Assembly (NCBI GenBank): GCA_000597885.1
Contig: CP004371.1
Coordinates: forward strand, 3,488,501-3,552,500
Source of the DNA: Flammeovirgaceae bacterium 311
GTDB taxonomy: Bacteria > Bacteroidota > Bacteroidia > Cytophagales > Cyclobacteriaceae
Direction of reading: 5' to 3'
Length of the DNA: 64,000 nt
Shown piece after piece: positions 1 through 64,000 of this stretch. The stretch's first letter is position 1. The number at the start of each line of letters is the position of its first letter. The translations under genes were made by a program, and so were the position numbers. The notes under the pieces were generated by a model. The model saw only the letters and a program-made list of their open reading frames with translations, searched no databases and was not told the DNA's origin.

Positions 1-1784
1 TCCACCCATCCTTTCATGCTGGCGTATTGATCTTCCAGCACCTGCTTGTCGCCATAGTGTGTATAGATGCTCCAGGGAACAATGGTTGCCGCGTCTGCCC
101 ATCCGGTGGCACCAATATTAATTTTATTGTAAGGCTCGTCGGGTATTACATTTGGCACCCTCCCGTCTTCATGCTGGTCTGCTGCAAGGTCTTTTAGCCA
201 TTTAGTAAGAAAAGCGGCAGAGTTCATGTTGTAGAATGCCGTTGGCGCAAAAGCGTGGATATCAGCTGTCCATCCTAATCGTTCATCGCGCTGAGGACAA
301 TCCGATGGTATATCCAGAAAATTACCTCGCTGGCTCCACACAATATTCTGCTGCAGCTGGTTAATCAGTTCATTATTACAGCTGAAAGCACCCACGAAAT
401 CAAGATCACTGTGAATCACTACTCCGGTAATTAAATCATTCGTTACCTCAGCAGGATATCCTGAAACCGCCACGTACCGGAAGCCCTGGAAGGAAAATTT
501 AGGCTCAAATGTCTCCCATTCACCACCACCCCTGGTGGTGTAAATTATTTCCTGATCGGCAGTACGCAGGTTTGCGGTGTAGAAATTACCTTCCTGGTCC
601 AGTATCTCTGAATGGCGTAATTTGATGGTAGTACCCTTGGGTGCCTTTACCCGTAGCCTGCACCAGCCTACCATATTCTGGCCCATATCCAGTACTGTAT
701 CTCCTGCCGGGGTGTAAATAATTTCAATGGGTTTTAGCTCTTCTATTTTTCTTACCGGTTCGGCAATTACACCCACCAGGTTATTCTTTTTGGTTTGGGT
801 AATCTGGGTTTTACCCCATTTTGCATCATCGTAGCCTGGCTGGTTCCAGCCTGTAAGCTCCTGCCGGGCATCGTAGATTTCGCCATCGTACATTTCAGAT
901 TTTAATAAGGGTCCGGTAGTGGTTTTCCAGCTATCATCTGTAGGGATGATGAGCCTGCTGCCGTCCGCAAATTCTACTTCCAGCTGGGCAAACAGCTCCA
1001 GGTCCTGGTGCTGCATCAGGGGAGTGTTGTTGGGCCTGAATGCCCGGTACCAGCCATTCCCTACAATAGCACCGGTGGCATTTACCCCGCCCTTCAACAG
1101 AGGGGTAATATCATACACCTGGTATTGCAGGCGCTTTTCATAGCTGGTATAGCCAGGCGTGAAGTACTGATCTCCTACCCGCTCTCCATTGATGAAAAAC
1201 TCATACAAGCCCCGGCTGGTGCTGTATAACCTGGCAGATTTGATGGGTTTGTTAAGGTTGAATTCTTTGCGGAAGTAAGGAGCAGGATGGCTGTATTCCT
1301 CGAACGCCACGGCAGGCTTGATCCAGTTCGCCTGCCAGTCTGAGGGCTGCAGAAAACCCATCTCAAAAAGGGCAGGCTTCGACCATTTGGTAGCCTTACC
1401 GTTCTTATCCCAGGCCCTGACCATCCACCAGCCCCTTTGCCTTGATTTCAGGGAAGACCCGGCATAATCAACCAATACACTTTGTGAGCTGCCTACTTTC
1501 TGGCTGTTCCAGAGATCTGCTTTCTGTGGCGTAAGTAATTCCGGACTGGAGGCAACCAAAATCTGGTAGGCTGTCTGCTCCTGATCCCTTACATCGGATA
1601 GGAGCTTCCATGAAAATCTGGGTACTGTAACATCGATCCCTATCGGGTCTTTTTTGTACTCAGTAGTAAGATTGCCCAGTTCAGTTGCAGCCTTCAAGGA
1701 TACGGATACCCCCAGCAGCATGATAAGAAGGCAAAGTCTTATAAATCTGATTTCCCGCATAGATATGTTCAAAAACTTTTTCAT
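1..1784 (-). CDS. GH78 alpha-L-rhamnosidase, N-terminal part (cut by window edge)
   Basis: The open frame runs from ATG at 1784 to the window edge, giving about 594 residues of a family that is usually 700-1100 long, so the C-terminal part of the catalytic (alpha/alpha)6 barrel is missing here. A signal peptide follows the start (hydrophobic run LCLLIMLLGVSVSL, then A). The N-terminal beta-sandwich domains contain the family pattern DPIGIDVTVPRFSWKL. Around residues 496-506 lies DCPQRDERLGWTADIH; the family active site has its acidic residues in this stretch (D500, E501 here). GH78 enzymes release terminal alpha-L-rhamnose from plant and bacterial glycans; export makes a periplasmic site likely. 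It is the most distal visible gene of the minus-strand PUL. Family assignment is firm; the linkage cleaved is unknown. Confidence 0.93.
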   Translation of the reverse strand, partial: MKKFLNISMREIRFIRLCLLIMLLGVSVSLKAATELGNLTTEYKKDPIGIDVTVPRFSWKLLSDVRDQEQTAYQILVASSPELLTPQKADLWNSQKVGSSQSVLVDYAGSSLKSRQRGWWMVRAWDKNGKATKWSKPALFEMGFLQPSDWQANWIKPAVAFEEYSHPAPYFRKEFNLNKPIKSARLYSTSRGLYEFFINGERVGDQYFTPGYTSYEKRLQYQVYDITPLLKGGVNATGAIVGNGWYRAFRPNNTPLMQHQDLELFAQLEVEFADGSRLIIPTDDSWKTTTGPLLKSEMYDGEIYDARQELTGWNQPGYDDAKWGKTQITQTKKNNLVGVIAEPVRKIEELKPIEIIYTPAGDTVLDMGQNMVGWCRLRVKAPKGTTIKLRHSEILDQEGNFYTANLRTADQEIIYTTRGGGEWETFEPKFSFQGFRYVAVSGYPAEVTNDLITGVVIHSDLDFVGAFSCNNELINQLQQNIVWSQRGNFLDIPSDCPQRDERLGWTADIHAFAPTAFYNMNSAAFLTKWLKDLAADQHEDGRVPNVIPDEPYNKINIGATGWADAATIVPWSIYTHYGDKQVLEDQYASMKGWV

Positions 1785-1822
1785 CTGTAAAATAAATTCT
1801 GCTCAGAGGCTAATTAATCTTT

Positions 1823-4792
1823 TCACCTTCCAGGAGATGATTGTTCATTCTCTACCGGACTTGTGGTACTATTTGTATCCTGCTCACATTTTACACACCT
1901 GATGGAATAGAAAAATGGGTGCTGGTCATTCCGTTCATTGGCGTAAAACCATAGCTCATCCGGCTTCTTCTTATAAACAAGTCTTGAATTGGCTCCGGAA
2001 GCCGACCACCAAACACCAAAGTCCCCGTTAAAGAAAAAGCTTCCATAAGGATGTCTGTAACCAGCAGGTTCAGAAAAAAATGTAGCAGAGCTGTATTGAT
2101 CTGATTTTGAGAGAATATTCATCAGCTCAGTCCAGTCTTTATTATTCGGTACCCGCCAGCCTTCAGGACAGATGTTATCCAGCGTTGCTGTTTTCCAGTT
2201 GTAGAGCCTTCCGTACTGACTATAAGCAGCAGAATCGTTCTTGTACCAGCTCATTCCTGCCTCCCGATGAATCACCGATTGCTCTTTTTCAGTACCTAAT
2301 TCCATAATAGGGGTGCCGTCTGTATATCTGGAAACCCGTAGATTATCCACAAACCAAAGCTTACCACCAAAATCAGCCACCTTGTATTCGTTATTATCTA
2401 TATCTTTAACTGTGCTGATATTTTGAGCATAATTGCCTGCAGCATTAGCACCCTTTTTCAAATCTATCACCACCGGCTTCTTGAAGTCACCACCTGAAAA
2501 GGGAGCCGGCGTTTTAAGGATCGTCCAGTTGGAGGTAAGCTTCAGCAGGCTGGCAGGCACGGAACTGTTACCCCCCTGCACCACGCCCTCCCATTGACCG
2601 CGCTCATTTTTCCAGAGTGCTACATTCAGGCGATGAGGCAGGTTTAGCTCAAAACTGCCACATTTTACATGCTTTAAATCACCGGCAGCAATGGCTTCAA
2701 CCTCCCCCTTTTTATCCAGCCTGATGGCAGCAATACCCACTGCATCAAATACAACTTCCTGCTCGCCAATCTTCATTTTGCTCTGGATGGGATCACCAGC
2801 CCCGCTATGCTCCCCTGCAGCCTGTACCAGGGTGCCATCCAGCAGCCAGGCATGTCCTGCAGCGGCAGGCACGATGGAGGAGTGGCCAAAGCCTTCCATG
2901 ATCTGAACGGTAGGCGTATTAAAATTCACACCTTCCTTTTTTAACAGGCTTATCAAGTCCCTGGTCAGTAGTTCAGCATTCTCATAATGTACCATGGCAG
3001 CCGGTATGTGCTGCCTGCCCTGGAGCAAATGGCCATCGTAATCCCGTTTCCACTCACCCAGCCGGTACACTTTTGTCTTTTTCAGCTGTGCATTTTTAAA
3101 GAAAGCCGATGTAGTCGATTTTTCCATATCGGGCTTATGCAACACCACTGCCCTGTACTGCTGGCTTCCGTACCGGATGTACCCCTCCTCATCTACTACA
3201 ACATTGCCCAGGTCAATCTCATAGCTCGGGATCAAATCTGTCGCCACCCCTTTTGACCATAGGCTGTCGACCAGTGCCATACCCACATCTTCATAATTTT
3301 CAGAAGCCCAATTAACAGCCGAATGATAGCCAAAAATCACAGCAACCGGAGAGTTGAGCGGCGAAGGCTTGATATAGTCCAGGAGTTGTACCTTGTTTTC
3401 GCCCTGAACATATTCACTGGCTAAGATGCCGTTGGCTTCGATTATCACAGGCAGGTTGTTTACCCTGCCGCCACCCAGCGCCGACCTGTACAACTCCCAC
3501 TCATAATCTTTCGCTTCACTAAAACCCTCCGGCTGAAAATAGCGGTAATACATATTGTACCATACGGGGCTGTTCCATTTTTTAGAAAGCGCTGTCCTGA
3601 TGCCAAAAGGAACAACCTCATCAGTCTGTGCGAAATCGCGTTTTGCCAGCCACCAGTCCAGGCCGTTTTTCATGTATTCCCGCCGGTCGGGATACGGGAA
3701 CCAGGTGGAGTGTACACCCACAACTGCCTCGGAGCCAAATACATCTTTAACTGTATTGTAAAAGAGGGTCTCCAGCTTTCCCATTCTTAACAACGCCATC
3801 TCCATAAAAACATTGATGGCCTTTAGTCTTTCTGCCTCTTTGCCTTCTATGCCATTGCGCATTAGCAGCAGGTCATCCACCAAATTCCGGCCACCTGTTT
3901 CTGTTGCGTAGGCTTGCGCCCTGTTGTGGGTGTACCAGAATTCATTTTTGATGTTCGACTCATTGAACATCTGGGGAAAACCAAATTCATCGTTGTGCGC
4001 TCCGCCAAGCGGCACCCCCCGGTATTTATTGATGAGCTCAACCTGAAACTCCTCAAGGCCAGGAGCAAAAACATCATGATAGCGGTAAGTAAATTGGGAA
4101 ATAACCGTTGCATAGGATCTGTTAGCAGGCAATTTGCTGATGCTTAACTTTAATTCATCCCGGTCTTCTTTTTCAACTTTGCAAAATTCTGTAATCTTGA
4201 TCAGGCTTGCCGGATCAATTAAACCGTTAGGACCCAAATTGTAGGCATAGGCCTCTACAAATTTTCCAGACACCCCCAGGTAAGGCCTCTGGTAGTGATC
4301 GCTGAAAACCGGCCTGTTGAAATTTACTTCAGCAGACTTTTGCCCGGCTATTTTGATATCCTGAAACATTAACCTCCCCTGCTGATCATTAGGGTATTTT
4401 TTCAGATATGTTTCAGGGGCCAGCCGCACATCCAGGTCACCAATCAGATACAGACCTTTACTGGCAGCATATTCAGCCAGCTTCCTGGTTTTTTCTACTG
4501 TAGAATCTGCAGTTACATCATGTTGGCTTCCAAGATTACGAAGTGTGACAAGGTGCGTAAAGGAAGAGTGTTCTACCGCTTTATCGATGTGATACCGGCT
4601 CATTCCCCATGTTGCCATAGAAGGAATAGTCTTGTTGCGGGTTCTGTACACTAATGTTGTTTCGGTTTTGATCTCGGGGCTGGCAACGTTCTGTTTGTCG
4701 GCTATACAGCCAGCCATCAGCACCGCCATCAGCATGATGGCAGCATATATCTTTTTGTTTCTGTACAGATCGCTTGGAGATTGAAATTTCAT
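1823..4792 (-). CDS. Secreted glycosidase-like lipoprotein fused to a C-terminal FISUMP domain
   Basis: This 989-residue protein has a lipoprotein signal (LMAVLMAGC, Cys about residue 29). Residues about 50-460 read like a TIM-barrel glycosidase of the GH42/GH106 type with many aromatic and acidic residues (HNDEFGFPQMFNESN, HSTWFPYPD, IIEANGILASEYVQG). Residues about 470-600 resemble the amidotransferase-like domain that follows such barrels (SPVAVIFGYHSAVNWASE). From about residue 795, DIDNNEYKVADFGGKLWF and later ICPEGWRVPNNKDWTEL and WWSAS match the FISUMP domain (Fibrobacter succinogenes major paralogous domain). I do not recognise a numbered GH family. The gap to the gene upstream is 44 bp, so it is in the same operon. 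Glycan-cleaving activity is inference from fold resemblance and context; the FISUMP tail may be a surface or substrate-binding module. Confidence 0.7.
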   Translation of the reverse strand: MKFQSPSDLYRNKKIYAAIMLMAVLMAGCIADKQNVASPEIKTETTLVYRTRNKTIPSMATWGMSRYHIDKAVEHSSFTHLVTLRNLGSQHDVTADSTVEKTRKLAEYAASKGLYLIGDLDVRLAPETYLKKYPNDQQGRLMFQDIKIAGQKSAEVNFNRPVFSDHYQRPYLGVSGKFVEAYAYNLGPNGLIDPASLIKITEFCKVEKEDRDELKLSISKLPANRSYATVISQFTYRYHDVFAPGLEEFQVELINKYRGVPLGGAHNDEFGFPQMFNESNIKNEFWYTHNRAQAYATETGGRNLVDDLLLMRNGIEGKEAERLKAINVFMEMALLRMGKLETLFYNTVKDVFGSEAVVGVHSTWFPYPDRREYMKNGLDWWLAKRDFAQTDEVVPFGIRTALSKKWNSPVWYNMYYRYFQPEGFSEAKDYEWELYRSALGGGRVNNLPVIIEANGILASEYVQGENKVQLLDYIKPSPLNSPVAVIFGYHSAVNWASENYEDVGMALVDSLWSKGVATDLIPSYEIDLGNVVVDEEGYIRYGSQQYRAVVLHKPDMEKSTTSAFFKNAQLKKTKVYRLGEWKRDYDGHLLQGRQHIPAAMVHYENAELLTRDLISLLKKEGVNFNTPTVQIMEGFGHSSIVPAAAGHAWLLDGTLVQAAGEHSGAGDPIQSKMKIGEQEVVFDAVGIAAIRLDKKGEVEAIAAGDLKHVKCGSFELNLPHRLNVALWKNERGQWEGVVQGGNSSVPASLLKLTSNWTILKTPAPFSGGDFKKPVVIDLKKGANAAGNYAQNISTVKDIDNNEYKVADFGGKLWFVDNLRVSRYTDGTPIMELGTEKEQSVIHREAGMSWYKNDSAAYSQYGRLYNWKTATLDNICPEGWRVPNNKDWTELMNILSKSDQYSSATFFSEPAGYRHPYGSFFFNGDFGVWWSASGANSRLVYKKKPDELWFYANERNDQHPFFYSIRCVKCEQDTNSTTSPVENEQSSPGR

Positions 4793-4836
4793 GAGAGACA
4801 GAGTAACTGGTTTGTTTTAAGCAGTATAAGGCTGCC

Positions 4837-6348
4837 TCATTTGGCTTTTGTGTGTAACACACTGGAATCGGTTGTAAGTGTCGCTGCCCAGCCCTCCCCG
4901 CTGCCAGAGTCAGGAGTTTGTAGGGTGAGCCTGTTTTTAGCCTTTATTTTAATGGGCGCCTCAACATATTCGCCTGTTTCTATGCTGATCCACTGTAGAT
5001 AATAGGTTGTAGATTTCTTAGTTAATTCGAGATCTATCGTACCAGAGGCAGGAAAATAAATGCCATAGGCCCTGCCGGGATTTGCCAGTACATAAGCCTC
5101 ATCGGATTCTCTGTTATGGAGCAGTTGCTGACTGGGCGTACACTCCCATGGCTTGATGGCATCAGAAAATTTACGGGCAGCGGCCAGGTTTCTCTGGCCT
5201 TTGTCGCTAAAGCCCAGATAAGGGGAATTAGGATGCTGCCGGTGCAGGCTTACAGCCGCCCAACCTGCCATCAGAGGTCTCCAGAAGCGTGCCTGGCGGT
5301 TAGCATCATTTGCGCCCCCGAATATTCGCTCACTGGCAAAAACCTTTACTGCATTTACCGGCCTGGGTCCACCAGCAGAGGTCTGCACACGCTTGTATAT
5401 TTCCGTTAAGCGGTCGTAATGGTCCTGCCTGGAGCTCATGATGGGCTGGAACTGGAAAGCACTGAAGCTGTACAGCTCAGGATGCTCAATAACATGATTG
5501 ATCCATTTGTCAGGATCTCCCAGAGCGGTATGCTGCCAGTCAAAGGGAAAACGATCGGCAATGGTCCAGGGCATTTCACTGATCTGGACTTTCTTTTTCA
5601 TGGCATCGGCCTTTTCGCGAATATAAGTCGCCCAGTACTTTGACCACTCCGGGTTTAAGGTGGACTCATTAGTTACTACATACAGGATGTGATCATACTT
5701 AAGCGCAATGGAAAGAACTTTATCAGCATACTTTTGCTGCAGCTGTAACAAAAACTTATTGTTATCCAGTGCAGGCACCGCAGCGAAAAACGGATGCTTG
5801 TGAATAACTGCGTCGTCTCCTTTCCACTGGTTTGGCAGGCCGGATTCCTGTTCGGTATAATTGATGTTATTCTCCGGACGCCAGGTGCTTACCTTATAGG
5901 AATGTTCGCTGCCTATATCAAAGCGGTCCCATAGCTCTAATTGCAGAACGATATTACGTGCAGCCGTGAGCTTAATCCCCTGCTCAAACCGCTCCCAGTA
6001 CTCCTCATTCCATTGATTGAGGTCGTACATACCATCTGCTCCTTTTTGGAAAGGAAAAATCTGAACCAGGTCCGGCACCAGCCGCTGCTTCACCACATAT
6101 CGGGTATAATTCCCACCCTTGCTGGCCAGTGAGTCATAATAAGCCTCCTGGTTTGGCAACAGGTATGGACTGTCTGTTTTGTTGGCGCCTAAGAGCATCA
6201 CAGGCTTGCCTTTGTACTGCCAGTAGCGGGGGTTTTTGGTGTAGGGAATAATATCCTGTGCATTCAGCTCCATCCCTAAACCTATCATGGAGAGCACCAG
6301 CACAGTATAGACCGCTTGTTTGTATTTCAGGAATATAGGGTACTTCAT
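4837..6348 (-). CDS. Secreted GH140/DUF4038-like candidate glycosidase
   Basis: I chose ATG at 6348 (MKYPIFLKYKQ) over the GTG 33 bp upstream because it directly precedes a signal peptide (AVYTVLVLSMIGLGMELNA). The protein has about 503 residues. It starts with NPRYWQYKGKPVMLLGANKTD, the usual opening of DUF4038-like TIM barrels. ILYVVTNESTLN places an Asn-Glu pair at N227-E228, as at strand 4 of clan GH-A enzymes, and FASERIFGG places E340 as a candidate second carboxylate. The C-terminus (YLQWISIETGEY ... GEGWAATL) resembles the beta-sandwich at the end of the neighbouring GH140 protein. It is not close enough for me to call it a GH140 enzyme. It lies 43 bp behind that gene in the PUL operon. 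Confidence 0.65.
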   Translation of the reverse strand: MKYPIFLKYKQAVYTVLVLSMIGLGMELNAQDIIPYTKNPRYWQYKGKPVMLLGANKTDSPYLLPNQEAYYDSLASKGGNYTRYVVKQRLVPDLVQIFPFQKGADGMYDLNQWNEEYWERFEQGIKLTAARNIVLQLELWDRFDIGSEHSYKVSTWRPENNINYTEQESGLPNQWKGDDAVIHKHPFFAAVPALDNNKFLLQLQQKYADKVLSIALKYDHILYVVTNESTLNPEWSKYWATYIREKADAMKKKVQISEMPWTIADRFPFDWQHTALGDPDKWINHVIEHPELYSFSAFQFQPIMSSRQDHYDRLTEIYKRVQTSAGGPRPVNAVKVFASERIFGGANDANRQARFWRPLMAGWAAVSLHRQHPNSPYLGFSDKGQRNLAAARKFSDAIKPWECTPSQQLLHNRESDEAYVLANPGRAYGIYFPASGTIDLELTKKSTTYYLQWISIETGEYVEAPIKIKAKNRLTLQTPDSGSGEGWAATLTTDSSVLHTKAK

Positions 6349-6391
6349 GTGAACGCTATAGTTTATTGAGCAGAAGGCCACCTCACAGGCA

Positions 6392-7804
6392 CTATTTTCG
6401 TGCTTGAATGATCAACTGGCCGGGCAGCGAATAATTTTTAGAGGCATCATCCACTACCAGCACCCAGTCTTCGCCATACCTGCTTTTAGGCGGTGTAAAT
6501 TCAATAACTCCTCTCTGGCTGTAGGTACCGGCTTCTGTCACTTCGCCGTTTTTGGGATTGTACCAGTGGGCTATAAATCTCCTGCCTGAGATCTTGGAGG
6601 TATTGACTGTAAAGCCTTTTCCCTGGGTAGTGTATACCATGAGGTAGTCCTTGCCCCGGGTGGCCTGTATGCGGTCTCCAATTGACCTGGCATCACCAAT
6701 AATGCTCTGGTCCGGAACACGCTCCATAATGGGGCGGGACTCCATTAACCTTCTTAAGTACTTCATCTGGCCTGCGCCGGGCAGATCCATAGCTATATAC
6801 CAGTAATAGCCTGGCTGATGGCTTGGGGCGCGGCCCGGGGCATAAAACTGCCAGATAGGATTACTGCCATAGGTATGGCCAAAAGCGCCGGCAAAAACCG
6901 TCAGGTAGGCATGTTTACGAACATCGTATGCAGTTCCTACGCCCAAGTCCTTGTTGTTGAAACATATCCCGATATCTTCGTAGATCGTTTCTCCATCAAT
7001 GATGGGCTTTACCGGATTCAGCTGGTACACGCTGAATACTTTTTCATCAACATTGTTATCGCGGCAGTGCCCCGTCTGCAGCATGTTAAAATCCAGCCAT
7101 TCTTCCTGATGAAAATAGTCGGCAGAACCACCGTCTTTTTCCGATCCGGTAGGTTGTGGATGATAGGTGAACAGGGCTTTGTCATGGCCACCCACACCTT
7201 CTGCTATGCCGTTGGCCATGGCGCTCCAGATGGCCTTGTCGTTATCATCCCTGGGGTTTCTGTCGCCTCCAATGATCCAGATAATGTTTCTTTGCCATTT
7301 ATAGCGGTTACCCAGCCACTTCCCGTAGGCAAAAGCATTCTGTGGGGTAAACACCTCAGGACCTGTGCCCCATTGTAAGCGGTTTACTTTGTCGCCCCAG
7401 GTAGGCAGCAAACCAATATACATGCCCAGGCTGGCAGCTTCCTTAATGATGAAATCCACATGCTGAAAATAAGCATCTCTGGGCCGGGCAGGGTCCATGC
7501 TTTCCAGCGGAAGTTCGCCATACGGATTAGGTACCCGCAGGCCATCCATTTCTGCCAGCGCTACAGCCTGCACCACATTAAAGCCTTTTTCGGCCCTGTT
7601 CCTTAGGTAGCTGGTTGCCTCCTCGCGGGTTAGCCGATGGAATAATTCCCAGGCAGTATCGCCCATCCAGAAAAAGGGCTTTCCACTCTCCGTTTCCAGG
7701 TACCTGTTATTGCTGCTTACCCTCAGGCGCTCTGGTTGCTGGGAGAAAGCTGTATGGACGATTACTAAACCTAGTATTAGTGTGGCTAATAATTTCTTAC
7801 ACAT
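6392..7804 (-). CDS. GH140-type apiosidase (DUF4038 plus C-terminal beta-sandwich)
   Basis: The protein has 470 residues, the normal family length, with a signal peptide (LLATLILGLVIVHTAFS, then Q). Residues 28-350 form the DUF4038 TIM barrel, opening with RYLETESGKPFFWMGDTAWELF. WIIGGDRNP carries D181 and IIDGETIYED carries E272, in the positions of the acid/base and nucleophile reported for the Bacteroides apiosidase BT1012. The C-terminal domain (FIAHWYNPKNGEV, YGEDWVLVV) matches the PF12904-type sandwich. Known GH140 members cut the apiose bond in rhamnogalacturonan-II side chains. It is the fourth gene after the SusCD hairpin. The family call is strong; the actual sugar is inferred, supported by an apionate-type catabolic operon across the divergent promoter region. 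Confidence 0.85.
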   Translation of the reverse strand: MCKKLLATLILGLVIVHTAFSQQPERLRVSSNNRYLETESGKPFFWMGDTAWELFHRLTREEATSYLRNRAEKGFNVVQAVALAEMDGLRVPNPYGELPLESMDPARPRDAYFQHVDFIIKEAASLGMYIGLLPTWGDKVNRLQWGTGPEVFTPQNAFAYGKWLGNRYKWQRNIIWIIGGDRNPRDDNDKAIWSAMANGIAEGVGGHDKALFTYHPQPTGSEKDGGSADYFHQEEWLDFNMLQTGHCRDNNVDEKVFSVYQLNPVKPIIDGETIYEDIGICFNNKDLGVGTAYDVRKHAYLTVFAGAFGHTYGSNPIWQFYAPGRAPSHQPGYYWYIAMDLPGAGQMKYLRRLMESRPIMERVPDQSIIGDARSIGDRIQATRGKDYLMVYTTQGKGFTVNTSKISGRRFIAHWYNPKNGEVTEAGTYSQRGVIEFTPPKSRYGEDWVLVVDDASKNYSLPGQLIIQARK

Positions 7805-7839
7805 ACTATAGTAGTCTGTTTGGTTATTTAGGCGATAAG

Positions 7840-10689
7840 TTATTTTGTGTTCCTGTCGGCTAATGGTTCCTGGTCAAAAAAAAGGTGCGCATCACCCTCT
7901 AAGCCAAGTATTGTATTTTTATACCGGCTGCTCCACCGCAGAGCTGTAGCATCGTCCTTAAGGCTTTTGGCATAATTGGCCAGCGCGGTGGTGTGCTTGA
8001 TAGTAAGCTGATTCTCGCCCTCTTTCAGGGCGTCTCCTACCGGAAATTTCAGGCTTCCATACCAGTTTGTTCCTAAAAGCTTACCGTTCAGATAAACTTC
8101 TGTCACTCCCCGGTTTGCTTTTTCCAGCGTGATCCAGGCGCCTTTTTCATCAGCATTGAAACGTGTTGAATAGGTGATGGTACCGGCAAAGCTGCTGAGC
8201 GGTTCATCGGAGTCCATGCTGAAAGGAGTTAGGGTATCCATAGTACGGCTGAAAGTAGTCCCGTTCACATGGTTGAATGCTACCTCCCAGGGTCCGCTTA
8301 GCGTCTGAAAGCTTTTGCCTGGCTTGCTGCTGGCTGTTTTTGCATGCTGCTTTTCCGTCTCCTCATCTTGCGGTTCAAAAACAATCAGCAGCGATTGTAA
8401 CGGATCCAGTTCCAGGTTTACGGCCTGCCCGTTCTTTTCAAATTCAGCAACAGTTCTTGTTCCATCTTCAGGATTCCAGACCCATGCGGTCTTTTTCTCA
8501 TGTGCAAAAACAACCGGCACGCTTACTGTTTCCTTTTTATTGGAGTTTACAAAGAAATAAACATCCCTGTCGTTCGCTCTTTTGGCAATTTGAAAGACAT
8601 TCTTATCCGGCTGCACAACCTTTAGCTGTGGCTGGATATTAATCGATTCAAGCACTCGCATGGTCCAGGTAAGCAGCTGGTCTTCATCAACCGGCCCGCT
8701 GGTATTGATTACCTGATCAGGGTACTCATGCAGCAGTTCTCTAAAAGTGTTCCTGATTGCCTGATCGTTTTCCGTAGCGTTTTTAAAGCCTAGCGCCTTG
8801 TTTGGCACTTTGTCAACCAGGAGCAGCTTTCCTCCTTCTTTTACATACTTAAGCAGCGCTGTAGCGGTTTCCGGCAATACCGAAGCCACATCTGTAAGCA
8901 CAATGGCCTCGTACTGCATAGGACCATATTTCAGGGTACCACCAGATACATCTCCGTCTATGATAATTTGTTCGTTGATGTAATCGCAGGAGCTGCCGGC
9001 CTGGCTCAGGGGCTCCCAAAGCCGGTTGGCATACCAGGGGGTGAGATGAAAGGGCACCCTGGCAAGGCCTTTTTCAGACCATATATCACCTGCAGGAGCC
9101 ATAACGGCTATTTGCCTAAGCGGCTGGCTGTTCTGAAAAACATAGGAGAGCCTGGAATTATAATCGGTCCATCTCTTAAAATAAGGCCACCATGTATTTT
9201 GCTCACTGAAGTAGGAGCCGTAGCGAATCCATCCCGGAAAGCCCGCTTCCACAGGTGAATAGTTATAGCCATGGAGCACAGAGTGGTTCATGCCGGTAAT
9301 AAAGTTCATATCATCATGACGCTTTATTTCTTCCAGCGAAGTCTTGAAAACACCACCTGTGTTGGTCATCGATTCAACGCTAACAATCTTTCTGCCTTTC
9401 AAATGTCCGCCAGACGCCGCATACATATTCCAGGACATGTATCCATGCCCCTGGTTCCATACATATTCGTCGGTTTCCATATCAATGGTGTACAGCCAGT
9501 TGTTGCTTTCCGGCATATCAGCGATCAGGTTGGCTTCGCTAAGGCCCATCAAAAAGGGAATTCCATAAGCCTGGTAGCGGCAAATCAACCCGTTATCCGT
9601 ACAATATTGCTGAAAGGGCTTCACAAAATTTTCGATGAAAACATCTACCAGCAGTTTGTTGTAATCGTACCTTACTCTTCTTAGATCTGCCTTAAATGCC
9701 TCGGAATAACTGTTCTCCTCATAGCCTGTGTGTGGTTCATAGAAAACAAATGGCAGGTAAGTGGTTAAGTGATAGCCATAGGTCTGGAAGAAAATCTCCT
9801 GCAGCTCATCGGTCCAGTTTGCCCCCGCAAGCTCAATGCTGTCACAGAACAGCGCCCGTAGCAATTCATTCAGCGGCACCCCTGTATCTTCACTGATTTT
9901 CTGGAGGCGGTTCAGGTACGCTAAGGTTACTTCCTTATCGTAGTGATTCATAACCGGCCCTGCAGCACCCTTGGCACCATGCATCACTTCCCTGTGGCCA
10001 TGCAGTAAAATTCCGTATCTAAGTTCATGATTTCCCTTAGGAACAGTATACTTCAGCGACTGCCCTTTATTAAATTCCTCCAGTAAATCAATCCCCTCCT
10101 GTGGCCCTGCAGCATTCACCGGCACAAGCCTCATATAAAACATCCGCTTCTCCAGCGGGGCTTCCTCATGCTTTTGCACCAGGGCGTCGTGCGCCTTTGT
10201 GTAGAGGGCATCCAGGTTTTCTTCAATTGTTTCTCCTCCTTTAACGGGGATGCTATGCGACAAAACCTTCTGAATGGTTTCTTCCTTTTTCAGAAACTCC
10301 CCACCGAAGGGCCAGCCGGAACCAACAATGATATCAGAGATCATGCCCCTTGTCTTAGCTTCCTGGCTGGCAAACTGCAGCATTTGATTCCATTCTTTGC
10401 TAAGCCACTCAATAGGCTGGGTGCCTACATCTTTCGCTTCATCAGGCATGGCAATCGGATTGATCTCCACGCCTCCTATACCAGCCTCATTCATAACAGT
10501 CAGCTGCCGGCTTAATTCTTTTTTATCTAAATGGTTGCCATTCCACCACCACCTGATAAACGGTCGGGCTTCGGCAGGCGGATTTTTAAAGCCTTCATAC
10601 AAATTATCTGCTGATAAGGTTTCAGCAGGTTGCTGGCAGCCTAAAAACCCAAACAGTACAATAAAAGAGAATATGGAAATCTTCTTCAT
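7840..10689 (-). CDS. GH106 alpha-L-rhamnosidase lipoprotein
   Basis: The start at 10689 is preferred: AGGTGA lies 5 bp upstream and the product begins MKKISIFSFIVLFGFLGC, a clean lipoprotein signal. A longer reading to 10731 would put 14 residues before it. The protein has 949 residues. PFIRWWWNGNHLDKKELSRQL is the family N-terminal signature of GH106, followed by GGVEINPIAMPD, SGWPFGGEF and a C-terminal galactose-binding-like sandwich (GAWITLEKANRGVTEVYLNG, GTNWYGSLKFPVG). GH106 enzymes release alpha-L-rhamnose with inversion, for example from rhamnogalacturonan-II. It follows the sulfatase by 51 bp and precedes the GH140 gene by 35 bp, so co-transcription is expected. A second rhamnosidase family (GH78) in the same operon suggests two kinds of rhamnosyl linkage. 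Confidence 0.92.
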   Translation of the reverse strand: MKKISIFSFIVLFGFLGCQQPAETLSADNLYEGFKNPPAEARPFIRWWWNGNHLDKKELSRQLTVMNEAGIGGVEINPIAMPDEAKDVGTQPIEWLSKEWNQMLQFASQEAKTRGMISDIIVGSGWPFGGEFLKKEETIQKVLSHSIPVKGGETIEENLDALYTKAHDALVQKHEEAPLEKRMFYMRLVPVNAAGPQEGIDLLEEFNKGQSLKYTVPKGNHELRYGILLHGHREVMHGAKGAAGPVMNHYDKEVTLAYLNRLQKISEDTGVPLNELLRALFCDSIELAGANWTDELQEIFFQTYGYHLTTYLPFVFYEPHTGYEENSYSEAFKADLRRVRYDYNKLLVDVFIENFVKPFQQYCTDNGLICRYQAYGIPFLMGLSEANLIADMPESNNWLYTIDMETDEYVWNQGHGYMSWNMYAASGGHLKGRKIVSVESMTNTGGVFKTSLEEIKRHDDMNFITGMNHSVLHGYNYSPVEAGFPGWIRYGSYFSEQNTWWPYFKRWTDYNSRLSYVFQNSQPLRQIAVMAPAGDIWSEKGLARVPFHLTPWYANRLWEPLSQAGSSCDYINEQIIIDGDVSGGTLKYGPMQYEAIVLTDVASVLPETATALLKYVKEGGKLLLVDKVPNKALGFKNATENDQAIRNTFRELLHEYPDQVINTSGPVDEDQLLTWTMRVLESINIQPQLKVVQPDKNVFQIAKRANDRDVYFFVNSNKKETVSVPVVFAHEKKTAWVWNPEDGTRTVAEFEKNGQAVNLELDPLQSLLIVFEPQDEETEKQHAKTASSKPGKSFQTLSGPWEVAFNHVNGTTFSRTMDTLTPFSMDSDEPLSSFAGTITYSTRFNADEKGAWITLEKANRGVTEVYLNGKLLGTNWYGSLKFPVGDALKEGENQLTIKHTTALANYAKSLKDDATALRWSSRYKNTILGLEGDAHLFFDQEPLADRNTK

Positions 10690-10740
10690 GAAATCACCTA
10701 ATAGAATACACTTACTTATTCGAACATACATTCCGCTGCA

Positions 10741-12273
10741 CTACTGTCTTCTCAGATCAGGGTGTAGTGCCCACTCATACCTTCGCTGCTTATCAAAATG
10801 AGGGTTGGGCTTTGGAAATTCAGCTTTAATTTCTTTTTGCCAATCCTTTAAGAGCGTAAGCAACTCATCTGCTTTTTCCGGGTAATGACTTGCCAGATTG
10901 GTAGACTCGCTAATGTCAGTCTTTAGGTTAAAAAGTAATATTTCTCCAGTCATGAAGTTCTGGATCAGTTTCCAGTCTCCTTTTCTGACTGCGCCGGCTG
11001 GTACATCGTGATGGAATACCGGATAGTGCCAAAAAATAGCGCGTTCTTGATCCGGGTTTTCTCCATGTAATTCTTTTACAACCGACTTTCCGTCCAGGGG
11101 TACGTTTTTAGGCGGCCTGACACCTGCCAGTTCTAAAAAAGTAGGAAAGAAGTCTACACTGGTAACAAGCGCATCATTTTTAGTACCGGGCTTAATTTTC
11201 TGTGGCCACTTTACAATCATGGGCACTCGTATGCCACCTTCGAACACAGTACCTTTTTCATTTCTTAAAGGTGCGTTAGAGGTAGCGATAAATTTTAAAG
11301 GATCTTTGTCTTTGTTGTAGGGAACCTTCTCATGCCCCTGTACATGTATAATATCCATTCTATCTGACACAGACCAGTCGTTTCGACTGGTTTCATAATC
11401 ATGCTCCGTAACCAGGCCGCCATTATCTGAATAAAACACTACGACAGTGTTTTCGCTAAGACCAGTCTCCTTCAGTTTTTTCAAAACACTGCCCACACTT
11501 CTATCGAGGTGCTCTATCATGGCCGCATAAATAGCGTTGCTTGGATAAAGACTGTCCTTTTCCTTATTCAGGTACTTATTGATCAGGTCAGCATCAGCAT
11601 TCAGCCTCACATGCACATCGTAATGAGACAGTACCAAAAACAAGGGCCGATCTTTATGTTTGTCGATGAACTGCATGCCAAATTTGGTAATCTGCTCATT
11701 GAACCTTTCTTCAGCAAATTCTTCCCTTTCAGGCAAAAACTTCACATTATAATATCCCTGTCCAATATTGGCTTCATCGAAGCCTTGTTGCAGGGGATGG
11801 TACTTTATGACTTCTTCTTTTGGCATATGCCAGGTGTCACCCAGGTGCCATTTACCAAAGAACCCGGTAGCATAGCCGGCAGATTTCAGCGCTTCGGCAA
11901 TGGTGGTAACTTCGGCCGGTAAATATTGGGTTCGGTTATTGGGCACTTGCACTTCCTCAAAAGGCCTGTGGTGGCCAGGTATGTGGGCTACAATTCCTAG
12001 TCTTGCAGGGTACTGGCCGGAAATAATAGCAGCTCTTGCAGGAGAGCAAACAGGGCTTGCTGAATAAGCATTGGTAAAAAGCATTCCTTCTGAAGCCATG
12101 CGGTCCAGATTTGGTGCCTCATTGAATTTGTTGCCATACGATGGCAAATCAGACCAGCCAAGGTCGTCGGCCAAAATGAGAATGATGTTAGGCTTCTTAT
12201 TTACCTGTGCAAAACAAGAATCAAACGGCAACAGCCCCACCCATATAATAGACAAAATGAAAAGCTTCCTCAT
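10741..12273 (-). CDS. Family S1 (formylglycine-dependent) sulfatase
   Basis: ATG at 12273 is preferred over the TTG just upstream. The protein has 510 residues with a signal peptide ending near FDSCFA. PNIILILADDLGW supplies the metal-binding Asp pair (D36, D37). CSPAR at residues 76-80 fits the C-x-[PA]-x-R motif whose Cys is turned into formylglycine; SGQYPARLG follows as usual. YSDNGG and the C-terminal GDWKLIQN agree with the alkaline-phosphatase fold. It removes a sulfate ester from a carbohydrate in the periplasm. A formylglycine-generating enzyme must exist elsewhere because none is visible here. Its place as first gene after the SusCD hairpin suggests the target carries sulfate, which land-plant RG-II does not; this points to a marine or modified glycan. 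The exact S1 subfamily cannot be read by eye. Confidence 0.92.
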   Translation of the reverse strand: MRKLFILSIIWVGLLPFDSCFAQVNKKPNIILILADDLGWSDLPSYGNKFNEAPNLDRMASEGMLFTNAYSASPVCSPARAAIISGQYPARLGIVAHIPGHHRPFEEVQVPNNRTQYLPAEVTTIAEALKSAGYATGFFGKWHLGDTWHMPKEEVIKYHPLQQGFDEANIGQGYYNVKFLPEREEFAEERFNEQITKFGMQFIDKHKDRPLFLVLSHYDVHVRLNADADLINKYLNKEKDSLYPSNAIYAAMIEHLDRSVGSVLKKLKETGLSENTVVVFYSDNGGLVTEHDYETSRNDWSVSDRMDIIHVQGHEKVPYNKDKDPLKFIATSNAPLRNEKGTVFEGGIRVPMIVKWPQKIKPGTKNDALVTSVDFFPTFLELAGVRPPKNVPLDGKSVVKELHGENPDQERAIFWHYPVFHHDVPAGAVRKGDWKLIQNFMTGEILLFNLKTDISESTNLASHYPEKADELLTLLKDWQKEIKAEFPKPNPHFDKQRRYEWALHPDLRRQ

Positions 12274-12316
12274 CAACCAATTTTGTTAATTGCCCTACAA
12301 ACCATTTAAACTTGCT

Positions 12317-12363
12317 TAAAAAAATTAAGGGGGAGGCAACGGGAATCCTCGCCTCCCCCTTAA
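12317..12363 (-). terminator. Strong hairpin with U-tract between susD and the enzyme genes
   Basis: A perfect 13-bp inverted repeat (arms 12325-12337 and 12351-12363, loop 13 nt) is followed on the minus strand by seven U residues (12318-12324). It fits an intrinsic terminator. Because enzyme genes of the same PUL continue 45 bp further on, partial read-through would give high SusCD and lower enzyme expression. Confidence 0.85.
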
Positions 12364-12386
12364 CTTCATTATTAAAAGTTCAAAAA

Positions 12387-14027
12387 TTACCAGCCTGGAT
12401 TCTGAACCAATTGCGGATTCAGATCAACCTCAGATGCCGGAATAGGCCATAGGTAATCTTTCTCTTCTCTAAATACCTTTGTTACAATTCTTTGGCCACG
12501 GAAATCAAGAACTTCATGGTTTAAGCCAAAGATAGGATCAGTTGTATGGGCAGTTCTCCACCTTCTTACATCAAAATAGCCATGAGATTCGAACATCAGC
12601 TCCCGGAAGCGCTCCAGCCGGATCTCTCTTTGTAGCTCTGCCTGAGATAAGGATTGAGGAATATCAGCCACACCAGCCCGGCTTCTTACTTTGTTGATAG
12701 CTTCAAAAACATCAGAAGAAGGGCCGCTTGCTTCATTTTTTGCCTCTGCATACATCAGCAGTACATCAGCAAAACGTATCAGCGGATAATTTACCGGAGA
12801 GTTCTGTCTAAGCGGGGCATCTTCTCCCGGAGAAACAAACTTTCTGATAGGTATTAACGCCTCGTTCGGAAAGGTAGTGGTAAGCGCAGGAGGATTCATG
12901 CTACTGGTACCTATTGGCCAGTAATATTTATGCACTACTCCCTGTGCTCCAACAAAGGTAGAACCCGGCAAAATAGCAGTGGCATGTAAACGCGGATCGG
13001 CATCTGCATAAGTTGTCTGGTACCAGTCCACAATCTCTGGTCCGTACTCTGCTTCGCTATCATAATCAGCCCTTTGCGGCATGGTTGATCTGTCGATAGG
13101 GGTACCATCTTTATTGGTGAATACCTCCAGACCTATGTGTGAAACTGTTGCCCAGTCACCGCCAAGTCTTGGGTGATTTCTGAACGCAAACCTGTGATCA
13201 AACCAGCTGCCTAAGCCAGGCTCAGATATGTATTGAATTTCGAATACAGATTCTACGTTATTCTGCGTCTGATAATAGAAATGATCATCATATTCTGCGG
13301 TAAGGCCATAGGAGAAAGGTGCGCTCATTAGTTTTTCAAACTCAGCTGCCGCTTTTTCCCACTGCTGATCATACAAATAAGTTTTCCCAAGCATTGCAAT
13401 TGCAGCCCCTTTTGTAACCTTACCTAATTGTGCGTCAGGATAAGACAAAAGCAGCTTTTCTGAAGCGTCTTGGAAATCTGCTATAATGAAATCTCTAACC
13501 TCTTCCGCAGTATTTCTAGCAGTATATGTTTCATTTACCGGAACCTTTCCATCGAAAATTTGTACACCGCCCCAAAGCTGCCATAGGTAGAAATATGACA
13601 AGCCTCTGAAAAACTTAGCCTCACCAATCATGCGGTCTCTCACCTCAGGATCAATGTTCTCATTTCCCTCTAAGCCCGTAATAGCATCGTTTGCATAACG
13701 AACAGTTCTATAAAAGCCTCTCCACATGTTACCAAACAGCTGATCTCTGGCAGTGGCCACACCAGACAAATGGTCTAAGCCAAATACGTTTCTAACAATC
13801 GTGTACCCATAAGGAGATAAGGTTGCTGTATAATACCAGGGATGCGACCAGGCTTCGTGAGCAAAGGTACGATACACGCCATTGATGGCCATTTCTGCAT
13901 TTGCTTCTGTTTTCCAGATATCAGCACTTGATATTGCATGATAGGGCTGCCTGTCCAGAAAATCATCTTCGCAGCTCGTAACCAGGAGCAATAAAATGAT
14001 AATATTTATTGATAATATTTTTTTCAT
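12387..14027 (-). CDS. susD: SusD/RagB-family glycan-binding lipoprotein
   Basis: The 546-residue protein starts with a lipoprotein signal (IIILLLLVTSC, Cys about residue 19) followed by EDDFLDRQP, the typical N-terminus of SusD proteins. AEMAINGVYR, the TPR-like helices with EAKFFRGLSYFYLWQLWGG, and the C-terminal FADVLLMYAEAKNEA and REIRLERFRELMFESHGYFDVRRW are family hallmarks. It caps the SusC pore on the cell surface and binds the oligosaccharide. The gene starts 20 bp behind susC, as is standard. Ligand identity cannot be read from sequence. Confidence 0.97.
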   Translation of the reverse strand: MKKILSINIIILLLLVTSCEDDFLDRQPYHAISSADIWKTEANAEMAINGVYRTFAHEAWSHPWYYTATLSPYGYTIVRNVFGLDHLSGVATARDQLFGNMWRGFYRTVRYANDAITGLEGNENIDPEVRDRMIGEAKFFRGLSYFYLWQLWGGVQIFDGKVPVNETYTARNTAEEVRDFIIADFQDASEKLLLSYPDAQLGKVTKGAAIAMLGKTYLYDQQWEKAAAEFEKLMSAPFSYGLTAEYDDHFYYQTQNNVESVFEIQYISEPGLGSWFDHRFAFRNHPRLGGDWATVSHIGLEVFTNKDGTPIDRSTMPQRADYDSEAEYGPEIVDWYQTTYADADPRLHATAILPGSTFVGAQGVVHKYYWPIGTSSMNPPALTTTFPNEALIPIRKFVSPGEDAPLRQNSPVNYPLIRFADVLLMYAEAKNEASGPSSDVFEAINKVRSRAGVADIPQSLSQAELQREIRLERFRELMFESHGYFDVRRWRTAHTTDPIFGLNHEVLDFRGQRIVTKVFREEKDYLWPIPASEVDLNPQLVQNPGW

Positions 14028-14047
14028 TGTTAATTCTATTTAAATAA

Positions 14048-17000
14048 TTAGAAGCCAACACTTAATCCAAAAGAAACAGTTTTACTTAATGGGTAAGTAA
14101 TATCATCAGTTTCAGGATCCTGGCCAGGCCAATCTGTAAAGGTGAAGTAGTTTTCAAGGTTACCGAACACCCTCAGGTTTTGGAGTCTAGCTTTAGATAG
14201 TAAGCTGTTTGGCAAAGTATAACCTAACTGCATTGATCTGATTCTTGTAAAAGCCGCACTGTGCAAAAAGAAGTCAGAAGTCATGTTGTTCTTAGGATTG
14301 TTGGTGTACATCTTAGGCAGGGTAGTACTGGGGTTTTCTTCTGTCCACATACCCTTATAAGCTTCTGGCCATAAATAACCGATAGTTATTCTGTTTGTAC
14401 CATAAAGGTCTCCCTGTAAGTACTTATCCCATTTTCCAACTCCGTCAATGATCATGTTGAAATCAAAACCTGCGTAATTCAATCCAATGCTACCGCCATA
14501 AGTGATCAGAGGAATTGGATTGCCTTTTAGCACTCTGTCATCGTCATTGATAACCTTGTCGCCATTTGCATCTCTGTACAAAAAGTCTCCGGGACCTGGA
14601 GCAGAAGGATGGAAGGTATAACCCTGAGCAATAAGCTCATCAATCTGTGACTGGTTCTGAACGATGGTTTCAACTTCCCTTACCCAGTAAGTACCTATCG
14701 GATAGCCTTCTGTCCATGCCTGTGATGCACCTCGTCCTTCAATAAAATCACCTTTATAGCTTACAATTTCATTTTTGTTGTAGGCAAAGTTAGCACCTAA
14801 AGACACACCCAGTTTGCCGATAGTTTTGTAATAGCGAACTTCTGTTTCAACACCTTTATTCATAACCTCAGCAGAGTTAAACCTTGGTGCAGCTATGCCG
14901 CCATTTACCTGTGGAATGGGAAGATTTGCCAGGATGTTATTGGTATTTTTCTCATAGTAGTTCACATCTACTGAAAGTGATTCGAACAGGATGGCATCAA
15001 GGCCAACGTTCAGCACATTGGTGCTTTCCCAGGTAATCTGATCATTACCAAATGCGCCATATAATAGGCCGGGTGCTATTCTATCCCCTAGCGCATAGTT
15101 TGCTGTGCCGTAAAATTCCTGCCATTCGTAATTACCAATACCATTGTTACCTAACTGACCATAGGAAGCTCTTAGCTTTAAGGAACTAACAGTGTTTCTC
15201 AATCCACCAAAGAAGTTTTCTTCAGAAACAACCCAGCCTGCAGAAACTGAAGGGAAGAAACCCCATCTTCTATCAGGTGCAAACCTGGAAGAACCATCAT
15301 ATCTGGCATTAGCTTCAAATAAATATTTATTACTAAAAGCATAATTTAACCTGCCGAAAAATGATCTCATCGCAAAGTCGGAGGCATTTCCGCTAGCCTG
15401 CGGATCACTCGGTGCAGCATCCAGCACCGGAACATCCCAGCTTAACAGGTCGCGTTTAGAAGCGCTGAATCCTCTTTGGAAAAAATACTCCTGGTTAAAG
15501 CCACCCAGAACCCCAACAGCGTGTTTTCCAAAACTGCGATTAAAGCTTGAGAATATATCAATGATTTCGCGCTGATTCCGGTTGAAAGTTTCAGTCAGCT
15601 GAAGCCTTACATCGCCTTTAGGAATCACGATTGATTCTGTCTGAAAATTCCATCTTTCCTGAGGATCACCCCCTATCCAGTTCTCCTGATTGCGGATATC
15701 TGCAAAATAACTACCTGTAATCTCCCAGCCTTTTAAAGGCGTGATGGTTGCAAAAATTTTACCCTGCAAATTGTTTGATTTATGCTCTCCTCTTATCGAT
15801 TCGGCTTGCATCAGAAGGTTATTTGCGCCTGCCTCTCCGGATGGTGTCTGGGCAGCACCATACCTGCCATCGGGGTGTTTTGGAACCATACCCGGAGTGG
15901 TAGCACGCCACCAGGTGAAGATATTTGCTATTTGAGTAGGCTCCGCTTTTGAAGTTATTACAGTAAAGTTATTACCCAATTTCAACCAGTCATTTACCTG
16001 GTAAGTCAGGTTATTTCTAAAGTTCATCCTTCGAAAACCTGTATTGGTAATAAGACCATCGTCTTTAAAATAGTCTAATGAAGTATAGAAATTAACTTTT
16101 TCGTTACCACCTCTAGCAGAAAAATTATGATTGGTCACTACATTCTGTTTGATCAAAACATCTGACCAGTCGGTATTAGGATAACCTATTGGATCGGTCT
16201 GTGACTTCTCCCTCCATTCAGCTATCTGCTCCTCTGTAAAGGATGGATTAACACCGGAATTAATCTGAGCGATATTGATTAGCTGCATGTGATCTGCAGT
16301 ATTGCTGATCACATCGTGCATAATTGTAGGTTTACGGAAGCCTACAAAGTTGTTGTAATTGAAATTAACTTTACCTCCCGAATTCTTTCCGGATTTAGTG
16401 GTGATCAGGATCACACCATTCGACGCCCTGGAACCATAAATCGCAGCAGATGCAGCATCTTTCAGGATAGAAACGGACGCAACATCGTGTGGGCTAACGG
16501 TATTAATATCTGCAACCATTCCATCTACCAACACCAGCGGAGACTGGCTGGCATTCAAAGAGCCAATTCCCCGAATACTGATATTTGATTCTGCGTTGTC
16601 TCTTGGAATACCACTGCTTTGCTGAACTCTGATACCTGATGACAAACCAGACAGCATGGTGGAAACATTTGTGGTTGCCCTGGAGGTCATTGCCTTATCA
16701 TCGAAATCTACAGAGGAAACAGCGCCTGTAACATTCTGCTTTTTCTGCGTTCCATAACCAACTACAACCACTGCATCCAGCTGCTCCACGTCAGGCTCAA
16801 GCTGAACTGATATTGATGTACGGTTATTGATAGGCACCTCTTGCACCACATAGCCAACAAAGGATACTACCAGTACACCCGAGGTATTTGGTACACTCAA
16901 AGAATAATTACCATCTACATCAGTCACGGTTCCGGTTGTGGTACCTTTTACCTGTACAGTTACTCCGGGTAAACCTTCTCCGTTTTCAGCATCAGTAACT

Positions 17001-17104
17001 TTACCCGAAATCGTTTGCGACTGAGCCATTACGTTGGCCACACACAGCCAGGACAAGAACAAAATGGAGCCCAGCTTCAGAAAGCGTTTGTAAAAATATT
17101 TCAT
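14048..17104 (-). CDS. susC: SusC/RagA-family TonB-dependent outer-membrane transporter
   Basis: The protein has 1018 residues, the normal length. After a signal peptide (ILFLSWLCVANVMA) comes a carboxypeptidase-D-regulatory-like domain (ISGKVTDAENGEGLPGVTV), a TonB-box region (LDAVVVVGYGTQKKQNVTG), the plug (SPLVLVDGMVADI, SVSILKDAASAAIYGSRASNGVILITTK) and a long beta-barrel ending FGLSVGF. It imports oligosaccharides through the outer membrane using TonB energy. It is the first gene of the minus-strand PUL and lies next to the 1 kb divergent control region. No sigma/anti-sigma pair or hybrid two-component sensor, the usual PUL regulators, is beside it; a GntR-type regulator is the only nearby candidate. 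Confidence 0.97.
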   Translation of the reverse strand: MKYFYKRFLKLGSILFLSWLCVANVMAQSQTISGKVTDAENGEGLPGVTVQVKGTTTGTVTDVDGNYSLSVPNTSGVLVVSFVGYVVQEVPINNRTSISVQLEPDVEQLDAVVVVGYGTQKKQNVTGAVSSVDFDDKAMTSRATTNVSTMLSGLSSGIRVQQSSGIPRDNAESNISIRGIGSLNASQSPLVLVDGMVADINTVSPHDVASVSILKDAASAAIYGSRASNGVILITTKSGKNSGGKVNFNYNNFVGFRKPTIMHDVISNTADHMQLINIAQINSGVNPSFTEEQIAEWREKSQTDPIGYPNTDWSDVLIKQNVVTNHNFSARGGNEKVNFYTSLDYFKDDGLITNTGFRRMNFRNNLTYQVNDWLKLGNNFTVITSKAEPTQIANIFTWWRATTPGMVPKHPDGRYGAAQTPSGEAGANNLLMQAESIRGEHKSNNLQGKIFATITPLKGWEITGSYFADIRNQENWIGGDPQERWNFQTESIVIPKGDVRLQLTETFNRNQREIIDIFSSFNRSFGKHAVGVLGGFNQEYFFQRGFSASKRDLLSWDVPVLDAAPSDPQASGNASDFAMRSFFGRLNYAFSNKYLFEANARYDGSSRFAPDRRWGFFPSVSAGWVVSEENFFGGLRNTVSSLKLRASYGQLGNNGIGNYEWQEFYGTANYALGDRIAPGLLYGAFGNDQITWESTNVLNVGLDAILFESLSVDVNYYEKNTNNILANLPIPQVNGGIAAPRFNSAEVMNKGVETEVRYYKTIGKLGVSLGANFAYNKNEIVSYKGDFIEGRGASQAWTEGYPIGTYWVREVETIVQNQSQIDELIAQGYTFHPSAPGPGDFLYRDANGDKVINDDDRVLKGNPIPLITYGGSIGLNYAGFDFNMIIDGVGKWDKYLQGDLYGTNRITIGYLWPEAYKGMWTEENPSTTLPKMYTNNPKNNMTSDFFLHSAAFTRIRSMQLGYTLPNSLLSKARLQNLRVFGNLENYFTFTDWPGQDPETDDITYPLSKTVSFGLSVGF

Positions 17105-17837
17105 TCATTAAATAATTAAAGGTGGCAGAAGTTGAGATTAGACTTGTTGATCGAGATTTCCTCTAGGGTCATATAAAATTATTTATGTATTTTATTTGAT
17201 CTGTCCTGATCTGTCATGTTTGAACATTAATTTGATGATGTTTATTAGATCAGGGCAGCATTAGCGTGAATTTCAGTTGAATAAAACAGCAAGAGGTAAG
17301 ATGCTCCAGGGTTCTTGTACTACAGTGACTGGCGCAGGATCTCTTGATTGTTGAAGCGGTATTGAGCTCTGCCTGTAAATAAATTCAAATTGCCCGGTGA
17401 CTCTGCTTACGCTTTCCCCTGACCTTTCCAGGTACTGCCAATCGGGTAAAAACACTTAATAACTATGCTGTTTTCGCTTATAACCTAGTGTGCTGCATTA
17501 GAAAATCTTTGAACAGATCAGAAGCAGACCAGCAGGTTTGACTAAAACTGAAGAATGCCAACACCCCCTTTGCAGCAGTTATTTTCATCTCACTTCGGTT
17601 GCAGCCTACTGAAGATCATCTCTTCCCATACTAATATTGAATAAATCAACCTTGCACTCTGTCTGCACCTTAACCACGAACCAGTTCATCATGAAAAAAA
17701 AGATACCTGCATACAGAATACCCAAAACAGAGAAGCCCCCATTGTATTATGCGTTTTTTTTCATATGTTCATTTCATTTAGTTGTTCAACCTTTGAATGA
17801 ATCACTAATCCGTTTTAAGAATCTATTAAAACGTACA

Positions 17838-17848
17838 TTTGTATACTT
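17838..17848. promoter_or_regulatory. Putative GntR operator 1 (TTTGTATACTT)
   Basis: The GTATAC core at 17841-17846 lies inside a near-palindrome and directly overlaps the last base of a TAnnTTTG element (17834-17841). It is centred 23 bp, about two helical turns, from operator 2, a spacing that suits cooperative binding of dimers. Confidence 0.45.
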
Positions 17849-17860
17849 TTTTATCTTCCT

Positions 17861-17872
17861 ATTGTATACGTT
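17861..17872. promoter_or_regulatory. Putative GntR operator 2 (ATTGTATACGTT)
   Basis: The GTATAC core is at 17864-17869, with one matching TTG/CAA-type half (ATTGTA) and one weaker half. It pairs with operator 1. Confidence 0.45.
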
Positions 17873-17960
17873 ATAAAAGTAATTTTAAATATGTTATGAT
17901 GCAACCGTTTCCGTTAGGATTTTTTTCTAAAATTTTAATGCCAAACAGCTGCTGCTGCCA

Positions 17961-17970
17961 GAGTATACAA
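17961..17970. promoter_or_regulatory. Putative GntR operator 3 (GAGTATACAA)
   Basis: The GTATAC core at 17963-17968 has a good right half (ATACAA) and a poor left half. It is the weakest of the four sites in this region. Confidence 0.3.
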
Positions 17971-18020
17971 ATAGAAGGGTCTATAGAAAGCTAAATCTCA
18001 AGCAGTGCTTACAATTATAT

Positions 18021-18030
18021 TTGTATACAA
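18021..18030. promoter_or_regulatory. Putative GntR operator 4, perfect palindrome TTGTATACAA
   Basis: This is a perfect 10-bp palindrome overlapping a TAnnTTTG element at 18016-18023 and lying 76 bp before the first permease gene. Binding here would block a promoter placed on that element. It differs from the motif at 22648 and 25520 by one central base. Confidence 0.55.
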
Positions 18031-18057
18031 TTATATAGAACTGATTTACACAAATAA

Positions 18058-18065
18058 TATATTTG
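18058..18065 (+). promoter_or_regulatory. Putative -7 element TATATTTG of the ABC operon
   Basis: It matches the Bacteroidota -7 consensus TAnnTTTG and lies 41 bp before the ATG at 18106. No clear -33 TTTG is seen at the expected distance, so the overlapping site at 18016 is an alternative. Confidence 0.35.
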
Positions 18066-18105
18066 CTATTATACGAAACAGTCATTATTTTTCAATAAAA
18101 AATCA

Positions 18106-19050
18106 ATGATGCATAAAAAAATTTTGTTCTACCTATGCCTTCTCTACTATGTGATCATGGCACTCTTCGTGCCGGGTTTCTTTTCGATAAATAATTCCTG
18201 GAACTTAATTTTTAATTTGCTACCCCTGCTTATCGCAGCTGTTGGACAGACCTATGTAATTATTACCGGAGGCATCGATCTCTCAGCCACTGCTGTTATT
18301 GCTACCTGTAGCGTAGTGGGTGGCTATATCATGAGTTCTGATTTTGGTCCTGATTTGGGCAGCATACCCTTAATAATAATAGGAGTAGCTGCCATGATGG
18401 CAATAGCAATGATCATTGGCCTGATCAACGGACTTTCGGTTTTGATGCTTGGCATGCCTTCTTTCATGGTTACGCTTGCCACCATGATTTTTTTTAGTGG
18501 TCTGGCTGTTTGGCTCACCCAGTCGCAAAACATCTACAACCTGCCAGAGGAATTCAATAACATGTTCTACACATCTGTATTAGGCATTCCAATCCCCATT
18601 GTGATTGGTGCAATCCTACTGTTATTGAGTTTTTTCATTCTTAATAAAACAGTCTTAGGCCAGTGGATATACTCCGTTGGCATGAATGTGAAGACTTCAA
18701 AGGTATCTGGCGTCCGCGTGGGGAGCACCACAGTGTTTACTTATGTATTTAGCGGATTCTGTCTTTCCATAGCAGCAATACTATATACCTCAAGACTGGA
18801 AACAGGCTCTCCTGTAATGGGGCAGAATATTTTACTGGACATAATAGGTGCTGTTATTATTGGAGGCACCAGTTTGTACGGAGGGAAAGGCAAAATTTAC
18901 ATGACAGTACTGGGTGCAATCTTTATTATCTTGTTAGATAACAGCCTGAACCTGATTGGGCTATCCTTTTTCATGATCATGATCATCAAAGGAGCTGTGA
19001 TTCTCACCGCTGTACTATTAAATGACTGGAAAAAAAAATCAACTATCTGA
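18106..19050 (+). CDS. ABC sugar importer permease 1 (RbsC/BPD_transp_2 family)
   Basis: This 314-residue integral membrane protein has about eight to ten hydrophobic segments. VIITGGIDLSATAVIA and GGTSLYGGKGKI are the RbsC-family motifs (GGIDLSVG and GG.S..GG.G). It would form the inner-membrane channel together with the second permease at 20613. Two ATG codons lie at 18106 and 18109. It is the first gene of the plus-strand operon and overlaps the ATPase gene by 29 bp. The substrate is not readable from sequence; downstream genes suggest apiose, apionate or a related branched sugar acid. Confidence 0.92.
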   Translation: MMHKKILFYLCLLYYVIMALFVPGFFSINNSWNLIFNLLPLLIAAVGQTYVIITGGIDLSATAVIATCSVVGGYIMSSDFGPDLGSIPLIIIGVAAMMAIAMIIGLINGLSVLMLGMPSFMVTLATMIFFSGLAVWLTQSQNIYNLPEEFNNMFYTSVLGIPIPIVIGAILLLLSFFILNKTVLGQWIYSVGMNVKTSKVSGVRVGSTTVFTYVFSGFCLSIAAILYTSRLETGSPVMGQNILLDIIGAVIIGGTSLYGGKGKIYMTVLGAIFIILLDNSLNLIGLSFFMIMIIKGAVILTAVLLNDWKKKSTI

Positions 19051-20605
19051 GCCAATGTTTTTAGAACTTCAACATATCACGAAAAAATTTGATGATGTTA
19101 CAGTGCTTAAAGACATCAATCTGGAGTTGAAAAAGGGATATATCCTGGGCTTGATTGGTGAAAATGGAGCCGGCAAATCTACGCTTATGAACATCCTTGG
19201 GGGAATCCATCAACCCAGCGGAGGCCGGATTCTTCTTGAAGGCAGGAGTTTCAGTCCAATGTCTGCAACGGATGCTATCCGGGCAGGAATTTCTTTTGTA
19301 CATCAGGAGCTCAACCTTTTTTACAATCTCAGTATATTAGAGAATCTGCACATCACTGGCTTTCCTGAAAAAAAATTTGCGGGTATTCCCTACATAGATC
19401 TGAAAACCGCAAAAAAGAATACTGAAAATTTACTGAATGCAGTAGGGCTTAGTATTGATCCCCTGAAAAAGGTGGGAGAGCTATCAAGTGCACAAAAGCA
19501 GCTGGTTGAAATCGCCAAAGCACTCAGCACCTCTCCCCGGCTAATCATCTTTGATGAGCCCAAAACATCCCTTACCAGGCATGAAGCAGATAATCTTTTT
19601 AAATTAATTCAGGCGCTAAGATCGCAACAAATTACCATCATCTATATTTCACACAATCTTGATGATGTTATTCAGCTGGCCGACCAAATAGCTGTAATGA
19701 GAGACGGTGTATTAATAAACACCTATAACAGAGACGATAACTTTGGTGTAAGCGATATCATCAATGATATGATTGGAAGGGAAATCAATAACTTCTATCC
19801 AGCGCGAAAAACCACACCAGAGGATAGCGCTGTTTTTCAGGCAGTAGGCCTTTGTAAAAAAGGCTTATTGAACAACATCACTTTTAATTTAAAGAAAAAG
19901 GAGGTTTTGGGATTTTATGGACTTGTTGGTTCCGGCAGGTCGGAAATGGCCCGTGCAATTTACGGGCTAGATCCTTTCGATAGTGGCAGCATTATCTGGA
20001 AAAACCAAGAAGTAACCCACCCTTCCCCTGCCAGGTGGATTAAAAACAAGGTGGCCTTTCTAACAGAAGACAGAGGCGAGGACGGACTTTTAGCGGAAGA
20101 TAGTATTGAAAAGAACATTGCACTGGCATCATTGCCAAACTATTCTCCAGGGCCGGGCAGCATCATTAACTGGGAGAAATTAAGAGATCATATTCTGGAA
20201 ACAGCAAAAGCCACAAAAATAAAATACCATTCCCTCACAGAACAAACTGTTGAAGTGCTCAGTGGAGGAAACCAACAAAAAGTGATATTATCAAAATGGC
20301 TGCTCTTAGAACCGGAACTGCTCATCATTGATGAGCCCACAAAAGGAATAGACATCGGGGCCAAACATGATATATATGAATTGGTAAACAAGCAGGTGGA
20401 AAACGGCATGAGCGTGATAATGATTTCTTCTGAAATTGAAGAACTCATTGGCTTGTGCGACAGAATACTTGTCATGAAACAGGGTACCATATCTAATGAA
20501 TTCTATAAGCATGATTTCAAGCGCTCTGCAATACTAGAAGCGGCACTACACTCAACGGAAGAAGAGGCCAGCCCCGAAAGGACAACAGAAAAAATACTCA
20601 GCTAG
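19022..20605 (+). CDS. ABC sugar importer ATPase with two NBDs (RbsA/MglA type)
   Basis: The 527-residue protein has the usual duplicated layout. NBD1 has Walker A GENGAGKST, signature LSSAQKQLVEIAKAL and Walker B LIIFDEP. NBD2 has the degenerate Walker A GLVGSGRSEM typical of RbsA, signature LSGGNQQKVILSKWL and Walker B LLIIDEPTKGID. In NBD1 the usual DEPT is DEPK, an uncommon change next to the catalytic Glu. It energises import through the two flanking permeases. The start lies inside permease 1 and the stop is 7 bp before permease 2, so translation is probably coupled. Confidence 0.95.
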   Translation: MTGKKNQLSEPMFLELQHITKKFDDVTVLKDINLELKKGYILGLIGENGAGKSTLMNILGGIHQPSGGRILLEGRSFSPMSATDAIRAGISFVHQELNLFYNLSILENLHITGFPEKKFAGIPYIDLKTAKKNTENLLNAVGLSIDPLKKVGELSSAQKQLVEIAKALSTSPRLIIFDEPKTSLTRHEADNLFKLIQALRSQQITIIYISHNLDDVIQLADQIAVMRDGVLINTYNRDDNFGVSDIINDMIGREINNFYPARKTTPEDSAVFQAVGLCKKGLLNNITFNLKKKEVLGFYGLVGSGRSEMARAIYGLDPFDSGSIIWKNQEVTHPSPARWIKNKVAFLTEDRGEDGLLAEDSIEKNIALASLPNYSPGPGSIINWEKLRDHILETAKATKIKYHSLTEQTVEVLSGGNQQKVILSKWLLLEPELLIIDEPTKGIDIGAKHDIYELVNKQVENGMSVIMISSEIEELIGLCDRILVMKQGTISNEFYKHDFKRSAILEAALHSTEEEASPERTTEKILS

Positions 20606-20612
20606 ATTATTT

Positions 20613-21563
20613 ATGAAAAATTTTAACCAGTATTCTTCGATCATCCTGTTGCTCCTAATCGTCATTGCCTTTACCATCATCTCACCCCAGTTTTTTTCAG
20701 TTCAGAATTTTATCAACATTCTCATCCAGGGCTCAGCGCTTGCCATTGTAGCCACTGGAATGACATTTGTGATTTTAACCAGGGGAATTGATCTGTCAGT
20801 AGGTTCAACGATGTTTTTAGCTGGCGTAATATCAGGAAAGATGGTTGTAGCCGGCACAAACCTTTGGCTGGCATGCCTGGTGGTTCTTTTAATCGGCATT
20901 ATGTATGGCTATGTAAACTCATTCTTTATTTACCGTTTTAAAGTAGTTCCGTTCATTGTAACCCTTGCAACCTTCTACATGGGCAGAGGCATAGGTCTGT
21001 TAATCTCCGAAACCCGCGCTGTTAACTTACCTGATACCTTTCTATTGATAGGAACCTCCCGCATCTTTGGCATACCTTTTCCCATAGCCATTTTATTTGT
21101 TGTAGTTCTTATTGCGCACCTTGTGCTTACTAAAACCAGTTACGGCAGAAGGATTTATGCCGTGGGGAATAACTCGGAAAAAGCCAGAAAGGCGGGGCTG
21201 CCCATTAAAAAGATTGTACTATCTGCCTATATTATTTGTGGCTTTTGCGCTGCTCTGGGTGGTCTTGTGGCCATAGCGCAGTTAGGGGCCATCTCCCCTT
21301 CATTTGGCCTGCAAAGCGAATTTATGGCCATAGCTGCAGTTGTCTTAGGCGGTACAAGCTTGTTTGGTGGTAAAGGAAATGTGTTTCCAGGAACTTTGAT
21401 TGGCGCTTTAACCATTCAATCTTTACAAAATGGGCTTGTTATGATCAATGCCAATCCTTACCTATATCCAATAGTAACAGGTCTGGTGATATTTGTAATC
21501 GTACTCATTGACAGCTTAAAGCATAGAAGAAATTTCAGATCACTCCAAACCATCCCCTCATAG
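20613..21563 (+). CDS. ABC sugar importer permease 2 (RbsC family)
   Basis: The 316-residue multi-pass membrane protein contains VILTRGIDLSVGSTMFLAG and GGTSLFGGKGNVFPG, the RbsC signatures, and NNSEKARKAGLPI, the cytoplasmic loop that contacts the ATPase. It is clearly distinct from permease 1, so the importer is probably a heterodimer, as in some autoinducer-2 and xylitol-type systems, unlike the RbsC homodimer. It sits 7 bp after the ATPase and 5 bp before the binding protein. Confidence 0.94.
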   Translation: MKNFNQYSSIILLLLIVIAFTIISPQFFSVQNFINILIQGSALAIVATGMTFVILTRGIDLSVGSTMFLAGVISGKMVVAGTNLWLACLVVLLIGIMYGYVNSFFIYRFKVVPFIVTLATFYMGRGIGLLISETRAVNLPDTFLLIGTSRIFGIPFPIAILFVVVLIAHLVLTKTSYGRRIYAVGNNSEKARKAGLPIKKIVLSAYIICGFCAALGGLVAIAQLGAISPSFGLQSEFMAIAAVVLGGTSLFGGKGNVFPGTLIGALTIQSLQNGLVMINANPYLYPIVTGLVIFVIVLIDSLKHRRNFRSLQTIPS

Positions 21564-21568
21564 AAGTT

Positions 21569-22537
21569 ATGAAGATCTATCAAATGATAATATTGCTTTC
21601 ATTCGTGATATTATGCAGTTGTCACAACGAGGAGAAGGAAGGCATCACCATTGGGATTTCCTTTGAAACGCTTCAGACTGAATACTGGGTAGCCAGCATG
21701 GATGCACTAAAAAAAGAATGTGCGGAAAGAAATATAAAAGTGATAGAAGCGGTAGCAAACGGAGATGCCAACCGTCAGTTTGAACAGGTAAATAACTTTA
21801 TCTCAAAAGGTGTTGACGGTATTATTGTAGCACCAAAAGATGCCTACACTGTTATCCCCATTATTAAAGCTGCAAACAGGGCCAATATTCCAATTGGTAT
21901 TTACAACCGTATGCCCGCCAAAAACACCGGCCTGTTTACTACTGTTGTTGCCGATAACTACGAAATAACCAAACGCACTGTACAACATATTTGTGAGCTT
22001 GCAAAAAGCACAAACAAAAAGCATAAAGCCATGATTCTTATTGGCGACCTTGGAGATATAAATGCTGTGGAAAGAAGAAGGGGGTTCAACGATGCAATTT
22101 CTGAATATCCTGATGTTATCGAACTTGTGGCAGAAGTACCTACAGAATGGAATCAGGAAAAAGCCCTTGCCGGTGCCACTAATTCTCTACAGGCTAATCC
22201 TGACATCAATCTAATCTTTACATCGTCTGATTTTCTTTTTCCATCTCTTATCTCTGCTCTGAAAAATACCGGAAAGTATCATAAAATAGGGCATCCCGAT
22301 CATGTACTGTTAGCTGGTTTTGATGGAGATGCAACCGCCTATAGCCTTCTAAAAAATGGATATCTGGACGCTGATGGTGTTCAGGACCTTAATCTTGAAT
22401 GCCGGGAATTGATCAAGGCGGTTTTAGGAAAAGATAGTACCAACAAACCTACAGTGATAGCCGATCCAGGCTTTGTCATACACCAAGAAAATCTATCCGA
22501 AATGGCCGGCAGAATGTGGGGGGCTCAACTGCAGTAA
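21569..22537 (+). CDS. Sugar-binding lipoprotein of the ABC importer (RbsB/Peripla_BP_4 family)
   Basis: The 322-residue protein has a lipoprotein signal (MIILLSFVILCSC, Cys about residue 18). TIGISFETLQTEYWVASMDAL, GVDGIIVAPKDAYTVIPII, AMILIGDLGDINAVERRRGF and VLLAGFDGD mark the two-lobed periplasmic-binding-protein type 1 fold. It would present ligand to the two permeases from the outer face of the inner membrane. Ligand specificity is unknown. The following gene begins 114 bp later, behind an operator-like site, so a second promoter may exist there. Confidence 0.93.
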   Translation: MKIYQMIILLSFVILCSCHNEEKEGITIGISFETLQTEYWVASMDALKKECAERNIKVIEAVANGDANRQFEQVNNFISKGVDGIIVAPKDAYTVIPIIKAANRANIPIGIYNRMPAKNTGLFTTVVADNYEITKRTVQHICELAKSTNKKHKAMILIGDLGDINAVERRRGFNDAISEYPDVIELVAEVPTEWNQEKALAGATNSLQANPDINLIFTSSDFLFPSLISALKNTGKYHKIGHPDHVLLAGFDGDATAYSLLKNGYLDADGVQDLNLECRELIKAVLGKDSTNKPTVIADPGFVIHQENLSEMAGRMWGAQLQ

Positions 22538-22645
22538 CAACATTATTTTTAGTATCCGAAATCGTGCCGCAAGTATAGCAGGCGCGGGCATCTGCAGCAG
22601 AATTATATTTTAGTGTCTACAGGAAAATATATAATTTGTTTGTAT

Positions 22646-22659
22646 AATTGTATGCAAAC
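22646..22659. promoter_or_regulatory. Putative GntR operator 5 (AATTGTATGCAAAC) at the TIM-barrel gene start
   Basis: This 14-mer is identical to the one at 25518-25531 upstream of the GntR gene. It overlaps the likely ATG at 22652 and is preceded at 22639 by a related TTTGTATAAT. Binding here would act on a local promoter or block passing polymerase. Confidence 0.6.
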
Positions 22660-23500
22660 AAACTATATATTGAATATAGGTATCAGCAGTTATGCATACG
22701 CCTGGTCAGTGGGCACTCCTGGCCGGCTTCCGGATTTACCGCTCACAGCTTTTGGCTTGATTGATAAGGCGGTAAGGCTGAGTGTAAATTATGTACAATT
22801 GTGTGACAACATAGCGCTCGATTGCTTTACAAAGCATGATCTGGAGGAATTGTTTCAATATGCGCTGCAAAACAATGTCCATATAGAAGTAGGCGCTTTG
22901 GGGTTAACAGCAGCAAGGCTGGAACAATACATTGAAATAGCCAGGGTGTTAAAATCTAAAATATTACGATTTGTTATAGACAAGGGTAATTATACGCCAT
23001 CGATCCCTCAGACGGCTGGCATCATCAAAGATTTTACCGCTGTCTTAGAAAAAGAAGGTATTTACCTGGCTATTGAAAATCATGACAGACTACAAAGCCG
23101 GGATTATTTAAAGCTGCTCCACAAAACGCAAAGCAACTTTGTAAGAATATGTCTTGACACAGTAAATTCATTAGGCGCGGGAGAAGGTATTGCTACTGTG
23201 CTAAATGAATTAGGTCCCTGGACAGTTAATTTACATGTTAAAGAGTATGCCATCAGACGTGTTGAAAATAAGATGGGCTTTTTGGTGGAAGGCAAACCAT
23301 TAGGTAAGGGGCAGCTACCATTGCCAGATGTTCTTAAAAAAATATCACCCTTATGTAAAACTGCTGTTCTGGAACAGTGGGTGCCCTTTACCGGAAAGCT
23401 GGAAACTACAATACAAAAAGAAGAAGACTGGGCATCTGAAAGCATCAATCACCTGAAGAAAATCATGAGCCAGTCTCCTGTTGTGCTTATGAGCCAGTAG
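22652..23500 (+). CDS. Xylose-isomerase-like TIM barrel protein (candidate 3-oxo-isoapionate decarboxylase type)
   Basis: I choose ATG at 22652 (MQTNYILNIGISSYAYAW) over the GTG at 22613, because family members begin a few residues before this first strand. The protein has 282 residues, cytosolic. The AP_endonuc_2/PF01261 metal site is complete: E142 (AIENHD), D169 (CLDT), H195 (NLHVKEY) and E241 (VLEQW). Such proteins isomerise, epimerise or decarboxylate sugars and sugar acids. To my knowledge the D-apionate pathway enzyme OiaC (3-oxo-isoapionate to L-erythrulose plus CO2) belongs to this fold, and the next gene resembles the preceding pathway enzyme. The specific reaction is therefore an inference; a plain sugar epimerase is the alternative. 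Confidence 0.75.
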   Translation: MQTNYILNIGISSYAYAWSVGTPGRLPDLPLTAFGLIDKAVRLSVNYVQLCDNIALDCFTKHDLEELFQYALQNNVHIEVGALGLTAARLEQYIEIARVLKSKILRFVIDKGNYTPSIPQTAGIIKDFTAVLEKEGIYLAIENHDRLQSRDYLKLLHKTQSNFVRICLDTVNSLGAGEGIATVLNELGPWTVNLHVKEYAIRRVENKMGFLVEGKPLGKGQLPLPDVLKKISPLCKTAVLEQWVPFTGKLETTIQKEEDWASESINHLKKIMSQSPVVLMSQ

Positions 23501-23580
23501 GCTCAAGCCTGCTCCTGAATAAAGTTATACTTGCTTTTTAAGCTGTGGGTACTGAAAAAAAATTTAATCCATCACCTGAT

Positions 23581-24405
23581 ATGAAAACATTAACTATAGT
23601 AGGAGCCGGCGGTAAGATGGGACTAAGATGCGTGGAAAATCTTGCGTCTTCCAATTACATATCGTATTACCTCGAGATCAACCCTGAAGCTATCCGCAGG
23701 CTTCAGGAAAAAAATATTACTGTTTCCCTTCCAGATAAGATAGCAATATCCGACATAGTCATCCTGGCAGTTCCTGATAAAGCAATCAGAGAAGTTTCCA
23801 GGGAGGTTGTACCAAAAATGAAATCTGGTGCCTTATTGGTAACACTTGATCCTGCAGCTCCTCTGGCAGGCTATCTGCTTCACCGGGATGATCTTGCTTA
23901 TTATGTTACGCACCCCTCCCATCCTTCGGTGTTCAACTGGGAAGATTCAGAAGAAGCTTACCGGGATTATTATGGCGGAATCAAAGCAAAACAAACAGCA
24001 GTATCCGCCCTGATGCACGGAGAGGAAAAAGACTGGCAAACGGGAGATGAAATAACCAAATGCATCTACAAGCCTGTCACCAAAAATCACAGGCTGACTG
24101 TTGAGCAAATGGCTATTTTAGAACCAGGGTTTTCGGAAACCCTATGCTCTACCTGTATCAAAAAAGTCAGAGAAGCCCTTGATGTTGTGGTAGAAAAAGG
24201 TGTACCCGAAGAAGCTGCAAGAGATTTTATTTTAGGTCATATTAATATTCAGTTAGCTGTACTGTTCAATGAGCTGCCCATTCAGTTTTCTGATGCAGCC
24301 ATCAAAGCCCTGAACAGAGCCGAATCTATACTTTTCAAAGATGACTGGAAACTTATATTCGAAAAGGAGAATATTCATGAACAAATCAAAGCTATCACAG
24401 AATAG
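23581..24405 (+). CDS. Rossmann dehydrogenase with PGDH_C domain, D-apionate oxidoisomerase-like
   Basis: ATG at 23581 is preferred over the GTG at 23545 because the Rossmann strand starts at once (MKTLTIVGAGGKMGLRCVEN, a GxGGxMG nucleotide loop). The protein has 274 residues. VILAVPDKAIREVSREV follows the second half of the NAD-binding domain; from about residue 115 (YVTHPSHPSVFNWED) the C-terminal part resembles the PGDH_C (PF16896) domain with conserved His and Lys residues. This is the architecture of ApnO, which turns D-apionate into 3-oxo-isoapionate with NAD+. ApnO is the best fit given the TIM barrel beside it and the GH140 gene across the control region, but other branched or C4 sugar acids are possible. 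Confidence 0.7.
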   Translation: MKTLTIVGAGGKMGLRCVENLASSNYISYYLEINPEAIRRLQEKNITVSLPDKIAISDIVILAVPDKAIREVSREVVPKMKSGALLVTLDPAAPLAGYLLHRDDLAYYVTHPSHPSVFNWEDSEEAYRDYYGGIKAKQTAVSALMHGEEKDWQTGDEITKCIYKPVTKNHRLTVEQMAILEPGFSETLCSTCIKKVREALDVVVEKGVPEEAARDFILGHINIQLAVLFNELPIQFSDAAIKALNRAESILFKDDWKLIFEKENIHEQIKAITE

Positions 24406-24782
24406 CAAGTGAGCGGATAAGGGATCAATGTTGCGTTTGCAGTGATTGGTCTCTTATCTTGAACAAATTATCAGCTCAGGGAAAAACATAAACCAGTAGT
24501 TCCTGGTGCAGCATACAGTTCGCCCTCCAGCATCTTTTTGAAGCCTGCAACACCGGGCTTGTCTGTGAAAGCGGCAAATTTGCCGGAAGCAATTGATTGC
24601 TTTGGCAGCAGGGGCCGAAAAAATGCTGTATTAAAAACCTAATTTAAGACTAAAGCTCCGGAACTGTTATAAAAATTTATAAGAAAGGTTCGGTTTGGCC
24701 CAAACCTTATTCAGACAGTTGTTTGAGCATTACCACCTGATTGGGTACACAGATAGCTTTAAAGTTCCCCTTCAAACCTGAC
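24406..24782. other. Intergenic region between convergent operon end and GntR gene
   Basis: No intact gene is present. A minus-strand frame of 55 codons (24471-24638) has protein-like composition and is listed separately. A short inverted repeat (GGTTTGG/CCAAACC, about 24692-24706) lacks a U-tract, so I do not call a terminator. Confidence 0.5.
24471..24638 (-). pseudogene. Possible C-terminal remnant of an unidentified gene
   Basis: Between two in-frame stops the minus strand reads 55 codons, with stretches such as SIASGKFAAFTDKPGVAG and KKMLEGELYAAPGTTG that look like real protein. There is no start codon context or matching neighbour. It could be the tail of a gene deleted when the ABC operon took its present place, or chance. 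I do not recognise the family. Confidence 0.22.
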
Positions 24783-25472
24783 TTACAAGGCTTGTACTGG
24801 ATAATTAAAAAGTTTCATTACCTGCTCAATCTCTTTTTTGATGGTAGCAAGATGTTCTTTCATAGCCTCTTCCGCCTTTTCAGGTTCTCCTGAAACAATA
24901 TAATTAACGAATTTCTGATGCTCCTTTGAGGATCTAACAATCCTTCCTTCAATTGCATACATAGAAATACGGGTTCTAAACCATCTGACATTTAAATTTT
25001 CAATGATCTTTTGAGCTTTAGGGCTTTTTGCCATGATAAAGATTTGTCTATGGAGGTCTTTGTCATGCCTTGTCCATTCACTTAGATACCGTTCTCTTTC
25101 TTCCTCATTTTCTGGCCTTTTGTTAGCAAATTCGACCATCCTCTCCATAATCTCATTTAATTTCCTCTTTTCCGCAGCACTACCCCGCTCCGCAGCCCAA
25201 TAGGCCATGGCTCCCTCCAAAGCATACTTTATGTCAAAAATTTCTTTGATCTCATCAATCGTCAGCACGTAAACAGTTTTTCTGCCATTCTGGGAAAAAA
25301 TCAAGCCCTCTGCTTCAAGCTTGGCTAAAGCCTCTCTTACCGGCGTTCTTCCCATTCCAAGGTGTTCTGAAAGAGAATGCTCTGTTACACTCTGTCCTGG
25401 ATGAATTTCTACTGATAGAATCAGTTTTCGAATGCTTTCATAAGCTTCTTCACTGTTTTTTTTCTTGTTCAT
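24783..25472 (-). CDS. GntR-family (FadR/FCD subfamily) transcriptional regulator
   Basis: ATG at 25472 (MNKKKNSEEAYESIRKLI) is chosen over the 57-bp longer reading, which would place the operator-like site at the start codon. The protein has 229 residues. The N-terminal winged helix holds QSVTEHSLSEHLGMGRTPVREALAKLEAEGLI, the classic GntR DNA-binding pattern; the C-terminal all-helical FCD domain has KYALEGAMAYWAAE and RHDKDLHRQIF, where ligand and metal are usually bound. It converges on the ABC/catabolic operon. An operator-like 14-mer 46 bp upstream of its start, identical to one at the TIM-barrel gene, suggests autoregulation. The inducer could be a sugar acid such as apionate; this is inference. 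Confidence 0.93.
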   Translation of the reverse strand: MNKKKNSEEAYESIRKLILSVEIHPGQSVTEHSLSEHLGMGRTPVREALAKLEAEGLIFSQNGRKTVYVLTIDEIKEIFDIKYALEGAMAYWAAERGSAAEKRKLNEIMERMVEFANKRPENEEERERYLSEWTRHDKDLHRQIFIMAKSPKAQKIIENLNVRWFRTRISMYAIEGRIVRSSKEHQKFVNYIVSGEPEKAEEAMKEHLATIKKEIEQVMKLFNYPVQAL

Positions 25473-25517
25473 TAGTGCCCTAAATAATTTCTTTGCTAAT
25501 ATACTTAATCCGCTTGA

Positions 25518-25531
25518 AATTGTATGCAAAC
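25518..25531. promoter_or_regulatory. Putative GntR operator 6 (AATTGTATGCAAAC), autoregulatory
   Basis: It is identical over 14 bp to the site at 22646-22659 and centred on the TTGTATGCAA near-palindrome. Its place 46 bp before the regulator's ATG suits autorepression. Confidence 0.6.
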
Positions 25532-25762
25532 TCTACAATAGAATTAGCTGTTTTGATTGTTGTAATCCTACGAGAAAAGTAGTCTTAACACTAAACACTC
25601 TCAACTAAATTTTCCAAAAATATTAATCTGTCTATGCACTCCAGCAATAAACCCGATATATCTAATATACAGTTTCTGAATGAACTTTCCTTTGCCAGCG
25701 GCTTAAAGATTTGTTGGTTCCATTTCCACTATACTGGCATAAGTTGGTTGCGGGAAAAAGAA

Positions 25763-27343
25763 CTAATTGACATACTTATCCCAGAGGCCGTATTTCTCTG
25801 TTTTAGGTCCTCCTGGTATGGCCAGTGCTGCAACGATCAGGCCAGCTACCGCACCACTGATATTCAGCGTCAGTGTACTGTCGTCTGTTAACCAGGGGCC
25901 AATCGCCACCACCAAACCCAGCAGCACATTTCCCCAGCGGCCTATGCGAAATACCTCACCCATGCAGATCACGGAAACAACAATGATCAAAGCTCCTGCT
26001 ACGTGATTGATATGCGCTGCCATAGCTTCTATAGGTACACCGAAAGTAGCCGGAGCAAACATCAGCCAGAGTCCTAACAGAGAGGAAACGATAAGTGTCC
26101 AGGGAAAGCTCATCCCCCAGATAGAAGCTTTGTACACCTTGCCCGGCATTTGCGGAAACTGCATCAGCTTAGGAGAGCGTTCGTCCTTATTCATTTCAAA
26201 GGGTTCGCCGCCCTTCCAGAACACCTTCCAAAGGTTGTCGCCCCGCTTCTTCGCCTGCACCATGTGCTGGCCCATGGCAACTACTTCATCGGCTTCCAGT
26301 GGAATCATGGGCAGCATAATGGCCGCTGCCAGCAGGCAGAAGGTGCACCATTCGCCCACCAGTACCGGCTGTGAGATCACCAGAAAGATGTGCACCAGGC
26401 CCAGTGGAATGACCAGAATACCAAAAACTGCCACCATCCAGGGCATGGTGCGCCAACGGCTGGGGCTGCCCATAAAGCCCATCAGAAATTCGAAGGTGTA
26501 GGCCAGGGCACCCATGGCCCCATCGGAAATAAACACGGAGTGCGACATTTTTGAATTCAGCACCTGGCGGGTGCTTTCACCAAAGAATGGATCCCATGCG
26601 TGGCCGATATACCCAAGCTGAAAAGCTCCCAGGTAGCGGGAGACGCCCCAGCCGGCAAAGGCCAGCACGATCATAATCCAGCGCTGTGGCCAGCTGGAGG
26701 GGTTGTAGGTCCAGCCGGGAGGCACCTCCGAACCCATCTTCATGTACATGATCATGTTGGGCATGCCCGGAATCAGGATGGTGAGGGAAATTACCAGCAT
26801 GCCAATGAGGGTGTTGTTGAGGTAGCCGGCTGCAGTAGGCGACCAGAACAGCACCGGAGCCATGCTAAGCCAAATACCGATAAAGCAGCAGATCCAGAGG
26901 CTAATAGGCCTGTTGGGGCTAAGCGAGCGCCAGCCGAAGAAGATCAGCCCAAGACCACTGAGGATATCGCTCCATTTCATGAACAGGATGCGCTGCTCCA
27001 GGCTGAGCCAGAGATCGCGTCCACCGCTGGGATCTACCGTGCCCCTGGCATAGCTGAAGGTTAGGGGCGAAAGCACCATCCATACGCCCAGCATGATGAT
27101 AGCCCAGTAGATCCAGAGTGTTTGCATGTGGTGCATATGCAGCATGTTCTGGCGCATCTCCCTGTCCATGTGCATGCTGCCGCCCGTTTTATGCTGGTGC
27201 TGCTTTTCGTGATGGTCTTCCTTTTGATCATCCCCTGACTGCATCTTTTGCTGATGCCTTCCCACTTGTTTTTCAGCCATCGGGCGGCTAACGCCCCGCA
27301 TGCCCATTCCACCCCCTTTTCCTTTTTTATCCTGATGCTTCAT
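25763..27343 (-). CDS. VKOR-like membrane protein with SPW repeats and a His/Met-rich N-terminus
   Basis: The protein has 526 residues. Residues 1-75 are soluble and rich in His, Met, Lys and Gln (HHEKQHQHK, MLHMHHM), a likely metal-binding tail. Several membrane segments follow; GVWMVLSPLTF, GIWLSMAPVLF and GLWLMFAPATF resemble SPW repeats. EWCTFCLL carries C333 and C336, the redox CXXC of vitamin K epoxide reductase-type enzymes, but the loop cysteine pair usual in VKOR is not visible in the 250-275 region. It may drive thiol oxidation or metal-linked redox work at the inner membrane. The gene 101 bp upstream on the same strand encodes a Cys-rich copper-binding protein, so a role in copper or metal handling is inferred. 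Confidence 0.78.
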   Translation of the reverse strand: MKHQDKKGKGGGMGMRGVSRPMAEKQVGRHQQKMQSGDDQKEDHHEKQHQHKTGGSMHMDREMRQNMLHMHHMQTLWIYWAIIMLGVWMVLSPLTFSYARGTVDPSGGRDLWLSLEQRILFMKWSDILSGLGLIFFGWRSLSPNRPISLWICCFIGIWLSMAPVLFWSPTAAGYLNNTLIGMLVISLTILIPGMPNMIMYMKMGSEVPPGWTYNPSSWPQRWIMIVLAFAGWGVSRYLGAFQLGYIGHAWDPFFGESTRQVLNSKMSHSVFISDGAMGALAYTFEFLMGFMGSPSRWRTMPWMVAVFGILVIPLGLVHIFLVISQPVLVGEWCTFCLLAAAIMLPMIPLEADEVVAMGQHMVQAKKRGDNLWKVFWKGGEPFEMNKDERSPKLMQFPQMPGKVYKASIWGMSFPWTLIVSSLLGLWLMFAPATFGVPIEAMAAHINHVAGALIIVVSVICMGEVFRIGRWGNVLLGLVVAIGPWLTDDSTLTLNISGAVAGLIVAALAIPGGPKTEKYGLWDKYVN

Positions 27344-27444
27344 ATATAAGCCACAAATAATTTAGATGTATTTGCGCTATGGAAACGCAAAAGCACCAGC
27401 CTCCGGGGAAGCCAGTGCTTAGAGCAATCAATAGGTTTGATTTT

Positions 27445-27777
27445 TTACATACGGGCACCGGCGTAGCTGCGACAGGCTTCTTCGCATTCGCGGCAGGCAC
27501 GGGCGCATTCCTGGCAGTGGTCATGCTTATGCTGGGCACATTCATCACCACAGGCACGGCATATTTCTGCGCAGAGTTGCAGAATAGCACCTGCATTATC
27601 AGAATGGGAAGCTACAAAGCTGGCCGCCAGATGGCAAATTTTTGCACAATCGCGGTCCAGGCGAATGCAACGTACCATCATTTTCACATTATCTTCTCCC
27701 AGGCAGGCATCTGCGCACATTTCACAGGCTGCAGCACATTGTGCCAGTTTTTGGAGCAATTCTCTATTGTGAGCCAT
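27445..27777 (-). CDS. Cys-rich four-helix-bundle copper-binding protein
   Basis: The 110-residue protein has no signal peptide and holds many Cys in helical spacing (CAAACEMCADAC, CRACGDECAQHKHDHCQECARACRE), the pattern of the DUF326/Csp-type four-helix bundles that store Cu(I) along their core. The cytosolic form resembles Csp3 or YhjQ. It is upstream of the His/Met-rich VKOR-like gene on the same strand, and both would suit copper storage or detoxification. Zinc binding cannot be excluded. Confidence 0.88.
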   Translation of the reverse strand: MAHNRELLQKLAQCAAACEMCADACLGEDNVKMMVRCIRLDRDCAKICHLAASFVASHSDNAGAILQLCAEICRACGDECAQHKHDHCQECARACRECEEACRSYAGARM

Positions 27778-27973
27778 GATTAAAAAGTTTGATGATTTAA
27801 AAAATTGACTACTTCATTAACCTCATCCTTGAAGTTATGTTTATGTATTGCATACTTGAAAGGCTTTAAAGCTGTACGAGCTTCTGCTTTTTTGAAAACA
27901 TTCTTCCCCCGCCACAAAGCTTAGCTTCTCTCCCAGAACTTACAATAAAATGACTACAGCAACTACTGTAAAA

Positions 27974-27997
27974 AAATGCGCCATATCAGGCGCATTT
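27974..27997 (-). terminator. Terminator-like hairpin beside repeat copy A
   Basis: Arms AAATGCGCC (27974-27982) and GGCGCATTT (27989-27997) pair perfectly around a 6-nt loop; on the minus strand a run of Us follows. It has no plus-strand gene before it. It would end a minus-strand transcript that begins to the right and includes repeat copy A. Confidence 0.6.
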
Positions 27998-28015
27998 AAA
28001 TGAATTTTATGATTG

Positions 28016-28089
28016 TGGTGCCCCAGAACGGACCTATATCGAACTTTATGGTTGAAGATTTGAAGCGGGTGTTGCAGTTTTATTCAGAA
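28016..28089 (-). repeat. 74-bp repeat copy A, tRNA 3'-end-like element
   Basis: It is about 90% identical to 29209-29282. Read on the minus strand it ends GTTCGA ... TCCGTTCTGGGGCACCA, resembling the T-arm, acceptor strand and CCA of a tRNA with 4 extra bases in the T-arm; no matching 5' half is present. A terminator hairpin follows on that strand. It could be a tRNA remnant, an old integration scar or a small RNA. Confidence 0.6.
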
Positions 28090-28234
28090 TTTAACTATTT
28101 ATTCTGATGAATTAAAGGTTTTAGATCCACCAAAACTACATATGCTTGAATTTCATTGATTCATCATTTATGTTGTATGCTTTAATAGTGTGATCAGTTA
28201 ATACAAACAGGTCCAACCACCCTTAACGACAGGC

Positions 28235-29143
28235 ATGTTATCTTCCTGGTTTAACATTGGTTCAAATCAAGACCCGCTATCTGCTTTGAAAAGAAAGATG
28301 TTCAAGGCCTTCTCAGAAATGGACATTGGTGACAGGGAGTTTATGTTGAATAGCCTTTCTCCAACTGTTGGTATAAAAACAGCAAGAACAAAGGATGAAA
28401 AACTACCTGTTGGCTCCTCAAAAATTGGGGGCCAGCCAGATTTACCTCCCAACATAGACTGGCCACGGTTCAACAATGAACCTCTATCTTTTTGTGCTCA
28501 GTACAACTGTTTGGAATTTAACCGCTACGACAAAAATTATTTATTACCTTCAGAAGGCATGCTGTATGTTTTTGTCTACGTCGACAAATCATGGCCAGGT
28601 TTTCTTAATACAGATGGCAGTTACAAAATTATTTATACAGGCAACCACAACGAAATATTCAGAAGGCCATTTCCCCAGAGCTACTTCAAAGAAAGCATAT
28701 TTGAAACTGCTAAAATTGATTACTTCCAGTTTTACACACTACCTGATGACGAGAACTATAAGCTTATTGAACTAAGAAAAAAATACCTCCACTTCTCAAA
28801 TTATTATGATAATGCTACAGATATTATATACAATGTAACAGGCCAGGCTGCTGATAACTATCATCAACTATTAGGAGAGGACAGGTCAGTTCAAAGTAGC
28901 GTTGTTTGGGAGTTCGCAGCGAAGGCTTTAAACATTAGAACAAGTGAAGACTATGAAACCAAGAAGCATCTTATTGATGAATTGAAGAAAGATTATATAA
29001 TGCTCTTACAACTCGACTCAGGTGATAAGAATACAAGTCTTGCAAAGTTTGGAGGTAGCAGTGTTATGTATTTTGGCATCAAGCCAGAAGATTTAAAGCA
29101 AAAGAGGTTTGATCAAACCATCCTTGCTTTCCAGGGAACTTAA
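28235..29143 (+). CDS. DUF1963 (YwqG-like) protein
   Basis: The 302-residue protein has no signal peptide. SSKIGGQPDLPPNIDWPRF is the DUF1963 hallmark, with LSFCAQYNC, GMLYVFVY and the C-terminal LAKFGGSSVMYFGIKPEDL as usual. The family function is unknown and it acts in the cytosol. The gene lies alone between two copies of a 74-bp direct repeat, and its terminator-like hairpin overlaps the start of copy B. Its codon use looks more AT-rich than the flanking genes, which would suit a recently acquired cargo gene, but this was judged by eye only. Confidence 0.85.
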   Translation: MLSSWFNIGSNQDPLSALKRKMFKAFSEMDIGDREFMLNSLSPTVGIKTARTKDEKLPVGSSKIGGQPDLPPNIDWPRFNNEPLSFCAQYNCLEFNRYDKNYLLPSEGMLYVFVYVDKSWPGFLNTDGSYKIIYTGNHNEIFRRPFPQSYFKESIFETAKIDYFQFYTLPDDENYKLIELRKKYLHFSNYYDNATDIIYNVTGQAADNYHQLLGEDRSVQSSVVWEFAAKALNIRTSEDYETKKHLIDELKKDYIMLLQLDSGDKNTSLAKFGGSSVMYFGIKPEDLKQKRFDQTILAFQGT

Positions 29144-29173
29144 AATAACCTTCCTCGAGAAAGCTGAAAAAAT

Positions 29174-29209
29174 AAAAAAAGGGACAACTGAAGAAGTTAT
29201 CCCTTTTTT
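29174..29209. terminator. Bidirectional terminator after DUF1963 gene / beside repeat copy B
   Basis: A-run, GGGACAACT, 4-nt loop, AAGTTATCCC and T-run form a stem with one mismatch. It suits termination of the DUF1963 gene on the plus strand and, on the minus strand, of a transcript covering repeat copy B. Confidence 0.7.
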
Positions 29210-29282
29210 GGTGCCCCAGAGCGGACTTATCTCGAACGTTTTGGTGGAAGATTTGAAGCGGGTGTTGCAGTTTTATTCTGAG
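29209..29282 (-). repeat. 74-bp repeat copy B, tRNA 3'-end-like element
   Basis: This is the second copy of the element at 28016-28089, 1193 bp away in the same orientation. On the minus strand it ends GTTCGAGATAAGTCCGCT followed by CTGGGGCACCA; removing ATAA would leave a regular T-loop, T-stem, acceptor strand and CCA. The distal 25 bp, which are not tRNA-like, are the best conserved part. Confidence 0.6.
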
Positions 29283-29431
29283 ATGAAAAGTAATGAACCA
29301 AAACCCACTCAACCCAAACTCCATCATAAGGGGGGAGGCTCTCCATCAGTATTTCAACCCTCCTGATGCTCTCCGCGAGTTTGGTTCACTTTTCGCTAAT
29401 TTAGCAGTAACCAAAAACATTGAAAATAAGA

Positions 29432-29962
29432 ATGGGTAATATTGAAATAGTTAGAGTAACACAAATTGACATAGACCAATTACAAAATATTGGCAGGCAG
29501 ACTTTCGCTGAAACTTTTTCTTCTGGCAATAGTGAAGAAAATATGAAAGAATACTTAGACAATTCATTTTCTAAAGAAAAATTGAAAACTGAACTGTCTG
29601 ACAAGAACTCCGAATTTTATTTTGCAGTACTTAGTGATCAAGTAGTAGGATACTTGAAGGTCAACCTCGGGCAATCACAGACTGAAATGCAAGACGAGAA
29701 TGCTCTTGAAATCGAACGGATATATGTTTTAAAAGAATATCATGGAAAAAAGGTTGGGCAACTACTTTACGAAAAGGCACTGGAGATTGCTGAGCAAAAA
29801 GATGTAGACTTCGTTTGGTTAGGCGTTTGGGAGGAAAATCCAAGAGCAATTCAGTTTTACAAGAAAAATGGTTTTGTGGAATTCGCCAAGCACATTTTCA
29901 AATTAGGGGAGGACGAGCAGACAGACATCATGATGAAATTACAGATGAATAAAAGTAGATGA
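29432..29962 (+). CDS. GNAT-family N-acetyltransferase (PaiA-like)
   Basis: ATG at 29432 (MGNIEIVRVTQIDID) is chosen over TTG at 29420. The 176-residue protein contains the GNAT core: FYFAVLSDQVVGYLKV, ALEIERIYVLKEYHGKKVGQLLYEKALEIA with the acetyl-CoA-binding Q/R-x-x-G-x-G/A-like loop (HGKKVGQ), and the terminal WLGVWEENPRAIQFYKKNGF. The layout resembles spermine/spermidine acetyltransferase PaiA. The substrate is not known. It stands alone, with the tRNA-Leu gene convergent behind it. Confidence 0.92.
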   Translation: MGNIEIVRVTQIDIDQLQNIGRQTFAETFSSGNSEENMKEYLDNSFSKEKLKTELSDKNSEFYFAVLSDQVVGYLKVNLGQSQTEMQDENALEIERIYVLKEYHGKKVGQLLYEKALEIAEQKDVDFVWLGVWEENPRAIQFYKKNGFVEFAKHIFKLGEDEQTDIMMKLQMNKSR

Positions 29963-30020
29963 AAGTAGCTGATAACTGTTTAGACCATGCCCTGAAGCTT
30001 TGTTAAGAACAGGAACAAAA

Positions 30021-30049
30021 AAAGCGGCAACCATTAAAGATGCCGCTTT
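30021..30049 (-). terminator. Terminator of tRNA-Leu
   Basis: Arms AAAGCGGCA (30021-30029) and TGCCGCTTT (30041-30049) form a 9-bp stem with a U-run on the minus strand, 3 bp beyond the tRNA end. Confidence 0.85.
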
Positions 30050-30051
30050 CG

Positions 30052-30133
30052 TGCCCATGGAGGGACTCGAACCCCCACGCCTTTCGGCACATGTACCTGA
30101 AACATGCATGTCTACCAATTTCACCACATGGGC
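30052..30133 (-). tRNA. tRNA-Leu (anticodon CAG)
   Basis: The minus strand folds as a class II tRNA of 82 nt: acceptor GCCCATG/CATGGGC with discriminator A, D-arm region TGGTGAAATTGGTAGACA, anticodon loop TTTCAGGTA giving CAG, a variable arm (TGCCGAAAGGCG) and T-arm GGGGGTTCGAGTCCCTCC. CCA is not encoded. Confidence 0.95.
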
Positions 30134-30558
30134 ATGTGTAAATTGAGAGGCAAAAGTAATGCACACTTTGATTGTATGCAATACCTCTTTCGTAAATATT
30201 TTTTACTCACACAGAAATAATGCATAGCTAAAAGTGAGCATGGCTACATGGTTATGGTCCCTGGTACTATTATCTCCAAGAAAAAGCAGGTCCAACTCGC
30301 CCATGTCAGTAGAGTTATAGTTGTACCTTAAATTAAAAAACACCCTGGCGCTGGGCCGCTGCCTAAAGCCCCTTAACAACTCCATAGTCTGTAGAGCGAA
30401 CCACTGCTTTAATTACATACCCCCCTTGTTTGCCCAATCCTACAGACATTAAAAAGGGCTGCTTCCGCTAAACAATCTCTGCTTTAAGCTGGTCTTATGG
30501 TGTACGGGATAAATTTTGCAGATCATCCACCGGATAACAGCCACTAAATCAGATAGGT
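30134..30558. other. Intergenic region before the DJ-1/PfpI gene
   Basis: Mostly without a recognisable gene. A short minus-strand frame that looks like the end of an outer-membrane protein is listed separately. Confidence 0.5.
30203..30385 (-). pseudogene. Possible remnant of an outer-membrane beta-barrel C-terminus
   Basis: Sixty codons read ARVFFNLRYNYNST, GELDLLFLGDN and HVAMLTFSYALFL, alternating polar and hydrophobic residues as in barrel strands. There is no signal peptide and the length is far too short for a barrel. It could be a degraded gene end or chance. Confidence 0.25.
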
Positions 30559-31182
30559 ATGAAGGAGCAGAAAGTGTACAGATCGGGAATATTACTTTAC
30601 CCTGGCGTGGAAATATTAAATGTGGCAGGCCCTGCAGAAGTGTTTGCTGCTACAGAAAACTTTAACGTGGTGAGTATAGGTATCAACACAGAGCCCGTAA
30701 AGGCAAACAAGGGTTTTACACTTGTACCTGACTACAGCCTGGAAGATTGCCCCTACCTGGATGTGTTGGTAATACCAGGTGGTGCCATAGAAAAAATACA
30801 AAGCAACAATGATGTACTACTGTGGCTTCAGGCAATGTCTATCAAGACCAACCTGCTTCTGTCAGTCTGCACAGGAGCCTTTTTACTGGCAGCTGCCGGC
30901 TTGCTGGACGGCAAAACCTACACAACCCACCATCAGTTTATCGACAAGCTGCAAAGTCTTGCACCATACGGAAAAGCCATCCGAAATCTGCGCTATACCG
31001 ATAGCGGAAATATTATAGCCACTGCCGGCGTTTCGGCAGGAATTGAAGGGGCGCTGCATGTGGTAAGGCGGCTCACAGGAGCCGGCACTGCACTGAATAC
31101 AGCCTCCCGTATAGAATACCCCTACTGGCAGCAAGCCTCCCAGGGAGTCCACAAAACTACCATCGCTGCACCCGGGTACTGA
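30559..31182 (+). CDS. DJ-1/PfpI-family protein (isonitrile hydratase-like)
   Basis: The 207-residue cytosolic protein has the class I glutamine-amidotransferase-like fold: GILLYPGVEILNVAGPAEVF, LDVLVIPGGAIEKI, and the nucleophile elbow LLSVCTGAFLLAAAGLLDGK with the reactive Cys in SVCTGA, followed by TYTTHHQ and IATAGVSAGIEGALHVV. These match the sub-group that includes isonitrile hydratase and the N-terminal halves of AraC-like regulators; no DNA-binding domain follows. The exact reaction is unknown. It stands as a single gene. Confidence 0.88.
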   Translation: MKEQKVYRSGILLYPGVEILNVAGPAEVFAATENFNVVSIGINTEPVKANKGFTLVPDYSLEDCPYLDVLVIPGGAIEKIQSNNDVLLWLQAMSIKTNLLLSVCTGAFLLAAAGLLDGKTYTTHHQFIDKLQSLAPYGKAIRNLRYTDSGNIIATAGVSAGIEGALHVVRRLTGAGTALNTASRIEYPYWQQASQGVHKTTIAAPGY

Positions 31183-31331
31183 AAATACAAATCTCTGGGG
31201 CAATAAATAACTTTGGTATTCGTATACCTACGAAAAATCTTTATCTTGCAAGCCTCCGAAGTGCGGAATAAACAAATTGTAATATTCTTAGATCAACCCA
31301 ACAAGGGCTTGCATAGTAACAGAATAGCGCT

Positions 31332-31961
31332 ATGAAATTTTTGAGCAAACATTTTCTTTGCCTGTGTATGCTGTTAAGCATGGGCTACTCCCTACAGGCA
31401 CAAGACGGCACGAACAGCAGTTTGTCCAGGCAATTCCAGAACATGAAGGAAGGAGCCAATAATTACCAGGAGTACAAAGTGGTGAGAGAAAGGAACCTGG
31501 ATGAGTTTTGGAAAAATGTACAGGATACCATTGCTGCCAGACAAAGGCAAATGCTGGAATCCAGACAGCAAATTCAGGATCAGCAGCTGGAGATTAAGCG
31601 GTTATCCCAGGAAATTAATGAACGCAACCAGGAGTTAGAAGAGAGCGAAGCTGAAAATGCTACAATACAGGTGCTGGGCATGAATATCCAGAAAGAGGCT
31701 TATGTTACCTTTAACTGGGTGGTGATTGGTCTTTTATTACTGATACTGGCTGTGGTACTCTATAACCATCGCAACAGCAAACGCTTTGCTGTTCGCAAAC
31801 GCAGTGAATTTGAAATGCTGGAGCAGGAGTTTCAGGACTTTAAGAACCGCTCCCGCGAACGTGAAACCAAGCTGATGCGCGAACTGCAAACCGAACGTAA
31901 CGCAGTTGAAGAACTTAATCAGCAGCTGGTAGCCGCCCAGAGAGGCAAGCCCGGGGTATAA
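31332..31961 (+). CDS. Coiled-coil single-pass membrane protein
   Basis: The 209-residue protein has a signal peptide (LCLCMLLSMGYSLQA), an extracytoplasmic coiled coil rich in Gln, Glu and Arg (about residues 55-110), one membrane segment (VVIGLLLLILAVVLY, about 130-145) and a second, cytosolic coiled coil (FEMLEQEFQDFKNRS onward). I do not recognise a functional domain. It could be a structural or signalling link between periplasm and cytosol. A clear terminator follows it. Confidence 0.8.
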   Translation: MKFLSKHFLCLCMLLSMGYSLQAQDGTNSSLSRQFQNMKEGANNYQEYKVVRERNLDEFWKNVQDTIAARQRQMLESRQQIQDQQLEIKRLSQEINERNQELEESEAENATIQVLGMNIQKEAYVTFNWVVIGLLLLILAVVLYNHRNSKRFAVRKRSEFEMLEQEFQDFKNRSRERETKLMRELQTERNAVEELNQQLVAAQRGKPGV

Positions 31962-32298
31962 TAATCTGTTGCAAAAAAATATAAAGCCAGCCTTTGGGGC
32001 TGGCTTTTTTAGCCTTACCCCACTGGGGGAATTACTATATCTATCTAAAACAGCCCCCCGTTATCTGGCAAAAGCTTCAGCTGAATTAAAAAAAAGAAGC
32101 TGAAACTTTCTGACTGCCAGGCCCATAGGTTGATTTTAATGGATGGTTCCGGTGTAAAAACACGGCGTTTGGCACGTGTATACTGCCTACTAAATTAATT
32201 TCTTTATTTTTACAACAGAGTGAATCTATGCATGAACTATTTTAGTTAAGCTATAGTAATTCATACAATACCTGTCTCAACAATTCTCTCCTAAAAAT
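31962..32298. other. Intergenic region before the histidine kinase gene
   Basis: It holds the terminator at 31983-32010. TTTG at 32168 followed 18 bp later by TAAATTAA resembles a weak -33/-7 pair for the kinase gene. Nothing else is recognised. Confidence 0.4.
31983..32010 (+). terminator. Intrinsic terminator after the coiled-coil gene
   Basis: Arms AAAGCCAGCC (31983-31992) and GGCTGGCTTT (31998-32007) with a 5-nt loop and T-run. Confidence 0.9.
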
Positions 32299-34836
32299 AT
32301 GTCTTTAGTGGTGCAAGAGAATAATTCAAAAAGCCTGTTTTATTTCAAAGAGGCTAAAAAGTTTACCAACTACCTTCTGAACGAACGGCTGGAGGAAGTA
32401 ACTAAAGAAAATCTAAGGATGATGAGGGAGCATCAATTGCCCCTGCTGGCATTTTTTGATCATTTATCAGAGGAAGAGCTACTCCTTATCGTTCGGCAAT
32501 CGCTTCAGGAGTTCTTTACAGATGTAGAGCAGGATGCTGCGCTTACCAAAGCGCTCGTTTCCCTCATTCACTGGAAAAACAATGAGCTGCCTGGTATACC
32601 AAAAGAAGGTGTTCAGGGTGTGGACCTGGTAATAGGATATAGCATCAGAAAACAACTCTTCCTGAAGTTTTTACCCGACTTCACCAGCGACTGCCACCAG
32701 ATCGTTAGCATTATGCAGGAGATGGAAGCGTTTCATATTGAGCTGAAGCGCCATGCTTTTGATACCTATGTGAGCATACAGAAGGAAGAGCTTCGCAACC
32801 ATAATGATTTCCTGTCTTCGCTGGTGAGCAGCAGCGAAGATGCCATCATGGCTTTTGATCCGGAACTGAAGTTAACTGAATGGAATATCAGTTCTGAAAA
32901 AATGTTTGGCGCCACCAGAAAAAGTGTTTTAGGCACTGATATAGTTGAGGCATTTCCGAAACTGAAAAATTCAGTTTACATCAAATCCCTGAAGCAGGCC
33001 CTGAAAGGAGAACGGGCTCAGCTAATCCGGCAGCCCTATGTGAACCGCCCGGGCTGGTACGATGCTGTTCTGATGCCGCTTCATGATAAAAATGGCAATA
33101 TCAATGGCGCCCTTAGTATAATACATGATGTTACAGCAACTGTAGAACAGGAAGAAAGGCTAAAGGAACATCAGGAAGAACTGCAGGCCTCCAATGAGGA
33201 GCTTCAGGAAAGCCTTGCCCAGCTGGAGGAAACCCAGGAAATACTCAGAACTGCCGTAGAACAGCTGGAAGAAGCACAGGCAATTGCCCACCTGGGCAAC
33301 TGGGAGTATGATATTAACCGTAATCTGGTGTTCTGGTCTAAAGAAATGCGCCATATTTACGGCATTGGCGAAGATGAGCTCGACCTTACTTATAATACTT
33401 ACCTGGAACTCATTCACCCCGATGACCGCGAAATAGTGGCTACCACCATTGCCAACTGCTTTGAGGATCATATGCCATTTGCTATTGAACACCGCATTTG
33501 CCGCCGCGATGGCCAGATGTGCTGGGTGCTGGGCCAGGGCAGGGCAAGTATAGGAGCCGATGGCAGGCCCTATAAGCTTAGCGGAACCGGCATGGACATT
33601 ACCTCCCGTAAGCTTGCCGAATTGAAAATACAGGAAGAACAGCATTTTATACGAACCGTAACCGATACCACACCGGATGTTATTACTGTTTTTGATCTTG
33701 AAAAACGGGTCAACATTTATGGTAACCGTGAATTGTACGAAGTGCTTGGTTATACGCCTGAAGAAGTAGAGGAGCTGCGCAAAACCAAAGGCAGCAACTG
33801 GGTTTACAGCCTGCTGCACCCCGAAGATCTACCACGCTTCTTTGCTTTCATAGAAAGCTTACGTTCCTATACCGGCATGCAGGCCCGCGAGATTGAATAC
33901 CGCGGCAAAAACAAAAATGGAGATTACCTGTGGGTAACGGGTCGTTACAATGTTTTTAAACGCAATGAAAAAGGGCAGGCAACACAAATTATAGGCATTA
34001 CCCGCGATATTACAGAACGCAAGAAGGCAGAGCAGCTTATTCTGGAAAACGAATCCCGCTTACGCGAGATAAACAACAAGCTGGAAGAGCAGGTCGCTTC
34101 CCGCACCTCGGAGCTAAGCCGGAAAAACCATCAGCTTACGCGCATCAACGCCGATCTGGATAACTTTATCTACACCGCCTCTCACGATCTGAAAGCGCCT
34201 ATCGCCAACCTGGAAGGCCTGCTTACGCTGCTGGATGCCAAGATCAAGGCCAGCCTTTCTGAGCGGGAGCAAAACCTGCTGGACATGATCTATAAATCGG
34301 TAAACAGGTTTAAGAAAACCATTAAAGACCTGACCGATATTGCCCACATGCAAAAGGAGCTGGAAGAGGAAGTAGCCGAAGTGGTACATTTCGAACCCCT
34401 GCTGCAGGATATTCAGGCCGACATCAGTAACCTGATGCAGGAAACTGGCACACAGCTGCACATTAATCTGGGAGTTGAAAAGCTCAGCTACAACCGCAAA
34501 AACATGAGGAGCGTGCTGCACAACCTCATTACCAATGCCATAAAATATAAACATCCCGATCGTGCGCCGAAGGTGCACATCAGCACCCGCCGCATTGGCG
34601 ATTATGTACTGCTGAGGGTTTCTGATAACGGCCTGGGAATTCCCCTGAAACAGCAGGATAAGATTTTCTCGCTCTTTAAACGCCTGCACAAAGATATTGA
34701 AGGTTCGGGCATGGGTCTTTATATTGTGAAGCGTATTATTGAAAACAGCGGCGGTAAAATTGAGGTAGAAAGCGAAGTAGAACAGGGTTCTGTCTTTAAT
34801 CTGTATTTGTTAGACCAGACAGTTAATGAAAGCTAA
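32299..34836 (+). CDS. Multi-PAS sensor histidine kinase
   Basis: The 845-residue protein lacks membrane segments. Residues 1-170 form a helical domain resembling RsbRD-type sensor N-termini. Three PAS domains follow: about 175-295 (SSEDAIMAFDPELKLTEWN), 330-435 (LGNWEYDINRNLVFWSKEM, a PAS_3 type) and 445-575 (TTPDVITVFDLEKRVNIYG), separated by short coiled coils. The dimerisation helix carries H629 in ASHDLKAP. The ATPase domain shows LHNLITNAIKYKHP (N box), RVSDNGLGIP (G1) and GSGMGLYIVKRII (G2). It autophosphorylates and probably passes phosphate to the CheY-like protein whose gene overlaps its end by 11 bp. The signal is not known. Confidence 0.95.
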   Translation: MSLVVQENNSKSLFYFKEAKKFTNYLLNERLEEVTKENLRMMREHQLPLLAFFDHLSEEELLLIVRQSLQEFFTDVEQDAALTKALVSLIHWKNNELPGIPKEGVQGVDLVIGYSIRKQLFLKFLPDFTSDCHQIVSIMQEMEAFHIELKRHAFDTYVSIQKEELRNHNDFLSSLVSSSEDAIMAFDPELKLTEWNISSEKMFGATRKSVLGTDIVEAFPKLKNSVYIKSLKQALKGERAQLIRQPYVNRPGWYDAVLMPLHDKNGNINGALSIIHDVTATVEQEERLKEHQEELQASNEELQESLAQLEETQEILRTAVEQLEEAQAIAHLGNWEYDINRNLVFWSKEMRHIYGIGEDELDLTYNTYLELIHPDDREIVATTIANCFEDHMPFAIEHRICRRDGQMCWVLGQGRASIGADGRPYKLSGTGMDITSRKLAELKIQEEQHFIRTVTDTTPDVITVFDLEKRVNIYGNRELYEVLGYTPEEVEELRKTKGSNWVYSLLHPEDLPRFFAFIESLRSYTGMQAREIEYRGKNKNGDYLWVTGRYNVFKRNEKGQATQIIGITRDITERKKAEQLILENESRLREINNKLEEQVASRTSELSRKNHQLTRINADLDNFIYTASHDLKAPIANLEGLLTLLDAKIKASLSEREQNLLDMIYKSVNRFKKTIKDLTDIAHMQKELEEEVAEVVHFEPLLQDIQADISNLMQETGTQLHINLGVEKLSYNRKNMRSVLHNLITNAIKYKHPDRAPKVHISTRRIGDYVLLRVSDNGLGIPLKQQDKIFSLFKRLHKDIEGSGMGLYIVKRIIENSGGKIEVESEVEQGSVFNLYLLDQTVNES

Positions 34837-35233
34837 GCTAAAAAAGATTCTGCTGGTAGACGACGACCCTATCAGCAACTATGTAACCGAGGAGCTGATT
34901 AGGGAAAAAGGAATTTGCCAGAACATCATCACTGTTACCGATGGTAAACAAGCCTTAAATTTTCTGCAGCAGGATAGGGATGAAACCTCCACAGAAGCAG
35001 GCTGTATTTTAATATTGCTGGACCTTAACATGCCTGTTATGGATGGCTTTGAGTTTATGGAAGAACTGGAAGCCCGGCAACTGCATGAACGGGTAAAGGT
35101 AGCAGTACTTACCAGTTCCGATAATCATAAAGATATTTCGCAGGCTCAGCAATTTGGCTTTACTGCCTATTTGCAAAAACCACTGGTGGTAGAGGAAGTA
35201 AGCAGCCTTGTTGATCAGTGTTTCACTGCCTGA
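34826..35233 (+). CDS. Single-domain CheY-like response regulator
   Basis: The 135-residue protein is a bare receiver domain: acidic pair in LLVDDDPIS, phospho-acceptor D66 in LLDLNMPVMDG, switch residues in VLTSSDN and Lys in YLQKPL. It has no output domain, so it acts by protein contact or phosphorelay. The sequence resembles the small receivers that accompany PAS kinases in Bacteroidota. Start and stop overlap with the kinase gene suggests translational coupling. Confidence 0.95.
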   Translation: MKAKLKKILLVDDDPISNYVTEELIREKGICQNIITVTDGKQALNFLQQDRDETSTEAGCILILLDLNMPVMDGFEFMEELEARQLHERVKVAVLTSSDNHKDISQAQQFGFTAYLQKPLVVEEVSSLVDQCFTA

Positions 35234-35251
35234 ACCTGAAATAGCAATAAT

Positions 35252-35287
35252 AAAAAAGGGCCTCCCAGACGGGAGGCCTTTTTTTCT
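35252..35287. terminator. Bidirectional terminator between convergent genes
   Basis: A-run, GGGCCTCCC, AGAC loop, GGGAGGCC and T-run. It serves the response regulator on the plus strand and the barrel gene on the minus strand. Confidence 0.9.
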
Positions 35288-35331
35288 AACACTAATCAAA
35301 AAAAGATCTTTAAAGCGGTTTAAACCTGCGC

Positions 35332-37773
35332 TTAATTCTGGTTTCCGGAGTCCAGGCGGCGCTGTTCTTCCTCTCCGGCGCTCTTGCGGCGGCGTATGGG
35401 CTTCACATCCTTGTTACCAAAATTGTAGGTAAAGGTCAGGCGGGCCTGGCGGCTCTCCCACTGGTTACGAATGGTCATATCCATACCACCAAAGTTCTGG
35501 GTACCCTGCCAGCGCATGGTTTTGAAAATATCGTTTACGTTAAGCTTTAGTGTGGCAGCTTTGTTCATGAAGGTATACTGAACACCTGCGTTAATTGCCC
35601 ACATTTCTTTAGAGCGCATAGCACCATATACCTGCGGGGAGTTATAAAAACCGGTTAGCTCTGCAGAGAAATCGCGGGGCAGCTTAAAGCGGTTCATGAT
35701 GTTGAGGTTATAGGAGAGCATTTCAGTGTCCAGCTGCTCGCCCATCAGCGGGCCTTTGTAGCGGTTGTGGTACAGGCTAAAGCTGTTTTGGGCGCTCCAC
35801 CATTTTGTAAAATCAACAGGCGCACTGATGTTCACACTCATGTTGTAAAGATCGGCCAGGTTTTTCATGGTTGAGTAGCTATAGCGCTCATCCTCCTCGT
35901 TTAGCTCCGGTACCTGCGTATAAACTTCAGAGGTATGGCTGTAGCCAACATTCATGCTGTACATTTTTTTAAATGTATAGTTGGCCTGCAGCTGGTTGGT
36001 AAATTGTGGCTGCAGATCCGGATTGCCCTGGAAGTAAGTGTACTTATCCAGCAGGTACACAAATGGGTTCAGCATCTGGTAAGAGGGCCTGTCGATACGG
36101 CGGCTGTACGATAAACCAAGCTGGTGATTTTCGCTAAGTGTGTACTGCAAAAAGGCACTTGGAAAAAACTCCAGGTAATCACGCGTACGAACTTCCTGCC
36201 GGGTAATGGAATTGCCTTCGTACCAGGTATGCTCTGCCCGTAAGCCTGTTTGCACACTTAATTTGCCAAACTGACGGCTCCAGTTTGCATAAGCAGCATT
36301 GATGCGTTCCTCGTAGAGGTAATGGTTCGTTCTGGTAACATCTACTTCTTTAACTTCGCCGAACACATTGAAAAACTGTACATCATTATCAGTGGTTACA
36401 AAGCTGGTTTTTGCTCCCAGCTCTATTTTGCCTTTTTCCAGGGGCAGCGTATAGTCAAGCTTACCTACTATTATATCAATATCAGAGGGGGTAATACTTG
36501 TAATAACTTCCCGGGTATTCTGTTCTGGATCTGCATAAAAAGAGCTGTTGGTGATGTTATCAGTTTTCTCTCCGTTAAAGAGGGTGTACTCCACATCTGC
36601 AGAAAGCTCATGCCCGGGCTTTCCAAAAGTTCTGAGGTAGTTGGCGTTAAAAGAATAGTTGCTCATGCCATTGTCTACAGTACCCCGGGTAAGCAATTCT
36701 TCTATCAGCTGATTATTGGCTGCAGTATACTGGTACGTGTTGTTGTTCAGGCTTAAATTCCAGGAGTTTACAAAACCTGTTGCCGATACACCAAAGGTGT
36801 TCTTGTCGTTCAGTGCATAATCTACCCCTGCTTTAAAGCTTTGGTTATGTGAGGTAAAGGGACGGAAGTTATTCTGATCAAACAGGATCTGCTGGTTGTT
36901 ATATTCTACTTTACGATCCAGAAAAGTCTCGCTGAAACGGCGTCCGTAGTTATAGTTGTAGTTACCAAACCAGTTATAGCTGCCCTTGCGGTAGTTGAGG
37001 TTGATACCTCCGTTGGCTTTTTCGTAGCGGCCATAACCGGTACCTGCATTGATAGTGCCGTTAAAACCGTCACTTTTGCCTTTTTTTGTGCGTATATCAA
37101 TAATGCCTGAGTTACCATCTGCATCGTATTTAGCAGAGGGGTTGGTAATAATATCAACCTTTTGTATGGCATCGCTGGGCATATTGCGCAGCAGGTTGGC
37201 CACCTCAGTGCCCGACATACGGGTTCTGCGGCCATCAATCATGACAATTACCCCGTTTTTACCGTTCAGGTTAATATTATCATCCTTGTCTACAATTACA
37301 CCGGGGGCTCTTTCCAACACCTCCAGGGCATTACCGCCACTAGCCAGTATACTGCCTTCTACATTTAGCACGGTGCGGTCGGCCTGCTGCTCAATCATTG
37401 GCTTCTGGCCAACCACTGTTACCGCATTCAGCTGCTCAACATTTTCCCTTAGCTGCAGCCTGGGCAGGCTTGGCGTACTGTTACCGCTCACTGTAACCGG
37501 TCCTGCCCATCCTTTTGCATAACCCATCATGGTGGCCGATAACAGGTACCGCCCATCCTTTATCTGCGGAAATACATAGTTACCTTCTGCATCACTAATC
37601 GCACCTTTCACCATTGCAGAATCGGCAGCATCTAAGATAAGTACAGTAGCAAACTCTAAAGGCTTGTTGGCATCATCAACAATTTTACCTTTCAAGGTAG
37701 TCTGGGCAGTGGCGGCCGTTGCTGCACACAGCAGGAGGCAGAAAAGTGGTATAGGTTTGATCTTCATATGCAT
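35332..37773 (-). CDS. TonB-type outer-membrane beta-barrel protein (OMP_b-brl_3 family), paralogue 1
   Basis: The 813-residue protein (Met at 37773 or 37767) has a signal peptide (PLFCLLLCAATAATAQ), an N-terminal carboxypeptidase-regulatory-like domain (LKGKIVDDANKPLEFATV), a plug-like domain (LNAVTVVGQKPMIEQQADRT, GKNGVIVMIDGRRTRMSGTE, SAKYDADGNSGIIDIRTKK) and a C-terminal barrel. This matches the outer-membrane beta-barrel family PF14905 and not the SusC type; no SusD partner is present. It may take up peptides, metal complexes or siderophores, but this is not known. It lies in tandem with a paralogue, 396 bp away. Confidence 0.9.
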   Translation of the reverse strand: MHMKIKPIPLFCLLLCAATAATAQTTLKGKIVDDANKPLEFATVLILDAADSAMVKGAISDAEGNYVFPQIKDGRYLLSATMMGYAKGWAGPVTVSGNSTPSLPRLQLRENVEQLNAVTVVGQKPMIEQQADRTVLNVEGSILASGGNALEVLERAPGVIVDKDDNINLNGKNGVIVMIDGRRTRMSGTEVANLLRNMPSDAIQKVDIITNPSAKYDADGNSGIIDIRTKKGKSDGFNGTINAGTGYGRYEKANGGINLNYRKGSYNWFGNYNYNYGRRFSETFLDRKVEYNNQQILFDQNNFRPFTSHNQSFKAGVDYALNDKNTFGVSATGFVNSWNLSLNNNTYQYTAANNQLIEELLTRGTVDNGMSNYSFNANYLRTFGKPGHELSADVEYTLFNGEKTDNITNSSFYADPEQNTREVITSITPSDIDIIVGKLDYTLPLEKGKIELGAKTSFVTTDNDVQFFNVFGEVKEVDVTRTNHYLYEERINAAYANWSRQFGKLSVQTGLRAEHTWYEGNSITRQEVRTRDYLEFFPSAFLQYTLSENHQLGLSYSRRIDRPSYQMLNPFVYLLDKYTYFQGNPDLQPQFTNQLQANYTFKKMYSMNVGYSHTSEVYTQVPELNEEDERYSYSTMKNLADLYNMSVNISAPVDFTKWWSAQNSFSLYHNRYKGPLMGEQLDTEMLSYNLNIMNRFKLPRDFSAELTGFYNSPQVYGAMRSKEMWAINAGVQYTFMNKAATLKLNVNDIFKTMRWQGTQNFGGMDMTIRNQWESRQARLTFTYNFGNKDVKPIRRRKSAGEEEQRRLDSGNQN

Positions 37774-38169
37774 TGGTAGCTGGCGTGGAATATAGATGCT
37801 AAATTCGGAACAGCTAAATGGTTATACAAGGTACTTTGTAATAAACGGTAGTTTTCAGGGATGAACGACAGTTATCTGGTTTTTACTACTTTTATAGACG
37901 CTCAAACTTATAAATCATTACACGTAAGCACTAACTAATTTTGAGGAACGGTTAAATAAAGTGATAATGTCGGTATTTACTCCATATGATAGTTACCTAA
38001 GCGGCTTTTTTAACATACTTTAACATATTATGTAAGAGCTTACGTATTATTACTATCCTCAACATAACGGTACTCCAACCCGGCAGCACCTAAACAGAAA
38101 TAGCAGATGAAAAAAAGAGCCCCCGACACAGGGACTCCTTTTCCAACTTTCCAACTTTAACCAATATTG
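37774..38169. other. Intergenic region between the two barrel paralogues
   Basis: AT-rich, no gene. It holds the terminator of paralogue 2 (38110-38137) and an imperfect inverted repeat TATGTAAG-AG-CTTACGTA near 38028-38048 that could be an operator for paralogue 1. Confidence 0.4.
38110..38137 (-). terminator. Probable terminator of paralogue 2
   Basis: Arms GAGCCCC and GGGACTC (one G-U pair, loop 7) with a U-run on the minus strand, 33 bp past the stop. Confidence 0.6.
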
Positions 38170-40593
38170 TTAACTGCCACTGCTTTTGATACGGTCCTGC
38201 TCATCGGAGGAAGCGCCTCTTTTGCGGCCAACCGGCTTCACCTCCTTATTACCAAAGCGGTAATTAAAGGTCAGATTTACCCGGCGGTTATCCCAGCGGT
38301 TATCCAGCCTGATCGTGTTCTCTCCAAAGATGGTCTCTCCGGCAAATTTCATGGTCCGGAATATGTCATTCACACCCAGCTTTAAGCTGGCATCATTATC
38401 CCAGAAGCTATATTTTATACCGGCATTCACCATGTACTGGCTTTGAATTTTAACAATACCCCATACCTGTGGTGTTCTGTAAAATCCGGAGAACTCTGCG
38501 GCAAAATTATGGGGCAGCTTGATGTTGTTCATCATATAAAGGCTGGCCGTGAACTGCTCAATATCAAGATCCTGCTCCAGGTACTGGCCTTCATACTTGT
38601 TATGGTAGGCGCTCAGGTTGTTCTGAATATTCCACCACTTGGCTACCGGCACAGGTATCGACATATTTAAGCTCCAGTTCTTCAGGGTTCCCAGGTTTCT
38701 TTTGGTCTGGAAAGCATCCAGGCCTTCGGTCTCCAGTATTTCAGTCATGGGTCCGTCGGTTACGCTGTAAGAGAGGTTGGTTACAATTGCCTGGTTAAAG
38801 GTATGGCTTAGCTGCATCTGGTGTGTAAACTGAGGCTGCAACAGGGGGTTACCCTTGCCATAAGTGGTTACATCCAGCAGGTAATAGAAGGGGTTCAGGT
38901 CCTGGTAAGAAGGCCGGTCAACCCGGCGGCTGTAAGAAAAGCCCAGGGTGTTCTTTTCATTCAGCGGGCGCTGCACAAAAAGGCTGGGGAACAGCGACAG
39001 ATACTCGTTTTTGGCAGTGCTGTCATTCTTCACCGATTCGCCCTGGTACCAGGTATGTTCTGCCCGCAAGCCTGCCATCACGGTAGTTTTACCAAAGGCA
39101 CCGCTCCAGTTTGCATAGGCTGCATTTATGTTCTCCTGATATAGGAAATCATTCGTGAATTTATCCCACATCACCCAGTTTGATTCGTTTTCCTGTTTTT
39201 CAATGCGTGCGTCGTTATCAGAGTATACATAGCTGGATTTGGCACCTGCTTCTATTTTGCTCTTACCAATTGGCAGCACGTAGTCCAGCTTTGCCACCCA
39301 TATATCAATATCAGATGGTGATGCGCTGCGCAGTAAAAACACGCTGTCGGGTCTTTGGTCAAAATAACGGAAGCGGTTATCAAAGAAGTTATCATTACGG
39401 CCTTTGTAGCGGGAGTAGTCAAGGTCGAATGTTAATTCCTGGCCGGGCTTGTCAAAAGTGCGCTGGTAGTTCAGGTTAATGGTGTTATTGCTGTAACGCT
39501 CATCGATATCCCCCAGGGTAGTAATCATTCTTTCCGGTCCTGAACCCGCTATGCTGTGCAGTGCCTGATTATCTGAATTGGAACCCCAGATGCCAAAGCT
39601 GCCATTCAGCATCACGCCCAGGGTATTTTTCTTGTTCAGAAAGATATCCACACCTGCCTTGTAGTTATGCCCTCTCCAATGGTTAGGCATATAGTTGTTC
39701 TGGTCAAAAGTGTTTAGGCCGTTCTCATCTACCGCTGTACGGTAGATCGATAAATCCTGAAAGCCGCGGTTCAATCCATAGTTATAGCTACCAAAAGCAT
39801 TGACAATACCCTGGCGGTGGTTAAGGGTAAGGCCTGAATTGGCCCGCTCAAATCGGCCATGGCCTCCGCCAAGGGTAAGGCTTCCGTTGGTGCCGTTGTT
39901 CTTTCCCTTTTTGGTTTTTATGTTGATGATGCCCGAGTTACCGGCAGCATCGTACTTGGCCGATGGATTTGTAATAATCTCTACCTGCTCCAGTGCATCG
40001 CTGGTCATGTTCCGCAGCATATTGGCAATATCGGCGCTGGAGAGGTAGGTGCGTTTGCCATCTATCATCACCATAACACCCTGCTTGCCATTGAGGCTGA
40101 TGTTGCCATCCTGGTCTACAGCCACACCCGGCGATTTCTCGAGCACTTCCAGGGCATTGCCTCCTGTGGCTAAAATGCTGCCTTCCACATTGATCACCAT
40201 GCGGTCGGCATGCTGCTCCACCATGGGCTTCTGGCCTACTACCGTTACAGCTTTCATTTGCTCTACCATTTCCTGCAGGCGCAGCTGGGGCACAGTCTGG
40301 GTTCCGCCTGCAGCAACTGTTACAGGTCCTGCCCATGCTTTTTCATAGCCCATCATATTGGCAGCCACCAGGTAACGGCCTTCTTTTATTTGTGGCAGCG
40401 AATAGTGCCCGGCAGAATCGCTGATCGCTCCTTTTACCAGGGCAGAATCTGCTACATTCAGCAGCATAACAGTGGCAAACTCCAGCGGCTTGTTCTTTTC
40501 GTCTACAACCTTACCTTTTAAAGTAGATTGTGCAAATGCAGTTACTGTACTGGCAGCTAAGAAAGCTAGGATGAGTAAATGTCTTGGTCTCAT
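38170..40593 (-). CDS. TonB-type outer-membrane beta-barrel protein (OMP_b-brl_3 family), paralogue 2
   Basis: ATG at 40593 (MRPRHLLILAFLAASTVTAFAQ) gives a proper signal peptide, so the 60-bp longer reading is rejected. The product has 807 residues. It shares the order and many motifs of paralogue 1: LKGKVVDEKNKPLEFATVM, MKAVTVVGQKPMVEQHADRM, GKQGVMVMIDGKRTYLSS, NPSAKYDAAGNSGIINIKTKK, and a C-terminus with FNYRFGNKEVKPVGRK. The two genes clearly arose by tandem duplication. Both have their own upstream gaps, so separate control is likely. Ligand unknown. Confidence 0.9.
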   Translation of the reverse strand: MRPRHLLILAFLAASTVTAFAQSTLKGKVVDEKNKPLEFATVMLLNVADSALVKGAISDSAGHYSLPQIKEGRYLVAANMMGYEKAWAGPVTVAAGGTQTVPQLRLQEMVEQMKAVTVVGQKPMVEQHADRMVINVEGSILATGGNALEVLEKSPGVAVDQDGNISLNGKQGVMVMIDGKRTYLSSADIANMLRNMTSDALEQVEIITNPSAKYDAAGNSGIINIKTKKGKNNGTNGSLTLGGGHGRFERANSGLTLNHRQGIVNAFGSYNYGLNRGFQDLSIYRTAVDENGLNTFDQNNYMPNHWRGHNYKAGVDIFLNKKNTLGVMLNGSFGIWGSNSDNQALHSIAGSGPERMITTLGDIDERYSNNTINLNYQRTFDKPGQELTFDLDYSRYKGRNDNFFDNRFRYFDQRPDSVFLLRSASPSDIDIWVAKLDYVLPIGKSKIEAGAKSSYVYSDNDARIEKQENESNWVMWDKFTNDFLYQENINAAYANWSGAFGKTTVMAGLRAEHTWYQGESVKNDSTAKNEYLSLFPSLFVQRPLNEKNTLGFSYSRRVDRPSYQDLNPFYYLLDVTTYGKGNPLLQPQFTHQMQLSHTFNQAIVTNLSYSVTDGPMTEILETEGLDAFQTKRNLGTLKNWSLNMSIPVPVAKWWNIQNNLSAYHNKYEGQYLEQDLDIEQFTASLYMMNNIKLPHNFAAEFSGFYRTPQVWGIVKIQSQYMVNAGIKYSFWDNDASLKLGVNDIFRTMKFAGETIFGENTIRLDNRWDNRRVNLTFNYRFGNKEVKPVGRKRGASSDEQDRIKSSGS

Positions 40594-41112
40594 GGCTAAT
40601 GGGGTTGGGCTAAAAAGTATACGCAAAGTATAACAAGGTATTAGGCATAACAAGGTACTTTGTGTAGGCGGTTAATAGCAGTGATGAATGTTCTTTTTTT
40701 GTGATTAGTATTTTTTGGGCATTTGCCAGTTAGATGTTACTAAGCCTGCAATGGTTGCACAGAAATATGCTGATTATGATGAATGGTAAAATCGAGTGAT
40801 AAAAGGAAAAATGATTACGCAGGGGAAACCTTAGCGGTAAAAAGTAGTATAATCTGCAGCTCTGGCAGCAGAGGAGGAGGAGCGCATTCGGGATTTAGCC
40901 TTTCCAGAACGTTTAATGTTAAGCCACTGATATTCTTTTATTTATATCCTGATAAAAATTATAATACTATTTTCAGTTGTAGCTATTTTTTTACAACTTC
41001 ATAGTTACAAAATAACATTTTTGTTAACCTACACCCTGACTATTAGGCTGTTAAGCAAATAATCAGCAACTGCACCGCTATAAATCAACGGATTACCAAT
41101 TATCCAATACGT
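40594..41112. other. Non-coding region between divergent barrel and protease genes
   Basis: No gene or strong hairpin is recognised in this 519-bp AT-rich stretch. It should hold the promoters of both neighbours. Confidence 0.5.
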
Positions 41113-43221
41113 ATGACAAAACATCTACCCGCTAGCTGCTCCTTTAAGCTGCCATTTGCACTTATACTAGCCTTGAATTTATTGTTTCTGTCAGCCGCAC
41201 ATGGCCAGCAAAACAAACCGCTCCTGCAGCGTAATTGCTCCGCCGTAGAAGTACTGGAGCAACAATTAAGCCTGCATCCGGAGAGAGCAGAGGCAATAAA
41301 AGCCATAGAAGAGCATACCTCCAGATTTATACAGAAACAGCAGGGAGCTCAGTTGGCAACAGGCATTATTACCATTCCGGTAGTGGTGCATGTGGTGTAC
41401 AATAACAGTACCCAAAACATCAGCGATGCACAAATCAAAAGCCAGATAGCAGTGCTTAATGAAGATTTCCGCAGAGCCAATGCCGATGCCGACAACACAT
41501 GGAGCCAGGCAGCCGATGTAGAGATAGAGTTTAAACTGGCAACGGTAAACTACATGGGCACCTCCACCAAAGGTATTACGCGCACCTCTACCAGTGTAAG
41601 CAGCTTTAGCACCAACGATGCAGTAAAATTCTCAAACAAAGGGGGCAGAAATGCCTGGCCCGCCGATAGCTATCTGAACATCTGGGTATGCAACCTCAGT
41701 GGCAATACCCTGGGATATGCCCAGTTTCCGGGCGCCGGTCCGGCCAACACCGATGGAGTAGTGATCAGCTATAAATATTTTGGCACCACCGGCACGGCAA
41801 CGGCTCCTTTTAACAAGGGTCGTACCGCAACGCACGAAGTGGGCCACTGGCTAAACCTGAACCACATCTGGGGCGATGGTGGCTGCGGTGTTGACGACAA
41901 CGTTAGCGATACCCCTGTTTCAGATGCTCCAAATTACGGCTGCGCCCGTAGCCATGTAAGCTGCGGTACCAAAGACATGGTACAAAACTACATGGACTAT
42001 TCTGACGATGCCTGCATGAACCTGTTTACCGCCGGCCAGAAAGCCCGCATGCAGGCCTTGTTTGGCAATGGCGGCATACGGGCCAGCCTGTTAAACTCAC
42101 CCGGACTTGGAGGCGGAGGCACTACCACGCCCCCTGCCAGCTGCAGTACCAATGAGGTAAAATTAAAGCTGCTGCTCGATAACTTCCCCACCGAAACCAG
42201 CTGGCAACTAAGCAGCAGCAATGGCTCTATTGTAGCCTCAGGCGGGCCTTATAATACTGCAGGTGCCACCATTAATGAAACTTTCTGCCTGCCAGATGGC
42301 TGCTACGACTTTGTTATTACCGACTCTTACGGCGATGGCATTTGCTGCTCGCATGGAAATGGCAATTACAGCCTTACCGGTGCCGGAGGAAAAGTGCTGG
42401 CCAGCAGCAACGGAAGTTTTGGCACAACAGAAACCAAAAATATTTGCCTTGGCAGCAGCAACATCCAAAGCTGTGCAGTCCTTAACTTCAATGACTACAG
42501 CATCAGCAGCTTTGCTGATCAGGAAGGTGGCGGCACTTACCAGGTGCAGGAAAGTGGCGCTAGCTTATTTGTAAGCGGCAACACCTGGAAACAGATTCCC
42601 CTCAGCTACACAGTTACTGCCAATACGGTACTGGAGTTTGAATACCGCAGTACCCGAAGGGGAGAAGTACAGGGTATTTCCTTCGATAATGACGAAAGGA
42701 TTTCTCCTGAAACTACTTTTAAGGTTTATGGCAGCCAAAACCTGGGTATTGCCAATTACAATAACTACAGCGGAACTGACTGGAAGAAATACACCATTCC
42801 CGTAGGCTCTTTCTTTACGGGCAGCTTTACTAAATTAGTATTTGTGGGCGATGATGACCGTTATGGCAATCAAACCTCTTACTTCAGAAATGTGAAAATA
42901 TTTGAAGGCAGCTGCGGTAGCACCCGCCTGTCAGACCTTCGTACTGCCGAACAGCCCGTAATTGGCTGGCAGGCTGATCTGGCTTCAGGCATTAACCTTC
43001 ACCCCAATCCTGGTATAGATGTGCTGAACCTGGAGCTAAACGGTGAGAAGCATGCCACTGCCACGCTGTACAGTATTACAGGAAAGCAGGTATGGAAAGG
43101 TACCTTAAAAGAGAGCCAGCCGGTAAGCATTGATGTGTCTGCCCTGCCTTCAGGTATTTACACCCTGCGCTCTTTGGGTGAAAGCGGAACAAGTTATGTT
43201 CAGAAGTTCATCAAAGAATAA
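41113..43221 (+). CDS. M43-family (cytophagalysin/pappalysin) metalloprotease with T9SS sorting domain
   Basis: The 702-residue protein starts with a signal peptide (LALILALNLLFLSAAHGQ region). After a propeptide, the catalytic domain has HEVGHWLNLNH at residues 241-251, giving zinc ligands H241, H245, H251 and catalytic E242; the Met-turn follows in YMDYSDDACMNLF. Two beta-sandwich regions follow (TSWQLSSSNGSIVASGG with GDGICC; and GTYQVQESGASLFVSG). Residues about 628-702 form a type A C-terminal sorting domain: INLHPNPGIDVLNLEL and SGIYTLRS. It is exported by the type IX system and cleaves external protein, perhaps gelatin- or collagen-like. It is monocistronic with its own terminator. Confidence 0.95.
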   Translation: MTKHLPASCSFKLPFALILALNLLFLSAAHGQQNKPLLQRNCSAVEVLEQQLSLHPERAEAIKAIEEHTSRFIQKQQGAQLATGIITIPVVVHVVYNNSTQNISDAQIKSQIAVLNEDFRRANADADNTWSQAADVEIEFKLATVNYMGTSTKGITRTSTSVSSFSTNDAVKFSNKGGRNAWPADSYLNIWVCNLSGNTLGYAQFPGAGPANTDGVVISYKYFGTTGTATAPFNKGRTATHEVGHWLNLNHIWGDGGCGVDDNVSDTPVSDAPNYGCARSHVSCGTKDMVQNYMDYSDDACMNLFTAGQKARMQALFGNGGIRASLLNSPGLGGGGTTTPPASCSTNEVKLKLLLDNFPTETSWQLSSSNGSIVASGGPYNTAGATINETFCLPDGCYDFVITDSYGDGICCSHGNGNYSLTGAGGKVLASSNGSFGTTETKNICLGSSNIQSCAVLNFNDYSISSFADQEGGGTYQVQESGASLFVSGNTWKQIPLSYTVTANTVLEFEYRSTRRGEVQGISFDNDERISPETTFKVYGSQNLGIANYNNYSGTDWKKYTIPVGSFFTGSFTKLVFVGDDDRYGNQTSYFRNVKIFEGSCGSTRLSDLRTAEQPVIGWQADLASGINLHPNPGIDVLNLELNGEKHATATLYSITGKQVWKGTLKESQPVSIDVSALPSGIYTLRSLGESGTSYVQKFIKE

Positions 43222-43260
43222 GGCCTGCAACATTAAAATTTCATCTTTCCAACTTTAACT

Positions 43261-43293
43261 AAAAAGCCTTTTCCTGATAGGAAAAGGCTTTTT
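43261..43293. terminator. Bidirectional terminator after the M43 protease gene
   Basis: Arms AAAAAGCCTTTTCC (43261-43274) and GGAAAAGGCTTTTT (43280-43293) pair perfectly around a 5-nt loop between convergent genes. Confidence 0.92.
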
Positions 43294-43308
43294 GAATTTT
43301 TAAGCAGA

Positions 43309-44031
43309 CTACAACCGGAACACCCAGTCAACCTCCTGAATTTCGTCGTCGTTGCTGATCTGTTGTAACCTGATGGTAGTCCCTTCTACCACCCCTTCAG
43401 CATCGCCCAAAATTTCTCCCGACTGTACATTCAAAAAAATGCGTTTGCCCTCCAGCCTGTAACTGCCACCTGCTGTATGTTCTTCCTGTTTTCTGATCTG
43501 CCCGCTGCATTCCTCTGCCAGAAGGCCCCTGAACCGGAAGCTACCATTCTGCAGCTGCAGCTCCGCCCTCATCAGTTTGGAGTCACAATCAGTTGTCATA
43601 TCCAGCACCAGCGGAAGCGCTTCTTCCTGTACGCTCACCAAACGGTAACTGCCTTCCCGCAATACTCCGTCTGCGGCAGGCGTCCCTGTGGCAGGCGATC
43701 CTGCGGCAGGCGCCTCTGTTGTTCCCGTTTGCGTATTGCCGGTCGCGGGTGCTCTGTTGGCAGGCTGTGGCTTTTTTACCTGTTGCTGTGGCTGGGTTTG
43801 TGGCCGGTTAACAGGTGCTTCTCTGTTTTCACCTATGGCAGGCGCAGGGGTTTCCACAGCTACGCCATCATCAGGTACTCGTGTAAGGGTATCTACAATA
43901 GCAGTATCCACCTGAGGTCTGGTAATAACAATGGTGCTGGTATCCTCTTCGGCAGCACGCTCTTGATTACAGCTGCCCGCTGAAACAGCAAAAACCATCA
44001 GCAGCAGAAAAGAAGGTAGGTGTACTTTCAT
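43309..44031 (-). CDS. Lipoprotein with Pro/Ala/Thr-rich linker and a C-terminal lipocalin/META-like domain
   Basis: The 240-residue protein has a lipobox (FAVSAGSC, Cys about residue 21). Residues 25-125 are low-complexity, rich in Pro, Ala, Thr and Gln (APAAGSPATGTPAADG). The C-terminal part (LREGSYRLVSVQEEALPLVL, LQLQNGSFRFRGLLAEECSG, GSYRLEGKRIFLN) looks like a small beta-barrel of the META/lipocalin kind. Function unknown. The linker DNA has repeated GCAGGCG units, as expected from the codons. It is a single gene, convergent with the protease. Confidence 0.75.
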   Translation of the reverse strand: MKVHLPSFLLLMVFAVSAGSCNQERAAEEDTSTIVITRPQVDTAIVDTLTRVPDDGVAVETPAPAIGENREAPVNRPQTQPQQQVKKPQPANRAPATGNTQTGTTEAPAAGSPATGTPAADGVLREGSYRLVSVQEEALPLVLDMTTDCDSKLMRAELQLQNGSFRFRGLLAEECSGQIRKQEEHTAGGSYRLEGKRIFLNVQSGEILGDAEGVVEGTTIRLQQISNDDEIQEVDWVFRL

Positions 44032-44068
44032 GCCTCCATAACCCGTATAAGGCAGCAGGAGTTTTAGC

Positions 44069-44521
44069 CTATTCCCCGGAACCTATATTTCTGTTAAGGT
44101 GGGCCGAGTAGTTAGGATGCTGGCGGTTGTAGACTTCGTTCAGCAGGCGCGATGTAAAAATATAGTCGGCTGTGGCCCGGTTGCAGGCAACAGGAATATT
44201 CCAGACAGCTGCTATGCGCAACAGCGCCTTTATGTCCGGATCGTGTGGCTGTGCTTCCAGCGGATCCCACAGAAAAATCAGATAATCCACCTCCCCTTCG
44301 GCAATCATTGCGCCAATCTGCAGATCGCCTCCCAGGGGGCCGCTTTTTAAAAGCTTAACCTCCAGACCAGTTTCTTCATTGATAAGCTTTCCGGTAGTAC
44401 CTGTGGCTAACAGGCGATATTCCTCCAGCAGCTCTTTATTATGCTGGCACCATTCTACCAGGTCTTTCTTCTTGTTGTCGTGCGCCACAAGAGCAACTGC
44501 AGCTTTGGTTTTGGTGTTCAT
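44069..44521 (-). CDS. mgsA: Methylglyoxal synthase
   Basis: ATG at 44521 (MNTKTKAAVALVAHDNKK) is chosen; another in-frame ATG lies 18 bp upstream. The 150-residue cytosolic enzyme turns dihydroxyacetone phosphate into methylglyoxal and phosphate. Family motifs are present: VALVAHDNKKKDL, LLATGTTGKLI, LKSGPLGGDLQIGA with the catalytic Asp in GGDLQ, and DPLEAQPHDPDIKALLRIA. It drains triose phosphate when phosphate is short. It is divergent from the methyltransferase gene with 85 bp between the starts. Confidence 0.96.
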   Translation of the reverse strand: MNTKTKAAVALVAHDNKKKDLVEWCQHNKELLEEYRLLATGTTGKLINEETGLEVKLLKSGPLGGDLQIGAMIAEGEVDYLIFLWDPLEAQPHDPDIKALLRIAAVWNIPVACNRATADYIFTSRLLNEVYNRQHPNYSAHLNRNIGSGE

Positions 44522-44606
44522 GGCATACAAGTTCTGCAATAGCAGTCACTTTTCCACAACCGGGAGCCTACAATTTTGTTACCTAACCGTACCCTATCTC
44601 TCTTTT

Positions 44607-45656
44607 ATGAAATTAGATGCCATTGCACAGAATCCCCTTGAGTGGCTGGCCTTAAAATCCGGCATGGTCCCTACCCCTTTAGGCCATAGCCATATTGCTT
44701 TTATTCTTTCAAAAGTCATACTGGAGGCAACAGATGCCGGTATTTTTGAGGCACTGGAAGCTAACCCCCTTCCCATTAAACAGCTGGCCAAACAACTGAA
44801 ACTGCATGAAATGGCCCTGCAAAGCCTTATGAATGTGCTGGCCTCTTCCGGCTATGTAGCGTACAAAAGCCAGCAATGGGAACTTACCAAGCTTTCCCGT
44901 AAATGGATGCTCCGCAGCAGCCCCGATTCTGTGGCGGCCATGATGGTGCTGGATAACAGGGTATGCTGGCAGTGGATGAATCACCTGGGCGATTTCTTAA
45001 AAACCGGTAAGGGGCTTGGCTTTCATACCATTCTAAAAGAAGATGAATGGGGCTACTACCAGGATGCTATGGCCTCTGCCGCCCGGGCGCAAAGCCGGGA
45101 GGTGGGCAAACGGGTACCTGTACCCAAGGGAGCCAGCCAGATGCTGGACATTGGCGGCTCGCATGGCCTGCACGCGGTAGCACTCTGCCGCAAGCAAAAA
45201 AGCCTGCAGGCCACTATTATGGATTTACCCGAAGCCATTCGCTGGGCTCGCCCAATTCTGGAGCAGGAGGGCATGGGCGATCAGGTACAGCACAAAGCAG
45301 GCAATATTCTGGAAGATGAACTTCCGGCGCAGCAGTATGACCTGATCCTGATGTCGAGCCTTAGCCACCACTTCAGCACTTCACAAAATATGCTTATTGC
45401 AGAAAAGATAGCTCATGCATTAAAACCCGGCGGTTATTATGTACTGATGGACTTTGTAAGGCCTGAACCAAAAACAGACTCAGACCTGATTGGCAGCAGC
45501 AGTGATCTGTTCTTTGCCCTAAGCAGCACGGCAGGCACCTACACAGTCAAGGAAATGAAACGCTGGCAAAAAGATGCCGGACTGCAGCACCACAAGCTTA
45601 TCCGCTTTTTCACAATCCCTAATTGTGTGGCTGTTATAGGAAAGAAACAGCAATAA
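44607..45656 (+). CDS. SAM-dependent O-methyltransferase (ASMT/plant-OMT type)
   Basis: ATG at 44607 (MKLDAIAQNPLEWLAL) is chosen; the open frame continues upstream but only over the methylglyoxal synthase gene. The 349-residue protein has an N-terminal winged-helix dimerisation domain (ATDAGIFEALEANPLPIKQLAKQL) and a C-terminal Rossmann methyltransferase: QMLDIGGSHGLHAVAL (SAM motif I), TIMDLPEAIRWARP (acidic motif II) and DLILMSSLSHHFS, then LKPGGYYVLMDFV. The substrate is probably a small aromatic or polyketide-like molecule, not known here. It is a single gene with no biosynthetic neighbours. Confidence 0.92.
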   Translation: MKLDAIAQNPLEWLALKSGMVPTPLGHSHIAFILSKVILEATDAGIFEALEANPLPIKQLAKQLKLHEMALQSLMNVLASSGYVAYKSQQWELTKLSRKWMLRSSPDSVAAMMVLDNRVCWQWMNHLGDFLKTGKGLGFHTILKEDEWGYYQDAMASAARAQSREVGKRVPVPKGASQMLDIGGSHGLHAVALCRKQKSLQATIMDLPEAIRWARPILEQEGMGDQVQHKAGNILEDELPAQQYDLILMSSLSHHFSTSQNMLIAEKIAHALKPGGYYVLMDFVRPEPKTDSDLIGSSSDLFFALSSTAGTYTVKEMKRWQKDAGLQHHKLIRFFTIPNCVAVIGKKQQ

Positions 45657-45865
45657 CTCATGCCCGGTATTTAAGGCAACTTCTTGTGAAATTTTATTAG
45701 AATTTTGCCGACCTTTGTGCCCTGATACATTTTGACTGCTGGTTTAACCAGCCTCTGCATAACCCTATGCACCGGCTTTAATCCGCTATATTTTACCGGA
45801 TCAGCGGATTTTTTTCTGGTGTGTGCAGGCCCCGAATATATTAGTAGGCATATTATTTTAATACC

Positions 45866-47074
45866 ATGCAGGCTATCCAAATCAAAAAAACAGCATACCC
45901 TAAAAGGGTAGTGGTGGAGGTAACGGATAAGCATCAGGAGAAGGAATTCCTGCAGGTGCATATAAACCGCAACAAGCATAATCCAAGCTGGATTAGACCG
46001 CTGGATAAAGATATTACCAGCATATATGATCCCGCCAAAAACAAGTACTTCAGGCATGGCGAAGCCATTCGCTGGCTGCTCTACGACGAAGGTGGCGAAG
46101 CCATAGGGCGTGTTGCTGCCTTTGTAAACAAGCGATACAGGAATAAGGGCGATGGTATGCAGGTGGGAGGTATTGGCTTTTTTGATTGCATTGATCAGCA
46201 GGAAGCCGCAAACCAGCTGTTCGATACAGCCGCCCAATGGCTGCAGCAAAGAGGTATGGAGGCAATGGATGGCCCCATAAACTTTGGTGAACGCGACAGA
46301 TGGTGGGGCCTTCTTGTATCGGGCTTTCAGCCCCCATTGTACACCATGAACTACAATCCGCCTTACTACCAGCGCTTGTTTGAGGATTATGGCTTTCGCA
46401 ACTTCTACAACCAGGTGTGCTGGAGCCTGCCTGTTGCCAGCCAGTCGGTACAGCTGCAGGAAAAATTCTACCATGCCCATAAAAGTTTTGCGTCTAATCC
46501 CGATTTCAGAGCCGAACATGTAAAAAAATCTCAGCTTAAGAAGTTCTCTGAAGATTTCTGCACAGTATATAACAAGGCCTGGTCTAAACACGAAGGCAAT
46601 AAGAATATGAGCCCCGCACAGGCTTACAAGCTTTTCTCATCCATGAAACCCATTATGGATGAGAAACTGGTCTGGTTTGCTTACCACCGCGAAGAGCCGG
46701 TGGCCATGTGGCTCAATATTCCCGATATAAATGGGATTGTAAAACACCTGGATGGTAAATTTAACCTGTTGGCCCGGCTTAAATTTCTGATCATGAAACA
46801 GGCAGGCTTCTGTACCAAATTTGTAGGCCTGGCCTATGGAATTGTACCTGAGTTCCAGGGAACGGGCGTAGATTATTTTATGATTGTGGAAGCAGAAAAG
46901 GTAATTAAATCCTCCACAAAGTATAAGCATGTAGAGCTGCAGTGGCAGGGCGATTTTAATCCCAAAATGCTGAACATATCCAGGAACCTGGGTGCGGAGC
47001 AGAGCCGGCTGCTGGTTACTTACCGTTATCTGTTCGATCCTGCCAGGGCCTTTCACCGCCACCCTGTTCTTTAG
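45866..47074 (+). CDS. GNAT-fold hypothetical protein (about 400 aa)
   Basis: The 402-residue cytosolic protein opens with a domain (KEFLQVHINRNKHNPSWIRPLD) and shows acyltransferase-like strands: EAIGRVAAFVNKRYRNKGDG, GGIGFFDCIDQQEAANQLFDTAAQWLQQRGMEAMDGP, and near the C-terminus VGLAYGIVPEFQGTGVDYFMI, which resembles the CoA-binding loop. This full-length type is common in Bacteroidota and usually left as hypothetical or GNAT-like. The substrate is unknown. It is monocistronic with a following terminator. Confidence 0.85.
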   Translation: MQAIQIKKTAYPKRVVVEVTDKHQEKEFLQVHINRNKHNPSWIRPLDKDITSIYDPAKNKYFRHGEAIRWLLYDEGGEAIGRVAAFVNKRYRNKGDGMQVGGIGFFDCIDQQEAANQLFDTAAQWLQQRGMEAMDGPINFGERDRWWGLLVSGFQPPLYTMNYNPPYYQRLFEDYGFRNFYNQVCWSLPVASQSVQLQEKFYHAHKSFASNPDFRAEHVKKSQLKKFSEDFCTVYNKAWSKHEGNKNMSPAQAYKLFSSMKPIMDEKLVWFAYHREEPVAMWLNIPDINGIVKHLDGKFNLLARLKFLIMKQAGFCTKFVGLAYGIVPEFQGTGVDYFMIVEAEKVIKSSTKYKHVELQWQGDFNPKMLNISRNLGAEQSRLLVTYRYLFDPARAFHRHPVL

Positions 47075-47095
47075 TCCGGGGATTCCAGCAGGCAA

Positions 47096-47124
47096 AAAAA
47101 AGCAGGATTAACTCCTGCTTTTTT
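47096..47124. terminator. Bidirectional terminator between convergent genes
   Basis: Arms AGCAGGA and TCCTGCT extended by A/T runs, loop TTAAC. It serves the GNAT-like gene and the S41 protease gene. Confidence 0.9.
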
Positions 47125-47159
47125 CTTATATAATATAGACCGCCTGAAGCGTGACTCTC

Positions 47160-48605
47160 TTAGAGCTGTGGTGCTTTATCGAAGATCAGGCGGTTACTCC
47201 TTGTTTTTTTATCGATTGATGACATGATCGGGATAAGCGGTTCTACCTCACGCGCAGCTTTGGTAGATATTCTGGCACCCTCGCCACTGATCAGCTCCAT
47301 GGCCCTGGCAAGCAGCGGCTCATTGATATCACCAAGCTGCCGGAAGGGGAACAGGCTAAATTCCGAAATCTCGTTACCGGCATCAGGGGTAAAGCCGTTG
47401 GCATAATCGGATTGTCCCTGGCTGTTGTAGATCTGAAACACAATTGGCAGCAGACCATAGTGGTTGTCAGGATTCTCCTTATCCTCAATAGGAACAGAAC
47501 CAACATTTTTGCCCACCGTTTTCTCGCCAATCACCACTACATCCATATAGGGCTTCAGACCATTAATAATTAGCTCGCTGGCCGAAGCGGACCTTGAGCC
47601 AACCAAAACATAAATAGTACCAGAGGCTAAGTTATTGCCAATTGCTTCCCCTTTGTTACTGAACTTGCCCCTTAGAATATCGTCACCATCAGCTCTGCTG
47701 CTGATATAGTCCTGATACAGCTTGTTCCAGCGGTTCTCGTAAAAAACTTTGGTGTTATTTACATTCTGACCTACCAGGCTTGCCAGGTTAGCTGCCGAAG
47801 ATACTGAACCCCCGCTATTATAACGCAGATCCAGGATAAGCTCATTTACACCCTTACTTTTGAAATCAGCAATAATGTTATCCATTTCCCTGTCGTACTC
47901 ATTGGTATTACCTACACCCGGAGAAAAGAAATTATACACAAAGTAGCCTACGCTCTTACCATTGGGTGCTACATATACCGTATCCAGGTAATTAGGATTT
48001 TCGGACAACTCCACTGCTGTCAGCGCTACACCAGTCTGGGTATCATAGTCATTTTTTGCCTCATTGAAACGACGTAAGTCAACAGTGTGGTTTTCCGCTA
48101 CCTTTGCTATCACGCTCTGGTAGTTAGACATATTAAGCGTCTGGCCATTGATGCTGGTAATCACATCGCCCCTTTTCAGGCCGGCCTCCCGGGCTGGAGA
48201 ATTATTCTTAACATACAGGATCACAGCCACCACACCATCGTCGCCAGATCTGCTGAGCATAAACTCATATCCCGCTTCCCGGCTAACACCGTTCAGGCTC
48301 TTCATAAGCTCCTGATAATCAGCAATGATGTATGAAAACCTGTCTTTAGAAGAAAGCAGGTTTTTATAGAAATCTTCCGGCTCCTGCTGCATATTGGGTT
48401 CGGCAGGCAATTCGTCTTCCCAGAGGTAGATCTCCTCCATCACACCATAGATCCAGTTATTGGTTTGGAGCTGCTGATCAGTTACTTCAGTTTCAGGAGC
48501 AGGAATGACAGGCGCTACCGCCTCATCTTTTTCGCACGACACGTTAATACCAACAATCAGGGCGAAAGCCAACAGCTGGTAGAAAAACTTATTGTATTTA
48601 TGCAT
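47160..48605 (-). CDS. S41-family (C-terminal-processing) serine protease, lipoprotein
   Basis: The 481-residue protein has a lipobox (LIVGINVSC, Cys about residue 24). A PDZ domain follows at about 130-215 (GVVAVILYVKNNSPAREAGLKRGDVITSINGQ, split here by eye). The protease core has LILDLRYNSGGSVSSA, then SRSASASE with Ser341, and GEKTVGKNVGS with Lys366; the Ser and Lys are 25 residues apart as in CtpA and Prc. It degrades envelope proteins from the periplasmic or surface face. It starts 12 bp behind a small secreted protein gene, so the two are probably one operon. Confidence 0.94.
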   Translation of the reverse strand: MHKYNKFFYQLLAFALIVGINVSCEKDEAVAPVIPAPETEVTDQQLQTNNWIYGVMEEIYLWEDELPAEPNMQQEPEDFYKNLLSSKDRFSYIIADYQELMKSLNGVSREAGYEFMLSRSGDDGVVAVILYVKNNSPAREAGLKRGDVITSINGQTLNMSNYQSVIAKVAENHTVDLRRFNEAKNDYDTQTGVALTAVELSENPNYLDTVYVAPNGKSVGYFVYNFFSPGVGNTNEYDREMDNIIADFKSKGVNELILDLRYNSGGSVSSAANLASLVGQNVNNTKVFYENRWNKLYQDYISSRADGDDILRGKFSNKGEAIGNNLASGTIYVLVGSRSASASELIINGLKPYMDVVVIGEKTVGKNVGSVPIEDKENPDNHYGLLPIVFQIYNSQGQSDYANGFTPDAGNEISEFSLFPFRQLGDINEPLLARAMELISGEGARISTKAAREVEPLIPIMSSIDKKTRSNRLIFDKAPQL

Positions 48606-48617
48606 GTACCAAACGCT

Positions 48618-49268
48618 TTACTTTGAAAGAATGATTTTTTGTTTTCGGTCCGAAATACCAAGCTGTAGCGGCTGGTACCTCTTACTTTTTATTGTAACGT
48701 TACTACCCACCGGAAAATTCTCCAGCAGCGCCATTCCACACTTATTACTGATGGCCAGCACATTACCTTCTTCATCCAGAAGCTGTGCTCCTTTTACCGG
48801 CTTTCCTTTTTTATTTACAATTTCCAGCCAGAAATGTGCTTTTTCAGGTGCTGCCTCAACCATAAAAACACCGTCCTTTGCTGCCGGTCCGTATAGGTTT
48901 ATGGCTTGCCTGCCGCGCAGCACATCTATTTTTTGAAAGGGTATATGCTCAAGAGAATCTGCCGGAACAGGCTTTCCATTGAGCACCACCAGCGGTCCTG
49001 CTTTATTCTGGCCCGATGGCTTCGACTTTGTGAGCAGCAAGGCGCCTTTAGCCCCTGCCGGTCCGTAGATTGCCTGAGCTTTTTGTGGGGAAAGATACTG
49101 TATTTCAAAATGGCTACTATCGCTAAGTGCCTGAAGTTCCTGTTCTGTAGCGGGCTGGCCATCGATGATGATCAGCGTTTCATTGCCTCCACCTCTGGAT
49201 TGTGCCCGGGCATCAAAGTTCAGGAGAATAAAAAGGCCTGCAAGCACTACAGTTATATACATCTTCAT
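48618..49268 (-). CDS. Secreted protein with two TonB-plug-like repeats and an Ig-like tail
   Basis: The 216-residue protein has a signal peptide (VVLAGLFILLNFDARA). It contains two related units: LIIIDGQPA ... AIYGPAGAKGALLLTK (about 30-82) and LVVLNGKPVP ... NLYGPAAKDGVFMVEA (about 92-137). Both resemble the plug motif of SusC proteins (VDG ... IYG.RG.NGV.I.T) but no barrel follows. The remaining residues (FWLEIVNKKGKPVKGAQLL, KIILSK) look like a carboxypeptidase-regulatory sandwich. It sits just upstream of the S41 protease. Function unknown; a periplasmic partner or decoy for TonB-linked receptors is one idea. Confidence 0.75.
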   Translation of the reverse strand: MKMYITVVLAGLFILLNFDARAQSRGGGNETLIIIDGQPATEQELQALSDSSHFEIQYLSPQKAQAIYGPAGAKGALLLTKSKPSGQNKAGPLVVLNGKPVPADSLEHIPFQKIDVLRGRQAINLYGPAAKDGVFMVEAAPEKAHFWLEIVNKKGKPVKGAQLLDEEGNVLAISNKCGMALLENFPVGSNVTIKSKRYQPLQLGISDRKQKIILSK

Positions 49269-49646
49269 AAAATTGCCGGATTAAGGATTCAACAAATTCA
49301 ACAGCAGCGGCACATTAAGTTGCCGACACAAAAGAACTTAGCTGTAACAACATAATCCAAAATAGTGCCAGTTCTGGCAACAGCAGATAAGCAACATCCT
49401 GGAAAGTAAAATGGAAACGTATAGTTCCAAGGTAATTCTATTTACCAACGGCCACAGCTGTCGGTTTCTAAACCGGGCCGTATAACCCTGACAGGTGTAA
49501 ACCAGCTGCCCACTTTGCGCATATCTGGTTTCATAAAACAGTCAGGTTCACAGCAAGCAAAAAAAACACCACCCTAAACCGGATGGTGCATTAATCAACA
49601 GCTGGTATATTTCTTTTAACAACACCTGCTCCAGCAAAAAACGGGG
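49269..49646. other. Intergenic region with the terminator of the oxidoreductase gene
   Basis: No gene. A stem at 49566-49589 (CACCACCC and GGATGGTG with one mismatch) precedes a U-run on the minus strand and ends the oxidoreductase transcript. The left part should hold the promoter of the plug-like protein gene. Confidence 0.6.
49558..49589 (-). terminator. Intrinsic terminator of the MDR oxidoreductase gene
   Basis: An 8-bp stem with one mismatch is followed by eight Us on the minus strand, about 60 bp after the stop. Confidence 0.75.
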
Positions 49647-50609
49647 CTATTTTTTGCCGGTATCTTCGGCATATAGGCTTACAATAATTTTACCACTGGC
49701 GTGGCCTTCTTCGCTTTTCCGGTGTGCCTCGTCAATATCCTCCAGCGGATATACGCTGTCAATAACCGGCTTTACCTGGCCATCATCAATAAGGGTTCTT
49801 ATTTCGCTTAGGTCTGTAGGATTGACTTTTAGATGAATGATGTGCGAGCTCTGGTTTCCCACCACCTTAGAGGCAAAAGCCCAGAAAACTTTATCTGCAG
49901 AAGGCAGTGTAGATACAAACTGTCCCCCTTCACGCAAAGCTTTTCTGGCTTTGCTGAACGACATGGTTCCATGTGCATCAAAAATAAGATCATAGGTTGG
50001 CGTATCTGGCAGGGGCGATTCCTGCTCGTAATTGATAACCCGGTCGGCACCTAGCTTCTGCACCATTTCCACATGCCGGCCGCTGCATACGCCTGTTACA
50101 CTGGCATGGTACGCCCGTGCTAACTGCACGGCAAAAGAGCCTACACCCCCGGAAGCACCATTCACCAGAACCTTCAGCCCTGCCCTAAGACCACCTTTCT
50201 TCAGTCCCTGCAGCGCTGTAAGGGCAGCCATAGGTACTGCTGCTGCCTCTTCGTGGCTTAAACTTGTTGGTTTTGGGGCCAGCTTATTTACTTTTACAGC
50301 CAGGTATTCGGCATAGGCACCTCCTTTAACAGCATTGTTCATGCCATACACCAGCTGGCCCGGCTCATAACCACTGGCATTAGGGCCGGTTTCAACAATT
50401 TCACCGCTGAAATCAGAACCCAGCACCTTCGGAAAATCTCTGCCTGTTAAAAGTTTTAATCCTCCCTTGCGGATCTTCCAGTCTACCGGGTTGATGGAAG
50501 TGGCTCGTACCCGCACCAGTACCTCATCATCGGTGGGAGTAGGTCTGGGCACGTCCTGGATACGTAGTGAATCGGCAGAGCCGTAGCGTTTTATAATAGC
50601 AGCTTTCAT
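49647..50609 (-). CDS. NAD(P)-dependent MDR oxidoreductase (quinone oxidoreductase-like)
   Basis: The 320-residue protein is a full-length medium-chain dehydrogenase without zinc-binding Cys residues. GroES-like domain: VRATSINPVDWKIRKGG, VLGSDFSGEIVETG. Rossmann domain: LVNGASGGVGSFAVQLARA (AxxGxxG-type) and GADRVINYEQE. It reduces quinones or enones with NADPH in the cytosol. It stands alone and is bounded by terminators on both sides. Confidence 0.94.
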   Translation of the reverse strand: MKAAIIKRYGSADSLRIQDVPRPTPTDDEVLVRVRATSINPVDWKIRKGGLKLLTGRDFPKVLGSDFSGEIVETGPNASGYEPGQLVYGMNNAVKGGAYAEYLAVKVNKLAPKPTSLSHEEAAAVPMAALTALQGLKKGGLRAGLKVLVNGASGGVGSFAVQLARAYHASVTGVCSGRHVEMVQKLGADRVINYEQESPLPDTPTYDLIFDAHGTMSFSKARKALREGGQFVSTLPSADKVFWAFASKVVGNQSSHIIHLKVNPTDLSEIRTLIDDGQVKPVIDSVYPLEDIDEAHRKSEEGHASGKIIVSLYAEDTGKK

Positions 50610-50627
50610 GGCTTAGAATTTTAAATT

Positions 50628-50678
50628 AAAAAAAATAGCAGCGCTTCTGTACGGGCATTTTGTACAGAACCGCTGCTA
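50628..50678 (-). terminator. Terminator of the lemA-TPM operon
   Basis: A 17-bp stem with one mismatch (arms 50636-50652 and 50662-50678) has a long U-run on the minus strand (50628-50635). Confidence 0.9.
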
Positions 50679-50746
50679 AAATATACCTGAAAGGACTGCT
50701 ATTGTTTAAGAATTCTGGGTTTACCCCCTCTGCCCGGTAGCTTGCC

Positions 50747-51577
50747 TTACCAGCTGCCACCAGCGCCACCGCCGCCAAAACCGCCGCCGCCAAAACCGCC
50801 AAAGCCGCCACCACCGCCGCCGCCGAAGCCGCCGCCGCCAAAGCCGCCGCCACCTCTGCGGCCCATGGAGCCCATCAGGATGGCCATGCCTAAAGGCCCC
50901 ATACAGCCACCACCGCTCCGCTTGCCGGTAAGGTGCCTGCGCTGTGCCCTGCGTGCAGCCCTCATAGGCAGAATAATAAAGAAGATCAGGAAGAAAAGTG
51001 CCATGAACAAACCAATCGGGCTGCCCTCTTCCTGCGTCCGCGTTCGCCTTTCGCGCTGCGGGCCTGTAGCCAGGTCGCTGTATTCTCCGGCGGCGTAGCT
51101 CATCAGCGCAGAGGTGGCCTCATCCAGTCCTCCGTAATAATCATTTTGCCTGAAGCGGGGTTTAATGATCTGCTCCACCACTCGTTTGGCAATGGCATCG
51201 GGTATTGCACCTTCCACGCCATATCCGGTGGCAATCCATACCTGCCGGTCTTTCAGGGCCACCAGAATAAGCAAACCATTGTCTACATCGCTGCGGCCTA
51301 CGCCCCAGGCATGGCCCAGGGAGGTGGCATAATCTGCAATTTCATAGGCACCGGTGCTCTGAATGGTGGCAACTACAATGGCAGTGCTGGCAGTATCATT
51401 ATAATTCCGGAGCTTACGCTCCAGCTGCTGCCGTTGGCTGCTGCTCATGGTGTTTGCCAGATCATTCACCGCCATGGGCGGATTAGGACGCGGGGGCAGC
51501 TGATCGGCTGGCACCTGCGCATAGGCTGTTATGCAGCAGAGCAACAACACCAGCAATACTATCGGGTATCTTCTCAT
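50747..51577 (-). CDS. TPM-domain membrane protein with Gly-rich tail
   Basis: ATG at 51577 (MRRYPIVLLVLLLCC) is chosen; a GTG at 51595 would overlap the upstream stop. The 276-residue protein has a signal peptide, a TPM (TLP18.3/Psb32/MOLO-1) domain (about 30-175: VNDLANTMSSSQRQQLERKL, YGVEGAIPDAIAKRVVEQII), one membrane segment (LFMALFFLIFFIILPM) and a C-terminal tail made almost only of Gly, Phe and a final SW. The tail is normal for this family. It probably acts in membrane protein assembly or maintenance. It is third in the lemA operon. Confidence 0.93.
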   Translation of the reverse strand: MRRYPIVLLVLLLCCITAYAQVPADQLPPRPNPPMAVNDLANTMSSSQRQQLERKLRNYNDTASTAIVVATIQSTGAYEIADYATSLGHAWGVGRSDVDNGLLILVALKDRQVWIATGYGVEGAIPDAIAKRVVEQIIKPRFRQNDYYGGLDEATSALMSYAAGEYSDLATGPQRERRTRTQEEGSPIGLFMALFFLIFFIILPMRAARRAQRRHLTGKRSGGGCMGPLGMAILMGSMGRRGGGGFGGGGFGGGGGGGFGGFGGGGFGGGGAGGSW

Positions 51578-51591
51578 TTTCTTTATCTCTA

Positions 51592-52026
51592 TCACTGCCC
51601 AAAAGATATATCGTCGGACAGTTCATTGCGGTCGTTTTTCTGGTAAGGAAAATGCGCCTTAAGCTGCTCGCCGGCCATACGAATACCTTCGGATAAACCC
51701 TGCGCCAGTTTTCCTTCCCTGAACAGGCCCTGCATATGATCGCGAATATCTTCCCAGAAATGATCAGGCACTTTTTCATTGATTCCTTTGTCTCCTAAAA
51801 TCGCAAATTTGTGATCTTTCAGGGCAAGGTAAAAAAGCACACCATTGCGCAGCTCGGTCTTATGCATTTTGAGCATGGTAAACAATTCTGCTGCACGATC
51901 CAGGTGATCTCCCTTACAGTGGCTTTCCAGGTGTACCCGTATTTCGCCGGAGGTAGCCAGTTCTGCATCCTCTATGGCTGCAATTACTGCTTTCCGTTCC
52001 TGTTCTGTTAAGCTATCTTTAGCCAT
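51592..52026 (-). CDS. TPM-domain protein, soluble form
   Basis: The 144-residue protein has no signal peptide or membrane segment. LTEQERKAVIAAIEDAELATSGEIRVHLESHC opens the TPM domain and FYLALKDHKFAILGDKGINEKVPDHFW follows. It lies between lemA (5 bp upstream) and the membrane TPM gene. The trio is widespread in Bacteroidota. Its function is unknown. Confidence 0.92.
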   Translation of the reverse strand: MAKDSLTEQERKAVIAAIEDAELATSGEIRVHLESHCKGDHLDRAAELFTMLKMHKTELRNGVLFYLALKDHKFAILGDKGINEKVPDHFWEDIRDHMQGLFREGKLAQGLSEGIRMAGEQLKAHFPYQKNDRNELSDDISFGQ

Positions 52027-52031
52027 AAGTG

Positions 52032-52610
52032 CTAAAATTCTACGGTTGGCGGCACATCACTACCTGGCCGGCCCTCAAACAAGCCTTTGCGTTCAAAGCC
52101 AAACATGCCGGCAAAAATATTCTGCGGAAAGCTCCTGACGTAGGTATTATAGTCCTGTACCCGTTCATTAAACCGCCCCCGCTCGACAGCTATTCGGTTT
52201 TCCGTACCCTCCAGCTGGGCCTGTAGTTCTAAAAAGTTCTGATTGGCCCTTAGCTCTGGATATCGCTCTACAGACACCAGCAAACGGCTCAATGCGCCAC
52301 TTAACTGCTCCTGAGCTTCCTGAAAGCGCTGGATCTGCTCCGGATTTAGCTCATCAGCATTCACCTGAATTGATGTTGCTCTTGAACGTGCTTCTATTAC
52401 TTCTGTGAGGGTACCTCTTTCAAAATCTGCAGCTCCCTTTACAGTATTTACCAGGTTAGGCACCAGGTCGGCCCGGCGCTGGTACTGATTTTCTACCTGT
52501 GCCCACTGGGCAGATACTGCTTCTTCTTTAGAAACCATGGTGTTATAGCCACAAGAGCTAAGGCTTGCCATCATCAGCAGGCCGGCAACATAGGTTAAGA
52601 TTGTCTTCAT
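52032..52610 (-). CDS. lemA: LemA-family lipoprotein
   Basis: The 192-residue protein has a lipobox (MMASLSSC, Cys about residue 20), then EEAVSAQWAQVENQYQRRADLVPNLVNTVKGAA, the LemA signature, and the helical core through FNERVQDYNTYVRSFPQNIFA. LemA proteins are membrane-anchored helical bundles of unknown function. It is first of a three-gene operon with two TPM proteins. Confidence 0.96.
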   Translation of the reverse strand: MKTILTYVAGLLMMASLSSCGYNTMVSKEEAVSAQWAQVENQYQRRADLVPNLVNTVKGAADFERGTLTEVIEARSRATSIQVNADELNPEQIQRFQEAQEQLSGALSRLLVSVERYPELRANQNFLELQAQLEGTENRIAVERGRFNERVQDYNTYVRSFPQNIFAGMFGFERKGLFEGRPGSDVPPTVEF

Positions 52611-52713
52611 GTTTTAAAAATATTATGCCTTAAAGTTAACGGTTTTTATAAACCAAGGTAGGCGTTTACTTGATAAATGGAACCAAGAAGGCCTTCAGTG
52701 GTTTATTTTCTTG

Positions 52714-53262
52714 ATGAGAAATCTTTATTTCCCCTTTATATTGTTCCTGTTGCTTGCCTGCGATACCGATTCTAAAAAGCAGATAAACAGGGAAAGCCTT
52801 CGATTTCATACTACTGACGATGCAGAGCTTTTTTTTAAGAATCTTCGCCGCACAGAGTACGACTATCAAAACCTGAAAGCAGCAAAGCTGGATATTTTCA
52901 GGCATCAGGACCGTAACCAGGAGGCTGATTACCCGCTGCTAATCCCGGCACTGGTAGTGAACTGGCGCTACGACGAAGCTTATATTGTTTTAGAAGCAAA
53001 TGAACTATTAGGTGAGGTAAGGCCGCTCATTGTTGAGTGGCAGGACAAGCAGCAGCAAAGGGGCCAGTATATACTGGAGAGCAATAATAAAATGGAACAG
53101 CTGAAATTTGCCAGCCAGCTATACGAAGGCATACAGCAGGGCCGGCAGTTTTACCTGCACACCAATTCCACATCAATGCCTTTTATGGAAAAGCCAACAG
53201 ACCGCAGGGTGTTCAGAACAACGCTCTTCGACTACTATCGCCTTACCAGAAATATCCGCTAA
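52714..53262 (+). CDS. Small lipoprotein, unknown function
   Basis: ATG at 52714 (MRNLYFPFILFLLLAC) gives a lipobox with Cys at about residue 16. The 182-residue protein has no motif I recognise. Residues 35-110 look helical and acidic/basic (DAELFFKNLRRTEYDYQNLK), followed by a mostly beta region. The LLACDT start resembles the lipoprotein at 61069, but the bodies do not align by eye. It is a single gene, with a terminator shared with the PRC-barrel gene. Confidence 0.7.
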   Translation: MRNLYFPFILFLLLACDTDSKKQINRESLRFHTTDDAELFFKNLRRTEYDYQNLKAAKLDIFRHQDRNQEADYPLLIPALVVNWRYDEAYIVLEANELLGEVRPLIVEWQDKQQQRGQYILESNNKMEQLKFASQLYEGIQQGRQFYLHTNSTSMPFMEKPTDRRVFRTTLFDYYRLTRNIR

Positions 53263-53280
53263 TAAGCCACCACCACAAAG

Positions 53281-53316
53281 AAGAAAGCTGCTCATGAGAA
53301 CATAAGCAGCTTTCTT
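53281..53316. terminator. Bidirectional terminator between convergent genes
   Basis: A perfect 12-bp stem (AAGAAAGCTGCT and AGCAGCTTTCTT) with a 12-nt loop. The T-rich flank is on the plus strand, with A-rich sequence on the other side. Confidence 0.85.
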
Positions 53317-53335
53317 TTAAAGGAGAAAACGTATT

Positions 53336-54592
53336 TTACTGGTTGTCATCTTTCCTGCGACGACGTACGTAGAACACTTCTTCATCGAAATGCTCATGAT
53401 CATAAAAATCGTCTGTAGAAGGATCTCCCTGCTTACGGGTTACGTGCTCTGGTGATGCCAGGCGTTCCCGGTCTGTGTGGTACTGAGGGCGGTTTTCAAT
53501 ATTACCCTGGTTAGATCCACGCTTAGGCTCATTGGAGAGACTGGTAGAGCTGTTCAGGTTAGAGGTATCGTTCCACTCGCCTTCCTGATGATGTGGACGC
53601 TGGGCATCCCATTCGTCTTTGGTTGTACCACTTGGTCCTTCATTGATCTCCTTGTTTTCAAGGCTGCCGGTACGTGGCGTTAAGCCGGAGGTTTGCGTAC
53701 GCTGTCTGAAATCAGCACCGGTGGTAAAGTTGGAAGTTCCAAATTCTTTTTCACCAGTTAGATTTTCACGACGCGGATCTACGCCTTCTCCACTGATAGT
53801 ACCGGTACGGGTACGATCAACACTATCCATGTGAGATGTTTCCACATCATGGCGAGCGGTTGCACCATGCACATCATGGGTAGTCGTATTACCTGTTGGT
53901 TTTACGGCATCGCTGTCAGTAGCATGACCATAAATATGATCTTCGTCGGTACGAACGATGGTTCTACCTGTGGCAGAGCTATCTGTACGATCCATACTGC
54001 GGGGCGACTCATTCACATTTCCATGTATGTGGTCATTGTCGGTACGAATAACCGTTCTCTCGGTAGTTGGCCTGTCCATGGTATTGGGAGGGGTACCGGC
54101 AACAGCACCGGGAGTACCAGCTATGGCACCTGAAGAACTATTCATGATACCCCCACGGTCAAAAAAATTCCTGATAGAATGTTCATAATCACGGGTAATA
54201 TCAGTATCGCGGTACACAGGATAATTTAGTATGGTAGTGGTTTTAATGCCGCTTACCAATACAGTGTTATCTTTTTCATGCAGACGGGCTGCTCCAATTG
54301 GCAGCAACATATAATGGTCTATCTTATCGGCTGCATAGTCATCGTACAGGTCTACGATCAGGTAACGAACTTTCATTGCATTTGTATCCACAATCAGTTC
54401 GTCTACTTTACCTACTTCCATATTATCGGAAGTCAGTACCGGCCAGCCGCGCACATCAGAATCGCTCTTCACGATCTTAAGATCATCTGCATCTTTCAGG
54501 CGAATTAAATTGCTGTTTGTGCCGGTACCTTCTCTATAGTTATCACCACTATGGGTGCGATCGTTTACACGATCATTATCATAATCTTTCAT
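53336..54592 (-). CDS. PRC-barrel protein with long low-complexity repeat tail
   Basis: ATG at 54592 is chosen over GTG at 54595. The 418-residue protein has no signal peptide. Residues about 30-145 form a PRC-barrel-like domain (DVRGWPVLTSDNMEVGKVDELIVDTNAMKVRYLIVDL split by eye, HYMLLPIGAARLHEKDNTVLV). The rest is a polar, disordered tail holding two copies of RTD(N/E)DHI(H/Y)G about 45 residues apart. The end has DEEVFYVRRRRK. Such proteins are often stress-linked in Bacteroidota. The exact role is unknown. A small membrane protein gene follows upstream on the same strand. Confidence 0.8.
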   Translation of the reverse strand: MKDYDNDRVNDRTHSGDNYREGTGTNSNLIRLKDADDLKIVKSDSDVRGWPVLTSDNMEVGKVDELIVDTNAMKVRYLIVDLYDDYAADKIDHYMLLPIGAARLHEKDNTVLVSGIKTTTILNYPVYRDTDITRDYEHSIRNFFDRGGIMNSSSGAIAGTPGAVAGTPPNTMDRPTTERTVIRTDNDHIHGNVNESPRSMDRTDSSATGRTIVRTDEDHIYGHATDSDAVKPTGNTTTHDVHGATARHDVETSHMDSVDRTRTGTISGEGVDPRRENLTGEKEFGTSNFTTGADFRQRTQTSGLTPRTGSLENKEINEGPSGTTKDEWDAQRPHHQEGEWNDTSNLNSSTSLSNEPKRGSNQGNIENRPQYHTDRERLASPEHVTRKQGDPSTDDFYDHEHFDEEVFYVRRRRKDDNQ

Positions 54593-54726
54593 CACTATCT
54601 TCTTTTTATTAAAAAATTGCTTTAGCTGTATATATTAGTACTATAAATCATTGGATGCTCTTATTTCAGCTACACTGATTTACAGATAAAAATGTACTCC
54701 TGATTTTCTTCCAATTTTAATCCAGA

Positions 54727-54990
54727 TCAGGCAACATTGGTATTATTTAACACCTGACGGTTTTGCATCAGGTTCAACACTAATGTCTCACCCTCATTGT
54801 CTGTAGAAAGGTCTCCTACAGTATCACCATCCATTGTTCTGTTATCTTCAATTCTGTCATCCTCATATTCATCGTCATCGCGACTAAAGGCTTCTGCCAA
54901 CAGCCATATAAGGCCTAAAAGAATTAAAATGCCCACTATCCAGGGCCAGATTGGTGCTTTACGTTTAGGTTCTACTCTGATTTCAGCCAT
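54727..54990 (-). CDS. Small single-pass membrane protein
   Basis: The 87-residue protein has a short basic N-terminus (KRKAPIWPW), one membrane segment (IVGILILLGLIWLLAEAF, about residues 18-36) and an acidic tail (DDDEYEDDRIED). I do not recognise the family. It lies 135 bp upstream of the PRC-barrel gene on the same strand and may be co-expressed. Confidence 0.65.
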   Translation of the reverse strand: MAEIRVEPKRKAPIWPWIVGILILLGLIWLLAEAFSRDDDEYEDDRIEDNRTMDGDTVGDLSTDNEGETLVLNLMQNRQVLNNTNVA

Positions 54991-55291
54991 TTGTTTAAAT
55001 GTTTTGGTTTAAAAAGTAAAAGGAATAGCCAACAGCAAAAAAATAATGCTGTTTCTGGCAGGAGGAGTAGCGAGAAAGTAGAAGTTGCTGTTGAAAGGCC
55101 TATAGCTTATTCATCAGCAACTTGCATACATGAAGAATTGAAAAAAACAAAAAATGTTTTTCAATTCTTTTCTATTCTATTTTACGGGGTTCTTCCTGGC
55201 TTGTTACGTTGCCGGCATACAGCCTGCAGAAGTCTGGAATCTTAGCGGCTGAGATAGATAAAGATAGTGCTGCTTTTCTGTAGACAAGCGC

Positions 55292-55723
55292 TTAGCGGGT
55301 GCTGCCCCAGGCCGTAAGCACCAGTTTGCGGCCGCTGGCCCGGTTGCGGTGTTCGCAAAGATAAATACCCTGCCAGACTCCCAGGTTAAGCCGCCCCTGC
55401 GTAACCGGAATGGAGAGTGAACAGCCCAGTATAGCATTTTTTAAATGAGCAGGCATATCGTCTGGTCCTTCCTGGGTGTGGGTGTAGTAAGGAGCATTTT
55501 CCGGTGCAATCCTGTCGAAATAGCTTTTAAAATCCTCCCGCACACTGGGATCTGCATTTTCGTTGATGGTAAGAGAGGCAGAGGTATGCTTTATGAATAC
55601 ATGCAGAATACCCGTTTGCAGCTGTGGCAAAAAGGAGCAGTTCTCCACAACCTGGCGGGTGATGATATGATAGCCCCTCCTGAAGGCGGGCAATTCCAGT
55701 TCCTGCTGAAAAAATTCTACCAC
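55292..55723 (-). CDS. yjbQ: YjbQ/UPF0047 family protein
   Basis: The gene starts with GTG at 55723; no upstream ATG exists in frame because a stop lies 9 codons before, and the family start aligns here. The 143-residue protein has GILHVFIKHTSASLTINENADPSV, with the conserved His residues, PENAPYYTHTQEGPDDMPAHLKNAILG and the end LGVWQGIYLCEHRN. It forms a small trimeric fold; YjbQ members show thiamine-phosphate synthase activity in vitro. It is a single gene. Confidence 0.93.
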   Translation of the reverse strand: MVEFFQQELELPAFRRGYHIITRQVVENCSFLPQLQTGILHVFIKHTSASLTINENADPSVREDFKSYFDRIAPENAPYYTHTQEGPDDMPAHLKNAILGCSLSIPVTQGRLNLGVWQGIYLCEHRNRASGRKLVLTAWGSTR

Positions 55724-55783
55724 GGCGGAAAATTTTTAATGAGTGAATTGAAGATTACTTATCTGGATATCAAACCAGTGTCA

Positions 55784-57181
55784 CTATTTTTTTGGTATAA
55801 ACTCAAGGGCGCCAATATCTGGCTGGCTGTCGCGTAGTTCTCCACTTAGATCACGTTCTATACCCAAAGGCTTTGCGGCGTTTACTGCCGGCGACAAGCT
55901 ATCAGGCCTGAAATTATAAGTGCCTATATTCTGAAACTGTACAAACCCGGTACCGGTATTGAGAATATTGCCCCCGCTGGCATAAGCCGTATTATTACTG
56001 CGAATAAGGTTATGCTCCAGCTGCAGGCTTGCCTGTGCGCCTCCGCTATTATCTATCAGTAACTCATTTGCTCCTGATAGGTTACCCCAGATAATGGTAT
56101 TCTGCAGCCGCAGATTTAGCTCAGCTACGAGCAGTTCGTCGTTTTCCAGCACAACATTATCTGCAAAAACAGCGGCAGGAGCATCGCGTTGTCCGGTAAA
56201 AAAATTGGCAAAGGTGCAATGGATGTAACTGTAGTTCCCGCCTGCCAGGTTAGCTACTGCAGGACCAACGCAATTTGCTACCAGGGTATTAACAGCCACC
56301 AGGTCTGAGGTATAGCACAAAATGCCTGCCTGCAGGTGGTTCTCCAGCCGGCAGTTCTCCAGGATCAGGTCCGGTTCGGCATCATCATCGGGCGTGCCCA
56401 GCCGCACCCCTACCTCTGCATTCCGGATATCGCAATAACGCAGGTAGTTGTTGGTGCTGCCCTCTAAAATAACAATACCGCCCCACTGGCCGGGCTGATT
56501 TTCATATTGCAGATCGAGCCGGTGGTTTCGGAAAAGAATACGGTCTGCGCTGCTGGAATCTCCCTCGGCTATAAGCGTACCCCTTACATACAAAAAGGCA
56601 CCAGGTTTAAAATAAAGCCTTGCTCCTTTTTCAATGGTAAGCGTACACAAAGAATCTACCAGTACTGATTTTTCAATTACATAGGGCAGACTGCTACTGA
56701 AAACAGTATTACAGTCCAGCACCTGATCGCCCAAAAACTGTGCATTCTGCCCCCAGCCCACTACCGGCACCTCCTGGCGCAGGCCCTGGTTGATCAGCAC
56801 CACCGCATCTGATGCCAGCTGGGGTTTGGATCCGCCATTGGCTGGCAGGCGTGCCTCCAGCAGCAGCAGCAGACTATCGCCCCCCAGCAGGCGCTGTTCG
56901 CCAAAACCTGTGCCGCTGCGTCCGTTTACTATCAGGGTATAGGGAGATGCTGCCCCCGCTGCCAGTGCAATAGACTCCAGCACAACAGCTTTATCAGAAG
57001 GGTTAAATACCCGCAGTCTTTTGGTAACGCTGCGTTCGGTGGTAAAAAGCGTATCAAAAAAAACGGTATCGGTGCTAAACTGCAGCCCCACCGCCTCGCG
57101 CTGCACCACCTCTTCTTCAGGCATACAGGCAAAGGCACTTATTAACAGGAGAATCAGGTATGTGAGCTGGCGTGCTTTCAA
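55784..57181 (-). CDS. Beta-helix lipoprotein, unknown function
   Basis: The 465-residue protein reads from a TTG at 57181 that overlaps the prfA stop (TTGA); no ATG precedes the lipobox (LLISAFAC, Cys about residue 19), so this non-standard start is needed. Residues 30-150 form a beta-sandwich (VTKRLRVFNPSDKAVVLESI). About 180-460 hold parallel beta-helix repeats (IEKGARLYFKPGAFLYVRGTLIAEG, GGIVILEGSTNNYLRYCDIRN) ending LSPAVNAAKPLGIERDLSG and DIGALEF, the usual end of choice-of-anchor Q proteins. It is on the periplasmic or surface side. The link to prfA is only transcriptional. Confidence 0.85.
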   Translation of the reverse strand: MKARQLTYLILLLISAFACMPEEEVVQREAVGLQFSTDTVFFDTLFTTERSVTKRLRVFNPSDKAVVLESIALAAGAASPYTLIVNGRSGTGFGEQRLLGGDSLLLLLEARLPANGGSKPQLASDAVVLINQGLRQEVPVVGWGQNAQFLGDQVLDCNTVFSSSLPYVIEKSVLVDSLCTLTIEKGARLYFKPGAFLYVRGTLIAEGDSSSADRILFRNHRLDLQYENQPGQWGGIVILEGSTNNYLRYCDIRNAEVGVRLGTPDDDAEPDLILENCRLENHLQAGILCYTSDLVAVNTLVANCVGPAVANLAGGNYSYIHCTFANFFTGQRDAPAAVFADNVVLENDELLVAELNLRLQNTIIWGNLSGANELLIDNSGGAQASLQLEHNLIRSNNTAYASGGNILNTGTGFVQFQNIGTYNFRPDSLSPAVNAAKPLGIERDLSGELRDSQPDIGALEFIPKK

Positions 57182-58254
57182 TCGTTGTCCGATCCTTCTT
57201 TTAGTTTTTCAGCATGCTCGGCAATGCGCAGCTGCTCTATGAAATCTGCAATTTCGCCCTCCATAACCGTTGGCAGGTTATGCACCGTGTAGCCAATGCG
57301 GTGATCGGTTACCCGGCTCTGGGGGTAGTTGTAGGTACGGATCTTATCGGAGCGATCGCCGCTGCCCACCATAGATTTGCGCTGGGCGCTTATTTCAGCA
57401 TTGTGCTTGTTCAGCTCCATCTCGTAGAGGCGGCTGCGCAGTACCTTCAGGGCTTTCTCGAAGTTTTTAATCTGCGATTTTTCATCCTGGCAGCTTACCA
57501 CCAGTCCGCTGGGAATGTGCGTAAGGCGTATGGCTGAGTAGGTGGTGTTTACCGACTGGCCACCAGGTCCGCTGGAGCAGAAGGTATCTTTACGCACATC
57601 GTTCATGTTAATTTCCACTTCTACATCCTCTACCTCGGGCAGCACTGCCACGGTTGCAGCCGAGGTGTGCACACGGCCCTGGGTTTCGGTGGCAGGTACC
57701 CGCTGTACGCGGTGCACACCAGACTCATACTTCAGCAGGCCGTACACATCTGTACCGCTCACCATGGAAATAATTTCTTTGTAGCCACCGGCAGTGCCTT
57801 CGGTCAGGTCGAGCACTTCCATTTTCCAGCCCTGCTTCTCACAAAAACGCTGGTACATCTTAAACAGATCGCCGGCAAAAATTGCGGCCTCGTCGCCACC
57901 GGTACCGGCGCGCACTTCCAGAATGGCGTTCTTGTCGTCGTTGGGGTCTTTGGGCACCAGCATTTTCTTAAGCTCTTCTTCCAGCTCCTCTTCGCGGGGC
58001 TGCAGCTCTTCCAGCTCTGCTTTTGCCATTTCCCTGAATTCAGGATCTTTTTCTGTGTTGAGCACCTCCCTGGCCTGCTTAAGATTGCTGGTTACCAGTA
58101 TATACTCATCGTACTTCTTAACGATCTTGCTGAGGTCTTTATATTCTTTGCTAAGCTTGCCGTATTTTGTCATATCAGCCATAGACTCCGGCTGTATGAT
58201 CAGTTGGCTCACTTCTTCAAACCTATGACGGATGGCGTCTAACTTATCTCGCAT
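57178..58254 (-). CDS. prfA: Peptide chain release factor 1
   Basis: ATG at 58254 (MRDKLDAIRHRFEEVSQLI) is chosen over the TTG 12 bp upstream. The 358-residue protein matches RF1 length. It has the stop-codon-reading PAT in RVPATETQGRVHTSA and the catalytic GGQ in SSGPGGQSVNTTYSAIRL, followed by SCQDEKSQ and YNYPQSRVTDHRIG. It ends translation at UAA and UAG in the ribosome. The lipoprotein gene behind overlaps its stop by 4 bp. Essential housekeeping gene. Confidence 0.98.
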   Translation of the reverse strand: MRDKLDAIRHRFEEVSQLIIQPESMADMTKYGKLSKEYKDLSKIVKKYDEYILVTSNLKQAREVLNTEKDPEFREMAKAELEELQPREEELEEELKKMLVPKDPNDDKNAILEVRAGTGGDEAAIFAGDLFKMYQRFCEKQGWKMEVLDLTEGTAGGYKEIISMVSGTDVYGLLKYESGVHRVQRVPATETQGRVHTSAATVAVLPEVEDVEVEINMNDVRKDTFCSSGPGGQSVNTTYSAIRLTHIPSGLVVSCQDEKSQIKNFEKALKVLRSRLYEMELNKHNAEISAQRKSMVGSGDRSDKIRTYNYPQSRVTDHRIGYTVHNLPTVMEGEIADFIEQLRIAEHAEKLKEGSDND

Positions 58255-58439
58255 ACCTTGTGACAATTACACTACAAAAATACTATAATGTACGGAGCTT
58301 AACGCCTGCCGGCCAAAAACATTTTAAAACATAAGCCCCTGCCTTTCTTGCTACTGTACATTTACCTGCACAGATGGGCTTTTTATTACCTGATTAAGAT
58401 AAGGAGCAACTCTGATCAGTTTTATGTGAGCTAAGCCTC

Positions 58440-58447
58440 TAATTTTG
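58440..58447 (+). promoter_or_regulatory. Putative -7 element TAATTTTG for the yfiR-like operon
   Basis: It matches TAnnTTTG and lies 23 bp before the ATG at 58471. A T-rich stretch (TTTTATG) lies about 15 bp upstream, but no clean -33 TTTG is seen. Confidence 0.35.
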
Positions 58448-58470
58448 AAGAACATCATTTTTAGATAGGT

Positions 58471-59004
58471 ATGAAAAAGGCAAGACTGATTATTGTTGTG
58501 GCTGCAGCCTTTATGCTGCTATTGCAAAACGGGCTTAAAGCCCAGGGAACGGACTATAAATTCCACACCGTTTTCATTTACAACTTTACAAAATACATTA
58601 AGTGGCCCGACGATACCCAGGGCAACAGTTTTGTAATAGGGGTGCTGGGCAAGTCGGGTATAACCAATCCCTTAAAAGAAATGGCAGCTTCAAAAACCGT
58701 TAATGGAAAGCCTATTGAAGTAAAGGTGTTCAACAGCATTGACGAGATCAAAGACTGCCAGATGATCTTCTTACCCTCGAACCAGAGCAAAGAGCTTGCA
58801 GCCATGAGAACCAAACTGGCAAACACTTCCACCCTTATTATCAGTGAGAAATCCGGCCTGGCCCAGCAGGGTAGTGCCATTAATTTTGTAATGAATGATG
58901 GCCGCTGGAAATTTGAAGTGAACCAGGCATCTACCGATCTACACGGGCTTAAGATCAGCCAGGAGCTCTTAAAGTTTGCTTTGAAGATATATACAGAAGT
59001 ATAA
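58471..59004 (+). CDS. YfiR/DUF4154-family periplasmic protein
   Basis: The 177-residue protein has a signal peptide (VVAAAFMLLLQNGLKA). YKFHTVFIYNFTKYIKWPDD is the YfiR-family start, followed by GVLGKSGITNPLKEMAAS and the terminal HGLKISQELLKFALKIY. YfiR in Pseudomonas binds and holds back the diguanylate cyclase YfiN from the periplasm. Here the next gene encodes a membrane HAMP-GAF-PAS sensor, so a similar periplasmic control of that sensor is inferred. Confidence 0.9.
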   Translation: MKKARLIIVVAAAFMLLLQNGLKAQGTDYKFHTVFIYNFTKYIKWPDDTQGNSFVIGVLGKSGITNPLKEMAASKTVNGKPIEVKVFNSIDEIKDCQMIFLPSNQSKELAAMRTKLANTSTLIISEKSGLAQQGSAINFVMNDGRWKFEVNQASTDLHGLKISQELLKFALKIYTEV

Positions 59005-59147
59005 GGCAGATGTATGATTCTGTACTCAAAAGCTTGAAGATGTAGCCGATACTTACATTTCACTCTAAGAAAGCAACATTCAGATAGTACAAACGCAAAC
59101 CCTCAATATTATTAAAGTTTAGGCGCAGATACAGGTAACGCAACAGC

Positions 59148-61082
59148 ATGAAACGATTCAGGTTTACCATAGGCAATAAGGTATTAGGAGGGTTCTTGAT
59201 CCTCATTACCATTTTTGCTGCCAATGCCATCTACAGTATTTTAACCATACGGCATAATGGCACAATTATTCGTGAAAATACCGAAGTCATAGATCCTTCG
59301 GTAAGCAAGCTCAGTAATCTTAACCACCTGGTTAGCCGCTCCAAAATGCTGGTTACCAACTGGGTGTACATGTACCGTAACCTGCAGGACCAGCAAAAGC
59401 TGGACAGCCTGCAGCGAAACGAGTACCCGGTACTGAAGCGAGAGCTGCAGGCACTCTCAGCTAACTGGAATGACCAGAAACAGCAAGGTGAGATGAAAGC
59501 CATATTTACTCAGATGGATGGCATCTTTACCGTTCAGCAAACTGAGATTATGGCCAATCTTCGCACCTTCGAAGATTATGAAGACTCTATGGTAAAATTT
59601 ATGGCAGAGGAAGCCCTTTCCAGCCAGATCTTACCAGAAATGAGCAATTTGCAAAAGAAGCTTGAGAGCCTTATTCAGGCCAAGCTGCAGGAAAAAGAAG
59701 AAGCAACCCAGCTGCAGATTGCTTCTTTTGATACCCTGGGCAATACCACCATTGCACTTGGAATTATTGTAATTGTAATGGGCTTTATCATTGCGCTTAT
59801 TATTACGCGCACCATTACCGGCCCGGTAATTTATATGAAAGAGGTTGTTTACAAGCTAAGCAATGGCATTCTGCCGCAAGACAGCAACCGTAAATTTTCT
59901 AATGATGAGATCGGAGAAATGGCCGTTGCACTGGATAAACTGGTGGTTGGCCTTAAATCTACCTCCGGCTTTGCAGAAAATATTGGTAAAGGCAATTATA
60001 CAGCAAGCTTTCAGCCCCTTAGCAAAGAAGATGTGCTGGGCAACTCGCTGATAGAAATGCGTGATAACCTGCAGAAAGTAGCAGAAGAAGACAGCCGCCG
60101 TAACTGGGCAACAGAAGGCCTGGCCAGGTTTGGTGAAATTCTGCGTAAAAACAATGATAACATTGGCAGCCTGAGCGATACCATTCTTAGTAACCTGGTA
60201 AAATACATTGGCGCCAACCAGGGTGGCCTGTACATTGTAAATGATGATAATGCACAGGATGCCCACCTGGAAATGGCCGCCTGCTATGCCTGGGATAAGA
60301 AGAAGTACCTTGAACAGAAGGTGTATCCTGGTGATGGCCTTACCGGACAAGCCTGGCTGGAGAAAGAAACTATCTACCTGACCGATATCCCTGATAACTA
60401 CATTGCTATTACCTCTGGTCTGGGCGAAGCAAATCCTACTTCTATCCTGATTGTACCCCTGAAGTTAAATGATGAGGTGTATGGCCTGCTGGAGCTTGCC
60501 TCTTTCAATACCTATGCCGATTACCAGGTTGAGTTTGTGGAGAAAATTGCGGAAAGCATTGCCTCCACGCTTTCTTCTGCAAAAGTAAACGAGCGTACCC
60601 AGCGCCTGCTGGAAGATTCTCAGCAGCTAACAGAGCAAATGCGTGCACAGGAAGAAGAGATGCGCCAGAACATGGAAGAGCTGCAGGCAACCCAGGAAGA
60701 GATGGAGCGCACCCAACAGGACCGCAAGGAAAAGGAAAACATCATTGACAGCACCAACCTGATGTTTGAGCTGAATGAAAACCTGAAAATAAATATGGTA
60801 AACGCCACTACCATTCAGGTACTGGGCTACCCGGAAGGTGAGTTGCAGAAAATGGCATTCAACAGCCTGGTGGTATCTGCAGAAGCGCTGGCAGAGGCCA
60901 GAAGAGCATTAGACGAAGGCCATACCTGGAATGGCGTACTTACACTAAAAAGCAAAAAAGGAGGCGAAGTAGTGGTAAAAGCCTCTGCAGGCCGTACCCG
61001 CGATATGTACGCCAACACCCATAAATACCTTATATTTGCTGCCAACATCACCAGTGTTGCGCATAAACATGAGCATTCGTAG
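59148..61082 (+). CDS. HAMP-GAF-PAS membrane sensor without kinase or cyclase domain
   Basis: The 644-residue protein has an N-terminal membrane segment (VLGGFLILITIFAANAIY), a helical periplasmic domain to about residue 200, a second membrane segment (IALGIIVIVMGFIIALII) and a HAMP domain. A GAF domain covers about 320-480 (LVKYIGANQGGLYIV, GDGLTGQAWLEKETIYLTDIP). A coiled coil rich in Glu and Gln (490-535) leads to a PAS domain (NLMFELNENLKINMVNAT). The protein ends there: no HisKA, HATPase or GGDEF is seen. It must act through another protein. It is second in a YfiR-like/sensor/lipoprotein operon. Confidence 0.9.
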   Translation: MKRFRFTIGNKVLGGFLILITIFAANAIYSILTIRHNGTIIRENTEVIDPSVSKLSNLNHLVSRSKMLVTNWVYMYRNLQDQQKLDSLQRNEYPVLKRELQALSANWNDQKQQGEMKAIFTQMDGIFTVQQTEIMANLRTFEDYEDSMVKFMAEEALSSQILPEMSNLQKKLESLIQAKLQEKEEATQLQIASFDTLGNTTIALGIIVIVMGFIIALIITRTITGPVIYMKEVVYKLSNGILPQDSNRKFSNDEIGEMAVALDKLVVGLKSTSGFAENIGKGNYTASFQPLSKEDVLGNSLIEMRDNLQKVAEEDSRRNWATEGLARFGEILRKNNDNIGSLSDTILSNLVKYIGANQGGLYIVNDDNAQDAHLEMAACYAWDKKKYLEQKVYPGDGLTGQAWLEKETIYLTDIPDNYIAITSGLGEANPTSILIVPLKLNDEVYGLLELASFNTYADYQVEFVEKIAESIASTLSSAKVNERTQRLLEDSQQLTEQMRAQEEEMRQNMEELQATQEEMERTQQDRKEKENIIDSTNLMFELNENLKINMVNATTIQVLGYPEGELQKMAFNSLVVSAEALAEARRALDEGHTWNGVLTLKSKKGGEVVVKASAGRTRDMYANTHKYLIFAANITSVAHKHEHS

Positions 61083-61587
61083 ACCATTATATTTTGTGTT
61101 GCTGTGTTTGCTGGCTGCCTGTGATACGGGCAGCCAGCGTCGTTTTAACCAGGATGAACTTGACCTGGAAAGGCGCCGCCGCGAGCCAAGGCGCATCAAG
61201 GAATCAGAAATCATAGAAGCCGGCCTGCAGCAGGGGCAAAGCATGGTTGCTTTTTTGCAGTTAAACAGCCAGCCACCCGGCAGCAGCTGTTGCCCTCAAG
61301 TACCCCCGTCGCTGCTGGATTCTCTCCGGAATCAGCACCAGGCAAACATTATGTGCTATTCTTTAAGAGATGGTAAAGCCGCTGCCAAAAGCAGACTTGA
61401 GCAGGAACTGCTGGAGGCCTATAGATACAGTGCGGAACAAAACATGCCTCTGGAAACCAATATACAGGCAGAAGGAAATGAATATTTTATTTTTACCGCC
61501 CCTGCAACTAACGGTGCAGCTACAAAAATCCCCTGCGCCATCTGGAGCATAAGGCTTAGCAGAAAAGAAATAGTTTTGAATATGTAA
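61069..61587 (+). CDS. Small lipoprotein of the YfiR/sensor operon
   Basis: ATG at 61069 (MSIRRPLYFVLLCLLAAC) lies inside the end of the sensor gene (14-bp overlap), and gives a lipobox with Cys at about residue 18. The 172-residue protein has a basic, Arg-rich stretch (LERRRREPRRIKESEI), a Cys pair (SCCPQ) and a C-terminal beta region (EYFIFTAPATNGAA). It vaguely resembles DUF3365 proteins but lacks a CXXCH heme site. Function unknown; overlap suggests it works with the sensor. Confidence 0.75.
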   Translation: MSIRRPLYFVLLCLLAACDTGSQRRFNQDELDLERRRREPRRIKESEIIEAGLQQGQSMVAFLQLNSQPPGSSCCPQVPPSLLDSLRNQHQANIMCYSLRDGKAAAKSRLEQELLEAYRYSAEQNMPLETNIQAEGNEYFIFTAPATNGAATKIPCAIWSIRLSRKEIVLNM

Positions 61588-61629
61588 ATTGTAAGAGCCG
61601 TGTGTTTTAGCCTCTGGGGCAGCTAAGGG

Positions 61630-62028
61630 CTATTTACTCTTTTCCCAAAGTCCCTCGGGTACCACCTCCAGCACATGGCCATCCGGATCTTCGAAATAGA
61701 AAGACTCTAATCCGTTTGGCCACAGCTCCTCGTGTGTAATGGCAATACCAAGCTCTTTAATTTTTTGCTTGTAGGCCTCATACGCGTCTACAGCCACCTG
61801 AAAAGCAATATGTTGCTTCCCGGTGGCCCAATGAGGCGGCAAATGAGTAGATTCTTTAGATTTTTCAGCTATAAAACACAACAAGACAGAGCTTCCTGCT
61901 CTAAAAAAAATGTGCCTGTGTTCGGCAAGGCCAATCACAGGCAAATTCAGCTTACCTTCATAAAAGGCCCTGGTCTGATCAAGGCTGCTTACATAAAGGC
62001 AGGTCTCTTTTATTTGTTGCACATGCAT
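61630..62028 (-). CDS. VOC-superfamily protein (glyoxalase/bleomycin-resistance fold)
   Basis: The 132-residue protein has the paired beta-alpha-beta-beta-beta units: IKETCLYVSSLDQTRAFYEGKLNL and QHIAFQVAVDAYEAYKQKIKE, ending SFYFEDPDGHVLEVV with the metal-ligand Glu in the usual place. It may be a metal-dependent lyase, dioxygenase or thiol-transferase; the substrate cannot be told. It is followed upstream on the same strand by a 75-aa gene. Confidence 0.92.
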   Translation of the reverse strand: MHVQQIKETCLYVSSLDQTRAFYEGKLNLPVIGLAEHRHIFFRAGSSVLLCFIAEKSKESTHLPPHWATGKQHIAFQVAVDAYEAYKQKIKELGIAITHEELWPNGLESFYFEDPDGHVLEVVPEGLWEKSK

Positions 62029-62042
62029 GTTACCGCTGATTA

Positions 62043-62270
62043 TCAGGCACTTTGCTGGTGCAGGAAACCTACAGGTATCACTTCAAAGTACTCTTCGAAC
62101 TCCTGACGCTGCAGTAGCTTCGTTTGCTTGCCATTACCCCACTGTGGCGTTACCTCAAACAATCCGTTGAAGGAGCGTCCAGTATAGGTACGGTCTAACG
62201 TAAAGCCTTCTAAACCCGAGTTGGCTTTAGGCATTTTGTTGCACTTGTAGTTGATTCTGAACTTGTCCAT
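62043..62270 (-). CDS. Small hypothetical protein, 75 aa
   Basis: The frame starts with ATG at 62270 and stops 14 bp before the VOC gene's start, so the two are probably co-transcribed. MDKFRINYKCNKMPKANSG and GLFEVTPQWGNGKQTKLLQRQEF look like a compact soluble protein. I do not recognise it. Confidence 0.6.
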   Translation of the reverse strand: MDKFRINYKCNKMPKANSGLEGFTLDRTYTGRSFNGLFEVTPQWGNGKQTKLLQRQEFEEYFEVIPVGFLHQQSA

Positions 62271-62671
62271 ACCGATTATGCTTAAAAAATCTATCTATCT
62301 TATACTGAAATTTGGGCTTGTAAGTTGCATTATCTTCTTAAAATATTTTTAAATATTTAGTAATGCTCTTTGCAAATTACCCTCTTTCCTACATGGCCAG
62401 TAAGCCATTTCGATAGCAGATTTTTGTGTTATAGAGCAAAATTAGTGTATTTATTCCACATAAATAAAATTTTTTGCCGAAAAAATTTAAGTTTTTCTTG
62501 CAAAAGAGCTGTAAAGCTAAGTAATTTACCATTATGTAAGGTTTTCATTGGAAAAGCACTAACATTAGCAGCGCCTTGTGGTTGTTGAACAGCCAAATTA
62601 TCCTTCACCACAAGCCTGCCCACGCAACCCATACAGAACAATCAACACCCCACGTCAAACACTCAGGCACT
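62271..62671. other. AT-rich intergenic region, divergent
   Basis: No gene is supported. It is very AT-rich, with a palindrome-like AAATATTTTTAAATATTT near 62340, and should hold promoters for both directions. Confidence 0.45.
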
Positions 62672-64000
62672 ATGGAAGACTTGCTTAAGCTCATCGAGAT
62701 TACCAAAAAAAGGGGACAGCGAAGCATCCAGCTCGTAAATTTGAACTTTAGGAAAAATGAAATTTCTAAAGATAACCAGCTGTACGATGGTATAGTAAAT
62801 GGTCAGTTTCTGAACGACGATGAAGCCGCCAAAGCTATGTTTCGTTCTCACCCCGGTAACCGAAACTACCGCAATGCAAAAGCAAAGCTTAAGCAAAAAC
62901 TGCTCAACCACCTTTACTTTCTGGATTACGACAAAAGCACCTACACCCTCTATAACAAATGTGAGTACGAATCCCGGCACATGCTGCACCAGTGCCAGAT
63001 TCTGGTAAAAGAAGGCGCACACGATATTGCCGCTAACGTTCTGCCTACACTAATAAAACATGCCAAGCAATTTGAGTGCATCGATATCCTCATCGAAGCC
63101 CTGAGCCTGCAGCGCAATGATTATGCCCGCCAGGGCAAGGTAACACCGTACCAGGAAGTTACTGAAGAGCTTGCTTATTACCAGGGTTTTAAACAGGCTA
63201 TAGAAGAAGCCGAAGCAGCCTACCAGGGTATTCTGGTATATGTAAACAAATCTGTAAGTGCACAAAACCGGGTAATGAGCGACATACCCGAAACTGTTGT
63301 GAAGCTGCAGAAGTATGCCCAGAAATATAAGAGCCGCCAGATAGACCGCCTGGTGTTTATGCTGCAAACCCTCTACAATGAGCTTAGCTGGAACTTTAAG
63401 GAAAACATTCGCCTCTGCGATGCCATCGAGGATCGTTACCTGAAAAAAGACAACAGCCTGGTAGAAATAGACCTGAACAAGAACGATGTGGTGCTCACCA
63501 AGCTTAAGGCCTACTACTGCCTGCGCGATGCCGAAGGCGGGGGTGCTTATGCCCAGAAAACCAGCAAATTATTTAAGGCAGGCAGCAGCCAGTGGTTCAG
63601 GTTTATGGAGCTGCACTTCCTGCTGATGATGAAGGGCCTGCAGTATAAAAAAGCAGGTGAAATCTTCCGCAAAGTGCGCACTAACAAAAACTACAGTGTA
63701 TTGCCTGAGCTTGAGAAAAAGCGCTGGAAGATTTACAGGGCCTTTTTAGTATTTGTGAACGATTCCAAGCTGCTGCGCTGGGGCTTTAACCTGGAGAAAT
63801 TTGTGGATACAATGCCTGACTATCCAAAAGAATTCTCTTCCTATAACATTGCCCGCCTGATCATCCAGTACATGTACCTGCTACGTGATGGCCGCATTGA
63901 AGAAGTACGCCGCCGTGTGGAAGAACTCCAGCAGTATAACTCAACCCACCTGGATAAGCGCCACAACTACCGCAATAGCATCTTTATCCGTTTGCTGAGC
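62672..64000 (+). CDS. Helical hypothetical protein, 5' part (cut by window edge)
   Basis: The frame runs from ATG at 62672 (MEDLLKLIEITKKRGQRSIQL) to the edge, exactly 443 codons, with no stop. The sequence is strongly helical, rich in Lys, Tyr, Leu and Glu, with repeated helix pairs (ILVKEGAHDIAANVLPTLIKHAKQ, KAGEIFRKVRTNKNY) that suggest TPR-like repeats. There is no signal peptide or membrane segment. I recognise no enzyme motif. Proteins of this kind occur in Bacteroidota without known function. Confidence 0.85.
   Translation, partial: MEDLLKLIEITKKRGQRSIQLVNLNFRKNEISKDNQLYDGIVNGQFLNDDEAAKAMFRSHPGNRNYRNAKAKLKQKLLNHLYFLDYDKSTYTLYNKCEYESRHMLHQCQILVKEGAHDIAANVLPTLIKHAKQFECIDILIEALSLQRNDYARQGKVTPYQEVTEELAYYQGFKQAIEEAEAAYQGILVYVNKSVSAQNRVMSDIPETVVKLQKYAQKYKSRQIDRLVFMLQTLYNELSWNFKENIRLCDAIEDRYLKKDNSLVEIDLNKNDVVLTKLKAYYCLRDAEGGGAYAQKTSKLFKAGSSQWFRFMELHFLLMMKGLQYKKAGEIFRKVRTNKNYSVLPELEKKRWKIYRAFLVFVNDSKLLRWGFNLEKFVDTMPDYPKEFSSYNIARLIIQYMYLLRDGRIEEVRRRVEELQQYNSTHLDKRHNYRNSIFIRLLS

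Follow-up and report, generated by a model that had tools for sequence, protein, structure and literature searches.

Apiose is a rare branched plant sugar, and Bacteroidota are leading degraders of plant glycans. The sugar is a constituent of pectic polymers and of over 1,200 plant metabolites (PMC10602602). The locus analysed here raises the question whether a PUL with an apiosidase and the apionate-type catabolic genes beside it form one dedicated apiose system, as a preliminary description of this DNA had suggested. No account of an oxidative apiose route in Bacteroidota was found in the open-access literature searched, with most subscription papers lying outside that search. The window (the whole stretch of DNA analysed) comprises 64,000 nt of Flammeovirgaceae bacterium 311 (CP004371.1, positions 3,488,501–3,552,500); coordinates are counted from its start.

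Gene layout and putative release genes

All genes named in the preliminary description are long open frames by ORF inspection (Table 1). The PUL consists of 11 genes on the minus strand, with apionate-catabolic genes to either side of it; the divergent plus-strand set encodes an ABC importer of ribose type, followed by an OiaC-like TIM barrel and an ApnO-like protein. The described SusCD pair, sulfatase, GH106 and GH140 are all present as long ORFs with Pfam matches. The GH78 rhamnosidase is a PUL member as well, but its gene does not lie inside 6392–24405, where it had been placed: it crosses the left edge of the window. Left of it, beyond the window, a sulfatase is followed by GH43 and GH97.

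Table 1. Features of the locus, with positions counted from the start of the window.
Feature	Position	Strand	Basis
GH78 alpha-L-rhamnosidase	1..1784 in window, gene ~-990 to 1784 (L004 13510-16284)	-	Pfam 388 bits
989-aa PUL protein, C-terminal Fib_succ_major domain	1823..4792	-	Pfam
DUF6298-like protein, possible glycoside hydrolase	4837..6381	-	Pfam DUF6298 37 bits
GH140 apiosidase (predicted)	6392..7804	-	Pfam Apiosidase 393 bits
GH106 alpha-L-rhamnosidase	7840..10731	-	Pfam Glyco_hydro_106 227 bits
Sulfatase	10741..12276	-	Pfam Sulfatase 210 bits
SusD-type binding lipoprotein	12387..14027	-	Pfam SusD_RagB 167 bits
SusC-type TonB-dependent receptor, PUL gene 1	14048..17104	-	Pfam Plug, TonB_dep_Rec_b-barrel, CarbopepD_reg_2
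Four GTATAC palindromes, one full TTGTATACAA, candidate GntR operator	17841..18028		Upstream of ABC operon
ABC importer permease 1 (ribose type)	18106..19050	+	Pfam BPD_transp_2
ABC importer double ATPase	19022..20605	+	Pfam ABC_tran; relatives in apiose loci
ABC importer permease 2	20613..21563	+	Pfam BPD_transp_2
Importer sugar-binding lipoprotein	21569..22537	+	Pfam Peripla_BP_4
OiaC-like TIM barrel, proposed 3-oxo-isoapionate decarboxylase	22613..23500	+	Pfam AP_endonuc_2
ApnO2, proposed D-apionate oxidoisomerase	23545..24405	+	NAD-binding domain, Pfam PGDH_C 202 bits; tree place
GntR/FCD regulator	24783..25529	-	Pfam FCD, GntR

The Pfam match of the GH140 protein covers positions 1–319 of the 320 of PF13204 and is accompanied by the C-terminal domain PF12904. 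The nearest solved chain is 8t9w, named 'Apiosidase' (597 bits), followed by 3kzs/5msy (284 bits), and the alignments to both span nearly the full length; 5msy we take to be the GH140 of Bacteroides RG-II degradation. The protein is a member of the GH140 apiosidase family, with predicted activity on beta-apiosyl links. An account of GH140 together with apiose was not found in the open-access literature searched. In other genomes GH140 genes up to 65% identical to this one share a stretch with OiaC/ApnO. The sulfatase of the window carries a CSPAR motif (Cys type) at residue 77, and its N-terminus appears signal-like by eye.

Gene neighbourhoods were compared in 80 loci, the best 80 of 356 relatives, retrieved with the TIM barrel as query; many of these loci end at a contig edge. 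Four of the 12 G genomes (G055, G069, G180 and G193) have contigs equal in length to those of four of these 80 and were taken as duplicates of them, and their G rows were dropped from the trees; the 291 genomes of the same order were sampled evenly from a larger set. The DUF6298-like protein has distant relatives in two apiose loci (L095 and L142, 21–22% identical over ~500 residues), and a comparison of the 989-aa protein with the open frames of all 80 loci gave no relative at E 1e-4.

The Bacteroides RG-II system likewise combines GH140, GH106 and GH78 in a SusCD PUL. The present PUL differs from it in its sulfatases, in the attached apiose catabolic genes and in the content of lyases: in agreement with the preliminary description, Pfam (E up to 0.001) found no lyase domain in the 11 PUL proteins, nor any pectin backbone lyase or RG-II-specific hydrolase. 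The PUL content, as seen by Pfam in these 11 proteins, gives no support to RG-II as the substrate. Of the RG-II-related families, GH28 was searched genome-wide, and its two matches lie away from the PUL. The source of the apiose appears to be a plant material that contains rhamnose and is perhaps sulfated.

Predicted import and oxidation of apiose

The plus-strand genes are separated by gaps of -29, 7, 5, 75 and 44 bases, so the ABC importer, the TIM barrel and ApnO2 likely form a single operon. As described, the importer has two permeases, a double ATPase and a binding protein (Pfam). Permease 1 has 41–62% identical counterparts in other apiose loci, and permease 2 has a 72% identical one in the Puniceicoccaceae K14 apiose locus (L071). 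The four best plasmid relatives of the binding protein (39.6–48.1% identical, two of them from one strain) are all encoded in OiaX-type apiose operons; the fifth (29.8%) is not in an apiose-type operon. The operon context of these relatives predicts that the window importer is an apiose importer.

The full E-D-H-E metal set ascribed to the TIM barrel is present (E142, D169, H195, E241), and at the level of sequence all 76 of the 76 relatives aligned have the same four residues. At least one of ApnO, ApsD and ApnL occurs in the same stretch as 69 of the best 80 of 356 relatives. Among these loci ApnO is found in 64, ApsD (a Gfo/Idh/MocA-fold protein whose gene accompanies those of ApnO and ApnL) in 55, ApnL in 41 and GH140 in 31, and eight have none of the four; in the 30 loci of at least 18 kb, ApnO is found in 27 and ApsD in 26.

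ApnO2 is 54% identical to a second copy, ApnO1, of the OiaX cluster left of the window, and 46.9–49.5% identical to plasmid proteins among the matches listed (40 of 251 records); its match to PDB 5t57 scores 272 bits. The ApnO relative of Shinella HZN7 is encoded in an OiaX operon. In the trees (built by a quick method from the 67 ApnO and 76 TIM rows that passed length filters) the window ApnO and TIM barrel are grouped with the same two partners each. Neither falls into a clade for other sugar acids, an outcome that would have spoken against the preliminary assignment; their families are found mostly near ApsD, ApnL, GH140 or apiose-type ABC genes. Among NCBIfam models, none for ApnO gave a match with either copy and none for OiaC with the TIM barrel; both names are taken from gene context and from background on the pathway. 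We propose that the ApnO-like protein is a D-apionate oxidoisomerase and the TIM barrel the 3-oxo-isoapionate decarboxylase OiaC.

For the apiose dehydrogenase and the apionolactonase, reported as not seen, relatives are encoded just beyond the window edge: 7.5–16 kb to its left lie ApnL and a Gfo/Idh dehydrogenase of ApsD type, along with OiaK, OiaX and ApnO1, and these genes strengthen the suggestion of a dedicated apiose system. The best NCBIfam models give 456 bits for OiaX, 449 for OiaK and 354 for ApnL, below the equivalog cut-offs of 700, 700 and 750, and the three proteins are treated as relatives; an NCBIfam match named apiose dehydrogenase was not obtained in this left arm. The OiaX matches in 13 genomes, five in all, are likewise below the cut-off (407–517 bits). 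The OiaX model at E 0.001 matches 5 of 14 control genomes as well, and therefore it is these bit scores that carry the weight. The left arm also holds a sulfatase and a LacI regulator.

The locus is very probably an island for the acquisition and oxidative catabolism of D-apiose. Gene content, family matches and neighbourhood are observed; reactions and enzyme locations are those expected from family members and from the pathway chemistry. The SusCD pair would take up an apiose- and rhamnose-containing oligomer, which GH106, GH78, the sulfatases and GH140 may trim in the periplasm to free D-apiose, and the ribose-type ABC importer would bring the sugar into the cytoplasm. The ApsD-type Gfo/Idh dehydrogenase would convert apiose to apionolactone, ApnL would open the ring to give D-apionate, and the two ApnO copies would form 3-oxo-isoapionate. 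One branch would then lead through the OiaC of the window to L-erythrulose and CO2, the other through OiaK and then OiaX (RuBisCO-like protein) to L-erythrulose 1-phosphate and CO2. By these predicted functions, both decarboxylation branches, OiaC and OiaK/OiaX, are encoded in one genome. Such a pathway corresponds to the oxidative D-apiose route already known; what is new is the arrangement of its genes, which adjoin a PUL with SusCD, rhamnosidases and a sulfatase. The locus brings genes for apiose release, import and catabolism together. The steps and gene names of oxidative apiose catabolism were reportedly given by Carter et al. 2018.

The oxidative route of Shinella, Rhizobium and LCG007 shares with the present locus a Gfo/Idh protein, ApnL, ApnO, a four-carbon acid sugar kinase and an OiaX-type RuBisCO-like protein; the Shinella and Rhizobium records further resemble it in having a ribose-type ABC importer and a regulator of the GntR type. 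In Shinella HZN7 the set stands together (ApnO, ribose-type ABC, Gfo/Idh, ApnL-like protein, NanR-type regulator, annotated OiaX, kinase). What sets the present locus apart is its two arms around a SusCD PUL, the second ApnO, the OiaC branch and the sulfatase and LacI of the left arm. Strain LCG007, whose cluster is annotated with the five activities, grows on D-apiose (PMC11747546). A different D-apiose route, through isomerase, kinase and transketolase, is described in PMC13001218 for Pectobacterium and, with oxidoreductases replacing the isomerase, for E. coli ST131. It has the sugar in common with the present locus and, in the E. coli cluster, a ribose-type ABC importer, but the binding proteins are 26% identical, and this non-oxidative route is unlikely here because the best matches to AplK (E. 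coli kinase) are only 24–26% identical.

Alternative readings of the TIM barrel and its neighbours

TIM-barrel proteins of this fold family include isomerases, and the known pathway has the L-erythrulose formed by OiaC taken onward by a DAK-type kinase. Dak1 was found in none of 13 genomes (two of them <90% complete), so the downstream part of that pathway differs here. Both points fit an alternative in which the TIM barrel isomerises or racemises a tetrulose, or its phosphate, that arises later in the route, and decarboxylation is spontaneous or due to OiaX. So does the occurrence of OiaC and OiaX together in eight of the 80 TIM-barrel loci (best 80 of 356), which also runs counter to the simple view that a locus uses either one branch or the other. 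We consider this alternative unlikely. The TIM barrel has no significant match to the protein at the EryC position of a Rhizobium brockwellii erythritol-type locus, and an EryC-like tetrulose-phosphate racemase was rejected. It is fused to ApnO as one 549-aa protein in genome G114, as fits consecutive steps. Moreover, a strong OiaC match was obtained in 11 genomes, and seven of these lack any OiaX match, which leaves OiaC as the only candidate decarboxylase after ApnO there. The loci of Rhodocytophaga aerolata and Larkinella likewise have OiaC with no OiaX close by.

With OiaC as the decarboxylase, the preferred reading, the locus suggests that an OiaC route, ending in an unrecognised downstream step, is common to many of these bacteria. 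A search for a recurrent new kinase in the 80 loci recognised only OiaK among the clusters present in at least four loci (three unlabelled clusters were checked by Pfam, the remainder by eye or left aside). The operon of Erwinia sp. E602, which we take to represent the OiaC route, encodes, next to an ApnO-like gene, a TIM barrel that belongs to this family, being 27% identical and keeping the E-D-H-E set; it differs in the DAK-family kinase, TPI-like and RpiB genes alongside, Dak1 not being found in the present genome. Tentatively, both oxidative branches may operate at once, fed by an undescribed sulfated rhamnose- and apiose-containing glycan or glycoside of marine plants, with the OiaC branch, here and in other Bacteroidota and Verrucomicrobiota, ending in an unrecognised tetrulose-consuming step and not in the known DAK-type kinase. 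A TAT-tagged TIM barrel (L005 566-1480) was rejected as a second OiaC, having no significant similarity to the window protein; it resembles the Erwinia protein weakly (24%, E 4e-4).

It is quite improbable that the left arm alone (ApsD, ApnL, ApnO1, OiaK, OiaX) handles apiose and that the importer, TIM barrel and ApnO2 of the window serve a related branched sugar acid or pentose. Even if the window genes are set aside, the left arm does hold a full OiaK/OiaX set, the divergence of ApnO2 from ApnO1 is considerable, and the binding protein shares just 28% identity with its Shinella HZN7 counterpart and 26% with the one encoded in the apiose cluster of E. coli. Against this, in Puniceicoccaceae K14 relatives of the window ABC, OiaC and ApnO2 are clustered together with genes resembling ApnL and ApsD, and OiaX-type operons use this ABC type as importer, as judged by the plasmid relatives. 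GH140 and ApnO2-like genes are also found together in other genomes, and when the binding protein from an apiose locus of another Bacteroidota member was compared with the genome, the window binding protein was the sole match.

Little credence is due to the idea that the PUL is a common rhamnosidase/sulfatase type directed at a glycan of algae or plants, with the apiose genes as chance neighbours: at the thresholds used, the 80 TIM-barrel loci contain no GH106 or GH78 (a GH78-like frame in one of them is 20% identical), SusC or SusD occurs in two (a third has a partial SusD match), and the four GTATAC sites adjoin the start of the ABC operon and not SusC, but the PUL has a strong GH140 with apionate genes on either side, and GH140 shares its stretch with the TIM barrel in the 31 of the best 80 of 356 counted above.

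Probable regulation of the divergent operon

A single regulon for both strands through a shared operator was rejected, the GTATAC sites being found only near the ABC operon. None of 2000 first-order random sequences reaches four such sites in the intergenic region, for a motif picked post hoc. The GntR/FCD regulator likely controls the ABC-OiaC-ApnO2 operon, and the locus offers a testable importer, candidate operator and enzyme set. NanR/GntR genes are also located within rhizobial apiose-type operons.

Apionate-catabolic genes on both flanks of the PUL

The genome of Flammeovirgaceae bacterium 311 is a single contig of 6.67 Mb, in which the window corresponds to G000:C1:3488501-3552500. The PUL comprises 11 minus-strand genes in the order SusC, SusD, sulfatase, GH106, GH140, DUF6298-like, 989-aa protein, GH78, sulfatase, GH43 and GH97, the part from GH78 to GH97 extending past the left edge of the window. 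The plus-strand set is formed by two permeases, a double ATPase, a binding lipoprotein, the OiaC-like TIM barrel and the ApnO-like protein, with gaps of at most 75 bases, and is faced by the GntR/FCD gene. The E-D-H-E residues are the same in all 76 TIM barrels aligned.

The preliminary description had seen neither an apiose dehydrogenase nor an apionolactonase. This holds inside the window only: relatives of both (Gfo/Idh and ApnL) are located to the left of it, in stretch L005 (C1:3469001-3483000), together with an ApnO paralogue, ApnO1, 54% identical to the window copy and 11 kb from the window. The OiaX, OiaK and ApnL matches all score under the curated NCBIfam cut-offs (700, 700 and 750, respectively), and these proteins are therefore called relatives, not certified equivalogs. 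Taken with the right arm, the left-arm genes provide the PUL with apionate-catabolic genes on both flanks. The apiose reading proposed earlier is strengthened by these genes outside the window; the finding is real and shows a known pathway arranged in a new way.

Left-arm genes, with positions relative to the window start
Gene product	Position	Strand	Best NCBIfam model, score
Gfo/Idh/MocA oxidoreductase	-16219 to -15194	opposite to other left-arm genes	
RuBisCO-like protein	-14887 to -13640	opposite to Gfo/Idh	OiaX, 456 bits
Four-carbon acid sugar kinase	-13647 to -12205	opposite to Gfo/Idh	OiaK, 449 bits
ApnO1	-12177 to -11353	opposite to Gfo/Idh	
Sulfatase	-11090 to -9627	opposite to Gfo/Idh	
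674-aa protein	-9577 to -7553	opposite to Gfo/Idh	ApnL, 354 bits
LacI regulator	-7566 to -6418	opposite to Gfo/Idh	

A comparable set is encoded in one stretch of Shinella HZN7: ApnO, a ribose-type ABC importer, Gfo/Idh, an ApnL-like protein, a NanR-type regulator, an annotated OiaX and a kinase. The Gfo/Idh enzymes of the two genomes are 41% identical and the ApnL-like protein is 30% identical to that of L005. Strain LCG007 is described as growing on D-apiose as sole carbon source, with a cluster annotated as apionolactonase, apiose dehydrogenase, apionate oxidoisomerase, 3-oxoisoapionate kinase and OiaX-type decarboxylase (PMC11747546). 3-Oxo-isoapionate 4-phosphate is given as a substrate of RuBisCO-like proteins (PMC6302742, which cites Carter et al. 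2018).

Left of the apiose cluster, stretch L003 (C1:3454001-3474000) encodes at 7597-19306 GH8, GH43, two sulfatases, two SDRs, a TAT-tagged TIM barrel and a DUF5060/apiosidase-like protein adjoining the ApsD-type gene; these carbohydrate genes may form another locus, serving a sulfated or xylose-rich glycan. Another strong Apiosidase match (PF13204, 372 bits) lies elsewhere, at G000:C1:1998764-1999828. Two apiose loci, L095 and L142, encode distant relatives of the DUF6298-like protein (window 4837-6381), which may represent a separate glycoside hydrolase family. Beyond the GntR gene, the minus-strand frame at 25763-27343 encodes 526 aa that include VKOR and SPW repeat domains; this protein bears no relation to apiose.

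Distribution and origin

In an even draw of 291 same-order genomes the window ApnO was matched in 19: the own genome, 12 with real relatives (49–55% identity at the best place) and six with short matches confined to the NAD-binding part. No match was found in the 20 same-family genomes among those listed. Neighbourhood maps of the 12 (20 kb each, one of 13 kb at a contig end) show varying mixes of ApsD, ApnL, OiaC-like TIM barrel, ABC genes, OiaX, OiaK and GH140 near ApnO, with little besides ApnL and ApnO in genomes G004 and G096. Genome G114 encodes the TIM barrel and ApnO as a fusion, in a single open frame of 549 aa carrying both Pfam domains (L035 9096-10745). A strong TIM-barrel match (at least 364 bits) occurs in 11 of the 13 genomes and an OiaX match (407–517 bits) in five; four, the own genome included, have both, seven have OiaC without an OiaX match, and G054 has OiaX without OiaC. 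Neither was found in G096, whose assembly is fragmented with 7% contamination.

A scan of genome contigs gave 356 TIM-barrel relatives. The best 80 of these, to which all counts out of 80 refer, belong to Bacteroidota, Verrucomicrobiota, Planctomycetota, Acidobacteriota, Chloroflexota and others. Their stretches contain ApnO (64/80), ApsD-like Gfo/Idh (55/80), ApnL (41/80), GH140 (31/80), the window-type binding protein (14/80), OiaK (9/80) and OiaX (8/80); at least one of ApnO, ApsD and ApnL is present in 69, and these three and GH140 are all absent in eight. Two rhizobial loci (L006 4201-10834 and L010 2217-10617), with a TRAP transporter, split transketolase, SDR and OiaC-like TIM barrel, represent a different use of this TIM-barrel family; the L010 transketolase is 30–35% identical to E. 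coli AptA/AptB, and L010 additionally encodes a DAK-family kinase.

In their trees, the window ApnO (support 100; identities 75% and 69%) and the window TIM barrel (support 96) each fall into a group with Allomuricauda and Puniceicoccaceae K14. Within the same 20 kb K14 carries a window-type ABC importer (55–72% identical), ApnL- and ApsD-like genes and three sulfatases. For ApnO1 the tree gives a weak grouping (85) with 12 copies from Bacteroidota, nine of them adjacent to OiaX or OiaK. Most likely, the right arm arrived as a unit from a K14-like lineage and joined a resident OiaX-type system.

Importer, regulation and substrate

All 14 stretches with the binding protein also carry ApnO, ApsD or ApnL. 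Because they had all been fetched via the TIM barrel, a separate test was made of the importer, in which the best four of 1,051 plasmid records (39.6–48.1%) all proved to lie in apiose-type operons. Annotations in L165, L150 and L166 include a four-carbon acid sugar kinase, a RuBisCO-family protein, a Gfo/Idh enzyme and a PGDH_C or 'semialdehyde dehydrogenase' protein, the content of L150 being confirmed by comparison with reference proteins. In the unannotated record L148 our own gene calls gave OiaX-, OiaK-, ApnL- and ApnO-like frames and no Gfo/Idh. The fifth match (29.8%) is in a locus without apiose-type genes. One permease family recurs in 22/80 OiaC loci, and its examined member (L093 7229-8230) matches Pfam Ureide_permease and Sugar_transport. 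The ABC importer thus seems to be one of several solutions, with this permease as a candidate for another apiose transporter.

A 188-base span ahead of the ABC operon contains four GTATAC sites, all of them having a TTGTATAC or GTATACAA half. Four such sites were reached by none of 2000 first-order random sequences built from the intergenic region, for a motif chosen after seeing it; over the 98.5-kb region 19 sites were observed vs 11 expected. The sites resemble GntR/FCD operators. None of the four is near SusC, so that joint control of the PUL and ABC strands is without support from shared sites.

As stated in the preliminary description, no lyase was recognised among the PUL proteins. Both GH28 matches of the genome are far from the PUL. 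Sulfatase frames occur in 4/80 loci, three of the six frames being in K14. Apiogalacturonan is described as a component of seagrass walls, in which sulfated galactans and sulfated flavonoids are separate constituents (PMC7644952). It is possible that the substrate is sulfated plant material containing apiose and rhamnose.

Proposed pathway and the fate of L-erythrulose

Oligomers would be taken up by SusCD, apiose released by GH106, GH78, the sulfatases and GH140, and carried in by the ABC importer. ApsD and ApnL would then yield apionate, which ApnO would convert to 3-oxo-isoapionate; from here OiaC would lead to L-erythrulose, and OiaK with OiaX to L-erythrulose 1-phosphate. The chemistry of the steps from ApsD onward is that of the known oxidative apiose pathway. 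The two RpiB-type isomerases encoded in the own genome could serve the OiaX branch.

The one real puzzle of the locus is the fate of L-erythrulose. Erwinia-like operons contain a DAK kinase gene, whose product presumably takes L-erythrulose onward. This kinase was found in none of the 13 genomes searched and, at the threshold used, in 0/80 stretches, and gene clusters present in at least 4 of the 80 loci include no recognised kinase apart from OiaK. Furthermore, OiaC and OiaX share one stretch in 8/80 loci. Either the TIM barrel has another role there, or L-erythrulose is consumed by an unrecognised enzyme. In genome G177, SDR, transketolase-like and RpiB genes follow OiaC-ApnO after ~6 kb (L034 16831-19849; G177:C1:1806965-1807384) and could form a tetrulose route without DAK kinase.
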